From contig OY727099.1 in NCBI GenBank assembly GCA_963402885.1, positions 6,684,001 to 6,748,000 of the forward strand: a stretch of 64,000 nucleotides of DNA. The letters run 5' to 3'. This DNA comes from Antedon bifida. Its lineage: Eukaryota; Echinodermata; Crinoidea; Comatulida; Antedonidae. Every line of letters starts with the position of its first letter. The first letter of the stretch is position 1. A program made the translations under genes and the position numbers. This document shows positions 1-64,000 of this stretch, piece by piece. The notes beneath the pieces were generated by a model, which was not told where the DNA came from, made no database searches, and worked only from the letters and a program-made list of their open reading frames with translations.

Positions 1-314
1 AAGATAAACACAATTTTAAAGGAGAAAGCAAAACGTATGAAGAAACTCAAACCAATCTGAAGATATTCATTCAAACTCAAAATAGAAAGTGTATTAAATA
101 TGTATTTGTTATGAAATTAAATTTAGAGAAAAACACATTAAGTAATTGTAAACACATTTTAAAAGAAAGCACAATGAACTGTTAACATCATTCAATAAAT
201 AATGTTGATGAATTGAGTGTGTATTAAATGTTATTATTATCTGACGTCACTGTTGTTTCCGAGTGTGATATATCAATCGTAACATTACGGTACGATTACT
301 GAATTTAAAACTAC

Positions 315-523
315 TGGGCGCCGTCCAACACATATACATATTCTATCCTAAGTAACTATAGTTTTCTATTAAACAAGTCAAAGATTTGCCGTTTTATATA
401 GAAAAACAAACTATGGAATTATTATCAAAAGAAATCCATGATTTGGAAAAGACAAACATGGTTTAACTTTCATCGATGCTTTTATTTTATTGGAGGACAG
501 AATAATTTGTCGGACGGCGCCCC
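315..523. mobile_element. Small TIR element GGGCGCCGTCC
   Basis: TGGGCGCCGTCCAACA on the left and GTCGGACGGCGCCCC on the right form inverted ends. A lone matching end (GGGGGCGCCGTCCAAAA) occurs at 30817-30833. Confidence 0.6.
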
Positions 524-890
524 GTATAAAACTTACAGTACTTCGGCGTATACTATTTCCACGTTCTTTTCTGAGGATATAAGTGAGTGTAGGAGGCCAA
601 GGATGGTTTGACTACAGCTGCCAATGGCTGATTTTGTATAAAGAAAGGTGCGAATGCGACGAAGACTAACGGTGCTGAACATTAATCTTTAAGTAAACAA
701 ATGCAATGTCATCTTCAATCTTTTTAAATTTTCATGTAAAATTGTGTAAATAGAGAAGAAATGTAGCAATATAACTGTGAAGAATTATTAACAGATTGTC
801 GAAAAAATGTCTTCTGGTTCCTGCAGATTAGAAAATTCGTTAAACCAAACAAGATTGAGACTCCAATATTGGTAAACCAAGCTAGGACTA

Positions 891-1083
891 TAAAGCTCTG
901 TCTACATTATCAAACTTTATGTGACAAAAAAAATGTGATGTGCTTATATACATAATATATATATATTATATGGACGGACATGATGATGCCATATCACTAC
1001 CATATTTGGGCATACCACTACCCATATTTGGGCACATCACATTTTTTTGGTCAAACTAGTTTGATAGTGTAGATAGAGCTTTA
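891..1083. mobile_element. MITE family 1, copy 1
   Basis: Family 1 is a TA-flanked inverted-repeat element starting AAGCTCTGTCTACACTATCA and ending in its complement. The interior holds direct copies of a block with ATATTTGGGCATATCACTAC and a palindromic TGATGATGTCATATCA-like core. TA duplications suggest mobilisation by a Tc1/mariner-type transposase. This copy is complete. Confidence 0.85.
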
Positions 1084-2264
1084 GCACCCAAATAGACTAC
1101 TATTATCTCACAACTTGTTTTGCAGACCTATTTCAGAAGTGCACATGAAAAATATCTTTTTAAATCCTTCAAAAACATGTCTGTTAACCAACAATATAAT
1201 TTAAAAGAAAAATCCCGATAAACGATGATGACGTCACAGTTGATATGATTTATTCACAAACAATACAACATACGGTATTATTGCATGGATATATGAATTG
1301 TGTATTAGAAAATAGTAATATAGTATACCATAAATCAACTAACATCCATTTATTAAAATATTTTGTCTTGAGGGAAATGTGGAAGTCAATATCAATGTAG
1401 AGATCAATATTCGGGATTTAGGGTTGACTACGTTGTGGATCAAAATCATTTATCTACTTATCAAATACTTACATTAACGCGAATAGTGTACATCCGACCA
1501 AGGCAATCTAACAACAGGATGCTCCTGAGCTCCAGAGATCAAAGGGTTTATCTGCTGTGACTGCGACACAATCAGTTCTACGCCCATTAACAGACACCGC
1601 GCGCCACAGAGAATATTTTATGTACTACAGTAGGCCTACTGTTGGTATTTATTGCAGCCAGAGATCAAAGGACTGTTACGAGATGCTATCTTGGCAAGGC
1701 GAGCTCAGTGTCCTGTTGAAGAACTGCCTTTATCCAACTATGTCATTAAAAATTACCAATATTTTCTAGGAAAACGGCGGCCGTTCACGTGAGAGGATTT
1801 CTTCACGGCACAACGTTTACAAATCAAAGATTTAACATCACCATCAACGCGATTAACAATTAATGTTCTAGATAACCGGCGGCTATTCAGATTATGATTT
1901 CATTGCAATGGTGCAATCAATTACTATATGCTATACTAACTATACTTTTAATAAAAATTAATATCATAAGAAAATAATTTACCTGGTAATTTAAAATCAT
2001 TGATCTGAATTGCTCCGTGTTCAAAGAAAATATCAACTCGACAACAGCAAATATATTAGCTGTCATATTTTTTAATAATTTATGACTTACAGTTCATATA
2101 TAACAATTTTCAATTACACAAGTGGTTTTAATGAAAATCATAATAATAATACTGTAAAATAATAATCTTATACTAGTTATTATCAAGGTCAAATTCATAG
2201 ACATAATAGTGTCTATAGAAAATGGTCAAATTATATTGATCTCTAGCCATTTTAGGCTTCTTGT

Positions 2265-2750
2265 TTGGGTGACATTATTCGTCTTTCGTGTGTTGGGTGA
2301 CACTTTTCGTCTTTCGTGTGCTGGGTGACATTTTTGTCTTTTGTGTAACATTTTTCGTCTTTCGTGTGCTGGGTGACATTTTTCATCTTTCGTGTGCTGG
2401 GTGACATTTTTCATCTTTCGTGTGCTGGGTGACATTTTTTCGTCTTTCGTGTGCTGGGTGACATTTTTCGTCTTTCGAGTTCTGGGTGATGTTTTTCGTC
2501 TTTCGTGGGCTGGTTGAAATCTGTCGTCTTTGTGTGCTGGGTGACATTTTTAGTCTTTATATAGTGTGTTGGTGACACTTTTCGTCTGTTGTATATGCAG
2601 GGTAACCTTTTGCGCGCCGTGTGACGTTTCTCGTCTTTCGTAGACTGGGTGGAATTGTTCGTCTCTCCGTGTGTTCGGTGACATTTTTTGTCTTTGGTGT
2701 TGGTGACATTTTTGTCTGCCGTATGCTGAGTGACGTTTTCGTCTTTCGTG
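2265..2750. repeat. Minisatellite, about 28-bp unit
   Basis: About 17 degenerate copies of a unit with TTTCGTGTGCTGGGTGACAT followed by TTTTCGTC. Open reading frames in it are by-products of the repeat. Confidence 0.85.
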
Positions 2751-3506
2751 CGATTATGATTGGTTTCTCGCTCAGATGCGTTTCACATGATATTTCCTTA
2801 CTGATATTATTGGTTAAAGGATCCCAATGGAAATAAGCTAATAAGCTTTTTGGGCTATCCTGGAAAGTCTTTAAAGAATTATTATTTGTAATGTCAGTAA
2901 TTTATGTTATCACTTTATATGTATTTTTTATGATGATTTTCCTAATAAATTCAAATCAAATCATTAGTCTAATAAAAGGATGCTTATATGATACAAGGTA
3001 TTCAACCATGAATGTGTAATTTATAAATTCATAATTTTAAAAAAATCATAAGAAGCGCACTTTGTTTTATTTTATGCTAAAACTCAATAACAACGTCACG
3101 CAATGATACAATGTTTGTAAATATGCATTAGGCAGAATGTATTGTTCAGCGATTAGTACGTATATGAATATTTCATTTTTCTACTAGTGTTATCATTATG
3201 CAATACTATTATATAAATAAAGTGTTTTAATTACTGTATGTTTTTAGGGGGAAGATTAAGAACAATTCGTGTATTTATCATACTATAAAGCACTGTTCTA
3301 AAAAATAAAACATCTGTGCCACAAAGGCTTTCAAATCAAATCATCAAATCACAATGGCTTAAAATGGTATATAAATATATTCTTTATCTTTATTCAATCA
3401 TAAGCATATCCAAAAAAAACATTTGCAGCATAAAACGCTGAATTGTAAGTGGTAAGCCTCAACGGACTTGGGTGCCGGATGCTATATTTCTTTTCGTACA
3501 TAAGTT

Positions 3507-3752
3507 GGGGACCCCTCATGAAACGTCACAAAATAAACATTAAAATTCATTAGTCATTTTCATAAGGTATGACGTAAGAATTGAGGTAACTACAATTCGC
3601 TAATGCAAACGCATTTTGTCGAGCCGTCTGTTTAGTCAAGTGGATTAGACAATGATCTTTTTACTTTATAGTGAGAAAGAGATTATTTAGAGGGTTAGGT
3701 TTAGTTATATTTAGGAAGTAGTTCGGCTATTTTTTACATAAGGGGTCCCCCA
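3507..3752. mobile_element. Inverted-repeat segment with GGGGACCCC ends
   Basis: GGGGACCCCTCATGAA on the left pairs with TTACATAAGGGGTCCCCC on the right. Short arms and no clear target duplication, so the element call is tentative. Confidence 0.4.
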
Positions 3753-4669
3753 AAAATCGGGACCCGGATGGTGGGAACCACGTCATGGTGATGACTGGCT
3801 GACTGTCTGTAGACATGGAATAATCATTCCTGAAGTTGTTTACTATAATTATCCAAATGGTTTTAGAGGAAATTAGACATAAATAGTGCAATGTTTTTTA
3901 TTTTTTGCAAAGTTAATGAAAACCAATGTTTTTTTCCACATATTTATCGTCTTTATCTTGAAATAGTTTTAAACGATTCCAGGCAGTTCTAGAACACTAT
4001 AAAACACTTGTTGACATCAAGCTACTTTTACTCCAATAAAGAATAAATAAATCAATTGATTTATTTAAACTTGGGTATCTTTCATTAAATGAATGACAAT
4101 TTATCAAAATTATATTTGACAGATGAGAAATGAATATCAAATTTCTAATTACTGTAAATGTAATAGATCGTGTGTTTTACTGCGAATTTATAAAAAGCGA
4201 CGCCGCGGTTGAAAATTGGTCAGTAAACGGGTTTGCTGAAATGTCACGAACAAATTATTCGACAATGTGTATATTATGTAATTAATATAATTGTTTTAAT
4301 TCGAGAGGTGAACAGTTAAATATTCCCTACTATAATAGTGTCACGGAGATGTTGCCTCTCACACAAATTAGTAATTTTATTTATGGCTTTATAATGCAAA
4401 ATGGTAAAACGATATACCGCATAACGGTACACATTTCGCAGAATAAGGTAAACGTTTTCACAGAAAGTACTGCACACACGTATCGTGGCGGTCACTTTGA
4501 ATGGTGGTGGTCACTATTAAAGTAGAGGGTAATTTTCCACGTATGTAGGTGCATTTAAATAATAGTTACCAAACTGACAAGCACTCGCTTCTTTTTGGTG
4601 TACTGTTGGGTGTAGTTGTTGTAAAATTGTAATTGAAATTGTGAATTGTGAATAAACAATCTTCTTCTA

Positions 4670-4925
4670 TATCCAAATACGGGTGACGATTCACGAGATA
4701 CGGTACACGTTTTGCACAATACGGAACATGTTACGCCGAATAATATACACGTCCGCAAATACGGTACATGTTACAACAAATACGGTACACGTTACGTCGA
4801 CTATGGTACGATACGAAATATACACTTTTCAAAATACACGATGAACGCCGAATATGCGTGACGTCACGTTTCGCCGAATACAATAGAGGTTTCGCAGAAT
4901 ACGGTATACATTACACCACATAAAC
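4670..4925. repeat. Degenerate ACGGTACACGTTACGCCGAA tandem repeat
   Basis: About ten diverged copies of a unit near 25 bp built on AATACGGTACACGTTACG. Contains a TGACGTCA site by chance or design. Confidence 0.6.
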
Positions 4926-5314
4926 GTCGTTAAACAAAACGAGCCAGCAGTGTGGCTATTAAGATTTCAACTCCAAGTGCCCTTTCCATCAACCTGTATA
5001 TTTTAATCGGGAATTTCGCTCGAGATCAGATCTGTTATGTTTATTATTTAAATAACGGCTACCAACAATAATTCTCCAAAAGCCTAGTAAAGAGAAAACG
5101 GATTTAAAAGTAATATTTGTCGTTTGTATCACTGCCATATTATAATCGTGTTTGACAAGCGATAACCATTACGGAAGTTTGGAATATGTCATTCAACCTG
5201 TGTCTTCTTCAAGTTCATTTCGGTGCGTTGTTCAAAGCGATCGGCATTAATGGCCAACTCAGACAGTATCGTACGACGAGGACCGACGAAACGTCTTGAC
5301 TCGTTGGTGCTGTC

Positions 5315-5504
5315 TAAAGGCCAATTGACACAGACGAGCGGTAACGGTAAGCAGAAACCCGCGTAGCTTGTCCGACGTAGAATCTGTATCTATCCTGAGC
5401 GGCAACCGCCCGTCCGCTCCGCGTTGTATGTAAATGGTCATAAGGAATAACATAGATTCTATATTTTTATTACCGTTACCGCTCGCCTGTGTAAATTGGC
5501 CTTA
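5315..5504. mobile_element. MITE family 2, copy 1
   Basis: Terminal repeats AAAGGCCAATTGACACAGAC and complement, with TA ends; GACGAGCGGTAACGGTAAGC lies just inside. Also seen at 26856-27049 and 50213-50376. Confidence 0.8.
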
Positions 5505-5670
5505 AAGCTCTGTCTAAACTATCAAACTTTATGTGACAAACACATATGACGTTCCCATGTATGGACATGATGATGTCCTATCACTACCATTTTGGGCATA
5601 TCACTGCCATATTTGGGCACATCCTATTTTGTTTGTGTAAAACTAGTTTGATAGTGTAGACAGAGCTTTA
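5503..5670. mobile_element. MITE family 1, copy 2
   Basis: Complete copy with both terminal repeats. It abuts a family 2 MITE at 5315-5504, the two sharing one TA. Confidence 0.85.
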
Positions 5671-6119
5671 GCTGAATCCCGACGAGACGAAACGACTTTA
5701 AACTTTTTTTTTCTCCCGACGAGACGACTCAATATGACTTACAATAGATTGCCATTGCTTTATATGTTTTAATAATAATTTCAGTTGCGATAGCGACGAT
5801 ACGGAAGGCTAACAACCGATGCGATACATTATAGTATAATTGTCTAAGTAAAAATTCAACTTATGTAAACAGTTTAATTATTTTGTGCAACTTTCTTTAC
5901 TACATACTGTATATGATGAATAATATTTTATTGTTAAGAAAACCTGCCTACAGGAATCAACATTAATAAATATTCAAATATTCCTAACGGTGAAATTACG
6001 TTATGATCACTTCAATATATAAAAAATAAATAGAGAGAGCCGATGGCATTCGTCAAGCAATAAAAAGTATAATAGACCTAATCAATTAGAACGTTTATCT
6101 GTTTAAAATAAATAATGAC

Positions 6120-7450
6120 AGTATGGATAGAAATATGTCTGGGTTTTGGAAGATCAATACAATGTCTGGCTTTAGGAAGATGAATAAGTGAGTTTATGAG
6201 GAATAAGTCTGGGTTAAATCTGAATCTGATCTGAAGAAGAGTAATACGTATGAGTTGAGGAAGATGAATAAGCCGGAGTTAAAAAGGAATAAGTCTGAGT
6301 TTAGGAAGAGTACTACGTATGAGTTGAGGAAGATGAATAAGCCGGAGTTAAAAAGGAGTAAGTCTGGGTTTAAGAAAAGTAATACGATGCGTTGAGGAGG
6401 ATGAATAAGTCGGAGTTAAAAAGGAATAAGTCTGAGCTTATGATGAATAAGTCTGGGCTTTAAAAGAGGACTGATTCCAGGTTTAAGAAGCGTAATACGT
6501 ATGAGTTGAGGAAGATGAATAAGTCGGAGTTAAAAAGGAATAAGTCCGAGTTTAGGAAAAGTAACACGTATGAGTTGAGGAAGATGAATAATTCGGGAGT
6601 TTAAAAGAGTACGTCTGGGTTTATGAGGAATAAGTCTAGGTGTAAGAAGAGTAAGACGTTGAGTTGATGAAGATGAATAAGTCTAAGTTTATGAGGAATA
6701 AGTCTGAGTTTAAGAAGAGTAATACGTATGAGTTGAGGAAGGTGAATAAGTCTGAGTTTATAAGGGATAAGTCTGAGTTTAAGAAGAGTAAGACGTTGAG
6801 TTGAGGAAGATGAATAAATCTGAGTTTATGAGGAATAAGTCTGAGTTTAAGAAGAGTAATACGTATGAGTTGAGGAAGGTGAATAAGTCTGAGTTTATGA
6901 GGGATAAGTCTGAGTTTAAGAAGAGTAAGACGTTGAGTTGAGGAAGATGAATAAGTCTGAGTTTATGAGGAATAAGTCTGAGTTTAAGAAGATCAGTAAT
7001 ACGTATGAGTTGAGGAAGGTAAATAAGTCTGAGTTTATGAGGAATAAGTCTGAGTTTAGGAAGAGTAACACGTTGAGTTGAGGAAGATGACTAAGTCGGA
7101 GTTAAAAAGAGTAAGTCTGGGTTTATGAGGAATAAGTATAGGTTTAGGAAGAGTAACATGTGTGAGTTAATGAAGAGGGTTAGGGTTTAGGAAGAGTATT
7201 ACGATTGAGTTTAGGAAGGTGACTAAATCGGAATTAGGAAGAGGTATGAGAGTGCGTTTAGTTACAGAATTATGTCTGGTTTTAGGAAAAGGCTAAGTAT
7301 GGCAGGCCTAGGAATCGGAATGAGTCTAGGATTAGGAAGAGGAAAAAGTATTATGAGTAATTAGGAAAAGTAAGAGGAATGAGTCTATGATTGGCAGCGG
7401 AACAAGTCTGGGGTGTAGGAAGAAGAATAAATCTTGGCTTTAGAAGAAAA
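6120..7450. repeat. 1.3-kb purine-rich satellite with 137-bp higher-order period
   Basis: Repeats of GAATAAGTCTGAGTTTAAGA and GTAATACGTATGAGTTGAGG. The best-kept part (6690-7090) alternates two related subunits of about 68 bp (ACGTATGAG versus ACGTTGAG), giving a 137-bp period. The strand is strongly purine-biased; the edges decay gradually. Confidence 0.85.
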
Positions 7451-10400
7451 TCTGTAAGAGTTGATAGAATAACGAAATAATGCATTAATTGTAAACATGT
7501 AGACAGACATACCAAAACAGGCTGACATAACACTGACAACGGTGGTTAAGTAAACATGACAAATATGTATTTTATTTCCGAACTAAGCATAATTAAATCC
7601 CTTGAACTACTAACCACTACTTCCAACAACATTCGAACAAAAAAATACATGTCTTGCCTCGACGAACTTGTGTAAAAAAGGAGAACAATATTAATCCGAG
7701 ACTGAGGTCCGAGATATTTTGAATTTGAATATATTTGATTTGTAGTTATTAACAAATACACGAACGCCATAAAAATGACAAGGAATGTAATAAATAGTTG
7801 TCGGGGCGTACAGTATAAGGAAGAGTTTATAGCGGTATATCAGAGGTTTCGAAAACCTATCATTAATCTGAAATACTAGAAGAATATTATGGCCTTCAGG
7901 TGGGCGATGATCAATAATCGTATAAGAACTTCGTTGCCTACAAAATCATTATGTCTATCATCAGGTTCTATAGACTGATTACTCAACCTAATATTCAAGA
8001 TAGGTATTCCGTTGGGATAGACGATTTGATTATAATTGTCGTGGATTAATATTACCACGGCGGCGGGTTGTAAAAATAATGTGCTCCAACCTGTTAGCCC
8101 CGCTGTTTACATTATAATATATACGTTGAGGTTTCTTCGGGGGTAATTGTCTGTTCTAACGTGGAACTAAAAATGTGTGTATAGTAATTAACAATTGGGC
8201 TATGAACTCGCTTATTATGCCAATGCACTTTTGATTAAAGGTTAATTTTAATGAAGCATTGCATTACAGTATATAGTTTTAAAATCTGCAAATTCTTTTG
8301 TGTTCGTGTCATGAATGCATAATGATATATATATATGTTGTACAAATGTAAATAGGCCCCGTTCTAAACAACGCGATGATTTTAAACGACGTCTTATATT
8401 TGATAATGGATAGGATACGAATAAAATCAGCGAGACATTTACCAATGTGCGCTTTGGCTGTACTTGCGCACAGTGATAATAAATAAGATTTACCACTTTG
8501 CGGTACTATACCAATTTTGGTTGTACTTGAGCACAGTGATAATAAATGGGATTTAGTTTAGCACTGTGCGCTACTATACCAATTTTGGTTGTGCTTGCGC
8601 ACAGTGATAAAAAAAAGGATTTAGTTTACCTCTTTGCGCTACTATACCAATTTTGGTTGTAGCTACTCATGTTTTTCTTTTGGGTTAGCTTAGAGACTAA
8701 GATGCTTGTACTCAATGTTTAATGTAATTTACCGTGCTAGTACGGTTCTAAATGCCCACAATACGGTCTAAATCTTCCCTAAAATTACCATATACCAACC
8801 GAAACAATAAATTACACGTTATGGTGAAACGTTTATGACGTTCAAATTGCCAATTAGCAAATAAGTTTTCTTTCCATTTTAATAAAGAGCTAATTATTTC
8901 TTTTAAAATATACAGTTTGCAATTCAAGTAAATCTTAATGAGAGAAACTTAATAATGGCTTTATAATTATAATAATGCAATTAAATTGAAAAATATTTCA
9001 GTTGAAATTAAAACTGAGTAGACCACCTCAGAACACGCATGAAAAGTCAAATAAAACTTACAGCACCACCTCATATTCTCAGTTATGAAGGCCTACTGTA
9101 TCTCTACATATGACAATACTGTATTATCATAGGCAAATTCCATAATAGAGTATTCCATGTCTATTACATCTAGTTCCCGTATAAAAGAAGGTTAGCTAAA
9201 GTGTTAGGTTAGGGCATATACAGGTGTTAAGATGTGATGCTGTATCAGGGAATTTGTCCATGATACTGGACGAATTTAGATACAGTACCGCGAACTCTGA
9301 ACTATAAATGTAGAAATATAAGTGTAATAACAATAAGTGTAGAAATATAATGTAGAATATAATATCATGTAAAAAATATAGAATGAAAAAAAAATGAATT
9401 TTGTAGTGTCGAAATAGCAATCAGGTAGAAAGAAGATAATATCTTTAAATTGTCAAAATTGTAAACAGAGACTTTAATTCCATTTTTAATAAACATTATT
9501 TTACTTACATAAGGCCCTATTGCGAAAATCATATACAGTTTAAACCCTTGATTAATTCTTTCTAATCTAATTTTCGCATATTAAACAAAAATAACATCTC
9601 ACATTATAAAAGCACATAACAGTTACATCAATTGTTGTTTAATGACCTTTATTGACCTTTCATTTGAGCAATTTCACCCGTTCGATATGTCCAAGTAAAA
9701 ACAAAACAAGCATAGTTACTGAAACGTTAAAATACGGATTAATTTGGTCATTAACATGTGTCTGGTAATTAACCACAACAAGGTACATTCATCACATTCT
9801 TCTTCGACCGCGGTACGCTTGGCAAAAAAGAATAAAATTAATAGTGCCGCGCTTACTAAACCGGCTTATTCGATCGTTCACTGTACTGTTAAAATGCAAA
9901 ATTCATGATTACATATGAAATGATGTATCAGTTATCACTTCTAAATAATCTCAAAACAACATTCGCTGTCAATATGTATTACGCAGTACATGAAGAATTC
10001 GTACATAAACAAACTCTCCATGTTGTGTGCATCATAATAGACTTAGTATCACACATATTTTAAAATAACATTAATATGGTGTTTATGCCATTTTAAATTC
10101 CCTCTTGGAATTCCCTCTACATGGCCCAACGGTAGGTGGCAGTATACAAGTTCATTGCACTAATTGACTTTCCTGGATGTTCCACGTTAAAGGGTGACTC
10201 CAGGGGTTTAAAAATGTTTGTTTAATCATAAAAAATAAATTGACAGGCAACAGAGAAACTCAGATCAACTCAGTATTATACTGGAAAATAATTATGTTTA
10301 AACAGTGAAGATCTGTGAGAATAGAATTAAAGCCGCCACACTAGATTGGAACCCAGACTCATCTGCTTAATATTATGCATCCTATCATATATTAAATAAA

Positions 10401-11033
10401 CTGATATTTAATTTGTTGATAGAGGCAGAGTGAAAAACTGTGATTATTTCACAACATTAGTTCCACTAAACTGTTGTTAAATGGGATTATTTCACAATGT
10501 ACGTTCAACTTTTTAGAAATGTTACTAGAGACTACCATTGTGTTAGAACTGAGACATTGTTCTCTCAGGCTAGAAGGATATTCTACTTTGGTGGTATCAT
10601 GATATGATATTCTATTTTATAGTAAAAAAAGACTATTCTATCAAAAGAATGAACGCAATATAATTAAATACAGCTAACTCTGTTATGTAAATGTCTACAT
10701 ATTCTAGATTATTACCTTTTTAATCAACATTTGAATTCATCATAATTTTTGCATATTAATTATGAAAATATTTTGCATATTCAAATTTGTATTTCATAAA
10801 TAAAATACAACCATAAGGCAACAACTGATATTACAAAATAATTAAAATAAAAAAAAAATCTTGCATTTAGAAGACTAATATTAAAATGCATAATTAATTT
10901 TACCAACACCTAGGCCTACTTATTTGGTAAAAATGTTTTTTTAATTGCATCTTTTAATAAAGTATAAGGCATGCTTAGATTTTAATGAGTATGTTTTATG
11001 AAGTTTGACATTAAAATATGGAGTGTGGCTCCG
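7451..11033. other. Non-coding, beyond the SMCR8 stop
   Basis: Apart from the 83-bp tandem repeat at 8445 and AT-rich sequence I see no gene. The short open frames (for example 7876-8058) have no splice context or family pattern. Part of 10.9-11.0 kb is probably SMCR8 3' untranslated sequence. Confidence 0.5.
8445..8665. repeat. Tandem repeat, about 83-bp unit
   Basis: Nearly three copies of a unit containing CTATACCAATTTTGGTTGTA and GCGCACAGTGATAATAAAT. Confidence 0.75.
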
Positions 11034-11156
11034 TCATGAAGGATTTGATGAGAATTTGGAACAGATTCGATAGTCCAAACGAATTGATTTCAATGGAAAA
11101 CTGGCAAACCGTGAGTTGGAATTCAACTGTTGTTGTTTTATCAATTCAGTCCAGTA
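11034..11156 (-). CDS. SMCR8: SMCR8 coding exon 19 (terminal)
   Basis: 40 codons plus TGA (11034-11036), starting in phase 0 after ttttctttag. Begins YWTELIKQQQL and includes PLKSIRLDYR, matching the vertebrate C-terminus (YLAELLKLHY, MLRFDYVPSF). ATTAAA hexamers on the minus strand occur within about 100 bp downstream, but the real 3' end is not determined. Confidence 0.88.
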   Translation of the reverse strand, partial: YWTELIKQQQLNSNSRFASFPLKSIRLDYRICSKFSSNPS

Positions 11157-14100
11157 CTAAAGAAAAAAATAAATAAAACAGTTACAGAAACTGCTGTAGA
11201 AAAACATTTCAGTAGAGAAACTTTGTAAGTATATCTTAATTATAAAAATAAATATTTTTTAAAGAGGTCTGTCCGATAGATTTTTCAGAACTTCTCTGAA
11301 ATTCTTACATATACATTTTCATACTAAGGCATAAATTCGAGTTTGTGTTTAAGTAGGAAATCATTTTACTTAAGTAGAAAAACTTTGTATACATTTTTCT
11401 TATGTATTGCATTTGTTGAAGATTGTTTTTTCATAACTTCTCTGAAATCCTTCCATACATTTTCATACTAAGGCATAAATTCTTTTTTTTTTAACTGCAA
11501 AGTTTGTGTTTGTGCAGAAAACAATAAAAATGTAGTAAAATTTGAAGGGTTGAGTAAGCATTGAAAAAAGTACATTTGTATATAATTATTGTTATTTATT
11601 TTAATCCTCAAAGCAAACAAATTTGTATGAATTTTATGTAACTAAATTTTACACACATTAGGCAGAAGTTTCATTGACTCTGTATGTAGACTATAAACAT
11701 TGTTCCAACAAATTTAACCTATTTTTGAGTAAAAGTTGATATGAGTTCAAAGGTAATCATTTCTAGAAAAATGATATTGTAAATTTTAAGAAACATTAGA
11801 ATCATTTTTCATACGGTAAGGTCAGTATATTCATTTTGTCACTTGTATTTTTCTAATGTTGCTTGATTTAAACAAATTGTATATTGCAACAGTCATACAA
11901 CTATACAATGAAAGTGTGTACTAATACATCATGTCAGAACAATTTAGCCAAATCTATCATGTTGTAGAGTGTTTAGAACATTAAACCAAGTTAAAAGTCA
12001 AACGGCCACAACATCACTCATCTTGCTTGACAACTCAGTTTTTAAACAATTTTGAAGATAAATTGAAGTTGGTAGTTTTCATAATTAAAAAAATATATAC
12101 AATAATAAAAAGGGACAATATTATATTCATACTGAAGATAACTACATTCTTTTAACTCTGTAAATATGCAAATAATTAGCAAGCATATTTTAGGTAATTG
12201 TTTATTGCAGTGATTTCTACATTGAAACTATAACAAAATTATACGTTACTGCAGTAACATGTAGTTACTGCAGTAACATATGTAGTCACTGCAGTAACAT
12301 ATGTAGTTACTACAGTAACATATGTAGTTACTACAGTAACATATGTAGTCACTGCAGTAATATATGTAGTTACTACAGTAATATATGTAGTTACTGCAGT
12401 GACATATGTAGTTACTGCAGTAACATATGTAGTTACCGCAGTGACATATGTAGTTACTGCAGTGACATATGTAGTTACTGCAGTAATATATGTAGTTACT
12501 GCAGTAACATATGTAGTTACTGCAGTAACATATGTAGTTACTATAGTAACATGTATTTACTTCAGTAACATATGTAGTTTCTACAGTAACATATGTAGTT
12601 ACTACAGTAACATATGTAGTTACTACAGTAACATATGTAGTTACTGCAGTATATGTAGTTTACTGCAGTAGAATAATTTTTACAACAGATTATAAAAAAA
12701 CGTCTTGTAAGCCTTGAGTTTGAAAATATAACATAAATTAAACATTTTGTAAATTTAATCAGAATAATAGCTCTTATAACAACCAGTTAAAATTTGGTGA
12801 CGTTCAGCGGATTAGCAGGTGCTTTTAACAAGGTAATGGTAACAATCACTTGAGGAGACAATCATATTAACATTAATCAAAATGATTTACAATTACTATT
12901 TTTTAAACTGAGTAATTAAACCAGATGCATATTTTACTGACAGACAATTTCCTTTAAAGAGAGAAATATTTTATTTTTATCTCCAGTACAAATTTACCCT
13001 ATTAAAATTTAGCGGGCGATCAATTTGACCAGTAAAAAATCCAGCGCTTTTGTAACACCCTCATGGTCAACTTAACTTTAAGCTACACAGTTATTTTATG
13101 TGAGTGAAATTTGAAACAAGCAAGCTACCGTAGTTTAATCAAGCTTGATTGTCCTATACAAACAGTATTGGTTGGAGTCACTTACGCAGACTAGGCCATC
13201 CTAAAGTGCACCCAATAGTTCAGTTTACAACTGTTAGGTTTGACCTGCTTTTTGGAAAAACTAACCAACAACCAGATGAAAAAATTGTGAAAATTGGAAC
13301 AGATTTTATAAACAATATTTTCATTTCTAGGTATATTATATATTTACGCCACCATAAAAGATGATTAATAAAGAGAAAATCTCATTTCTGAGTGCGACTG
13401 TTAAATTTTGAAAATTGGAACTGATTTTTAAAACAATATTTTCATTTCTAGGTATATTATATATTTACGCTGTGCTCATTAAAATGAACCAAAGTCACTA
13501 AGGTAGACTAGACCATCCTAAAATGCACTCAATAGTGTAGGTTTGACCTGGTTTTAGGTAAAACTAACCAACGACCGGATGAACAAGTGCCACAGTTAAA
13601 TTGTGAAAATTAGAACAGATTTTTAAAACAATATTTTCATTTCTAGGTATATTATATATTTACGCTGTGTTCATTAAAATGAATCAAAGGATTCATTAAA
13701 TGTCATACTGGAGGCTGGTACGCCAAAGGCGATATTGTAGCTACTGCGATATTAACCTAGATATTTGATGAAAATGAAAAACTCTCAAAACTGCTACAAT
13801 TTAGCGACTTGACCGATAAAACTTTTCTTCGTGATCTTTGAAAGATTGCCAAACAGAAAATGTTTGATCTCAATAGAACACTAGCTGGACCATGGTGACA
13901 ACTATGTTATTTTTATATAATTATATAGTTTAAAAAGGAACTTGAAACTTATGTAAATACAGTACTGTAAGTAATGTTCATACATGGAATGAATATTGCA
14001 TTAGAGAACTTTAGTAACAAAACTAAATATGTTAATCTTGCTATTAATGATTTTGACATAGATATTGTTTAGAAAAATATCATAAAAATAATAATTATAA

Positions 14101-17100
14101 TATATTAAAACATGTTTTTCTCACCATAATGATGTGGGAATCTGCATCCGTAATTCCTAATCTGGCCAGAAATGAGTTAATCGTACTCTTCTCCTCTGCT
14201 GAATTCATAAAATGTTCATTGCTGCCAAAAAAAAAAGTCAATATTATAGTACTAACGAGAGATAAATGTGCCACCATAAAAGATGATTACTAAAAAGAAA
14301 ATCTCATTTCTGAATAATGCTTTATATAAGCTAAAGATAGGAAGTTTCAAAAACAAGAATTATCAACATAATCTTCACTTTAGCTTCAGAGTTTTTTTAT
14401 GATACGTTTACATGCATACTAAAAAATATTGTAAAAAATAAAGCGAAGAAGTTCAAAATTGTCTAACTAAATACTTAACAAAAAAAAGAAAGCACTCAGA
14501 AACTGAGTGAAGTACTTGGCAAAATCTCATTTCTGAATAATGTTTTATATAATTAAGCTAAAGATAGGAAGTTTCAAAAACATTTATGATACGTTTAACT
14601 TGCACACTAAAAAAATATTTTAAAAAATAAAGCCAACAGAAATTGTCCCATCGAAGCAAAGAATGTGAGCCATAACGCATCACATTTTAACCATGCATGC
14701 AATGGGGTAGTCTTGGACCAAATGTTTCAAAGCAAAAAGATAACTTTTTGGAACGTATGGCATTTCATACGTTAAAACTAGCTCACAATCACGTTTTTCC
14801 AGAAAAAAATCGAACCGGCAACTGAACAGGGCAAGACTAGCAACAGAGTTTGATTTTTACGAAAGAGGAACTTCTCCATTAAATTGTGGAATATAAGGTT
14901 AAAGTTACCATATTCTAAATGCTGTACTTTCAAGAATACTAATACTATTTTTAACACAAGTGTATAACATAAGTTATTATCGTCCCTTGTACAAAAGTTA
15001 CTTGGACGTGAAAATAGTGTACAAAAATGATTAATGTGATGTGGGATAGAGCCTTATTCTGTAACCTTTTTAGAGTGTGACCTAGATCTAAAGTACCTGC
15101 TGGGCCTATTTACACAAACTAATGTGTAATGTTAGATGTATCCCAATATAACATCAGAAATGTGCTTACAGTGTAAACATCTTTTATAAAAGCATCAAAG
15201 AAGATCTCATGTCATAAAGTGTAATGGATAATAAATTTGAATGGATAATAAAATTAACTATTTCAAAATGCAGTGGACCAGATGTTGCAACATACTTGTT
15301 ATCTTTGTCTCTAGTGCCGGTGCCACCAAACTCATATCATTAGTTCATGGACAGAGCTGACATAGACCAGTACACCGAGTAACCTCTTACTTTTTCGAAA
15401 GATGCCCTGTATTTGGATTATGCGTTCACAACATATTCGTGAGGCATCAAATCTCAATAATTAAGTTTAACAAAATCCTAAAATCACACTTTTTCACAAT
15501 ATTGCTTAACTGAGCCATTTAATTTTAGTAATTTGTAATGCGCCTTGGCATTTTTTGATAATTTTGAATTAAAGATGCACTGGGTTTTTGAAAATTGCAC
15601 ATGGGTCGGATATGTATACTGAATCGAGCTGTAAGTCCTCATCCGAGAAGATTCGTTCTACCATTAAACTATGGTCAAGGAAAGTCTTGAACCTGTGACA
15701 ATTTTATGACTATTATGGTTTGCAACGCTCCTTAACCACTCGACTATTCGACACGACTCTACATAAACCTTAGAAAACCTCTTAAAATATAAAGTAATTG
15801 CTTTCTGCATCTACAGTATTATTTCACTCCTTTCAAAGTGTATTATTCAATAGCAATGATTGCGATTAAAACATCTTGTTAATTTCCATTTTTTACAGAT
15901 GAGAAAGGTTAGATACATTGCATGTGAATTGAAACACACAATTTGTTTTCATTATATTGTACCAGAACACATTCAAAGATAACATCAATTTCACACTCGA
16001 TAACGGTAACAATTTATGGCAATGGCAACAATGGTTCAGGGGAAATTAAACTTTTCTTTTTCCAGTAGCATATATTATAATGCTATTATAATAGTTCAGT
16101 ATACTGACTTTTTTTCAAATGGTCAACACGCCCTTATTTGGCCAAATCATAAACAACCGCAACTTTTAATTAGGTTCAACAGAAACACACTGTAGCTACT
16201 GTATGTGGTATACTAGGTTCGATTTGACATTGGGTATTCCTTCTGGTCAGATATATTGACCATCTCCACCAAATTAGCCTATACATCTCATAAGAAAACA
16301 CTAGGACATGATCATTTAAGACACATACTACACACTATATTTATGATTAATTGTCCTCTATTTCAAATGATATCCTACTGTACCCCCAACTTTAACTGCT
16401 GTGATCATCTATCTCTTATATAGTCACGTGCCATAATACCATCCGCGGCCTTCACCTTCCGCCATACATCTTACATTGTTATTTTTCCTTGAAATGCGTG
16501 ATAAATACAGATGAATCTTAATAATGATTGTGTTCTATGATAGTACCGACACTAAAGAAGGGTGACATGAAAAAAATATGTAAGAAACGACCGTATCAAT
16601 TGTCAGATGGACACGTTTATGGTTTTTAATGTTTAAAAAACGCATTCATGTGTATGTTCATTGGTGGTTGAACACACAAGGGAAATTATAAAGATACGAA
16701 ATTTAATGACTAAAGCCTTCTGTAGAATGTTATAGACAAAATGGGAATAGTTTGTGATGAACAATGTCAGGCACACTCTATTATCTTGGAAAGCTAGTGC
16801 TGATTTCTCAATGGTATTAAAACAGAAGTTGACAAGACCCGCGTATACTGTAATCCCATGACTAAGTATAATCCCATGCTCGATTATAATCCCATGTTTG
16901 AGTATAATCCTATGCTCGAGTATAATCCCATGCTCAAGTATAATCCCATGTTCGAGTATAATCCCACACCCAATCCCACACAAGAATTCAATATTAATCA
17001 ATCAATCGTTCGATTAATCCTACTATAATTCCATACCAGCCTAATCTTCACACAATTTCATAACCAATTCCCCTTGTCCATATACGGTACTAGTTAGGGA

Positions 17101-20100
17101 GTTTGTAAGCACAAGTTTGACGATGCCTCATTTCAACTGATTTTCAACAGGTGAAAAATAGTTACTACCAACCTTCTATTTGACAATGGCCAACATGGAC
17201 ATTCTTACTAAATCAAAATAGTTACAGAAGGTAAGATGTCTGCTACGGTAGAACAACTCCTTTGACACACGCCTATTCAAGAGACACCTCTATTAAGGAA
17301 CACTTTCCCATGAAAATAACAAGGGTAAATATATGTTTTGACATTAAGATCAACCTCTACAAAGGGGACAACGACGTTTGTTTTGCCCCGACACGTAACA
17401 GCATTCTTCATAAAAACATTTATTGACATTAAGTAATGAACTGTATTGACATTTTCACCATTTAAATGACAACTTTCCATGAGTGAATATTGTTTTAATA
17501 TTTACAAAAATTATTATTACTTCTCATTAGTTACACCATGTTTTTATGACATTTTTATTTCTTAAAAAGATGTTGTTATAATAACAATCATATCACCCAC
17601 ACAATGAGATTGACTTATAAATGCGTTACTATGATCTATTTGATTATTTTATCAACATGGTATTTAAAATGTTGCGGATGATGGAATATAACAAATTTAG
17701 ACTGCATATAAAGGTGTTTGGCTAATTGTGGACAGTGCTGACATTCATTTGTATATGACCCCACAATTTGTTTGTACATAATATTGATAAAAGATCGTTG
17801 CAGTTGCAGTTGTATTTTATTGCATGGCCCATAAGGGAATAACAACTATGAGTTCATATGGGCCTCCGAGTTAAATAAAATTGAAATAATTACATTTTTT
17901 TGGAAAATGTTATCGTTTTGTGAATTGAAATTTTAAAGTCTTATATTTCTATCTGAAATACACTGTTTTAAAAAATTAGGAATTTTTATTTTTTTCTATC
18001 TAGCTTCTTCCGACAGACTTGTCCAATGATGGACCTCTATTTTGCTCTGACCTGCATACTTGTCTCTTATTTATAGTGATATTATTTAGTTATGTAATTA
18101 TTTTATATAAGAAAAAATATTTTTGATTTGTAAAATAAACCTATTATAAATGACAGAAATATTAATACCAAATCACTTCCAAAAAATGTTAATTGAAAAT
18201 ATAAAAATCGGCTTAAAAATATTAGTAGATTTCAATTCCCACTTCACTGAGTGTAAAAACCCTATTCAGAAGTAATAGACTCTGTTACTAGGCAACTATA
18301 AACAGATTAAAATGTTGTTATGACTTGTATACTCAACAATTGATTTGAAAAAGAAGTGCAATGTATATGATAACATTCAGCATGAAGTACAATAAATGCG
18401 TTTTAAATATATGAATATTAATATAATTTTAGATAAAATGAAAACAAATCAAATACTATACAAGGAGATGATAAACTTGATTGAACTGTTGGATAATCAA
18501 TAAGCCTACTAACTTATGAAAGTCGCCTATACGGCGTACTATAGCCGGATATAAAATCTTAAGTGACTGAACTACATCAGGGAACACAAGTGGAGATGGG
18601 CAAGCTAAGATTTGGACGACAACATTATGTCAGCGTAGAACATGGAAAAGGCAGACAAAGAAGAGACTTGTCTCCAAACTGTCATAAAATAAATAAAAAA
18701 TATTAAAAATGGACATATGACAATGATGTTAGAACAACATATTTTGGCTTTCAAAAATTGGCAAGGAAAAACAAACCGGAAGATATAAAAACATGAAGAA
18801 ATCTCCTGTACATATCAACTGACAACTGGAACAGTCGTATAATCCTACAATTAGTTGTCAAGAGCCACTATTTTGTACTGATAGAGACTATTATATATGG
18901 CATAAATTTACATCTCTATATAATAATCAATGTGTCTTGTATAGCTCTCATTGCTGGGCTTAACACGCAATACAATTGCATTGGACTGTTTACTGTACTA
19001 TACCTTAAATGCCCACAGCCAGGGGTTCATACAAACCCATTTTGAACTATTGTCTATCAATGGTAAATAGGCCAGTATGATGATGTATGTTTTGCCAATT
19101 CTCTACATTACCAGCAGTCAAATTTCATATACATGATCTACAGTATGTCGATAGTGGTATGCCTAAAGCTCCGTCTACACTATCAAACTGTATGTCACAA
19201 AAAAAAATGTGATGTGCCCATATGGACATGATGTCATATCACTACCATATTTGGGCATATCACTAACATATTTGGTCACATCACACTTGGTTTGTCAAAT
19301 TAGTTTGATAGTGTAGACAGAGCTTTATTCTTACTTAGACTTTTTAGGCGAAAAAAGAATACATCTGTAACAATCTAATTTTTTACCTTTGTTTAGAGTT
19401 ATGGTCAGCTAGGCAGTATGCATGATAAAAGAGAAAAGCCTTAGAAGACATCTCAAGAAATACAGACTGGATGTAGGCTAAAAAACTAACATCACTCCGA
19501 AGAAGCCTACATTGAGCCACTAAGGTTTGAAGATAGTTTCCCTGAAATAAAAACAAAACTTTTTTTACACTTGTTAAAGACAAATTTTTTTTTTCAAAAC
19601 TTTTAAACAATACAACTTAATTTACATACATAAATATTCATAAGCAACAATTTGCATAGCCTACCTTATATGATGGTGTATACATCACTTGCTTATCAAA
19701 ATCAAATATGGAAACATAGTTCCTAACGACGCCTGGAATGACACGATGTAGAGAACCTTCTTTGGCTAAACCGACAAGTTTTAATCTACCTACATCTGCT
19801 ATCGTTATAGGCTTTGTGTACCATGGAATAATCTGCGAATGACTGAAAGAAGAAGAAACAGTCAAATTAAATTAAGTGCTCAGAGGCTGAGTAAAATGCT
19901 TGGCTAATGCAGAGAGTGACCAGTGGTGTAACGCAGAGGACTGAGGCCGCTGGTTTAGGAACTCTAAAAGTGCTGGAGGCATCCGGTGTTCTCAACATAT
20001 CTTAAACCTGTTGTTTCCTCTGGGCCCTGCTTAGGGACCAATAAGCTCCAGGGCCCCTGGGTTTAGCCAATGAGCGCTTTATACCTGTTACAACACTGAG

Positions 20101-23100
20101 AGTGATAGATATATTTAATATTTTGACCCTTACTTTTACATGCAAAACAAGCGAACTATAAAGCTCTGTCTACACTTTAAAAGTAATGAACCAAACATGT
20201 GATGTGCGCATGGACATGATGATGTCATATCACTAACATATTTGGGCATATCACTACCATATTTGGGCACATCATACTTTTTTTGTTAAACTAGTTTGAT
20301 AGTGAAGACAGAAGTATAAATAATAGCTACAAGCTATAAAAAAAGTCTATTTTAATACCATCACAATCTATTAATATTATATAGTTGTATTTAACTAGGC
20401 CTACGGTAAATTGCAACAAATAAAAGATCCCTTGACACGAAAGAAATAAATATTAATGGTTCAAATTTGATCTACCTAATAATTTAAGATAAATATGCCG
20501 TATTAAACAACATGACCTATTTATTTTTGCACTCAATGTTAAAATGTAAATTTGATATACCATATATTCTATATATATTTTATTTTTTTTTTATCTTAAT
20601 TTTCCTTCTTCTAGTGATATACTCTAGACACAAGCTTAGACACCAGTGGTATTAACACTCAAAAGGGGCAATAATTATATGTTTAAAATTACAGCTAACC
20701 CTTTATCCAGGGGACAACTTGTTTGGCCCAGAAGATGTCCCTTTAATAGAGGTTTGACTGTATCGATATTTTTCGCAGCATAGGTATTTTACCAGATGAC
20801 AATCTATGCTATATTCTCATATCATATTCTCTTCATTTGCATATCAACGTTTGTTTCCTAGCTATATTTATATAACATTTAGGACAAAATCATTGTCAAA
20901 TTGTTACCAAAGGCTATGAAAATGTTAAAGACAGTTTACTTAATTACCTATATCCTGTCAGAGGCGACAAGAATTGTTCTATATTGTATTCCCTGTGTGT
21001 AACACAAGATATCACAGGTATGCTGGACCTGTCAGATATAGTACATATCCAGGTTGTTTTTTTTTCTATTTCTCCAGGGACAATTTACTCATTTGAATTG
21101 ACATTAATTAAGCGTCTTTGAAAATAATTTTGGAAATTAAAATCTAAAGGGCATATAAGATATCACAGGTGGTACAGACTGTATTTAATTAATCACATTA
21201 TGTTTCCTTTATCAATATATGTACAGTAATTGGTCTTAATATGAATTTTATCTAGCATAATATATGATAGGTAATGAGAAGGAGTCACATTTTGTACTGA
21301 AATTCAATAAGTTGCCATTTTCTCATCTTATAATTAATTGTATGCAGTATACATAAGCCTCCGTTGAGACACCCCTATTAAACAAATAACAAATAAACTG
21401 ATATTGGTGATTTTCAATGTTTTTATGTACAGCTAGTAGTAATAAATTTGAATTTCTTGTGAAATGGATTTTAAGACAGTGTATTACAATGAATGACTAA
21501 TGATATAAGGGTCATGCAGCTGATAACAGGACTGTTTCAACTTTCAAATGTTAAAACATTGCCCTTTATTTGCCATATAATAATCTTTCTATAATATAAT
21601 CTGTCAGAAAAACTTTATAAAGGAGTCGATTTTTGTAATAGTTTGACATCACCTTTCAATCATAACTATGGTTGACATTCACAAAATATGATGAGATATC
21701 AATATGTTAAAAATCTTTAACTGGTTTCACCACAAGGGGCAATATTTAGAATTTTCCAATGTAATTTAAAGTTAAATAAATTAACATTTTATGCACTATA
21801 TAGCATATGACTTGGCGTCATACTAAATTCCTACTGTACATAGTGTCAATTAAACGGGTCAGGAACAAGTTAAAATTGCCATAAACCAGCATAATAATTT
21901 ATTAGAACTGAGTGGCGAGTTCATACTTCATAAACTTTAGCACATAAATAATAATAAATATCAACTGCTGGCTTATAGTAAACTATTTTTATCACTAATT
22001 TATTTTTATGAAAAAAAGTTTGAAATGTTATACTGTATTGCAATATAAAAATTGTACACAAAAAATGGAAAAGATTCAATGCTGGGTTACATCCCAAGAT
22101 ACACTTGCTTGCTGATTTTTTTTTTACTCGGTCAGACTATATTTACACAAAATGTTTACTAGTACTATACTGATTGTTAATAAAAAAAATATATAATTGA
22201 TAATAAATCATTATTTCAGAAGAAAGAACAATAATTTATTTATTTTATTTATTCGGTATAAAAAAAATTCACAACAATCCCAGCGGGCAAACCTGTGATT
22301 TACAAATATAAAACAAAGAAGAACACAACAAAATAGCAAGTAAACAATCTTAATTAAAACTTAATTAAAACATCAAAAAGCTGACCAGTGTTTTTTTTTT
22401 TTTTCTATGATGTCTATACTCAAGCTTGGATCACACTAGGATGCAACACAAGGACGCAACACAACGCAAAGGAAATTTACCATCAAAAGCGATGGATTAT
22501 TCCAACTGTCACTTGTGATTGGTCAATTCGCTTGCATTGTGGCTTATGTCCTTATGCTGCGTTCTAATGGGAACCAAGCATTAATTGCAAATAACTTTAG
22601 AATAATTTCAAGTACTAAAATATAGATAGCCGCTTTTTCATTGGACTAAAATTTGTTTTTCGAAATCCATATTTGACGGGAATACAACTTGCCCAAACAA
22701 CCCAACCGTTTCTGAAGTCAAATTTGTCTTTGTCATCCAAGTAATGTAATGTAATCGGAAAAAAATATGCACATTCAATTGCCATACGATTATTAAATAT
22801 CATATCGGTTTTAACAGTTCAACGTGTTTTATTAAAGTTACTTATATTGAATTTTAATTACCTTTTCAGAAATTTGATGGCCAAATAATTACGGATAATT
22901 CATATGTAGAGCAGTATAGATGATAGGTTTTAACCTTTCTCAAAGGTAATCTATATAATTTAACATTTAGAATTTTAAAGAGGTGATGCTATATTTAACA
23001 TTGACTTTCACATTGAAATCACCATAGTTAAGTCCACATTCAAAAGTCAATTAAGAGGTGATGTTATTTCTAACCTTTAACTTTTTGAAAGATCTGTAAT

Positions 23101-26100
23101 TTTATTACCTTACTAAGCTCGTCGTCTTATTTTGACGGCACATAATTTGGTTAAGAATAACAACATTTCAAAATAAAAAGGAAATATTGTTCACATAGTT
23201 ATAAAAACAACAGTTGGTTGGTCAGACATTTTGCCCCTAGTGTGACATAAAATATACATGATACATTAAGAACTAATTAATAAAAGAAGTAAACAAATGG
23301 GTCAGAGAACAAAGTCAGAAAAATGTACAAATGGGGGTGCATTTTTTAGCCCCCTTCTTTGTGGCTCTAGGGGCCACATGCAGTATCAATATCTGAATGT
23401 GTTATGTTTCATATACAACTGTTCCCATACTCAGATATTGGTTTGACCAAAATGCTATGGGTGGCCGATCTAGTGGGCAGGACATCTAGGAAGAATGCAC
23501 GATGGTACAATAGACACAATTGACAATGGAGTGGCAACATTTATGGACCTCATTCAAGATGGAGGGATGAGCTCGTCAGACAGCATGGCCAAGATTATCG
23601 AAAGACAGCAACAACTGGCACCAGTGGGAGTGGCCTTTGCCCAGAAGTGGGATGATATGGGCTTAAGAAGAAGAAGTAATTTTCTCAATTTTTTTCATAT
23701 TTTTCCATACAATCTAGAACAAATTAAACATACCTGGAATGGCCTGGTATAAACACACACAATGCTGTTATCAAATGCTTAATTTCTCTGAAATAAAAAA
23801 GTAAAATTGACTTTATCTACATTTTCAGTGAATTGTTAGGAGCGTGGTTGAGCAAGTGCTCAAATTGCCTCTATGTAATCTTTTTTTTTTTTAAATAAAT
23901 GGCATACAATCAAATATTCATTAAATTATATATTTTATAATTATGTCATGTTTTATTCTAGGCAGTACACAGTTTTTTAAACTTTTTTTATATTTATTTC
24001 GGTATAAAAAACATATATATACAAAAAGCAGCAGAAGCTGAAAGTATTGCATTTACATAAAAACTGTATAAAAAGTACACAAAAACATCAAAACATTAAC
24101 ATATGAAATATATCAATACATTAAGTAATAAAAATTTATACAAAAAACATTAAAACACGAAATAGTCAATATTTGTTAACAATAATAATTGTTCAAAATT
24201 AATAAAACGTGATGTCCTTACTTTTGGTGCTTTAGATGCCCTGTGATGATTACCGTTCGCCCAGAAAATAAGGCATAAATTAGATGTATTGCAAATGAAT
24301 ATTGATTCAGAATTTTCCTTAATTTACAACCTAAAATAAAGAAAATAAAATTCACTTTAAAGATATATTGTCACCTTGAGAAAATAATTTAAAAACATTT
24401 TTTGTTGAATATGCTATTTTAATGTCACATAATAGTTATTCACTTTGATCAAAAATTTGATTGGAAAACAATTATTTACCTGAAAAAAAAAATGTATTTT
24501 AAAGAAAAAAGTGCATTTGACTGTTTATATTGTCATTTTATAAGTGAACACATAATTTTATTTTCTATGATAGTGACTAACTACAAAATGGCCTAACCAA
24601 GTCTGTACATCTTTAATATTAACTATCACCGTATATATCCTCTGGTATAACCCCAACCCCTAGAACATGAAATTGGGTTGACTTTGGGGTTGTACTATAC
24701 CCGGGGATATGCCTGTTTGTGAAAACATATAGTAGGTAAATTTTCACAAAAAAAGTGTGATGCGCCCATAGTGATATGCTTAAATATGGTAGTGATATGA
24801 CGTCATCATGTCCATATGGGCACATCACAATTTTGAATAAAGTTTGATAGTGTAGACAGAGCTTTAAATTGTTATACTGTACTGTGACAAATCGTATTGC
24901 ACTTAGTATGAACTGAACATTAAATGACTGCGCACTTAAGTGTGATGTGCCCAAATATGGTAGTGACATGCTTAAATATGGTAGTGATATGACATCATCA
25001 TGTCCATATATGTGAACATCACATTTTTTGTCACATAGAGTTTGATAGTGTAGACAGAGCTTAATACTCGGTGCTGTTTAACTGTTATACGTCACAAATC
25101 ATATTACATTATTGCACTTAGTTTGAACTGAACATTAAATGACTGCGCACTTAAGTGTGATGTGCCCAAATATGGTAGTGACATGCTTAAATAAGGTAGT
25201 AATATGACATCATCATGTCCATATATGGGCACATCACATTTGTTTTGTCACATAAAGTTTGATAGTGTAGACAGAGCTTAAATGTTAAATGTTAAATTGT
25301 TATACTGTCAAAAATCGTATTACATTACTGCACTTAGTTTGAACTGAACATTAAATGATTGCACACTTAACCGGAAACAATCATAATTCTCAATAAGCTT
25401 TTACTGTTCATAAAAACAATTCAAAGAAAATACATTTAAGATTAATCTTTAAATGTATCTATTTTATTAATATATACCGAGTCAAGATTAAGTTAAAACA
25501 TAATTTAACTCTAACCTGAAGATATTATAGTTTTATAAAACACTTGTTGGAATATTTTCAAGGAAAATTAAAATATTTTATGAGTCTGCGGAAAATCCTA
25601 TTAACTGATAGAAAATCTTACACAGAAGATCAAATGCTTAAAACTATAGAATTAAAGTCTCCTTGTAAAAAAAATTCCCAGAAATACAACTATAAAATTC
25701 TATTAAATAATGGAAAATCGAGTATGGAGCAAATTACATCAGTTTAATTTACTCATTACTATAAAAATAAAAGACGTCAACTAATTTAAAGTAATTTAAC
25801 ACTTAACAAAACATGCCAACTACAGATCTCAATATTCCAAGAACGACTGTAGTCAAAAACCATAAAATGAATATGTTTAATTTCAAAGATATATTGTAAT
25901 TTGACATTCAAATCAAATTATTCAGCACTTCTTAAAATATTCTTATATGAATGAGATGCATCATTAGTAAGGTTGTATTGAGATGAAATCAAATTTGCCT
26001 TTAAAATATTTCTAGGTAATTTTATGCTGCTAACAAGGTTTTTTTAGCATACTGTAGCTTCCATGTGCTGTTTTAATAAACATCTCCTACACTTAACTTT

Positions 26101-29100
26101 TGGTAGCCACTCTGACTTTTTTTAGCAGCATATCCTCCTTGTGCTGTTTAAACATCTCCTACACTTAACTTTTGGTAGGCACTCTGGCTATTTTTAGCAG
26201 CATATCCGCCTTGTGCTGATCTTACCTCCCATCCCACCCTTAACTTTTGGCAACAATTTTGGCTCTTTTTAGTAGCATATCCGTCTTGTGCTGTTTAAAG
26301 ATCTTTCCTCCCTTCCACCCAACTTTTTATAGCTGCACTAAAGAGGTCTATACAATAACATTTTGTATAAAACTTTATCGAAAATCCACAATTTGTTTGA
26401 AAAATATGCTATTTGATACCTGCCACAAGGAGCCTCGGTTTACTCATATCTGAAGACTTTTAACTAAAGTTCTCTCTACAAATATATCTCTATTGAAAAT
26501 ACACAAAATGTGTTTTTGTGCTGTATTCTGGTTTTACATCTTACTTGTACAGCTATGCATATCTATTTATACCTGGTTTATTGTATAAATAAGGTGTTCG
26601 TTGATGATATACATTTGTGTAAAAACCATCAGCTTTTATACCTCGTATATATACAGTTGAATATATACAAACTAGAATTAAATGCATTTGAAAGTAAATT
26701 ACAGAAAATCTTGAAATTAAACAGGACAATGTTTTAGCAAGACTTGTGTTTGTGAGAAAACTGAAATTCATTTGTTTATATTTTACTTCAACACATCATG
26801 TCTAAAACGCATTTTAAATCACAAGTTTCAAGATAGGGATTGTAATAATACAGTATAAAGGCCAATTTACACAGACAAATGGTAAAACGGTAAGCTGAAA
26901 CAAACATATAGAATTTATGTTGTTTCTTATTACCATTTACATATAATGCGGAGCAGACAGGCAGTTGAGCGGTAACCCGCTCAGTCTAGATGCAAATTTT
27001 ATGTGGGATAACTACACGCTTTTACATTCGGCTGTGTAAATAGGCCTTAACAATGGCTTTAAAGTTACTATAAAGAAGACAATATCAGATATGATAAATG
27101 CAACTCCCATACTAAGACCAAGTATAGTATAGTCCCAAGGGGTCTGGGTACAAAATTGTCAAAAAATATAAGGGGACTATACTCAGATAGATACTTAGGG
27201 CCTGTTTCTATTGTTTTTATTTTTTTGGAAACCGGTTCCGGCAGTTGTTTATAAATAAAGATCGTGTTGCAGCTCAATTTTTACTCCAATAAAACCGGTT
27301 CTGTCCATGTGCGTTCGTTATGAATGACGTCATTATATACCACAATTAGGCGGAAGTGCGATTAGGATCGAGGTCATGTTTACTTTTTTTTGCATTGCAT
27401 CCATTTCATCATAGAAGGGGCAGGTAATCCTGTCATTATTACCTAAAACGTTATTGTGATCCTTGGTTAAAGTATATACATCGCACTCTCCGATATTGTT
27501 AAGTTGAACTCGTCTAGCTTTCACACACTTTACAATATTCTTATATAAACATGTACGCGAGTCTTCCGACTCCCGGCTCGTCCCCTCATCTTTTCTTCTC
27601 CCCACATATTTATTACGAACCTCGTAATGACATCGGTCCACATTTTTTAGTTAAATAAAATACTCACTATCTAGAGAAATAAAAATGACTAGGCCTAGGT
27701 CCTATTGCGCGGGTTTGACTGCGAGTTGACCGCAAATCGTCCCAGTGCAGTAGAGTTCAGTTTTTGGGGTCAAATTGAGACCGCGATTGTGTTGCAGCTA
27801 AAAATTGCTCCATGGAAACCGGTTCTTTGCGATCCAGACCTGAATTAATTGAGGTTTTTGAAACCGTTTTTAAGATCGGTTCTTTTTTGTGGAGACCTAT
27901 TTCTGCTGGGAAGAAAAAACCGTTCTTGAAAAGAACGGTATTCAACTGTATTTTCTGCTCAATAGAAACAGGCCCATACAGTCAACTCTCCCAGACACCT
28001 TTGGGCTGGCCAAATATGTCTGGTTTTCCAGAAAGTCTGGTATTCAGAATGTGTAATGGTAAAATGAATTTTGGACCTTTTTGGACTTCAGAGAAAGTCT
28101 GGATTTGGGAGAGTTTCGGGTTTATGGTGTTAGCTTCAATATCATATTATAAAATATTTAAATTTTAATTTAAATGTAAATGCCAGAAAAAAAATATAAC
28201 AATTATACTTTTGATATAGTCATTTACCTGGAAATCTTGATGAATTTGAGGTGAGCCATGAAACATAACATCCAACTGGTACTTGAATGGGCTCTGACGG
28301 AACATGAAATTTATCTAGGCTGTTACCAGATGCACATCGTACCAATACTGTAAAGAAAACAAAAGGATGATAAACACTTTTGTTTTTACAAATGAAAAGT
28401 TTTTTGTTCTATATTGATGATTTTCAAGATAAAAATGAATTTAGAACATATTTTATGTTTGCAAAATCACTCCAACTTGAACTTAAACTCTACTGATTGC
28501 TATGCAGAAACCGTGCCATGAAACCACAAAGGCTTTCAATATGTTCCAATGTTGATTGGATATAACACTCTTTTCACACTTGGCATGGTACAGTGGGATT
28601 GTATTTCTATAAATCGTAATTATTCACAATTAGTAATCACATTTAAAACTAAGATTAAAAAATACCTTGTAGGCAATCTGAAGCTCTGTCTACACTATCA
28701 ACCTAGTTTGACAAAAAAGTGTGATGTGCCCAATTATGGTAGTGATATGACATCATCGTGTCCATACAGTATATGGGTACATCACATTTTTTTGTCACAT
28801 AAAGTTTGATATAATATTAATAGTGTAGACAGAGCTTTATGATAAAAGAATGTTTTTTAATGAAAGAGATTCTATTACAGTATAGAATTACATATGATTT
28901 AATGATAATTTGTGATAAGAAAAGGTTGCCATCAAATTGTAATGCAATATTAAGTTCAAAGAAAAAAAAAATGAATAAACACAAAATTCAATATCAAATG
29001 AAATCATAAACAAATTTGATTATAAGTTGTGATAAGTGAAAGTGTTGACATCAAATTGTAATACAATACCAAGTTCAATGAAAAAATGAATAATACAATA

Positions 29101-32100
29101 TTCAATATCAAATCAAATCATAAATGGATGGTTGGTTAGGTGTGCAACAGAGGAATCATAAAATCAAAGGCGCCGATTGTACTCGTGTAATGTTCCAGTG
29201 CTTTCTAATTCTGATCTTTTTCTTTGTGTTGTGAAAGGAAGTTGAATTTGTTCTTTCTTTTTTTCTTTTTATGTACTCAATATTACCCAGCAATATTTAA
29301 ATATATAGCTGAATCCAAAAGCAAAGTATTGAAGTTTGCTGGTTGGGGTTGTGTTGTACTTTTCAGATGGGATATATAACGGGGGCCGAATGGATTCTGG
29401 CGAAAAATGGGACTGCTTGGAAATTGTTCATTTTATATAATTTTAGATTGGTAGTAATTTCTATCATATCTGCTACTGATGTAAATGATGTATGTCAATA
29501 AATAGTATCATGAATAATAAGTAATATACAGGAAAAAATAAATTCTTATAAACATTTGTATCAATCACAATGTACAGTACGGACTATCATTGAGTAACTA
29601 TTTATTAAAAATTAACACAAGAACACTTTGGCTGATTCTGCACAATTTAATACTACTGTACTGCAACATTTTTTGCATATTGTAATATCTTTCATCAAAA
29701 AATAAAACCATCCATCATATCTTAATATTCAATGACATTCACATAATATGAATGTACGCAACATTTCAGTAGTCAACATGTCATCAATAAATGATGTTCA
29801 TATGTTAAAGGTCAAACTTAGTGACTGATATGATGCAAGTTATGTAAGCCCCAAGCATTATATTACTTGTCAGTAAAAGACGACAAACAAAAAAAAACAG
29901 CAAAGTGTTTATAATGTTATAACTTCAGCAATCATCTGGTACTCATTCATGTTCCTGGGTGGTGACAATGTGACATCGATAGTATTGTCCCCAATTTACT
30001 CTCGACAATCCTGGCTTTTTCTTAATAGCACACATTCTTATAGCCAAGCGGTTAAGACAGGGGCGCTATTTATCGTACCAAGAGAGCCAACAATATCGGC
30101 ATGGGTTTGAGGCCGACTCGCTCGTAGTACTGGTGGTGGAATAAGTTCTCTTGGATAGACTATAAACCGTAGGTGCAGTGTACACAGTTTACAAGTGTGC
30201 GCTTTAAAAAACCCAGTTCATTATTCGAGATGAGTAGGGAGATACCCCAGTGAAATTGCTCACAAAATAACCATTGTGTCAAGGGGATTACCACCTATCT
30301 GAAAGGACAGTGATTAATTTAATTGGTAATCCTTGGCCACAGTTGCCTAAAGACATAAACAACAATTTATCATAGCATAAACTCCTAGTGCTGTATATCT
30401 TTCCTCTCACCCTTTACTGTGGTACCTGTCTTAGTATTGAGTATTTTCATTATTAGAAATCTGTTTTTACTACATAACATCTAATTTTACATCAAAGTTT
30501 GTACTTCCAAAAAATCGGTGTGGGTGGTCATCACCGCAAAAACCGCAATGTGCTCAGACAGTCAAACAAACGTCCACAATTCTAGTGTCGTTGACCCAAG
30601 GTCAATGGTGGTCAATCATAAAACCATTATCTTGTCGCAGTGATTATAGTTTAAATAGCATTTCAACGCCGAATCAATTAGGTGTTTTTAGTCATTATTT
30701 GAAGTTTCTCTAGTTTCTGCTGGCAAGAAATTGGGGTAATTTAGTCACACGGTTATTTAAAATAGCCTTTTCGCAATGCTACAGAAAAAATCTGTTTCAC
30801 ATGGCAACGAAATATTGGGGGCGCCGTCCAAAATATGACTGTGTTAAATTTGAACGAAGCGCAGGTACGTGTTGCTTGGCTGCCTAGGCCTAGCTTAACA
30901 TTAAAGCAAGTGAGGACTTCCGAACCGAATACTACCGAATACGCTTTACGAATATGAAATGGGGATCAGCTCAAAAGTTTCACAAATGTGTGACGAATCC
31001 GTCATAAGGTTGCGAAACCTCCCTGTTAAACAGTTATTTTTTCGCAGCAGAAACGAGACCAATGTTGATGTAAGCGATACTTGAGAAAATTATGTCTCGA
31101 TAAATGAGAGGAAATGGCAGATAAATGTTTGGATACTCAAGCAACGCAAAAGAGTTAAACAGTTTACTTAGATCTGAGTGATACATTAATATGCATGTGT
31201 TTGATTTTCCTTTTGTTTGCTTTACATTTTCAAGGATATGAGAGTGTACACTAATGTACAAATGACGCACAAACTAACGTGGGTACAAATGTTCCACTGA
31301 TGGAAAAATCAAGAGTTATTAAACGACTTAAGGCAGCAATTAACCATATATTGTAAGGTTCTATTAGTACATTCTTTCTTTGTGTTTATTGAATTTAAGC
31401 TGGATGACTTATGGTCTTTCACAACTCTACAAATAAGACAAAAATTGTTACATCATGATTTTACATTTTATCAAATGAATTAAAACTTGAATAGAACTAT
31501 ACAAAATGTTGTGTTATATATACTAAAGAATCAGCTTCGCAATTTCTTTTTAGAATTCCTAACATAAAAAATTGTGTTGTTGACTTTCACGATTTTGTTC
31601 CAAGCAAAAAGACATTATTTGAAGTCATTTCAAACTCTGTTACTTTAAAATTTGAAGTCAAAATTGTAAAATTTCATATTTATTATATTTCAAATTTCTT
31701 GGTCTTAATATGTATGTGAATGAATTACTTTGAAACTTTGATCAAAGCCGCAATAATTCTTTCCCATCTTCTTCCAGTTTCTTTGTGCACACCTCTTTAT
31801 CGAGTAATTTTAAAATGTGTATATTTTCATATGAACATGACATCAATATCACATTATATAGCAATGTGATTGTGACTTAGGTACATTAAAGCAATCAAGG
31901 GGCTACGAACACAAGTAGACAGACATTAACACAATACACCGATAGCTATTATTTTTCTTTAATAGAAGATATTTTTATATTCATAAATATATGGTACTTT
32001 CCCTGAAGTGAACCCATCAACAATAACCCATCATTCGGACAAATGTGTTTCTTTTTAATTCTTCATAATGTTCATTTTAAATGAATGTTACTATTTATTA

Positions 32101-35100
32101 TTGATGAGTTTCACTTAATGACCTTTGTTCTTTCGATATATGGTGATTTTGGTCGAAATAAATGTTGAACTGAATTGACAGAAGTATAATTACTGTATAT
32201 AAGTGCTTAAAAGAATACGAAGTATTGAAATGAATGATAGGGGGGGGGGGGGGCATTTTCCCACTATCCTCTTTGGATCTTCGGGATCTGTGGTTTTATG
32301 AAAGAAAATTTGGTTGGAAAAAAAAATCATGATACTGTTCTTTCTAAGTACGATTTTAAAGCAAAAAAAATGTTTAACGTCACTAGACGTAATACCGTAA
32401 ACTTATCAGGTAAAAATATACATGTACTAAATAGTAATTCAATAAATGTTTTACGATTTAATAGTTTTATGGCCTAAACATGAAAGGTCTTTAGATATAA
32501 ATATCTATAGTAATAAAATAAGAACAAAATGAGGTTGAAATAATATCAATGTCATAAAAATAAGAAAAACAAGAGGCACTATATAATTTATTGTTTTAAA
32601 TGAAACGTGTATTAAAACAGCTTTTTTTTTTAAATGTCACATATAAATAAATTCCTACCACAATTATAAAAATATGCAATCAATGTCATTATGACGGAAG
32701 GAAAGCTCCAATCTAAAATCAATGGCATAATTACAAATTCAAACGACGATATTATCGCATAATCATTTTTGCTCTATTTCAAATGAATGTTTTCCAAAAT
32801 ATAATGAGAAAATATAGATATGATTATGATGTTGATTGCAAACAGCTTCCTTAGTTATGAAATAACAGAAATATTCAAGGACAAATTAATTTTCTCAATA
32901 AATACATTCAATTTTAAAAAGGTTGTTTTAGTGAGAAGAATAAAGAAGGTCATGTCGCGAATTACCTTCATATTCAAAAGAAAAGTCAATGATATTTCGG
33001 TTAAATGACATTTGTAAATTAATTCAAAACAACGTATCAATTTGAACGTCATTTAACAAATTTGAACTTCGGATAAAAAATTAATGAGTAGTACTTACTT
33101 GACGTTTGTGAGTTAATACAGTTGTTTTCAGGATTTGGCTTTTCTGTGTCAGAATGAACCATGTCTGAATCCACATCAAGTGAATCTCGATCTGAACTAT
33201 CGTACAATTGGGTCTTGTCGAGAATGAAATCATCCATGGTTTGAGGCACGCCACCATTGGTCTGTTGTGGACCACTAATACCATCACCCAGGCTAGTGTT
33301 GCTGTTGGAATGTTTGTCTGTACAGGTTCCTGAATCGTGATTTGGAGAACTGGATCCTGTAAAAGATTTATATAGAGATTATACTTGTGGACATAGTGTC
33401 ATGTAACCTGTAGGAACAAGGCAAAATCTTATGGAAGATGTTGAAAGAAGATGTTAACACTTTGTACTCTTTGTTTTGTATGTTTGGTTGTACTATCCAA
33501 AATAAAGGAAATTAACAATCTCAAAGGGAAGATCACCTAAAAAAGAGGCCAATCTCAAAGAGAAAGTCATGTTAAAAAGTTCTAAGCCAAACCCAAGAAA
33601 AGATCACCTAAAAAAGAAGCCAATCTCAAAGAGAAAGTGATGTAATAAAGAAGCCAATCTAAAAGAGAAAGTCGTGTTAAAAAGAAGCCAATCTCAAAGA
33701 CAAAGTCGTGTTAAAAAGAATCCAATATCAAAGAGAAAGTCGTGTTAAAAAGAAGCCAATCTCAAAGACAAAGTCGTGTTAAAAAGAATCCAATCTCAAA
33801 GAGAAAGTCGTGTTAAAAAGAAGCCAATCTCAAAGAGAACATCACCTAAAAAAGAAGCCAAACTCAAAGAGAAGATCACCTAAAAAAATAGCCAATTGCT
33901 AAGAGAAGATCACCTAAAAAAGAGAAGATTATTTTTTTAAATAAACACACCTCAAAGAGAAAAAAAACACATAACCACTAACAAATCTATATAGTAGTTA
34001 TACACATAGTACAGTACTTAAATTTTGTTATATAACAAAAAAACATTATCTAAATTACACAGTATGCCACTAGATATCAAGAAGCTTATGTATCAAAATA
34101 TAAATTGCCTTTAGCTGACCAATGAAAACGTATATTAGCAAAACTTCTAAATCATTCACACACTTCAAATATCGAAAAACAGCATGTAATAATGATTTAA
34201 CCACAAGCAAAAAATATTAAAAACTTGTTAAAACAATTAGCAGAAGTCCAAATAAATAGATAATAAATGATAAAGCACACAGTGATATGCAAAGGTCAGA
34301 CCTACAGGTGAGAAAATTCATCAATATTTATTTACAACACTCTACTGCAGAGTTTTATGAATTTAATCAATAGTATGTATTGTAGAAGCTAAACAGTCAA
34401 GCACTATTTTTAAAATAAGTAAACGTCAGAGTAGTGCAGCAAATTCACCAAAATTGGACAGGTAAACTGTACTTGCAATTAGGGCCTCTTCTGGCAACCA
34501 TGGGAAAGGTCTTCACATTTTAAATATTATTGAATATTTTGTATCTGAAGAAGAGGTATCACATACTAAAATAAGAATATATTTACAATACATTTTTAAA
34601 TTCTATTTTTTTGGTAAAGGGTAATATAACTATAAGAAAATGTTTTTTTATTTAAATGCGAGGTTAGACAACAGCTACAAACAATTTGTTTGGTCTTCTT
34701 TATTAACATATTTTGCATTGTATCTACAATGATGTACCAATGTATAAATTAACCCATAAATACACAATAGATGAAGATGTTTAAAATCTTGTTTAGAGGG
34801 CAATCACTATACAGTATATATCATTATTGTATATTTGCAATGTAGTTCATATTTAAAGATGCGATTTACTAAATTAAAAGTTCTGGGACATCCCTATATT
34901 AGTTTATTAATCAACCCTTAACAAGTTTTAATAGCTGTTAAATAGCGTTAGAGTATATTACATCACCCTTCTTTACCATTGCGCAAACATTGCAATTTTT
35001 AACCGCTGATGTTTTGTTTTCGTGAATGACTGACTAGAATGTTGCGGTTCTCTGTTGCAACTAGCAGCATGTACAGGGTGTTTTAGAAATCTTGTAAAAA

Positions 35101-38100
35101 CAATCTGTGATACACTACAGTACACTTCCCAGTTGTAGGCTTAAAAATGATTACTATGGAAATATTATTTATAGCTCTCTGTGGAACCCATGGGTTGTGA
35201 ATATTTGTGCTAGGTTATGGAAACAACATTTAATTGACAGAAGATAATTTATCGTACAAGTGAGTATAATTTCCAACATCTACCCATGAAAAAATCCTAA
35301 GAATCAAATCCCTTTCCTACTCAAGAGAGATGTTTATTCAGAAGGGTGAGGGAGTGAATGGGGGGGGGGGGGATGAGGGAGTGAGAAGGGGTGTGCAAGG
35401 GTAGGAGGTTAAGGGTGTGAGAAGTAAATTAAGCCTTTATCTTAATTTATCTAGTTTGTTTTTAATGGTGTAAAGGGGCCACACATTAAAAAAAAAAGTT
35501 AGGCACTTACAGAATACAAAAAAAGTATCTTCAATATAAAATAGTTCTCATCCAAATGACATTGACATTTGGAGATATTGAAATTCTTCATTAATGTGGT
35601 TAAAGAACTTTAGATTTATTTAAATGTATGCATAAATGTATACATTTACTATAAATCATGAAAAACAAATTTACATTATTCAAAAAACGGTTCCGTTCCA
35701 TCATGATTCTCGAGGTTTGACATCGGATATGAAGACTAAAAATCAATCCCTGTGCATTTATCAAGAAAATAATAGGCGTTGCCTCTCACACACAGTTCCT
35801 GTAGAGGACAGAACCACAGTCTCTATTAACTGACTGACTTCGACCATTATAGGAAGTGTATATGAATGTAAATCATTTAGGCCAGTGTTAGATTAGATGG
35901 GTAATACCACAATTTAAATATACACTGAAGGAAATTAAAATAACTAAAACGAATGAAAAATACTACTGGAAAAACAAAATTAATTTACGAAATAACAATC
36001 CTTACAAAAAGAAAAAATATTAGCAACTCATCCTGCCCTAAACAGACAAAAATGGAAAAAAGAGTAATGTTAAAAGACGTTACGAAAGAAGATTATATTA
36101 TATAGTTATTTTGACAAAAAGCCATAATAATACATAAGATTAATAATATCAAGCCATCAAGCTAGTAATAGTTACAAGAGAGCAGCCTAATCATTGATAA
36201 TACTAATCAATCATACATTGATATAGAGTAGCTTTAATGTGACTGTTTCATCGCCATTCCTCTCCGAATGCAGAACCTTTATAACCAAAACGCATCAAAA
36301 AATATACTTCCCAATTTTACAAGATGTAATTAAGTTTAATGAAGTTTCCTAATGGTGCTTTAATTGGTTTGATTGTGTTTAATTCACCACCCTTCCATTT
36401 CCCGCATTTCCAATCTGGCTGCAAAGTGAACAATCACAGACTCTTAACACTACTTGACATTACGAAAATACCGTCCATGAATTAAGGAGCATAAGATTAC
36501 ATAATCGAAGGCAGGTTTCTTTTCTTCTACTTATATTATGATTTCACCATAGAGACCTATTAATAGTCAACTAGTACTACTGTAGGAGATGGCATAAATA
36601 TGTGAAGCTGGACAGGGACTCCTCAAAATGACCACAATAAGTCTGTTCAAAAATATTATTTTTTCATTTAAAAATAATTTGTTCTACGTTGAGTTGTTAA
36701 ATGTCTAGTTCTTATGGTCTATGAAGTATACCAGGCACATAGATAACAATATATCTTAAACTTTCTCCAAGTACTCTCACTTTGAGGAAGGGTTTGTCTT
36801 ATCTGAAAGCTGAAATTACTTTGAAATTGTTTGATTTATCTTTTTTCTTTTTTAATTGTACTGTATACATTGAGATTTAGCCACTGATACCAACAGCATT
36901 GTAATTTGCTTAGTAATCTGTCTTTTGATTAAAATATTAGAATGTTTTTACAAATTGTATATTTATCTACTGTAGTTTCATTTCAATTTATAGAGTGACC
37001 TCTAAACATTATAATTTATTAAATTTGACTATATAGATAAAAGTGAGAAATAAATTAAAATTATTCTATGATGTTAATTAAAATTTAACAAAGTATAATT
37101 TAATACACCTTTTTATTAGTGTACCAAATGACAGGTACAATGGACAGGACACTATATAGTTATTGATATGTATGTACAATAACGGATACATCTTCATGTT
37201 TTTATTAACAAAACAGTTTTATCTAATGAAGAAATGCCATGCCTTCTGGCAAATAATCAATCAAATACAGTACACAAGTTTGTTGTTTTTATTTAATTTC
37301 TTTTTTTTACTTTTTTAATGAAATTTCATGCTTTATTTAGTTAAAAATTTCAATCCATCAAACTTTATTGAAAACAATTTCAATCTTAGTCCAATGTAAA
37401 ATAAAGAATGTTTAATAGTTTGCAACAATAACTTTCCTTACATAATGCTTCATTTGTGGAATCGTTAAAGCACAATGCACAATGTAATAGATATTTGTCA
37501 TATTGTGTGTTTGCATCCTAGAACAATGTAGTTGTTTCAAAAGTAGTTTCAAAATGAGATGCAGACAAAAATGTGTTCATACAAATAATCAATTTAGAAA
37601 TGTTGTTGTGTTAAGTCAGTAAGTAAGTTACCTATTTTTGTCTCAAATAGTACATGACGGTCTATTCCAAACATAAAAGAATTTTTTTTTCCCAGTTTTT
37701 TCACTTAAGCACTTGTTAACTATCTTGACTTAAGCAAAAAGATTGATATAATTGTTTGCCATTACAAATTGTAAAAGACAAAAAACATATATCAACTAGT
37801 ATAGGTACAAATATTGTGTATAAATGTCTGTACCACTAAAAATGGTTAAAGGTGTATTGTCCCCCTGAAAAAATATTCTTTTTAAATTTTTTTGTAAAAT
37901 ATGTCATATAATAGTTATTCACTTTGACCAATAATTGAACCAAAACAAAATTTATTTACCTGAAAAAACTGTAATTTAAAGCAAAAAATAGTCAAATTGG
38001 CTGACAGCCAATAGGTTTTTGGTTGAAATGAACCGTTTATTTTGTAATTTTATAACTGAAAACATTGTTTTTTCTACGAAAGTGATTAACTTTGTTATAA

Positions 38101-41100
38101 CTACAAAATGGCCTATTCAAAATTTGATTGTATTAATCTTCATTTTTCATGTTTTTGGTAGACAATACATCTTTAACTTTAAAACTCCAATTACGGAAAT
38201 GGATGAAAAGGTCGTAAAGTAAGTGTCATGGTTTATACATACGTTGAGAGGATAATTCCATAATCTCTACCCAATCTTCATTGAAATCTGAAGAGGCATC
38301 GCTGGAACTGTCTCTGATTGATGGAATATCTGAAGCATCATAGTATAGAGATCTGAAATGAAACATTTAAAGAGATTACATTTAGGAAAAAACTGAAACA
38401 AGTTGTCAGATGATATATCTGAAATAAATTGAAGTATACAGATCTGGAATGAAATGTTTTAACAGATTGAATAAAACAAAACATCTTCCTAACCAAACTT
38501 TTCTTTTGAGTGATGGAATAAATATATAATGTATATTTCTATAAAACACCATGTGCTATCCAGTGTTAGTTTTAATGCATGGTATAAAGTTCTATGTAAT
38601 GGTTCAATTAAGGCCAGACAGCATTGTACGACCAACCGCCTCATCGGGAGAAAATTAAACATGTTGAAAGTTCTTCCGATGACCTAAATTCTACGCTCGA
38701 CGCTTTTCAATTTTATTTGTTGGTTGATTAAAATAATTAGGTTTAAAAAAGACTGTCTAATTTCTTTGTAGTATGGACATTCTAAAATAGCCTGGGTGCA
38801 GAACAGTTAATATACACATTTGCGGGAAAAAAGTATAGGAAAATTTTTTTTTGGTTTTTCTGATAGAGTATACCATATAGAATGTCAGCAAAAAAATCCC
38901 CATCGGAAAATTTTTTACGGCACTTTTAAATTTTGGCCTATATAACACACACAAATTCCTATTAACACACACAAATACCTATATATAGGGGATAGGGAAA
39001 ACCAATTCACGTTTTTTTTAACTTGGAGTTGTGTTATGATGATTAAAATTAGCTGAGGCTTACTTTAATAACTACTTATCATAGTAGTTGATAAATCAAG
39101 TCGATACGATGACATCATCATGCCAGAATCCAATATGGCGTCCAATTTGGCGGAAAAATAGGGTATTGCTAAACCCCGCAAACCCCCACAAACCTCCAAA
39201 AAAATAAAGCAAACCCCACCGAACCAACATAAAAGTGATTGAATCATGAAGTGTACAACCCACTGGGTATATAAAATATTAAATTTCTACTGTTAACTAC
39301 TTATTTTGGGGATAAAACATCATTTTTTGGTTAAAAATTAGAAATCATTTTTTACCAAAAAATGATGTTTTACCCCAAAAATAAGTAGTTAACAGTAGAA
39401 ATTTAATTTTTTTTTTACATGGATATACCCAGTGGGTTGTACACTACATGATTCAATCACTTTTATGTTGGTTCGGTGGGGTTTGCTATGTTTTTTTTTA
39501 GGTTTGCGGGGGTTTGCGGGAAGTTAGCAATACCCAGTTTTTCCCGCCAAATTGGACGCCATATTGGATTCTGGCATGATGATGTCATTGTTATCGACTC
39601 GATTTATCAACTACTATGATAAGTAGTTATTAAAGTAAGCCTCAGCTAATTTTAATCATCATAACACAACTCCAAGTTAAAAAAAACGTGAATTGGTTTT
39701 CCCTATCCCCTATATATAGGTATTTGTGTGTGTTAATAGGAATTTGTGTGTGTTATATAGGCCAAAATTTAAAAGTGCCGTAAAAAATTTTCCCCAAGAC
39801 TCTGGGATGGGGATTTTTTTTCTGACATTCTATATGGTATACGCTATCAGAAAAACCTAAAAAAAAATTTCCTATACTTTTTTCCCGCTAAATTTGTACT
39901 GCACCCAGGCTAAAACACAATGATATTCATTTTCAACCTCATTGCATTTGCAAATTTTACAGATTCTTTTAAAATTCCTGTCCATCTTTCCTTTTCGTTT
40001 TCAAGATTTAAAATTCCTAATCTTAACTTAGTTACGATTAGTTCAAAGTTTTGAATATCAATATGAAAATCTTTTAATTTAAAAATGAGAGAGATATGAA
40101 AACAGGTTGGTATCCAACAAGTATAATTTTTTCTTAAATATATTGGAAATTGTCTGTATGTGGATTATCATGTTATTGTCATCCTAAAAGTAGAGCAAAT
40201 TGCTATCCTTGGAAGACTGGATACCAAACACATTAGAATAGATTGTCTCTCTACTTCCATTTCATTTAATCGGCAAAATAGAAAAAAAGCCAGAGATATG
40301 TCTACTGATTAAATTAGGCCTACTTTTTATGATTACACAAATTTAGAGCATTCTTCCCCATTTGTCATTTTTACCAATCATGCAAATGCTTTCTTATCAC
40401 CAACAACAATGTTCAATTAAAGTAAAAACATCCATAGCATGCGGCATTAAACAATATAGATCCTCCAAATGATGTTAAACAATCTCAACAATTTAAATTG
40501 TGTTCATGTTGTTTGCATATAAGAAGCCAATTATTCTATATTCTGAATTAGCCATTACTACGAATGGAAGCCTAAAGCTCTGTCTAAACTATCAAACTTT
40601 ATGTGACAGAAAAATGTGATTTGCCCATATATGTATGATGATGTCATATCACTACCATATTTGGGCATATCACACTTTTTTTGTCAAACTACTTAGATAG
40701 TGTACTGAGTATGACAAGGAAGGGGAGACATTAACAGTCTGTTAAAAAATAGATACAGTAGATATCAAAAAGCAGTTCATAATTTCATTTTAGCTGTTAA
40801 AAAGGGGGTGTGGCTGGTGGGAGGGGACGAGCCAAACACCCTACACTCCCCCCCCCCCCCCAAGATCCAGAAACAGTAGAGAACAATGAAAGTAGAAACA
40901 TGAGTTTTACTTATTACATATGTTAATAATTAGAAATTAAAGGTACTGAAACCAAAATGAATAGATTGGCTTACTCTGTTGATGCAAAGTCAGACCCAGT
41001 AATAAATTTTGCTTCAAAACTAGAAGGTAAAAACGAATAAACATCTTCGTCGTCTGTCAATGGTCCGCCCGTATTAGTACTAGAACATGTCATAAGCTAA

Positions 41101-44100
41101 AAATAGACACAAAAATATAATTACTAGTTATATATAGCGATTTATTATTCTGAAATCCTGATAATTCCTAAATTAAAGGGTCTTTTTGAATAAAAAAATG
41201 CTATCCGGTTTTAAACTGAACTGGTATTACTTTGTACAGCTCTAGTTTACACTGTCAAACTGTATTGTATGTGACAACAAAATATGATGTGCCCATAAAT
41301 GGACATGATGATGTCATATCACTACCATATTTGGGCATATCACTACCATATTTGGGCATATCACAGCCATATTTGAGCACATACACTTTTTTTGTCAAAT
41401 TAGTTTGACAGAACTTAAAAATAGGAAAATTATTAATTTTTACAGATTTAAAAAATAAAAATAAAAAATATCTTAATAAAATAATAATAAAACTTGTGAT
41501 ATTATTTCAAATGCTATTGTTCAAGAGATTAATGCGTCTGCAGTTGTGTAATTTGAAAAAATTGAATATCTTTGTCAAAGTCAATAAACGAAAGTTTATA
41601 GATATTTTCCGTTTTACTTCATTAAATTTCATCACAGAGATAACTGCATCGCTAATGAATCAAAACGGATTAAAGAATTTATGATGGTTTAAAAAGCGAT
41701 CTTATCTAATGCTAAGATTTACATACTATATTTATGGCACGTTTATATAAAAAGATCCACTTTTTAGTGTATTATCTATTTCGTTATTTTATGTTAGTTC
41801 TTTAGTTCATTATTGCAACACAATTTGTAAGATCTGTTTAATCCACTATGTCACAAGATACATCATCATAAGAAGGGCATGTTCTTTGAAAGTAAACATT
41901 TTCCATTTATTTATTATGTAATATGATCAATGCATTATAATTATAATCCAAGCATTTTATGGGTATAGAAGGACACAATATTCATTGTGCTTAAATACAG
42001 TTACTACTGTATCTTGATTTTTGTAATCATCTGTAAATCTATCCAGGGTTTGTCATTGTCGACCAACGAATCAACACTGCTCGGAGTGCGACCAATTTGA
42101 CATGAAGGGACCCAATATGGAAGTTAAAATTTGTTGTACAATGTTACTGTAAACATTTCAATATACAAATCAAATCATATACACTAAAGGCCCATTTACA
42201 CTAGGGCGATAACGATCGGCGATAAATAGATAAACATGCATTTTTCTTGAATAAAACGAAAGAAATTAGAACAGTTTTCGTTCTAGAACTATAGGATAAT
42301 CATGTATGCTGTATTTGATAAAAATAATATTTTTGAAAATCCAATCAAATGACGTCATGATCAATAAAACAATAAAATCGTTGTATTGTAACGATATTAT
42401 TGCTCTTACTAATCATGACGTCATTTGATTGGACGTGTGGAAATATTATTTTCATCAAAGGCAGCATAGATGATAATCCTATAGTTCTAGGATGAAAACT
42501 TTTTAAAATTCTTTTGTTTTAGGTATGAAAAATGCATATTTATCTTTTTATCGTCGATCGTTTATATCGCCCTAGTGTAAATGGGCCTTAAATCATTTTA
42601 AATACTTACAGATATTCTATCGTCAACGTTACATGTCTTACATACACTAGATTGGTGAGGATGGTGGTATGGTACTTTACAGCATTGCCTGTGAACAGAA
42701 AAAGTGGCTAAGAGGAATTTTCACAACCAATTACCATAAAATAATCATATTAAATTCTGAATGTATAAATAAATGGTTATCCTATAGTTATAGAACGAAA
42801 ACCTTTCTAATTTCTTCTGTTTTATATGTATTTATCGTCGATCGTTATCGTCCTAGTGTAAATGGGCCTTAAAGATACCATATGAAAACTTTAATGAATT
42901 TACTGAAATGAACGTCCCAGTTAATTATATTGAGTGATGGTTTAGAAAATGATGCTAACATTTATTGTCAACCCTTCCTACACATATTAACATCTTCATG
43001 TCAGTCGCACTGAGATTTCTACGGATACATCAGTATTACACTAGATTCTCTTAAGGGTTTTTTAAGCATAGATAATCTCACATTTATCATCTTTTAAACC
43101 AGCTCAGGTTTATAATGCTGTGTAAGTAGTGTTGGGTATTAGTAAAACATAATTGTGTTTGTGAGGAATCGGAAATGGCTAGAGCAGGCTAGAGCATGAT
43201 AAATGAAAATATCCAGTCAGAGTCATGGAGGTGTGACTGAGCAAAGTATATAGTTCTAGACCAGGTGTCAATCAAATAGTATACAAATAATGAATGTTTA
43301 TGAGTGTAATGTTACAAATAATTGCATGAGTTGAATGATGAAAGGTTATATTTCAACGAGGCAAAGCCGAGTTGATATATAACCTTTCATCATTCACCAA
43401 ATGCCATTATTTGTACCATTACACGAATATAAAATATTTATTATTTGTTTTATATAACATCTAAATTAAGATTGAGATCTCAAGTTCCCCTCCTTTGGGA
43501 CTGGGACACTGGGACACTTTTCCATGAAACAAATAATTTATATAATTTTAATCCCTAAAACACTTTCTTAATGTTTCTTTATAGCAGTACAATCAACAAC
43601 AACAACGTAAACATTCTGGTACATCAAATATTGTAACAACTTTCCAATTTATTATATTGTTTAAATCGTATTGACAACTCTCATAATTAACTGGTATGTA
43701 TCTAACTAATGCAGGGCAATCAAAAGTTTCCCTTCGATGAACTGACTTAGTTTTAATTCTAACTAAAAAGTAGTTTGGGCAAGCAGCCTCTTACAATCAT
43801 TAATTTTAATAATCATTTATTGCTTTTAGATAAAATGCTGCGAATCAAATTAAATGAATTCCCTGTTCCCTACAGAGCACAAATGCAATTTACTTAAACA
43901 ATAACAGTCTGCGTTTTATCATAGAGAACTCTATTTTATTCATCTAAGAATTTAATTAAGTTTGTTACTGTTCATTACTGTGAAGTCCCTAAAGGAAAAT
44001 TGAAAAACAAAATAAAATTCAATTCACGATGCCGATGCAGACACAATACAAATACAATTTATTTAACAATGAAAAGTAATAATAATTTCCATCAAAAATA

Positions 44101-47100
44101 ATTTGATTCTATTTCTTAAAGTTTTTTTAATTATCATTTTTAGCTATAAATCATTTGTTTACCGTCCCTATGGTGATAACGAAAAAAATTTGTAAACAAT
44201 ATGTGAAAATGATGGCATTTTCTTTACTGTGAATCTACGCTCTTGATCCACCAAGGAGCAAAAGTGGGTACCGTATAAGAACGAATGTTTTTTTGTTCAC
44301 CATATTTAATGAGAGTGATCCCTCCAGCAATTGCTGATCATTAGGGACCCTCAGTGCTTCACAAGACAAACATATACACAAGATGCTCTACATAAACGTA
44401 TTACAAGTCTTTGGGAGTGGAGTTGGAAATTTATCCTTAGAAAAAATCCTGACATGTGACAGGACTTGAACCCAGGACACTTGCCAAGCATCATAACCAC
44501 CAAGCCACAACTCCACTCCACAATAGAACCTCTCCTTTGGAACACCCATATCAAGGAAATGCCTATTAAATGAACACTTTCCTATGAAATGACTATATAT
44601 GGCCAACACCTCTTTATGGACCTTTAAGGAGACTTTGTATAGACCAACATGTGTTTCCTAAATAAGGTTTTTCTGTAGTCAGTAAATAAGAATAAAACAT
44701 GCATATGATTAATAGAAATGTTAAACTTTACTTACACATAATTTTCTGGTATAAAATTAACAGTAACCGTCCTGCCAATTGTGAGGAGGGACGAGGCAGG
44801 CTTCACTATATTGGACTCCATTTTTTCCATAGACAATGCTTCACTTCTTCGACTGAAATGCTATTATACAAACAAATGAATGTTTATGAGTGCGATGGTA
44901 CAAATAATTTCACAATCTTTAGTTTAATACATTCTAATACTATACAAACATACAGTACTATACGTAAGTATCTATTTTTCAACCAATTGCCAAAAAACAT
45001 TATTGTGAGACATCCAATTCTGCTCTATAAAACTATGTATATTTTTTTTAACTAATATTCAATCTATTGCACAGACCTATTAGGTAGTTTTAGTTGTCTA
45101 TACACATGAATTTACTGTGATTCTAACTTTCATTTATAGTACAAGGGATTGATCATTATTTCTTGATTCATTATTGTGAGACATCCAATTCTGCTCTATA
45201 AAACTATGTATATTTTTTTTAACTAATATTCAATCTATTGCACAGACCTATTAGGTAGTTTTAGTTGTCTATACACATGAATTTACTGTGATTCTAACTT
45301 TCATTTATAGTACAAGGGATTGATCATTATTTCTTGATTCATTATTGTGAGACATCCAATTCTGCTCTATAAAACTATGTATATTTTTTTAAAGTAATAT
45401 TCAATCTATTGCTCAGACCTATTGGGTAGTTTTAGTTGTCTATACACATGAATTTACTGTGATTCTAACTTTCATTTATAGTACAAGGGACTTGATCATT
45501 ATTTCTTGATTCATTATTGTGAGACATCCAATTCTGCTCTATAAAACTATGTATATTTTTTTAAAGTAATATTCAATCTATTGCTCAGACCTATTGGGTA
45601 GTTTTAGTTGTCTATACACATGAATTTACTGTGATTCTAACTTTCATTTATAGTACAAGGGACTTGATCATTATTTCTGCTTTTAATATTGAGAGTGCTT
45701 TGGACAGCATGTGAACAATCTATATTTTGTTCAAGCATGCTACTTCATTAGTTTCACAATGACATTTTTCAAAGCTTCACTTGATAGAGGGCAACATACA
45801 ATTAATGTTGGCTAGACTATAGTAATAATATCAATATCAAACAAGCAAAAAAAAAATCTGATCAATGTTGTGGTGGTAGTAGTAGGCAGGCAAAACACCA
45901 CATACTGTACAGTATATTTAATTGATCTAATTTCTCTGGAAAAGGAAATGTTCACCTAACCTTTACCAGTGATAAAAATCACACAAAATTGTAAATAGGA
46001 TTTTATATAAAAGTAGCAGATAGTTTTATTTTTAGGCTATTAGGTCTGTGCCTACATACTTTATTATTAGTCATGCCAAATAAAATGAATGAAATACTTA
46101 ATACACTATTTACCTTGTAGAACCTCTTAAGCTTTGACATGGCAATTTTAGCACCCCATAGGCAAAGTTCTTGTAGAGAGCGTAGATTAACATCGAACTT
46201 GCGATAACCATCAACTTTAATTAATTTGGGCTGATAACTGGCTTCATGGCCACTATCAAGTATCTCATTAGATTGACCTATTTCATTAAAAAAAAAATAT
46301 GTTTGATAACTATATTATACAAATAATGAATAATTATGAGATGGTATACATAATTTCAAGAGGTGAAAGATGAAAGGTTATACCGTATTTATTTGAATAA
46401 ACACTCCAGGGTGTTTATTGTTCAGAAGGGTTTTTAAAGGGGGGGGGGGGGCATTTATTCAGCCATATGGCACCTGATTGAGCTGTCCACAAGCCCATAC
46501 CAGATTTGGTCGTGTACCGCGGCGTGACGCTTCACCTGCACACAATCCCAGTATACCTTCGTTATGAGTTGCCAAGGGATCAATTCACCAAGTACCAAGG
46601 GATAATGGTCTAGTAAAGGCATCACCCCATGAAAAGCAAATTTATCTTGTGTCCAATGGCAACTAAAAAAGAATCAACAACCATCAATTTCATAAGAATG
46701 CGATCTCTAGTGAGATTTATAATTCAATCAACCACTGATCTATTTTAGTCTAAATTGTAAAAAAGCATCTTTCTTTTTTTGCTAATAGAAAATAAAAATT
46801 GAAAGACTCTAGAGATGTTGAATTAGCATTAATTAAAATCTGTTCAACTACCCGCTCATTTGTTTATGAAATTCTACTAGTATGTATCATTTATATAAAT
46901 CTTAATAACAAGCTTGAAAAAAACAATTTTGACAAAATTGTCAAAAAATATTTATTTAAATAAATTTGAAGCCTGTAATCTAGTTGTGTAGTTTAAATTT
47001 GAAGACTGTACATCTAGTAGTGTTCTTTAAAAGACATATTTTAGGAGAATTCTCAATTAGAATTCTTAGCAAAAATCCTAGTTCTTTAATCTTATTAAAG

Positions 47101-50100
47101 TACATACGACTATAAACATTAATACTAATACTATATGGCAGAATTAGGCATTGGGAATGATGGATGATAGAATATACCAAACAACATGTGGGAAGGAAAC
47201 AGTTAACATCAAAAACATTTCAAAAAGCACTTTGAAAATACGTAATACGCCTCTGGGGAAGTCAACGCTTACGTAGTTACTGATTGTTCAAAGATCAAGT
47301 ACGTATATGACATTCGCATGACTTTTAAACCAAATTTGCTTTCTTTTCAAATATTTTTCTAAACTCAACAAAGATATTTATTTATATTCACTCAATATGA
47401 ATATTTTGAAATTGTTTATTTTGTTTAAAAGGTTGAAAACACAATAGGTCTTCATAAACATATTTTTCATGATACTACAGTAGGCACATGTATAATAACA
47501 TACTACATTAGTACTATTCAGGGGTCACCCCATCACCCCTCATCTATTCAGGGGACACCCATCCTCTATTCCAAGGACACTCCTCTTCTATACAGGGGAC
47601 ACTCTTCTATTCAGAGGATACACCTCTTCTATTCAGGGGACACTCTTCTATTCAGGGGATACCCCTCTTCTATTCAGGGGATACCCCTCTTCTATTCAGG
47701 GGACACCCTCCAATATTCAGGGGAAACACCTCCTCTATTCAGGGGTCACTCCTCCTCTATTCAAGGGACACCCCTCCTCTATTCAGGGGACACTCCTCTT
47801 CTATATAGGGGACACCCCTTCTATATTCAAGGGACACCCCTCCTATATTCAGGTGATACCCCTCCTCTATTCAGGGGACACCCCTCCTCTATTCAGGGGA
47901 TACCCCTATTCAGGGGACACCCCTATTATGGGGAAAATATCCTGTGAACAAGGGGCAATATATGTTTAAAACCTATTACAGCTCATATTCATGGCAGACT
48001 CTTAATATACATACACTTTCTTATGGAAAATCCTTTTTCCATTTCACTACCCTCACTATGGTAACCATCGCCATGTAAACTAGCAGATTGTGAATGAACT
48101 CGTTGCCGTCGGTGATTTTCTGAAGCATCCATTTTCTTGAAACGTCTTTCTAATCGCTTGTTGACCTTGAGAGGAATCGGAGCAAAGTGTAAACAAATGT
48201 ACAGTTAAATGTTAATAAATAAGATGTACGGTCTTTATTGTCAAAATGAAAAATTCTAGTACGTCAATGCAGATAAATTGCAACATTTTAAAATCAATTC
48301 CACTTTGTCTGTCTGTTGAATTTGAAATTGATTTATCATTTTTTTTATAAGTAAACCTAGAATGATGTAATCACAATAGAAAGGCAGCATTCGTTCAAAA
48401 TTTCCAAGTTCCAATTAGTAAGATTTGATTAGAGAGAAACTTTAAAAGACACAATTTCAATACAGAGAACACAACTTTATTTTGGCGACAGGGAGGAGGG
48501 TAGGCAATTTCAAATTTAGAGCATTAGCTGTCCCTCCATACTCTTCTAAATATGGGTGTTACTTTATGTGTGCAGACAATCTCTGATCAGGGGAGCATTA
48601 CATACTGGACTCCACAGGCTGAAGTCTCTGGAAAAAATGCATTTATGGTGTTCTAGGAGATCATTAATGCACTCCGATTCGATCATCTGTAAAAGGGTCT
48701 TTCACACTTGTTCCGGCACGGTTTTGTTTTGGCATATCGATTGGTGCATACCCGCATGGAGCATCGTGAAAAATTGATGTTTGATTTGCCGGCGCCAACA
48801 ATAAAACAGGCTGACAATACCCAGTTTTTAAAAACTTATTGTTTGTTTTTTTTTTTTTTTTTTTGTATAAATGTTTTTTCGTGTGTTGAGGACGGGGACA
48901 CAGGCCCCTTTGACCCTCCTTTGAGTCTGCACATCCTGATATGAATCATTTACAATGACAATAATTTTTTCCAACCATGTACACTCTAGTTGTGTAATCA
49001 ACCTCGAATCAGCAACTTTGAGTTTTAATACTTTTAATATTTAGGATACAAGTAATTATATACTATATCATTCCCTCACCTTCAATGTACTAAATTGATT
49101 TAAAATCTGTGTTGTTTCACCAATGGCCTTTTCCAATTCCTCCATAACTCGTGTGTAACTTGTCTTCGTTTTAATATCATCTACAGTCTCACTTGTAGCC
49201 ATGTATTGCAGTTTTGAAACATGATTTTCTATATAAAAAAATAGACATCTAATTTGAAATAATTGTGTTAAGCTCTGTCTACACTACCAAACTAGATTGA
49301 CAAAAAAAAGTGTGATGTGCCCAAATATGGTAGTGATATGCCCAAATATGGTAGTGATATGACATCATCATGTCAATATATGGGCACATCACATTTTTTT
49401 GTCACATAAAGTTGATAGTGTAGCATTGATGATATCTCCCATTGAGACATTCATAGAATGCAAGGTTTACCAATGAATTTTTTCCGGTTATTAATTTATC
49501 TACAGTATTTTATTTTTGCTGGTATCTATGTGGCTATTGATATATTGCTTGTTACCCACTGGCTATTTACCCACTGGCTATTTACCCACTGGCTATTTAC
49601 CCACTGGCTATTTACCCACTGGCTATTTACCCTCTGGCTATTTACAAGCCCATATACTTGTTTTTTTTTATATATTCCAGCATTATTACAAATGATAACA
49701 ATAAACAAATTCATTCCCTGTCACCTTAGGGTATGTTCAGATCCATGGAGTTATGCTTTTGTATTGCAAGCAATGTCATATTATAATTAGCGTCGTAACA
49801 GCAATGTGTTCAGAACGCTTTCGTTTGAAACTGAAGTGTCACCAATTTGGGCTAACATCTGGTATGCAGGATTAAATTTGATTGGTTAGAGGTTAAAATC
49901 GTAAAAGACATATGGAGTTGTACGATACGAAAGCATAACTCCAGGTCTGAACAGGCCCTTAGACAAATATATGCACAAGATGGAGTCACTTGGTGATTTA
50001 TTGAGTTACCTTTAGTGAAAGCTAAATCTTTTAGTTTTCTTTTCAAATCCTCACAAAAGTTGCGACTGTTTCCATATTTGAAAGCTTCAGTGACTTTCTT

Positions 50101-51598
50101 GAACTTATTTATGATTTTATCAAAATGTACCACAAGTTTACTAAACAAGAGAAACAAAAATAGGATGATTATTTATTTAGATTTAAAATAAACCCAAAAC
50201 TACTCCACTTCTTAAAGGCCAATTTACACACACCGGTAACGGTAAGCGGAAATGCGCATCTTTACTGAGCATCTCCGTAGATCAGTGTTTTGTGTAAATG
50301 GTCATAAGAAATAACATACATTCTATATTATTGTTTTCCGCTTACAGTTACCGCTCGTCTGTGTAAATTGGCCTTAAGCCTACAATGAGACTAGTATAGT
50401 TTATTCATGCTATAATAGCCAAGTAAACTTACTGATAAACAAGAATTAGGCAATAGTTCTTAAAATAAGTGAGAATTCTTACTTTTTTTCTGATGTGATA
50501 TAAGCTAAACAAAAAGGTCTGACAAAGCCTCGGGCATGAATGTCATAAAGAGTAAAGTGATGAACCTAAAAAGAAATAAACATTTTAATTTATTTATTGC
50601 ACGTCTTCATAACACAAGAAAGGATAAAGAAGATATTATTCAAAATTTAATAGATTCAATATAAACATAAAACTATTCACTTACATAAGCATGAGCACCC
50701 TCACTCAGTTCCTCCTGGAGAAGACACGTGTCATCGTAAATTGTGAACACGCCGTTTGCTGCACGAGATGAATTAGTGGCGTTGTAATCAACAGACATGA
50801 TGTTGACAGCAAACTGTTCTTTGTCAAAATCACCCCCACCATCAGATGGAATAGTAATCTACAGTAATATAATAATGATGATTAGAATTGTGAACAACTT
50901 ATTTTGCCATAACACATAGGAGGGGGTATACTGGTGGTCAGTAGCATGACGGCTATGAGAACTCACAGGCCAAACCCAGGGGTCACAGCGCTTATGGGGG
51001 TGCCAGAGCTTATGAGGGGCCCAGGGCTTATGGGTGTGCCAGGGCTTATGAGGGGCCCAGGGCTTATGGGTGTGCCAGGGCTTATGAGGGGCCCAGGGCT
51101 TATGGGGGTGCCAGGGCTTATGGGTGTGCCAGGGCTTATGAGGGGCCCAGGGCTTATGGGTGTGCCAGGGCTTATGGGGATCCTTAAGCAGGGACCGCAG
51201 GAATAAAAAAAGAATAAAAAAGGCATAAAATATGTCAAAAAGGCTAATAATTTCTGAGATCTTCAGGCCTCTGCATTACACCACTGATCCTGGTGTACTG
51301 TTCATATACTACTTCTACTACTAACTAGTCATATAGAGGGCACATGTCATGTGTGGCAAATCAAAAGTCCCCTATTGATAATGGCCATTTATTATATACT
51401 ACCTACCAATGGATTAGGACCTTCAATTTCACAAAACTCAGAAATCATGATGAAATCATTTTCAAAGTTAGGCGAGATGGGCCATGGGTTTGGGGGTGTG
51501 AAAACCGGTAGGAGGTCTGCAGGTATATGGCTGTTCTCGGTATCATCGACATCATTCAGCATCTGGTCATCGCTTACTGAATAGCCTGCAGCAAACAT
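11034..51598 (-). CDS. SMCR8: SMCR8 homologue (longin/DENN protein), 19 placed coding exons over 40.6 kb
   Basis: Known role: SMCR8 binds C9orf72 and WDR41; the complex acts as a GTPase-activating factor for small GTPases and regulates autophagy and lysosomal mTORC1 signalling. Seen: coding exons (minus strand) at 51598-51407, 50858-50685, 50565-50483, 50140-50010, 49228-49080, 48165-48015, 46277-46114, 44852-44736, 42646-42610, 41096-40975, 38352-38243, 33356-33099, 28347-28228, 24330-24222, 20992-20948, 19842-19665, 19541-19387, 14221-14125, 11156-11034. The longin-type start (FIMISEFCEIEGPNPL), the ARGFVRPFC motif, the SYQPKLIKV segment, and the C-terminal DENN segments (LIYALFSGRTVII, GRLKLVGL, SSKAFLFYHAYC, YWTELIK) follow the order of vertebrate SMCR8. 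Reading phases agree at every junction except 46114 to 44852, which needs one more exon. About 838 codons are placed. The acidic, Ser-rich centre (exons 10-12) is a poorly conserved linker. Family call is firm; exact ends of weakly conserved exons are less so. Confidence 0.93.
12243..12668. repeat. 21-bp minisatellite, about 20 copies
   Basis: Unit ACATATGTAGTTACTGCAGT plus A, with frequent C/A variation (ACTGCAGT or ACTACAGT). Lies in the last SMCR8 intron. The 21-bp period keeps a repetitive frame open, which is not a gene. Confidence 0.92.
13280..13670. repeat. Threefold repeat of a 68-bp block
   Basis: The block with TTTTCATTTCTAGGTATATT and AAATTGTGAAAATT occurs at about 13283, 13405 and 13598. 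Larger flanks (GACTAGACCATCCTAAAATG-like) are also duplicated from about 13180. SMCR8 intron 18. Confidence 0.75.
14125..14221 (-). CDS. SMCR8: SMCR8 coding exon 18
   Basis: 97 nt, phase 2 to 0. Encodes SAEEKSTINSFLARLGITDA followed by DSHIIM, matching the vertebrate helix QMSFLKLTLGLVNEDVRV. Acceptor tttttggcag and donor GTGAGA. Confidence 0.9.
14493..14526. repeat. AGCACTCAGAAACTGAGTG repeat, copy 1 of 3
   Basis: AGCACTCAGAAACTGAGTGA then AGTACTTGGCAAAAT, itself partly palindromic (CTCAG-CTGAG). Related copies at about 19874-19905 and 55735-55766. Confidence 0.5.
15580..15775 (-). mobile_element. tRNA-derived SINE
   Basis: Minus strand: box A TAGTCGAGTGGTTAAGG (15746-15730) and box B GGTTCAAGACT (15693-15683), then a body with CTCGGATGAGGACTTACAGC and AACCCAGTGCATCTTTAA. 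SMCR8 intron 17. Confidence 0.7.
16848..16968. repeat. Short minisatellite ATAATCCCATGCTCGAGT
   Basis: About seven copies of an 18-bp unit. SMCR8 intron 17. Confidence 0.85.
18575..18680 (+). pseudogene. Possible second LINE remnant
   Basis: Plus-strand translation gives REHKWRWAS followed by a stop, then WTTTLCQRRTWKRQTKKR in a shifted frame, reminiscent of the KWRWAGHIAR and RW segments that precede RWRDEL in LINE ORF2. Short and degenerate. SMCR8 intron 17. Confidence 0.3.
19164..19327. mobile_element. MITE family 1, copy 3
   Basis: Complete copy with TA ends, 60 bp downstream (minus strand) of the donor of SMCR8 exon 17. Confidence 0.85.
19387..19541 (-). CDS. SMCR8: SMCR8 coding exon 17
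   Basis: 155 nt, phase 0 to 2. Encodes FLAYIQSVFLEMSSKAFLFY and HAYCLADHN, matching vertebrate YYLHVQSMLTQLCSKAFLY. Donor GTAAAA. Confidence 0.95.
19665..19842 (-). CDS. SMCR8: SMCR8 coding exon 16
   Basis: 178 nt; the first base completes a codon, and the exon ends in phase 0. Encodes PWYTKPITIADVGRLKLVGL and NYVSIFDFDKQVMYTPSYK, a clear match to the vertebrate DENN segment with WKLIGLQR and YTSILDLDNK. Acceptor ttcttctttcag. Confidence 0.95.
20159..20318. mobile_element. MITE family 1, copy 4
   Basis: Both terminal repeats are present, the right one with substitutions. SMCR8 intron 15. Confidence 0.8.
20948..20992 (-). CDS. SMCR8: SMCR8 coding exon 15 (45-nt microexon)
   Basis: 15 codons, phase 2 to 2: EYNIEQFLSPLTGY. 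It fills the gap between SGRT (exon 14) and the PWYTKPITI block (exon 16) that vertebrates fill with a helix plus a short loop. Acceptor acacacag, donor GTAATT. Confidence 0.78.
   Translation of the reverse strand, partial: GIQYRTILVASDRI
22424..22579. mobile_element. MITE family 4
   Basis: Imperfect terminal repeats of about 32 bp: left GCTTGGATCACACTAGGATG, right complement GCTTGGTTCCCATTAGAACG; both then share CAxCAxAAGGAC. SMCR8 intron 14. Confidence 0.65.
23445..23672 (+). pseudogene. Decayed LINE endonuclease/reverse-transcriptase C-terminus
   Basis: Three plus-strand frames must be combined to recover the family pattern: SRWRDELVRQHG, then WPRLSKDSNNWHQ, then GVAFAQKWDDMGL. The order RWRDEL, RLxxDxxxW, GxAFxQxW is typical of non-LTR retrotransposon ORF2 tails. 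Frameshifts mark it as dead. SMCR8 intron 14. Confidence 0.55.
24222..24330 (-). CDS. SMCR8: SMCR8 coding exon 14
   Basis: 109 nt, phase 1 to 2. Encodes LRKILNQYSFAIHLIYALFS followed by GRTVIITG, matching the vertebrate block FIRQYPFAHPAIYSLLSGRT. A MITE begins only about 27 bp beyond its acceptor side. Confidence 0.93.
24357..24616. mobile_element. MITE family 5, copy 1
   Basis: Diverged copy of the element with ends TTAAAGATGTATTGTCCCCC. Shares ATAATAGTTATTCACTTTGA and ACTACAAAATGGCCTA with the other two copies. Confidence 0.7.
24744..25371. repeat. Tandem array built from truncated family 1 MITEs
   Basis: Three truncated MITE copies (ends near 24866, 25062 and 25281) keep the right terminal repeat. 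The last two lie in a tandemly duplicated unit of about 210 bp that also includes the flank TTGAACTGAACATTAAATGA. That flank occurs three times (about 24908, 25121, 25340). The amplified unit therefore spans MITE plus neighbour DNA. Confidence 0.8.
26035..26330. repeat. Tandem repeat, about 85-bp unit
   Basis: Four diverged copies including TTTTTAGCAGCATATCC, TTGTGCTGTTTAAACATCTC and CACTTAACTTTTGGTAG. SMCR8 intron 13. Confidence 0.75.
26856..27049. mobile_element. MITE family 2, copy 2
   Basis: TAAAGGCCAATTTACACAGA on the left and its diverged complement on the right. SMCR8 intron 13. Confidence 0.75.
27198..27975. mobile_element. PIF/Harbinger-like element with 16-bp TIRs
   Basis: GGGCCTGTTTCTATTG at 27198-27213 is repeated exactly in reverse complement at 27960-27975. 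The flanking trinucleotides are TTA and ATA, close to but not a perfect TWA target duplication. The 778-bp interior holds the broken Myb/SANT-like gene and no transposase, so it is non-autonomous. It lies in SMCR8 intron 13. Confidence 0.65.
27333..27660 (-). pseudogene. Broken Myb/SANT-like (trihelix) transposon gene
   Basis: Two minus-strand frames together spell a Myb/SANT-like DNA-binding domain of the kind carried by PIF/Harbinger transposons. The first frame gives MWTDVITRFVINMWGEEK. A different frame then gives TKDHNNVLGNNDRITCPFYD, the family's hallmark end (NN.SG..RKTCPFYDELD). At least one frameshift and a shortened middle separate them, so no functional protein is made. It lies inside a terminal-inverted-repeat element (27198-27975). 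Confidence 0.65.
28228..28347 (-). CDS. SMCR8: SMCR8 coding exon 13
   Basis: 120 nt, phase 1 to 1. Ends GCYVSWLTSNSSRFPG, which aligns with vertebrate SYVSSVASTSSDRIPS just before the C-terminal DENN part. Acceptor ttctttacag and donor GTAAAT. Confidence 0.86.
28681..28839. mobile_element. MITE family 1, copy 8
   Basis: Complete copy in the opposite orientation internally. The right terminal repeat is interrupted by a short ataatattaa insertion. SMCR8 intron 12. Confidence 0.8.
30040..30360 (+). mobile_element. tRNA-derived SINE
   Basis: A tRNA-like head with box A TAGCCAAGCGGTTAAGAC (30041) and box B GGGTTTGAGGCC (30103). A tRNA-unrelated body follows (AGTGTACACAGTTTACAAGT, then ATTCGAGATGAGTAGGGAGA). 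It cannot fold as a functional tRNA. SMCR8 intron 12. Confidence 0.7.
32240..32253. repeat. Poly-G tracts
   Basis: A G run here; similar runs at about 35361-35372, 46440-46451 and 57691-57707, and a C run at 40849-40861. Such runs are assembly-sensitive and can form quadruplexes. Confidence 0.9.
33099..33356 (-). CDS. SMCR8: SMCR8 coding exon 12 (largest)
   Basis: 258 nt, phase 1 to 1. Polar linker with TMDDFILDKTQLYDSSDRD and DSLDVDSDMVHSD; aligns loosely with the vertebrate region before SYVSSVAST. Acceptor tttacag and donor GTAAGTAC. Confidence 0.85.
33535..33935. repeat. Minisatellite, about 31-36-bp unit
   Basis: About 12 copies of AAGAAGCCAATCTCAAAGAG followed by AAAGTCGTGTTAAA or AAGATCACCTAAA. 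SMCR8 intron 11, about 180 bp from the acceptor side of exon 12. Confidence 0.85.
34000..37840. other. Part of SMCR8 intron 11, no feature recognised
   Basis: AT-rich sequence with no open frame resembling a gene, no recognised transposon ends and one G run (35361). Confidence 0.45.
37846..38175. mobile_element. MITE family 5, copy 2
   Basis: Left end TTAAAGGTGTATTGTCCCCC, right end GACAATACATCTTTAA. SMCR8 intron 11, 68 bp past the donor of exon 11. Confidence 0.75.
38243..38352 (-). CDS. SMCR8: SMCR8 coding exon 11
   Basis: 110 nt, phase 2 to 1. Ser/Asp-rich linker including SIRDSSSDASSDFNEDWVEI, similar in character to the serine-rich, acidic middle of vertebrate SMCR8. Donor GTATGT. Confidence 0.83.
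38640..40080 (-). pseudogene. Non-LTR retrotransposon ORF2 C-terminal remnant, split by the palindrome
   Basis: Minus-strand translation at 39968-39911 gives RICKICKCNEVENEYHCVL and resumes at about 38786-38757 with ECPYYKEIRQ. Together this is the Cys/His knuckle typical of the C-terminus of LINE reverse transcriptases. Upstream sequence to about 40080 is frameshifted and carries stops. Dead element. Confidence 0.6.
38789..39911. mobile_element. 1.1-kb near-perfect palindrome (foldback element)
   Basis: The left arm starts AGCCTGGGTGCAG and the right arm ends CTGCACCCAGGCT. Arms of about 540 bp are nearly identical in reverse complement and meet around 39350 at a small AT-rich loop. There is no coding capacity. 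It interrupts a LINE remnant whose reading frame resumes on the other side, with a probable 5-bp TTTTA (minus strand) target duplication. SMCR8 intron 10. Confidence 0.85.
40573..40709. mobile_element. MITE family 1, copy 9 (decayed right end)
   Basis: Intact left terminal repeat; the right end (ACTTAGATAGTGTA) is degraded. SMCR8 intron 10, near exon 10. Confidence 0.75.
40975..41096 (-). CDS. SMCR8: SMCR8 coding exon 10
   Basis: 122 nt, phase 0 to 2. Acidic linker sequence with GGPLTDDEDVYSFLPSSFEA. Good acceptor (ctatttttag) and donor GTAAGC. Confidence 0.82.
41236..41418. mobile_element. MITE family 1, copy 10
   Basis: Diverged ends; the interior carries three instead of two copies of the ATATTTGGGCATATCAC block. 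About 140 bp from the acceptor side of SMCR8 exon 10. Confidence 0.75.
42185..42590. mobile_element. MITE family 3, 406-bp foldback copy
   Basis: Starts TAAAGGCCCATTTACACTAG and ends with the complement. The arms of about 200 bp pair along their length, each with an AATGACGTCAT-like site. The terminal sequence is close to family 2. SMCR8 intron 9. Confidence 0.8.
42610..42646 (-). CDS. SMCR8: SMCR8 coding exon 9 (37-nt microexon)
   Basis: Encodes VCKTCNVDDRIS after one codon-completing base. The donor GTAAGTATT is near perfect, and the exon joins phase 2 of exon 8 to phase 0 of exon 10. There is no obvious vertebrate match, so support rests on splice sites and phase. Confidence 0.7.
42770..42871. 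mobile_element. MITE family 3, half copy
   Basis: One arm only: CCTATAGTTATAGAACGAAA through GTGTAAATGGGCCTTA. It lies about 125 bp from the acceptor side of exon 9, in intron 8. Confidence 0.7.
43304..43424. repeat. Long hairpin (47-bp arms)
   Basis: GTGTAATGTTACAAATAATT on the left pairs with AATGGTACAAAT-type sequence on the right, and TGATGAAAGGTTATA with its exact complement. A loop of about 27 bp contains GAGGCAAAGCCGAG. Partial copies occur near 44870-44912 and 46306-46381. Confidence 0.7.
44360..44520 (-). mobile_element. tRNA-derived SINE
   Basis: Minus strand: TGTGGCTTGGTGGTTATGAT (box A) and CCTGGGTTCAAGTCCTG (box B). Lies about 220 bp past the donor of SMCR8 exon 8. Confidence 0.6.
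44736..44852 (-). CDS. SMCR8: SMCR8 coding exon 8
   Basis: 117 nt; the first base completes a codon (phase 2) and the exon ends in phase 2. Encodes RRSEALSMEKMESN and PASSLLTIGRTVTV, similar in position to the vertebrate segment containing PKVLISVGSY. Acceptor catttcag and donor GTAAGT are good. The upstream exon it needs has not been firmly placed. Confidence 0.72.
45001..45676. repeat. Four tandem 171-bp units
   Basis: Units begin TATTGTGAGACATCCAATTC at 45001, 45172, 45343 and 45515 and are nearly identical, so the duplication is recent. It lies in the interval where one SMCR8 exon is missing; the tentative exon 44954-45024 would use a splice site inside the lowest unit. Confidence 0.9.
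46114..46277 (-). CDS. SMCR8: SMCR8 coding exon 7
   Basis: 164 nt, phase 1 to 0. Encodes SYQPKLIKVDGYRKFDVNL followed by SLQELC, a clear match to the vertebrate block YTPKLIKAKS and ELC. Donor GTAAAT follows 46114. Confidence 0.92.
47515..47935. repeat. Minisatellite CTCTATTCAGGGGACACCC
   Basis: About 19 copies of a roughly 22-bp unit, CCTCTATTCAGGGGACACCC with small changes. SMCR8 intron 6, 80 bp past the donor of exon 6. Confidence 0.9.
48015..48165 (-). CDS. SMCR8: SMCR8 coding exon 6
   Basis: 151 nt, phase 0 to 1. Begins VNKRLERRFKKMD and continues into a polar Ser/His/Gly linker. Sequence conservation is low, but both neighbours match in phase. The donor chosen is GTATGT after 48015, which gives phase 1 as exon 7 requires. 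Confidence 0.82.
49080..49228 (-). CDS. SMCR8: SMCR8 coding exon 5
   Basis: 149 nt, phase 1 to 0. Encodes an amphipathic helical segment (VMEELEKAIGETTQILNQF) in the position of the vertebrate helix that follows the KLKDL block. Donor GTGAGG. Confidence 0.88.
49269..49424. mobile_element. MITE family 1, copy 11
   Basis: Left repeat AAGCTCTGTCTACACTACCA; the right end is truncated after GATAGTGTAG. About 40 bp beyond the acceptor side of SMCR8 exon 5. Confidence 0.8.
49553..49645. repeat. 15-bp tandem repeat
   Basis: Six copies of TTACCCACTGGCTAT. SMCR8 intron 4. Confidence 0.9.
50010..50140 (-). CDS. SMCR8: SMCR8 coding exon 4
   Basis: 131 nt, phase 2 to 1. Encodes helical sequence ending FCEDLKRKLKDLAFTK, matching the vertebrate stretch with the core KKLKDLDYT. 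Acceptor after a pyrimidine-rich tract ending in tttag; donor GTAACT. Confidence 0.92.
50213..50376. mobile_element. MITE family 2, copy 3
   Basis: Complete copy between SMCR8 exons 3 and 4, starting TAAAGGCCAATTTACACACA and ending GTGTAAATTGGCCTTA. Confidence 0.8.
50483..50565 (-). CDS. SMCR8: SMCR8 coding exon 3 (arginine-finger exon)
   Basis: 83 nt, phase 0 to 2. Encodes VHHFTLYDIHARGFVRPFCL, nearly identical to the vertebrate block. Arg134 in ARGF aligns with the arginine finger proposed for SMCR8 and with the LARGF arginine of folliculin. Donor GTAAGA follows 50483. Confidence 0.95.
50685..50858 (-). CDS. SMCR8: SMCR8 coding exon 2
   Basis: 58 codons, phase 0 at both ends (residues 65-122). 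It carries FAVNIMSVDYNAT and EELSEGAHAY, matching the SMCR8 longin-domain blocks around MSVDYQA and EGAFAY. Acceptor AG at 50859-50860 and donor GTAAGT at 50679-50684. Confidence 0.93.
50985..51182. repeat. 18-bp GC-rich minisatellite
   Basis: Eleven copies of GGGCTTATGGGTGTGCCA or GGGCTTATGAGGGGCCCA. The multiple-of-three period opens reading frames on both strands that are not genes. SMCR8 intron 1. Confidence 0.92.
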
Positions 51599-51635
51599 GT
51601 TGACTTCGTTGCTGCATTAGCTTTTGAGTCGATTG
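51407..51635 (-). CDS. SMCR8: SMCR8 coding exon 1 with 5' leader
   Basis: The ATG is at 51598-51596. The 64 codons contain DFIMISEFCEIEGPNPL (residues 48-64), the first strand and helix of the longin domain, matching the SMCR8 motif that also resembles folliculin. The donor GTAGGT follows 51407, phase 0. Upstream, a pyrimidine-rich tract ending in AG at 51636-51637 suggests that the leader begins at 51635 and that at least one further non-coding 5' exon lies at higher coordinates. No in-frame ATG upstream was needed to reach the family's start. Confidence 0.88.
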
Positions 51636-53338
51636 CTATAAAAGCAAAAAGAACACACAGGTCAATTGACAATTAGAAATTGATCATTTTCTATTATATT
51701 ACTGTACTTATTAAATTAAATATTGATTTTTGTTTTTAAATGGTTAGGTTGGCCAACTTTAACTCAATAATATAGACCTAATCTTGCACTAACCCTATCT
51801 CTGAGCCTAGGGAATACCCAGTCTAGCTAGACCTAGGCCTAAACCTAGCCTTCACTTCTCTAAAGAGAGGACGTGTCTCCTGGACCTGGTTGGGCTGCTG
51901 GGAAGGCTCTTCTACACTTGTTGTTGGGGCCTGGGCTAGGCTAGCCTAGTATTGCTTTTCAGTATTATAATTACATTATAATGTTTAATGTTTAATAAAC
52001 AGTAACTTATTTAACACTTTTCATGAAAATATGTAAACGAGAACCTTTAAAAAGACGAAGAACATACACAGAATGAGAGCCAAAATTGTGTGAAAACTCC
52101 CCGTTTCACAAGTCACCTGATGATTTTGTTACGCATGAGTGATTAGTATACAAACATAATATTTCAGTGAGATGGAAAACTTGTAATTGTATTGTCGATA
52201 GATATTATATATTCGCCATGTATTGTTACGGCAAAATGAACGCAATTGATTGGTCAACATTTTGTTTTATTATTTATTTAATTTGAAATTGCCTTGATTC
52301 GAAAGCAGTTAAGCAGTTTGGTCCGTATATTATTGTTGTTTGAATTTTAGTAGTCTCAAGTTTCAAGTTTCAATTTATTTATCGAACACAAAAAGTAAAA
52401 CAGGTGATAAAATAAAAAGCATTGTGAACGAAAGGAAGACCAATAATTCTTATAATCTTATAATATAGAAAAAGACACCAGTTTGATTGTTCATTTACGT
52501 AATGTGCATCGTTCCCTTGAATAAACGTCCTTTTAACTAGCCATATCACGGTTATAAGGGATTTCAATTGATTCTACATCTGCAAATTGTATAATTCAAA
52601 CAATTAATTCTATAATTGTTACTATAGATAGACAATTCCGAAATATTTTATTATAAAGATTTTCAACCTTTCCTGATAAAACTAATTCATTCCGTTAATA
52701 GATCTTACAAACCTGACGTCATCATCACTCATTGAGGTAATTCTGACAACCATTGCTACAGTACTTTCCTTCCTGGATAAAGTTTTTAAATTTATTTTTA
52801 AATTGCAAAGAAAATACAATAAAGCACGGTGTAATATATTAAAACATGGGCCTATGTATAGAGTTTGTTTGTTTGTTTTATTTGATTTCCACAAATAATA
52901 CATAATATATTAAGTGTGTGTCGGTATACTACTAAAAATGTTGTAAAATCCAGGGTTTTGTTAGTGTTACTTATCCAGTCAAGAACTGCAAACGCGTGCG
53001 TGTGAACGTACGCTACGTCATATGATTTCATTTTATCAATTTTTATAAACGCGTGTTCAGATATAATTGTCTTTGTTATAAATTGTTTACATTTCGTCAA
53101 ACATAATACGCGGCTTCCGTACTTTTTTTTTAAAAGATGAACAATTTTACGATTGACTGATATTTTGTGGGTGTATTCTTTGATCTTTCTTTCTAAACAC
53201 CAATAATACATCCGGCAAGCTCTACATAAGAGACAACATGTCTTTGAATTTTATAACCCGTCAAAAATATGTTCATGGAATTGAAATGGAATAAGAAGTG
53301 CATACATTTAAATTCAGTGGTTAATCAGTAATCTTCCC

Positions 53339-53490
53339 AAAGCTCTGTCTACACTATCAAACTAGTTTGACAAAAAAAGTGTGATATGCCCAAATATGGT
53401 AATGATATTCTCGAATATGGTAGTGATATGATTTTTTGGGCACATCACATGTTGTTGTCACATAAAGTGTGATAGTGTAGACAGAGATTA
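53339..53490. mobile_element. MITE family 1, copy 12
   Basis: Complete inverted-repeat copy with one internal block shortened. Upstream of the SMCR8 start codon. Confidence 0.8.
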
Positions 53491-53941
53491 ATCATTTCAT
53501 CGTGTACAGATTGACGCACGCATCAAGTAACGATTGTGACCCAAGGCACCCCACCCACTACAGGATAGACCTACCAAACCTTGTCTCACAAATATCAGTA
53601 ATCCCACCCCTCCCTTCCTACTGTGCCCATGGTCTCTAGTAGGCTGGATTCATGACCTACTGCCCATTAAACCGAAAAATAAGCTTCATGAAGAACCAGT
53701 CAATTCTTATTTGTTACAACGAAATAATTCGTATATTTTATCGATAAGGACTTTGCTTATAGGATAGGAATACTATTGTATATTCAATCAGTTGAATTAT
53801 ACATTAAACTGTTGAATCAGAGCATGGGTGGTCAACAGTTGTAACGGTCAGTGGTCACAGACAGATTACAATTATAATTCTTCTTTTAAAACTGTTTTGT
53901 CATAAAAACCATTCAGAACTTTTTCAAAATTGTCTGTTTTT

Positions 53942-54025
53942 AGTCGCGTGCAATGCGACTTTACAGCTCACTATGTCGGTCGGTTGGTCGGTCGGTCGGT
54001 AAACAATAACTTGACCACGCGACTT
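53942..54025 (+). mobile_element. 84-bp AGTCGCGTG element with GGTC run
   Basis: Ends AGTCGCGTG and CACGCGACT are inverted. The interior holds a run of GGTC/GGTT tetramers followed by AAACAATAACTTGA. The same element lies inverted at 61136-61220. Confidence 0.6.
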
Positions 54026-54905
54026 CAGCCATGTATATGGGCTTGTTCTGTATTACTAGGCCTTGACTTACTTTCTTATACTTAAATCATTGTCTCTATG
54101 GCAACATAAAAGGGGAGTTATTATTTCAATATTTAAATAAGTACACCAATTATATTTGCACTTTCCAGTCACTGGAAAAATCACAACACGAGTTGGGCTT
54201 ATAATACAATATTTAAACCGCAATAATAGATACACACGTGTTAAAGCTATCACCTTTAAAACCAATGAATATTCTTACAGATATAATAAACATCGCAAAA
54301 CATTAATCATTGAAAATTATAAAATAATTACCGATACCTTTGTTTGAAAACAATAAGACAATAGAAACCAATTGGTTTTAAATAAACACACTTTAGATTT
54401 TTATCAAAGATCATTGTTCAAAGGCAAAAGAATGAAACCGCAATTGAGTGTTCTTGTTTTTGCCATATGGTTTACTTTCATTTCTTCGTATTAATTGTGT
54501 TATCAAAATATAGTGTAGACCTATACACCAGGACCCTCGACGATTTTCACAAACGTTTACAATCTGGCAAATTTACTTACTTCGCTTGGCTACTGTGTGT
54601 TTATGAAACGAAATAAATAAATAAAACTAAACGAAACGGCATTGGTATACCATATTATGGAATGCCCGCTTTATACCGACGTGAAAAAAATTGTTCCCTA
54701 ATGATATAATTTTTAACTGTTTTATAAAATCTAAATTTTATGCATTTTGGATGAGTTTTCTACTATTTTTAGCTTCTTTTCTTAAGTGTTTTGAATTTGT
54801 TGACTTGTTTTGCCCTGCATATGCTTGGTCCTCCAAGCTGTGACCTGGGATGTTTGTTACATTATGTTTTTTATTTGAAATAAAGGATGGTTTTACAGTT
54901 TTTAC

Positions 54906-55189
54906 CTTTTTCATCAGTAGGTTTTGTCTGAACTCGTTGTCGACGCCAGTCTTTATATAAATTTTCTATTTTGAGTAAAATTGAAACAAAAAATTAGTAG
55001 AAACAAAAACAATAAGATTCCAATTCTAGGTCTAATTTAATATCGAAAGAGTATCAACCTTTTCCATCAATAGGTTTCGTCTGCGCTTTTCGGCGGCAGT
55101 TCGCCATAATTTGGTTTCATAGCAAATAAGAAAGCCACTCTGAGAGTACATACCTCCGCCTACTGTAAAATTCTCCACATAAGATTTCT
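54906..55189 (-). CDS. Two related exon-like open segments, unknown gene
   Basis: Segment A (55189-55059): acceptor attttcccag, 43 open codons including VGGGMYSQSGFLICYETKLW and EKRRRNLLMEK, then GTTGAT. Segment B (54965-54906): acceptor aaaatag, 20 open codons ending EFRQNLLMKK, then GTAAAA. Both end in phase 0 and share about 48 bp of similar sequence at their 3' ends (RRNLLMEK versus RQNLLMKK), so one probably arose from the other. I do not recognise the product and could not find further exons. It may be an SMCR8 leader, a separate gene, or a repeat. Confidence 0.3.
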
Positions 55190-55929
55190 CTGGGAAAATA
55201 TATATATATTTGTGTCTTAATGATATGTGTGATTTAGGCTAATTGCACTACAAGTCTGTATATGTGAATTTGGTATAATGATTATGTAACCAGCCTTTAC
55301 AATAGTACCAGTTGACTAACAATAGAACAGCAACGCCAAAAACAAACGGGTAAATTTTAAAAGAAATAGGTCTAGGTTTTTTAAAACTACTCGTATAAAA
55401 AAGCCTGTACATCAAATCAAATTATGTTTTAAAATTACAAATCACAAATTATAACTCTTGCCTTCTCCCCTTGAAGTTTTTTGGACAAGTAGTTCTCGAG
55501 AAAATGCAATTTCAGTTTACTTGTTACTTTAAGACTGCTAGCCGGCTTTTGAAAATTCTATCCCATCTTTTAACACTAGCAGGTCTGAAAATTATACTAA
55601 AAAGTGGTCCAGAATTGGGACCGTGGTCCGGATTGCCTCCAAAATTTAATGCAGTGGTCCTTGACCACATATCTATCTGTATTTTGGTAAAGATCTTGTA
55701 ATTACTTTTTAATCCTGCTAATAAACAAATGAAAGCACTCAGAAACTGAGTGAAGTACTTGCCAAAATATATCCACTGATAGGGAGCATGTTGAATGATA
55801 CATTTTTTTGTTTTTGCTTTAGGTATTAGCTTTACATGGTTCAAATCTTGCTGGGGTTTATAATTTGTTAAAATCATTTTTAATACAAACTCCGTCATTG
55901 CAACAATGACCTTTCTAAAATCAAGATTA

Positions 55930-56018
55930 ACCAGGAGTTGAGGAGTGTCTGTTGTGCCGATTTTCGGCGCCCCTGCCTTAACCCATAGGGTAAGCTTAAC
56001 CGCTCGACCAGTCGACTC
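55930..56018 (-). mobile_element. SINE head fragment
   Basis: Minus strand GAGTCGACTGGTCGAGCGGT followed by TAAGC matches a tRNA-like box A. Box B is not clear, so this is probably truncated. Confidence 0.4.
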
Positions 56019-56196
56019 TCAAAGAATATGTCCATGTTAAAATAAGACAGAATGCGTGCTATTTAATATATCGTACGGAAGATAAGCTTTTGTGACATGA
56101 CCAATATATCAATTTTCCTGAAAATCAATAGCCATGTTCTGTAAGTATATACCTATGTGCAGAATGAAATAAGGAAGGACACACACTGGTACTAAA

Positions 56197-56300
56197 AAAC
56201 TAACAAACACACGCGATCGACTACATAATATGTAGCCGATCGCGTGTGTTTGTTAGTTTCTCCTTGACAGAGGTAAACAAACACACGCGATCGACTACAC
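56197..56300. repeat. 63-bp hairpin plus a third copy of its arm
   Basis: AACTAACAAACACACGCGAT at 56199 pairs with its complement ending at 56259 around TACATAATATGTA. A third copy, AACAAACACACGCGATCGAC, starts at about 56276, followed by CTCCTTGGCGGAGG. Confidence 0.75.
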
Positions 56301-58427
56301 ATGCCTCCTTGGCGGAGGTAAAATATAAATAGAACTCATTGAGGATTTTTTTATTTATGTGCAATTCAGTCAAGTTAGGCCGCACGACACAAAGGTTATT
56401 CCCCACGATTTTCAACATAAAAACTGAAATAAAGTTTACATATTAATTGCATTTAGTAATTAGTATTAACTTTGAAAACTAACATTAATGTTGTGAACAA
56501 TAACGTAGGCTAATATTAGTAATAGGTCATAATAATACATTACATTTTTTTTAAATTGGTCTAAAATATTCTACATAGTCAGTTTGTGTCAATCAAAATA
56601 TTAATGGCAGTTTTGTTTATAATTTTACATCCGAGAGTTGAACACCAGTTTCAAAACACTTTATTTTTGTTCTACAATGTTTGATATTGTTTATCATTGT
56701 GACTGTATAAGTAGACTCATCTAAACCAATGGAGTTTTGTGGCTCCTTTGCTTTAGTAAAAACAAAACAAAAATGAAATTATCAAGTCAAATTTGATCAA
56801 TTACAAGCGACAGTTCGATATTGTGATTGGAAAAATGATTACACGTAATTTCCTGCCGTATTGGGAACCAACGTATTATCATCAAACTTCATTTTTGCCA
56901 AGCCTACCTAATCCTTCTACCGATAGTCGGGCAGGTGTATTCGCAGTTGACCACGTAATGAGTCTACAACTTCAACCCTACCGATTCTAAGCTAGGCTTA
57001 TATAATTCCATAGCTCTATCTTCTTTTTTTCCCTCGCCTTATTTTTCGATTTATATTCCACGAACTCATCTTCTCTGAAACAGAGTTTCGATTTTAAGTT
57101 TTATTGGCGATTACATTATTTGACTTGAGAATTCATACGTCATCCGTTTCCAACAACACACCCTATGCTTTTCCGAATTCTTCAATTTAGGTTGAAGTTA
57201 TTACGTCACCTAATTAACACTTATTACTGCAATAATATCCGTTACCACTCCTCTATCATTCCGCCCACGTGACACATACGCCACTTGACCCATGACACGC
57301 GGTCTTAAACACATTTACTTTTATTGTTTTTGATCGTCGATGAAAGTAGGCAATCCAACGAATAAACTATTTATGCATCATACAAAAATACAATAAGTTT
57401 ATTAGGACATCTAATTTTTTTGATCGCCGATCGCCGTTACTACTAATTTTTTTTTTAAAGCAACCTTGTGTGATATGATTGATTGAATTAATTTACTAAT
57501 CCTATAAGATTGTACTTTCAATTATGAGTGATAATCCGAATTATCCGGTAATTTCAGTCCGGAGGTTATTGACGCCTACTGTCAATAATAACACGTTAAT
57601 AATGCATGAAGGTAAAAGTCATAATATTGGTATGAAACAATTCGGCCTAAATGCTGCAGTGGTATACAATCCGTACAGTCTTGATGATGGGTGGGGGGGG
57701 GGGGGGGAACTAGGTCGTAAGTAGGCCTATGCCTAAAAGGGGAGGCAAATAAGACCACCGCATGAATAATTCGTGTAAAGTAGCATTGAAAAGTTCAATC
57801 TTGAAAATGGAAAACAAAGGAGAGGCGTGTTTGGGCAAAAGCAGTTCGGGTAACACAATACCAATACTTCAAAATTTGTCTTTATATTTTTTATTTATTT
57901 GTATTCACAGCAATATGTACACGTTTTATTAGGGCTGTACAATAAAGAATCTAGGCCTGTATGCTGAAAATAATTGCAATATCAACAAGTGTAACAGTAC
58001 CGGAACCCCAACTCCTAAATGACGTCCGGATTTCGAACCATTATACAATTGCATTATTCGTCGACCGCATGATTGTACATTATTTAGAAAAGATAAGATT
58101 TTACCGATAGGCCTACATTTTTTTAAAATTTCAGATAAACTAAACTGTACATAAACATAAGGTACTAGTAAAACAAATATTTTGCAAAGGTAACTTAACA
58201 ATTTATTTTAGGTAAGATTGAATAAATTAAGAAATTTCGAAAACGCAATAGGTCGTATACTCAGTTATCCTAGATGATTTAAAGCAGCCTTTTACTACCT
58301 ATAGCATATTTCAGATAATTATTTTTATATAATTTAATACTTCACTGTACATAAATATAAGTTACTACTAACTAAAATATTTTGGTACGGTAACTTAACA
58401 ATGAAATGTTATTTATTGTAATTAAGA

Positions 58428-58764
58428 TTAAAGATGTATTGTCCCCCAAAAACATGAAAAATGAAGATTAATTAAATCAGACTTCGAATATGTTATTTTG
58501 TATTTTTAATAAAGTTAATCACAAAAATAATGTTTTCACTTATAAAATGACAAAATAAATGGTTAAATTCAACCAAAAATCCATTGGCTGGCAGCGCCCA
58601 ATTTGACCATTTTTTGCTCTAAATTACATTTTTTTTCAAGTAAATACATTTTTTTTCGATCCAATTTTTGGTCAAAGTGGATAACTATTATGTTACATTA
58701 AATGGAATATTCAACAACAATTTTTTTAAGAATTATTTTTTTCAGGGGGACAATACATCTTTAA
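58428..58764. mobile_element. MITE family 5, copy 3
   Basis: Best-preserved copy: TTAAAGATGTATTGTCCCCC and GGGGGACAATACATCTTTAA. The interior is in the opposite orientation to copies 1 and 2. Between SMCR8 and the Ig gene. Confidence 0.85.
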
Positions 58765-59129
58765 ATTAATTGAGAAATATCGAAAACTTTCACGCAAATA
58801 TACTGTAGTTAAAGCAGCTTTTACTACCTATAGCAAACTAATGTAAACAGAGATAACAAACAGTCTATTTTCTCTTTTTTCTCTTAAATTATTAAATTTA
58901 GATTACAGTAAAAACATTCTGATTTAAAAAAACTGAATTTGAAATGTTCAACTAATGCCTGACTACTTTTCCACTATTAAACCAGTAGAAAATAATACAA
59001 TAGTACGCTGTACGCATGCGCAATGTATTCGTTGATGTTATTTATCAGAAGATTGAAATTACATAATTACTTTCACGCTTCCCTGTTGTAATATAATGTT
59101 TTTTTAGATTATAGTTAATTCTAAAATAT

Positions 59130-60281
59130 TTACAATGGCTGCACTGATGCCATGGTTGCATATCCACTGTATCTGGCTCCTTTAGCATTCCCAAGCGAGT
59201 CCATGTTTTCGTAAATGTTTGTATCATCCTGCTCCTCCTCGTCGAGGTCTGGATACAGTCTGGGTCCAAAATCTGGTTCTTCTTCGCGGAATGTGTCCAT
59301 TGTAACGACTTTCCATTGAGTAACTGGTTCGATCGTTTTACCGGTGTTGTTAGGAAGTTCTGAGTACGAGTTTGGACGCGCGCGCTCAGCATCGTCAAAT
59401 TTGGTAGTGGCCACTGGGTCTTTGCTAATTGATTGTTTTCTTTGTTGCCGATTGTCTTTTTTCATTTTACAAACACACAGCAAACAGACAAAAATAATGG
59501 AGAATATCAGAGTACCAGCTGCGCCAATAATAAAATATAACTTAATATCTAATAGATTGTTTTCAGTTGCAGTGGGTGTAGCGATGGTTGTGGTGGTGGT
59601 ACGTTCATGATTCATAGTGAAATTCGTTGGCATGGCCATACCTTCTATAAATAAATATGATTTGGCATTAGCCCTGCTCCTCTGATCCTCAACATCGTTT
59701 CCAACTCGACATTTGATTTCGGATTGATGCAATTCTTCAGTAACATTTCGTATGCGAAGCGTACGGCCGCTGTCTTCTTTAATAAACTGTCCCTTCGGTA
59801 ACAATAAATCAACTTTCACTTTTTCTACCCACCAGTTGTAGTACGTAACTTGGGGAACAGTTTCTCCAAGACAGACAAACACAGCATCTCCACCACGGGA
59901 TAGAATGCGGTACGGCGGATCAATCTCAGCCTTTGCTTGTATCTCCAGCGGACTTTTCAATTCACATTCTAGTTTTCCATTGTCAACATTGTCAAAACGC
60001 TCTGAACATTTGAAAATGGCAAAATTATCGGTTTCTGTAACCTCTTGTCTCACCTCAAAAATCCGACGGTTGCCATCTTGCCTTTCTGATATACCGGTCA
60101 TTCTCTTTCCATATTTACGAAACACAATTGAGCTATTGTTGTTTTCTGTAGAACATGTGAACGTTGCCATTTCTCCGGTACGGATTACATTTACAGGGCT
60201 CACATCACATTGGAGCATAGATATTGGATTTATCATCATGCATATACACAACAGAATGAAACTTATGTTTGAATTCTCCAT
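59130..60281 (-). CDS. Single-pass Ig-like receptor with tyrosine-rich tail
   Basis: An intronless 383-residue ORF. Residues 1-24 form a hydrophobic signal peptide. Two Ig-like domains follow: domain 1 about 25-115 (Cys43 and Cys92 as the likely disulfide, DNFAIFKC around the second Cys) and domain 2 about 118-212 (Cys137 and Cys191, Trp150/Trp151). A Thr-rich stalk (228-238) leads to one membrane span (about 247-270) and a basic stop-transfer KMKK. Potential N-glycosylation sites lie at Asn49, Asn179 and Asn220. The cytoplasmic tail is acidic and carries YSEL (306), YPDL (343), YENM (357) and YATM (374). YxxM is the usual docking site for the PI3-kinase regulatory subunit, and YPDL-x10-YENM resembles an ITAM with Met replacing Leu. 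An immune or cell-adhesion receptor is a reasonable inference; no orthologue was recognised. The ATG was chosen because the signal peptide follows it directly. Confidence 0.85.
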   Translation of the reverse strand: MENSNISFILLCICMMINPISMLQCDVSPVNVIRTGEMATFTCSTENNNSSIVFRKYGKRMTGISERQDGNRRIFEVRQEVTETDNFAIFKCSERFDNVDNGKLECELKSPLEIQAKAEIDPPYRILSRGGDAVFVCLGETVPQVTYYNWWVEKVKVDLLLPKGQFIKEDSGRTLRIRNVTEELHQSEIKCRVGNDVEDQRSRANAKSYLFIEGMAMPTNFTMNHERTTTTTIATPTATENNLLDIKLYFIIGAAGTLIFSIIFVCLLCVCKMKKDNRQQRKQSISKDPVATTKFDDAERARPNSYSELPNNTGKTIEPVTQWKVVTMDTFREEEPDFGPRLYPDLDEEEQDDTNIYENMDSLGNAKGARYSGYATMASVQPL

Positions 60282-60304
60282 GTTGTTAATGTTTAATACG
60301 AAAG

Positions 60305-60583
60305 TTAGTTAGTTTGGCTGAGTTGCTGAATAAGTTTTGAGAAAGCGTTTGCGTGTGTGCCGTTCAACTCTTCAATCGAATTGTTTTTAAGTTCAACAAC
60401 GGTGAACATGCAGTTTTGTCGACACCGGAAATGTATAGACTTCCGCATTGTTTGTATTAATTCATTGTTTTCTTTAATACTGCTATTTATACCAACAGTG
60501 CGTACGGGAAAGGTGAGTTTCCACCTAACTATGATGCGATAGATTGAACCGTGAAATAGATTACTGTATACATTTACACTCAT
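60305..60583 (-). CDS. Small ORF 23 nt upstream of the Ig receptor, doubtful
   Basis: 92 codons on the same strand, stopping 23 nt before the receptor ATG. It contains two closely spaced Cys (CRQNC) followed by VELKNNSIEELNG and AFSKLIQQL, which looks faintly like an LRR N-terminal cap and one leucine-rich repeat. It could be part of the receptor's 5' leader, a degraded exon, or chance. No signal peptide or full repeat is visible. Confidence 0.25.
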   Translation of the reverse strand: MSVNVYSNLFHGSIYRIIVRWKLTFPVRTVGINSSIKENNELIQTMRKSIHFRCRQNCMFTVVELKNNSIEELNGTHANAFSKLIQQLSQTN

Positions 60584-61135
60584 AAATTATTATTATCTTA
60601 TTTTTGGAATAAAGGTTACTTAACACTAGTTTACACTGGTATGACTACAGTCTGAACAGGTACAATAAAGAAACAGTACGGGACTCGCTTTTCTAAACAT
60701 CTGTCCTCCTATACTCACTGCCTACTTCACTTAAGATGCGGTATTTAAGGACCCATAAAATTTAGTTATAAAAAAAGCCATATTTTAAATTGTTAGCAAC
60801 CTTTACTAGGTTGACTAATGATAGATATTTATATTGCAATAATTTCCACTCTGTATACTATTGCCGGCGTCGGCGTTATTACATTATTATTATAACACAT
60901 TATAAACCAGGGAAGAGTGAATTCCCGGATAATTACCTCATTCACAGGTGACAGACTTAAACAGAAAACAACTGTAATAAAAGCCATGCGTCACAATATA
61001 AACTTTCTCTTTATAATTGTGCATAGGGATATATACAACGAGGACAATTAAAGCATTCGTTATTTTGGTATCATCATAACACATAATAGTAATACACATA
61101 TCAGTACCCGATGAACAAGGCCATTACATGGCTGC

Positions 61136-61220
61136 AGTCGCGTGCTCAAGTTAGTGTTTACCGACCGACCAACCGACCAACATGAGTGAGCTGTAGAGTC
61201 GCGTTGCACGCGATCGACTA
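61136..61220 (-). mobile_element. Second AGTCGCGTG element
   Basis: Reverse-complement copy of the element at 53942-54025, with a GACC run and ends AGTCGCGTG and CACGCGATCGACT. Confidence 0.6.
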
Positions 61221-61602
61221 AACAGCAAACGGTACCTGTTCCTTGACGGCGCACTGCCGTCGTTTACGCATAGTAAGTCATTGTGGTAGGCCTAGGGAAA
61301 CTGTGGTTCATAGGGATACTACTGAATTACGTAATAGTCAAATGTCTCAGAAGCATTAGTCGTTGAACTGACTTGTCCGCGATTACAACAAGAGAATATA
61401 AGAACCTCGGTTACTACAGGGATCTGGTTTAGTGGTTGAACGCGTGCGACGTGTACACCTTTTATTATCCCATGTAAATTAAGTCATTGGATTTTTTTCT
61501 ACATCTGTGATTACTCTCTGACTCAATTGATATCTCCACATTCAATATTACAAGTAGAACATCGATCTTCGAAACATTGAGGGCGCGACTCACTTTATTT
61601 TT

Positions 61603-61688
61603 ATGAAAGATATAATATTAATATCTTTCACAGAGGGCGCTATTTTTGACAAACTTTAAAAAGTTTGTCATAAATAGCGCCCTCTGTG
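61603..61688. repeat. Two adjacent hairpins
   Basis: First hairpin 61603-61630 (TGAAAGATATA and complement). Second hairpin 61629-61688, with CACAGAGGGCGCTATTTTTG pairing with the reverse complement at the far end and about 29-bp arms. Confidence 0.75.
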
Positions 61689-64000
61689 GGTTAGGAATAA
61701 TGCACATTTACACAAAGTATTACATAGTACTTCCCTTCTACTTTTTCTTTAAGTATTCAATTATTATTTTAATTTTCTGAATTTGTGAAATTTTTAACAA
61801 ATTGGTGATTCATTTTAAACCCAATTTGTTATCGTAATTAGTAACTATTGAAACAGGAAATCTAAGATTAAAATTTATTTTCGGATTATCGCTATCATGT
61901 TTTTTTCAGTGTAACTCTGATGCCTTGAAAAACACATTATATAGGTTTTGTAAATTATTCTAGCTTAAAAAAAAATAGTCATCGAACACATGTATTGTGA
62001 AGTTATTATTTGCTGCTAATTACTATTGCTATTACATTGTCATCGTATTCGTACTGGAGGTATTTCGTTAAAACTATGAAAAGCAGTTCACTCACTATCG
62101 TAGTCCGAAGTCGCAAAACATTGTATGAAACAAACGTCTTTAAAACCTATACATGCCTTATACAAAAACATTTAATCCCCAAACTTGAGAACCGTCGTGA
62201 AGAATATTAAATGCCAAAAGTGATAGTTAGAGAACTTCAGGTACACATATGGAGATAGGTAGTCTGGGTTCCAGGCGGAGTTTTGACTTAATATTAGTAA
62301 AAAGATAAATATTTTGGCACATATGGCGTATCATACGTATACTACTTGAGCTTGAAAAAATCGAAACGTGGACCAACATAAAAAAAAAGACAATAAAATA
62401 CAGACTTGGGGCAAGTCTAGGAGTAGGTAGCCTAATCTGGAGAAGCGTGCCATCATCAATCTTTCGTACCTTGCTGAAACATGTGCAGACCATGCTGCGC
62501 AGTAATCTCCAATTACCATTGTTTCGACCATGAATATTGATACATGTCAAATGGACATATAGCCTATTTCCTGATATTCCCTTAATATAATAATACATTT
62601 CCTTTTCATGCTATAATATGAAATATATAAACAGATTGAGGTATTTGAACACAATTCAATGGCGCGGCGCATGACGTAAGATATACGGTACTGTTTTGGA
62701 AACTTTCGATTCTAGATGACCAGGACCTACACGTGCGCGTGTTGTGTTTTTGGTATTGTTACCCCCCATTATTTATTCCATGTGCACAATTAAAGCTCCA
62801 TAAAAAAAAAACACTTGTGTTTGGTAATACTGTATTTATATTAATTTGGAATTTAGAAGTTTCCAGCAAGTGACGTATTTGTAAACTTCGATCTGGGTCT
62901 TTTTAACTTACAGATTTCCAGAAAGTAAACAGTTGTATTGATAGTTATAGCATGAACAAACAAAACAAACAAGTAAAATTATTGATTTTTGTTTAGTTTT
63001 TTTTATTTCTTCAGGGCACAAATATTATATGTATATGTCCCGGAATTTGAATTTATTATTTAATTGATTAAAATAATATTTTTGGTATATCTTATCACAA
63101 CAGGTCTTTTATTAAATTGGATCATTATCAACATGCCTGTATAGGTTATCTTTCTCGCCAGCAGTAGGTCGGTACGGTACTCAATCTTCTGCCGCTATAA
63201 ATACGGTAACTTTTTTGACATAACAACATGTGGTAAAAGCGAGACTAACCGCGAATTGGTCGTCGGTGTGGGTTTTTCCAACAAATATAACTTATGCCTA
63301 CAACCGTTGATAAAATTCTTTTTAGTTTAGACTCGATTATACTGTCTTACCAAAGTTCATCAGTTGAGTCTATTGTGACTCAATTTAGAAAAAATGTCGG
63401 ATACATTTAGTAAGCAAAAATGACAAAATGAATCGCATGTGTTCGCTTGTTGAGGTTCTAAAGAAACATTTCCGGCACAATCGAAACAAATTCCCAAGTG
63501 AGATATTTGGGTTCATAACACAGATTCATAAATGGCTTTAAATGTAATATAAAAAAGTTTTCTTTAAATTGATATGGTAATTCAATAAGTTATATATTCT
63601 TTTATGTATTGGAGAAAGAAAATGGAAACGTACTGTTGAAGTTTTCCAAAGTTTTTGAAAACAACTTTCAATAAAGTCTGTAGGCATATTAACTTTAGAC
63701 ATTTCATCCTAACAGTATGTACATTGTAATAATAGTAAGAACAAAAATAAAAGTTTAAATTGCAACATTAACCTATTTATTCAAGGAAAATAAAGGAAAC
63801 ATAGAAAAGAAACTAAAAAAGAAACAGAAATTACTAATGTTACTCCAATCTTGAAAAAGTTCATTTAGATCCTAATATATTATAAGAGAGAATGTTTTTT
63901 CTTTTGTAACCAAGATCAACAGTCTACTTGAGAAAGAAAACTGAATGCTTGCGAAATATTGTTGTAAGTAGTATAATTTTTAGTACTTTTCGATCGATTA

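Follow-up and report, generated by a model that had tools for sequence, protein, structure and literature searches.

The window analysed here, a stretch of 64,000 nucleotides (64 kb) from Antedon bifida, carries on its minus strand a homologue of SMCR8 running from an ATG at 51598 to a stop codon at 11034. Judged from the sequence, this is very probably a functional SMCR8 orthologue without a detected second copy, divided among 16-17 or more small coding exons. It is a real, apparently intact and already known gene, and its layout is rich in introns. Spliced reconstruction gave 17 coding exons with a combined length of 2328 nt including the stop codon, encoding 775 amino acids with no internal stops (Table 1). 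All 16 introns have GT-AG borders, and the phases are compatible at every junction (six introns in phase 0, five in phase 1 and five in phase 2). Exons have a median length of 123 nt, the longest being exon 10 at 258 nt or 86 codons, and introns range from 119 to 5165 nt. An in-frame TAA lies upstream, close to the ATG, and position 11034 is the final base of the TGA.

Several claims of an earlier note on this DNA bear on the model. The two end coordinates that it gave proved exact, corresponding to the first base of the ATG and the last base of the TGA, and its description of GT-AG borders with compatible phases holds for 16 of 16 introns. The strand, which it did not mention, is minus. Its count of at least 19 coding exons was not reproduced, as 17 are supported, one of them tentatively. 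The statement that no open frame exceeds about 86 codons is correct for the SMCR8 exons but not for the region, where open frames of 118 amino acids that are not SMCR8 exons occur at 27812-28168 and 44699-45055. Among the frames listed for the plus strand across 10-53 kb, nothing was recognisable as SMCR8.

Table 1. Coding exons of the Antedon bifida SMCR8 model (window coordinates).
Exon	Position	Strand	Residues	Region	Support and remarks
1	51407..51598	-	1-64	longin start	ATG 51598-51596; tblastn match NPWPISPNFENDFIMISEFCEIEGPNPL; in-frame TAA upstream
2	50685..50858	-	65-122	longin	tblastn and borders
3	50483..50565	-	123-149	longin	Arg134 codon 50532-50530; 70% identity to human SMCR8 probe
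4	50010..50140	-	150-193	longin end	tblastn and borders
5	49080..49228	-	194-243		acceptor at 49228
6	48057..48165	-	244-279	linker	phase 0->1 as required; acceptor weak by leave-out model
7	46114..46277	-	280-334	conserved YQPKLIK...LQELC block	tblastn and borders
8	40975..41096	-	335-374		tentative; phase 0->2 fits
9	38243..38352	-	375-411	Ser/Asp-rich linker	model search against simulations
10	33099..33356	-	412-497	Ser/Asp-rich linker	spliced alignment
11	28228..28347	-	498-537	linker end	strong splice sites; little homology of its own
12	24222..24330	-	538-573	DENN start	tblastn match KILNQYSFAIHLIYALFSGRTVIITG
13	23734..23787	-	574-591	DENN	borders
14	19665..19842	-	592-651	DENN	uncut at mouse intron site (about codon 785); tblastn and borders
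15	19387..19541	-	652-702	DENN	SKAFL block aligned to human SMCR8 PDB sequence
16	14125..14221	-	703-735	DENN	borders
17	11034..11156	-	736-775	DENN end	stop TGA 11036-11034; alignment with human SMCR8 reaches residue 929

A human SMCR8 probe compared with the window by tblastn produced seven matches at E <=0.008. Every one of them lies on the minus strand, and their order follows that of the probe, starting at 51490 and ending at 19665; beyond these, the best match had an E of 1.3. When the joined 775-amino-acid protein was searched against PDB chain sequences, human SMCR8 (6lt0_B) was recovered at E 7.8e-67. The alignment has two parts, which span human residues 41-326 and 692-929 and represent the longin and DENN domains. 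This bears out the order of blocks from longin start to DENN end described in the earlier note. At E up to 10 the same search yielded SMCR8, an SMCR8 fusion construct and CHMP2A (E 0.64, chance level), with no folliculin chain among the matches, in agreement with the original assignment to SMCR8 rather than folliculin. The extreme C-terminus, SKFSSNPS, sits past the aligned part (human residue 929) and is unlike the end of the human protein.

That the locus is instead folliculin or another longin/DENN relative is extremely improbable. The Pfam profile PF11704, named Folliculin, does match the joined protein (31.8 bits against a cut-off of 23.3, 1.6e-7), but it does not separate the two families because the domain is common to folliculin and SMCR8. 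In a six-frame search of the genome the same profile found exon 3 of the window weakly and under the cut-off (17.2 bits, E 0.645). Moreover, a separate folliculin gene is present on contig C9, where an exon matches human folliculin at E 4.8e-50. Together with the PDB search, in which SMCR8 was found and folliculin was not, this already largely refutes a folliculin identity for the locus. The PF11704 search of the joined protein and the own-genome search were performed with an earlier 759-amino-acid model in which two junction residues (after exons 8 and 9) were incorrect, while the PDB search used the corrected 775-amino-acid protein.

In order to look for further copies, the joined protein (759-amino-acid model) was compared with the genome (315.6 Mb, 27 contigs). 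All 17 matches at E up to 10 fell within the SMCR8 locus; thus no second or intronless copy was detected in this search, which scores the best candidates only. A decayed or partly assembled pseudogene would account for short exons spread across 40 kb, for the tandem arrays that several introns hold and for the one tentative exon, yet it is a highly improbable description of a locus with 775 codons free of stops and frameshifts, canonical borders at 16 of 16 introns, a conserved catalytic arginine and no further copy found in the genome.

The exons were built by spliced alignment, inspection of borders and a gap search with a splice-site and codon model, for which 14 exons and, in one run, 17 served as the training set. 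Fourteen core exons are based on homology or strong borders. The first spliced alignment proposed 21 exons, of which seven were dropped. Those at 47922, 44387, 42688, 38791, 38418 and 36621 each had at least one weak border, and the one at 38418 also overlaps the accepted exon 9 in a different frame; the seventh, 27905-27840, was removed, since the phases of exons 11 and 12 already match when it is left out. For exon 5, an acceptor at 49180 was replaced by the better-scoring one at 49228.

Exons 6 and 9 were evaluated under a looser filter against simulated introns matched in length and phase demand. The score of exon 6 (13.5) was reached by none of 200 simulated introns, although by a thin margin (maximum 13.0), and that of exon 9 (18.9) was likewise reached by none of 200 (maximum 14.5). 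In the stricter-filter candidate list exon 9 scored 20.7 and exon 8 10.7, and exon 6 was missing since its acceptor fell below the filter. The best opposite-strand control reached 13.2, above exon 8, which was not the top candidate in its gap. Exon 10 was the best-scoring candidate in the region, though its codons belonged to the training set. The best gene-strand candidate off the core exons and outside the model scored 11.4, and another, overlapping exon 1, scored 14.7. Sixteen exons are therefore well supported, comprising the 14 core exons and exons 6 and 9, which exceeded the simulations; exon 8 is tentative, as it fits in phase but not in score.

One exon may be hidden in intron 7, because the human sequence after residue ~346 has no clear counterpart in the 775-amino-acid model. 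A search for further exons in the gap between exons 7 and 8 gave two candidates, neither of which was accepted: the top one in phase 0->0, whose score was reached in 10 of 200 simulations, and, for the exon 8 slot, the top one in phase 0->2 (44657-44392), whose score was reached in 4 of 200. Intron 7 contains, at 44998-45678, four copies of a 171-bp unit that are 99% matching, which represent either a tandem duplication of very recent origin or an artefact of assembly.

Other repeats are found in and around the gene. Long minisatellite arrays occupy SMCR8 introns at 12245-12670, 33516-33923, 47534-47907 and 50986-51179, another lies at 6234-7125, and several minisatellite arrays yield artificial repetitive open frames. 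Short tandem arrays of a unit of 20-22 bp, similar to CATATCACTACCATATTTGGG or to its complement, were observed at 990, 5579, 19235, 20226, 41315, 49312 and 53382, and this unit probably forms the core of some dispersed repeat. Outside the gene, a single-frame protein of 383 amino acids with immunoglobulin domains is encoded on the minus strand at 59130-60281 (PF13927, 4e-7, 30.9 against a cut-off of 30); a signal peptide, a transmembrane stretch and a tyrosine-bearing tail were recognised by eye. Across the whole window, no Rfam family was matched at the gathering threshold and a tRNA scan gave no matches. Elsewhere in the assembly, the mitochondrial contig (15844 bp, C27) carries COX1, to which inspection by eye added COX2 on the same strand and ND1 and ND2 on the opposite one. 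Against its top PDB chain COX1 scored 894.7 bits with genetic code 9, 881.8 with code 4 and 866.9 with code 5; mitochondrial code 9 is that of echinoderms and flatworms, and the COX1 protein itself looked echinoderm-like, both in keeping with an echinoderm source.

The predicted protein resembles human SMCR8 (PDB 6lt0_B, 6v4u and 7mge) in how its longin and DENN blocks are ordered and in possessing an arginine finger. A low-complexity linker rich in Ser, Asp and Glu separates the two domains in exons 9-10, as a Ser/Asp-rich linker does in the human protein, and a long linker of this kind is characteristic of the SMCR8 family. The linker is shorter here than in human, and the protein has 775 amino acids compared with 937. 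The Antedon gene also differs in its 16 or more coding exons and in lacking, within the model, the human stretch after ~346 mentioned above.

Within block LYDIHARGFVRPFC of exon 3, Arg134 aligns with Arg147 of human SMCR8 in the PDB sequence alignment. Human Arg147 is described as the catalytic finger toward ARF1 in the complex (PMC8213707). Since Arg134 aligns with this catalytic residue, we infer that SMCR8 together with C9orf72 has the same GTPase-activating role as the human complex. A C9orf72 gene is present on contig C11, with two matches to PF15019 and one exon matching human C9orf72 at E 4.6e-17. Transcription of the gene would begin at about 51.6 kb (or upstream) and end at about 11 kb, and the introns spliced out would presumably be ordinary spliceosomal ones; the protein would pair with C9orf72 (and WDR41) on lysosomes, and its longin domain would supply Arg134 to the active site of a small GTPase of the ARF type, as happens in the human complex. 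The contrast with mammalian SMCR8 would then reflect a different intron history with function unchanged.

To compare intron layouts, junctions of the model were placed on the human protein, where they fall at residues equivalent to 72, 135, 162, 206, 287, 346, 690, 740, 758, 823, 874 and 903, in addition to those in the linker. Mouse Smcr8, whose coding sequence is orthologous as judged via human SMCR8 homology, is described as a gene of two exons, the first of which encodes 84% of the 935-amino-acid protein (PMC6075033). As far as that description goes, it agrees with the statement in the earlier note that mammalian SMCR8 is coded in very few exons, and it places the mouse intron near codon 785, a position derived from this percentage and from a 785-amino-acid short isoform and not from an exact border (PMC6075033). 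The mouse intron point aligns within exon 14 of the Antedon gene, between the junctions equivalent to human residues 758 and 823. The sole mouse intron, so placed, thus matches none of the 16 Antedon junctions.

Folliculin allowed a second comparison, as its longin domain is related (PF11704; PDB 6ulg_L and the gene on contig C9) and carries an arginine in the same ARGF motif. In the Antedon genome folliculin is a separate locus, in which the homologous stretch is one uninterrupted exon. Its longin region (human residues 133-263) lies in a single exon at C9:15239053-15239460, which is free of stops over 408 nt and covers positions 30-165 of the PF11704 profile. The SMCR8 longin junctions after residues 122, 149 and 193 lie within profile positions 47-116, a stretch that the folliculin exon spans uncut, so none of the three introns is common to both genes. 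The mismatch with the mouse intron and the lack of sharing with folliculin both point to different layouts; neither decides between the alternatives that the earlier note fairly posed, loss of old introns in vertebrates or gain in this lineage.

Loss of introns toward mammals from an intron-rich ancestor is the commoner history, and such ancestors are frequent among animals. We consider it probable that the many SMCR8 introns are ancestral and that the derived form is the two-exon gene of mammals, which could have arisen, for instance, when an mRNA-derived copy took the place of the older gene. Consistent with this, no junction among the 16 coincides with the mouse intron (about codon 785); those at human 758 and 823 come closest. 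Against it, the comparison of SMCR8 genes spans two lineages, and none of the three longin junctions is common with folliculin of the same genome. The latter result speaks for introns gained mostly in the Antedon lineage; the matching folliculin exon is open over 408 nt. Such gain is nevertheless unlikely, as the split between folliculin and SMCR8 is ancient, folliculin may itself have lost introns, and, as a matter of general knowledge, more than a dozen gains in one gene would be unusual.

Retention of ancestral introns could be combined with a more specific course of events, in which the mammalian gene arose as an mRNA-derived, intron-free replacement that later acquired one new intron where the older gene had none, while invertebrates such as Antedon kept the split original. 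This course is rather unlikely. Relevant to it, the mouse intron lies at none of the 16 junctions and the alignment is variable in length exactly at the mouse intron point, where the human protein has a six-residue insertion relative to the Antedon protein. A literature search on SMCR8 intron evolution found nothing pairing 'SMCR8' with 'intron loss' and nothing on the subject among the titles and abstracts listed, although a publication may still exist.

The interest of the locus is modest, resting on the exon layout relative to mammals; the gene is otherwise ordinary. SMCR8 is, furthermore, the partner of C9orf72, the commonest ALS/FTD gene. The occurrence of SMCR8 with its arginine finger and of C9orf72 in one genome agrees with ancient DENN proteins, those of this group being held to be old in the account of PMC3521125. 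The 16 intron positions and phases of the Antedon gene provide a reference for dating intron loss (or gain) in SMCR8 across animals.
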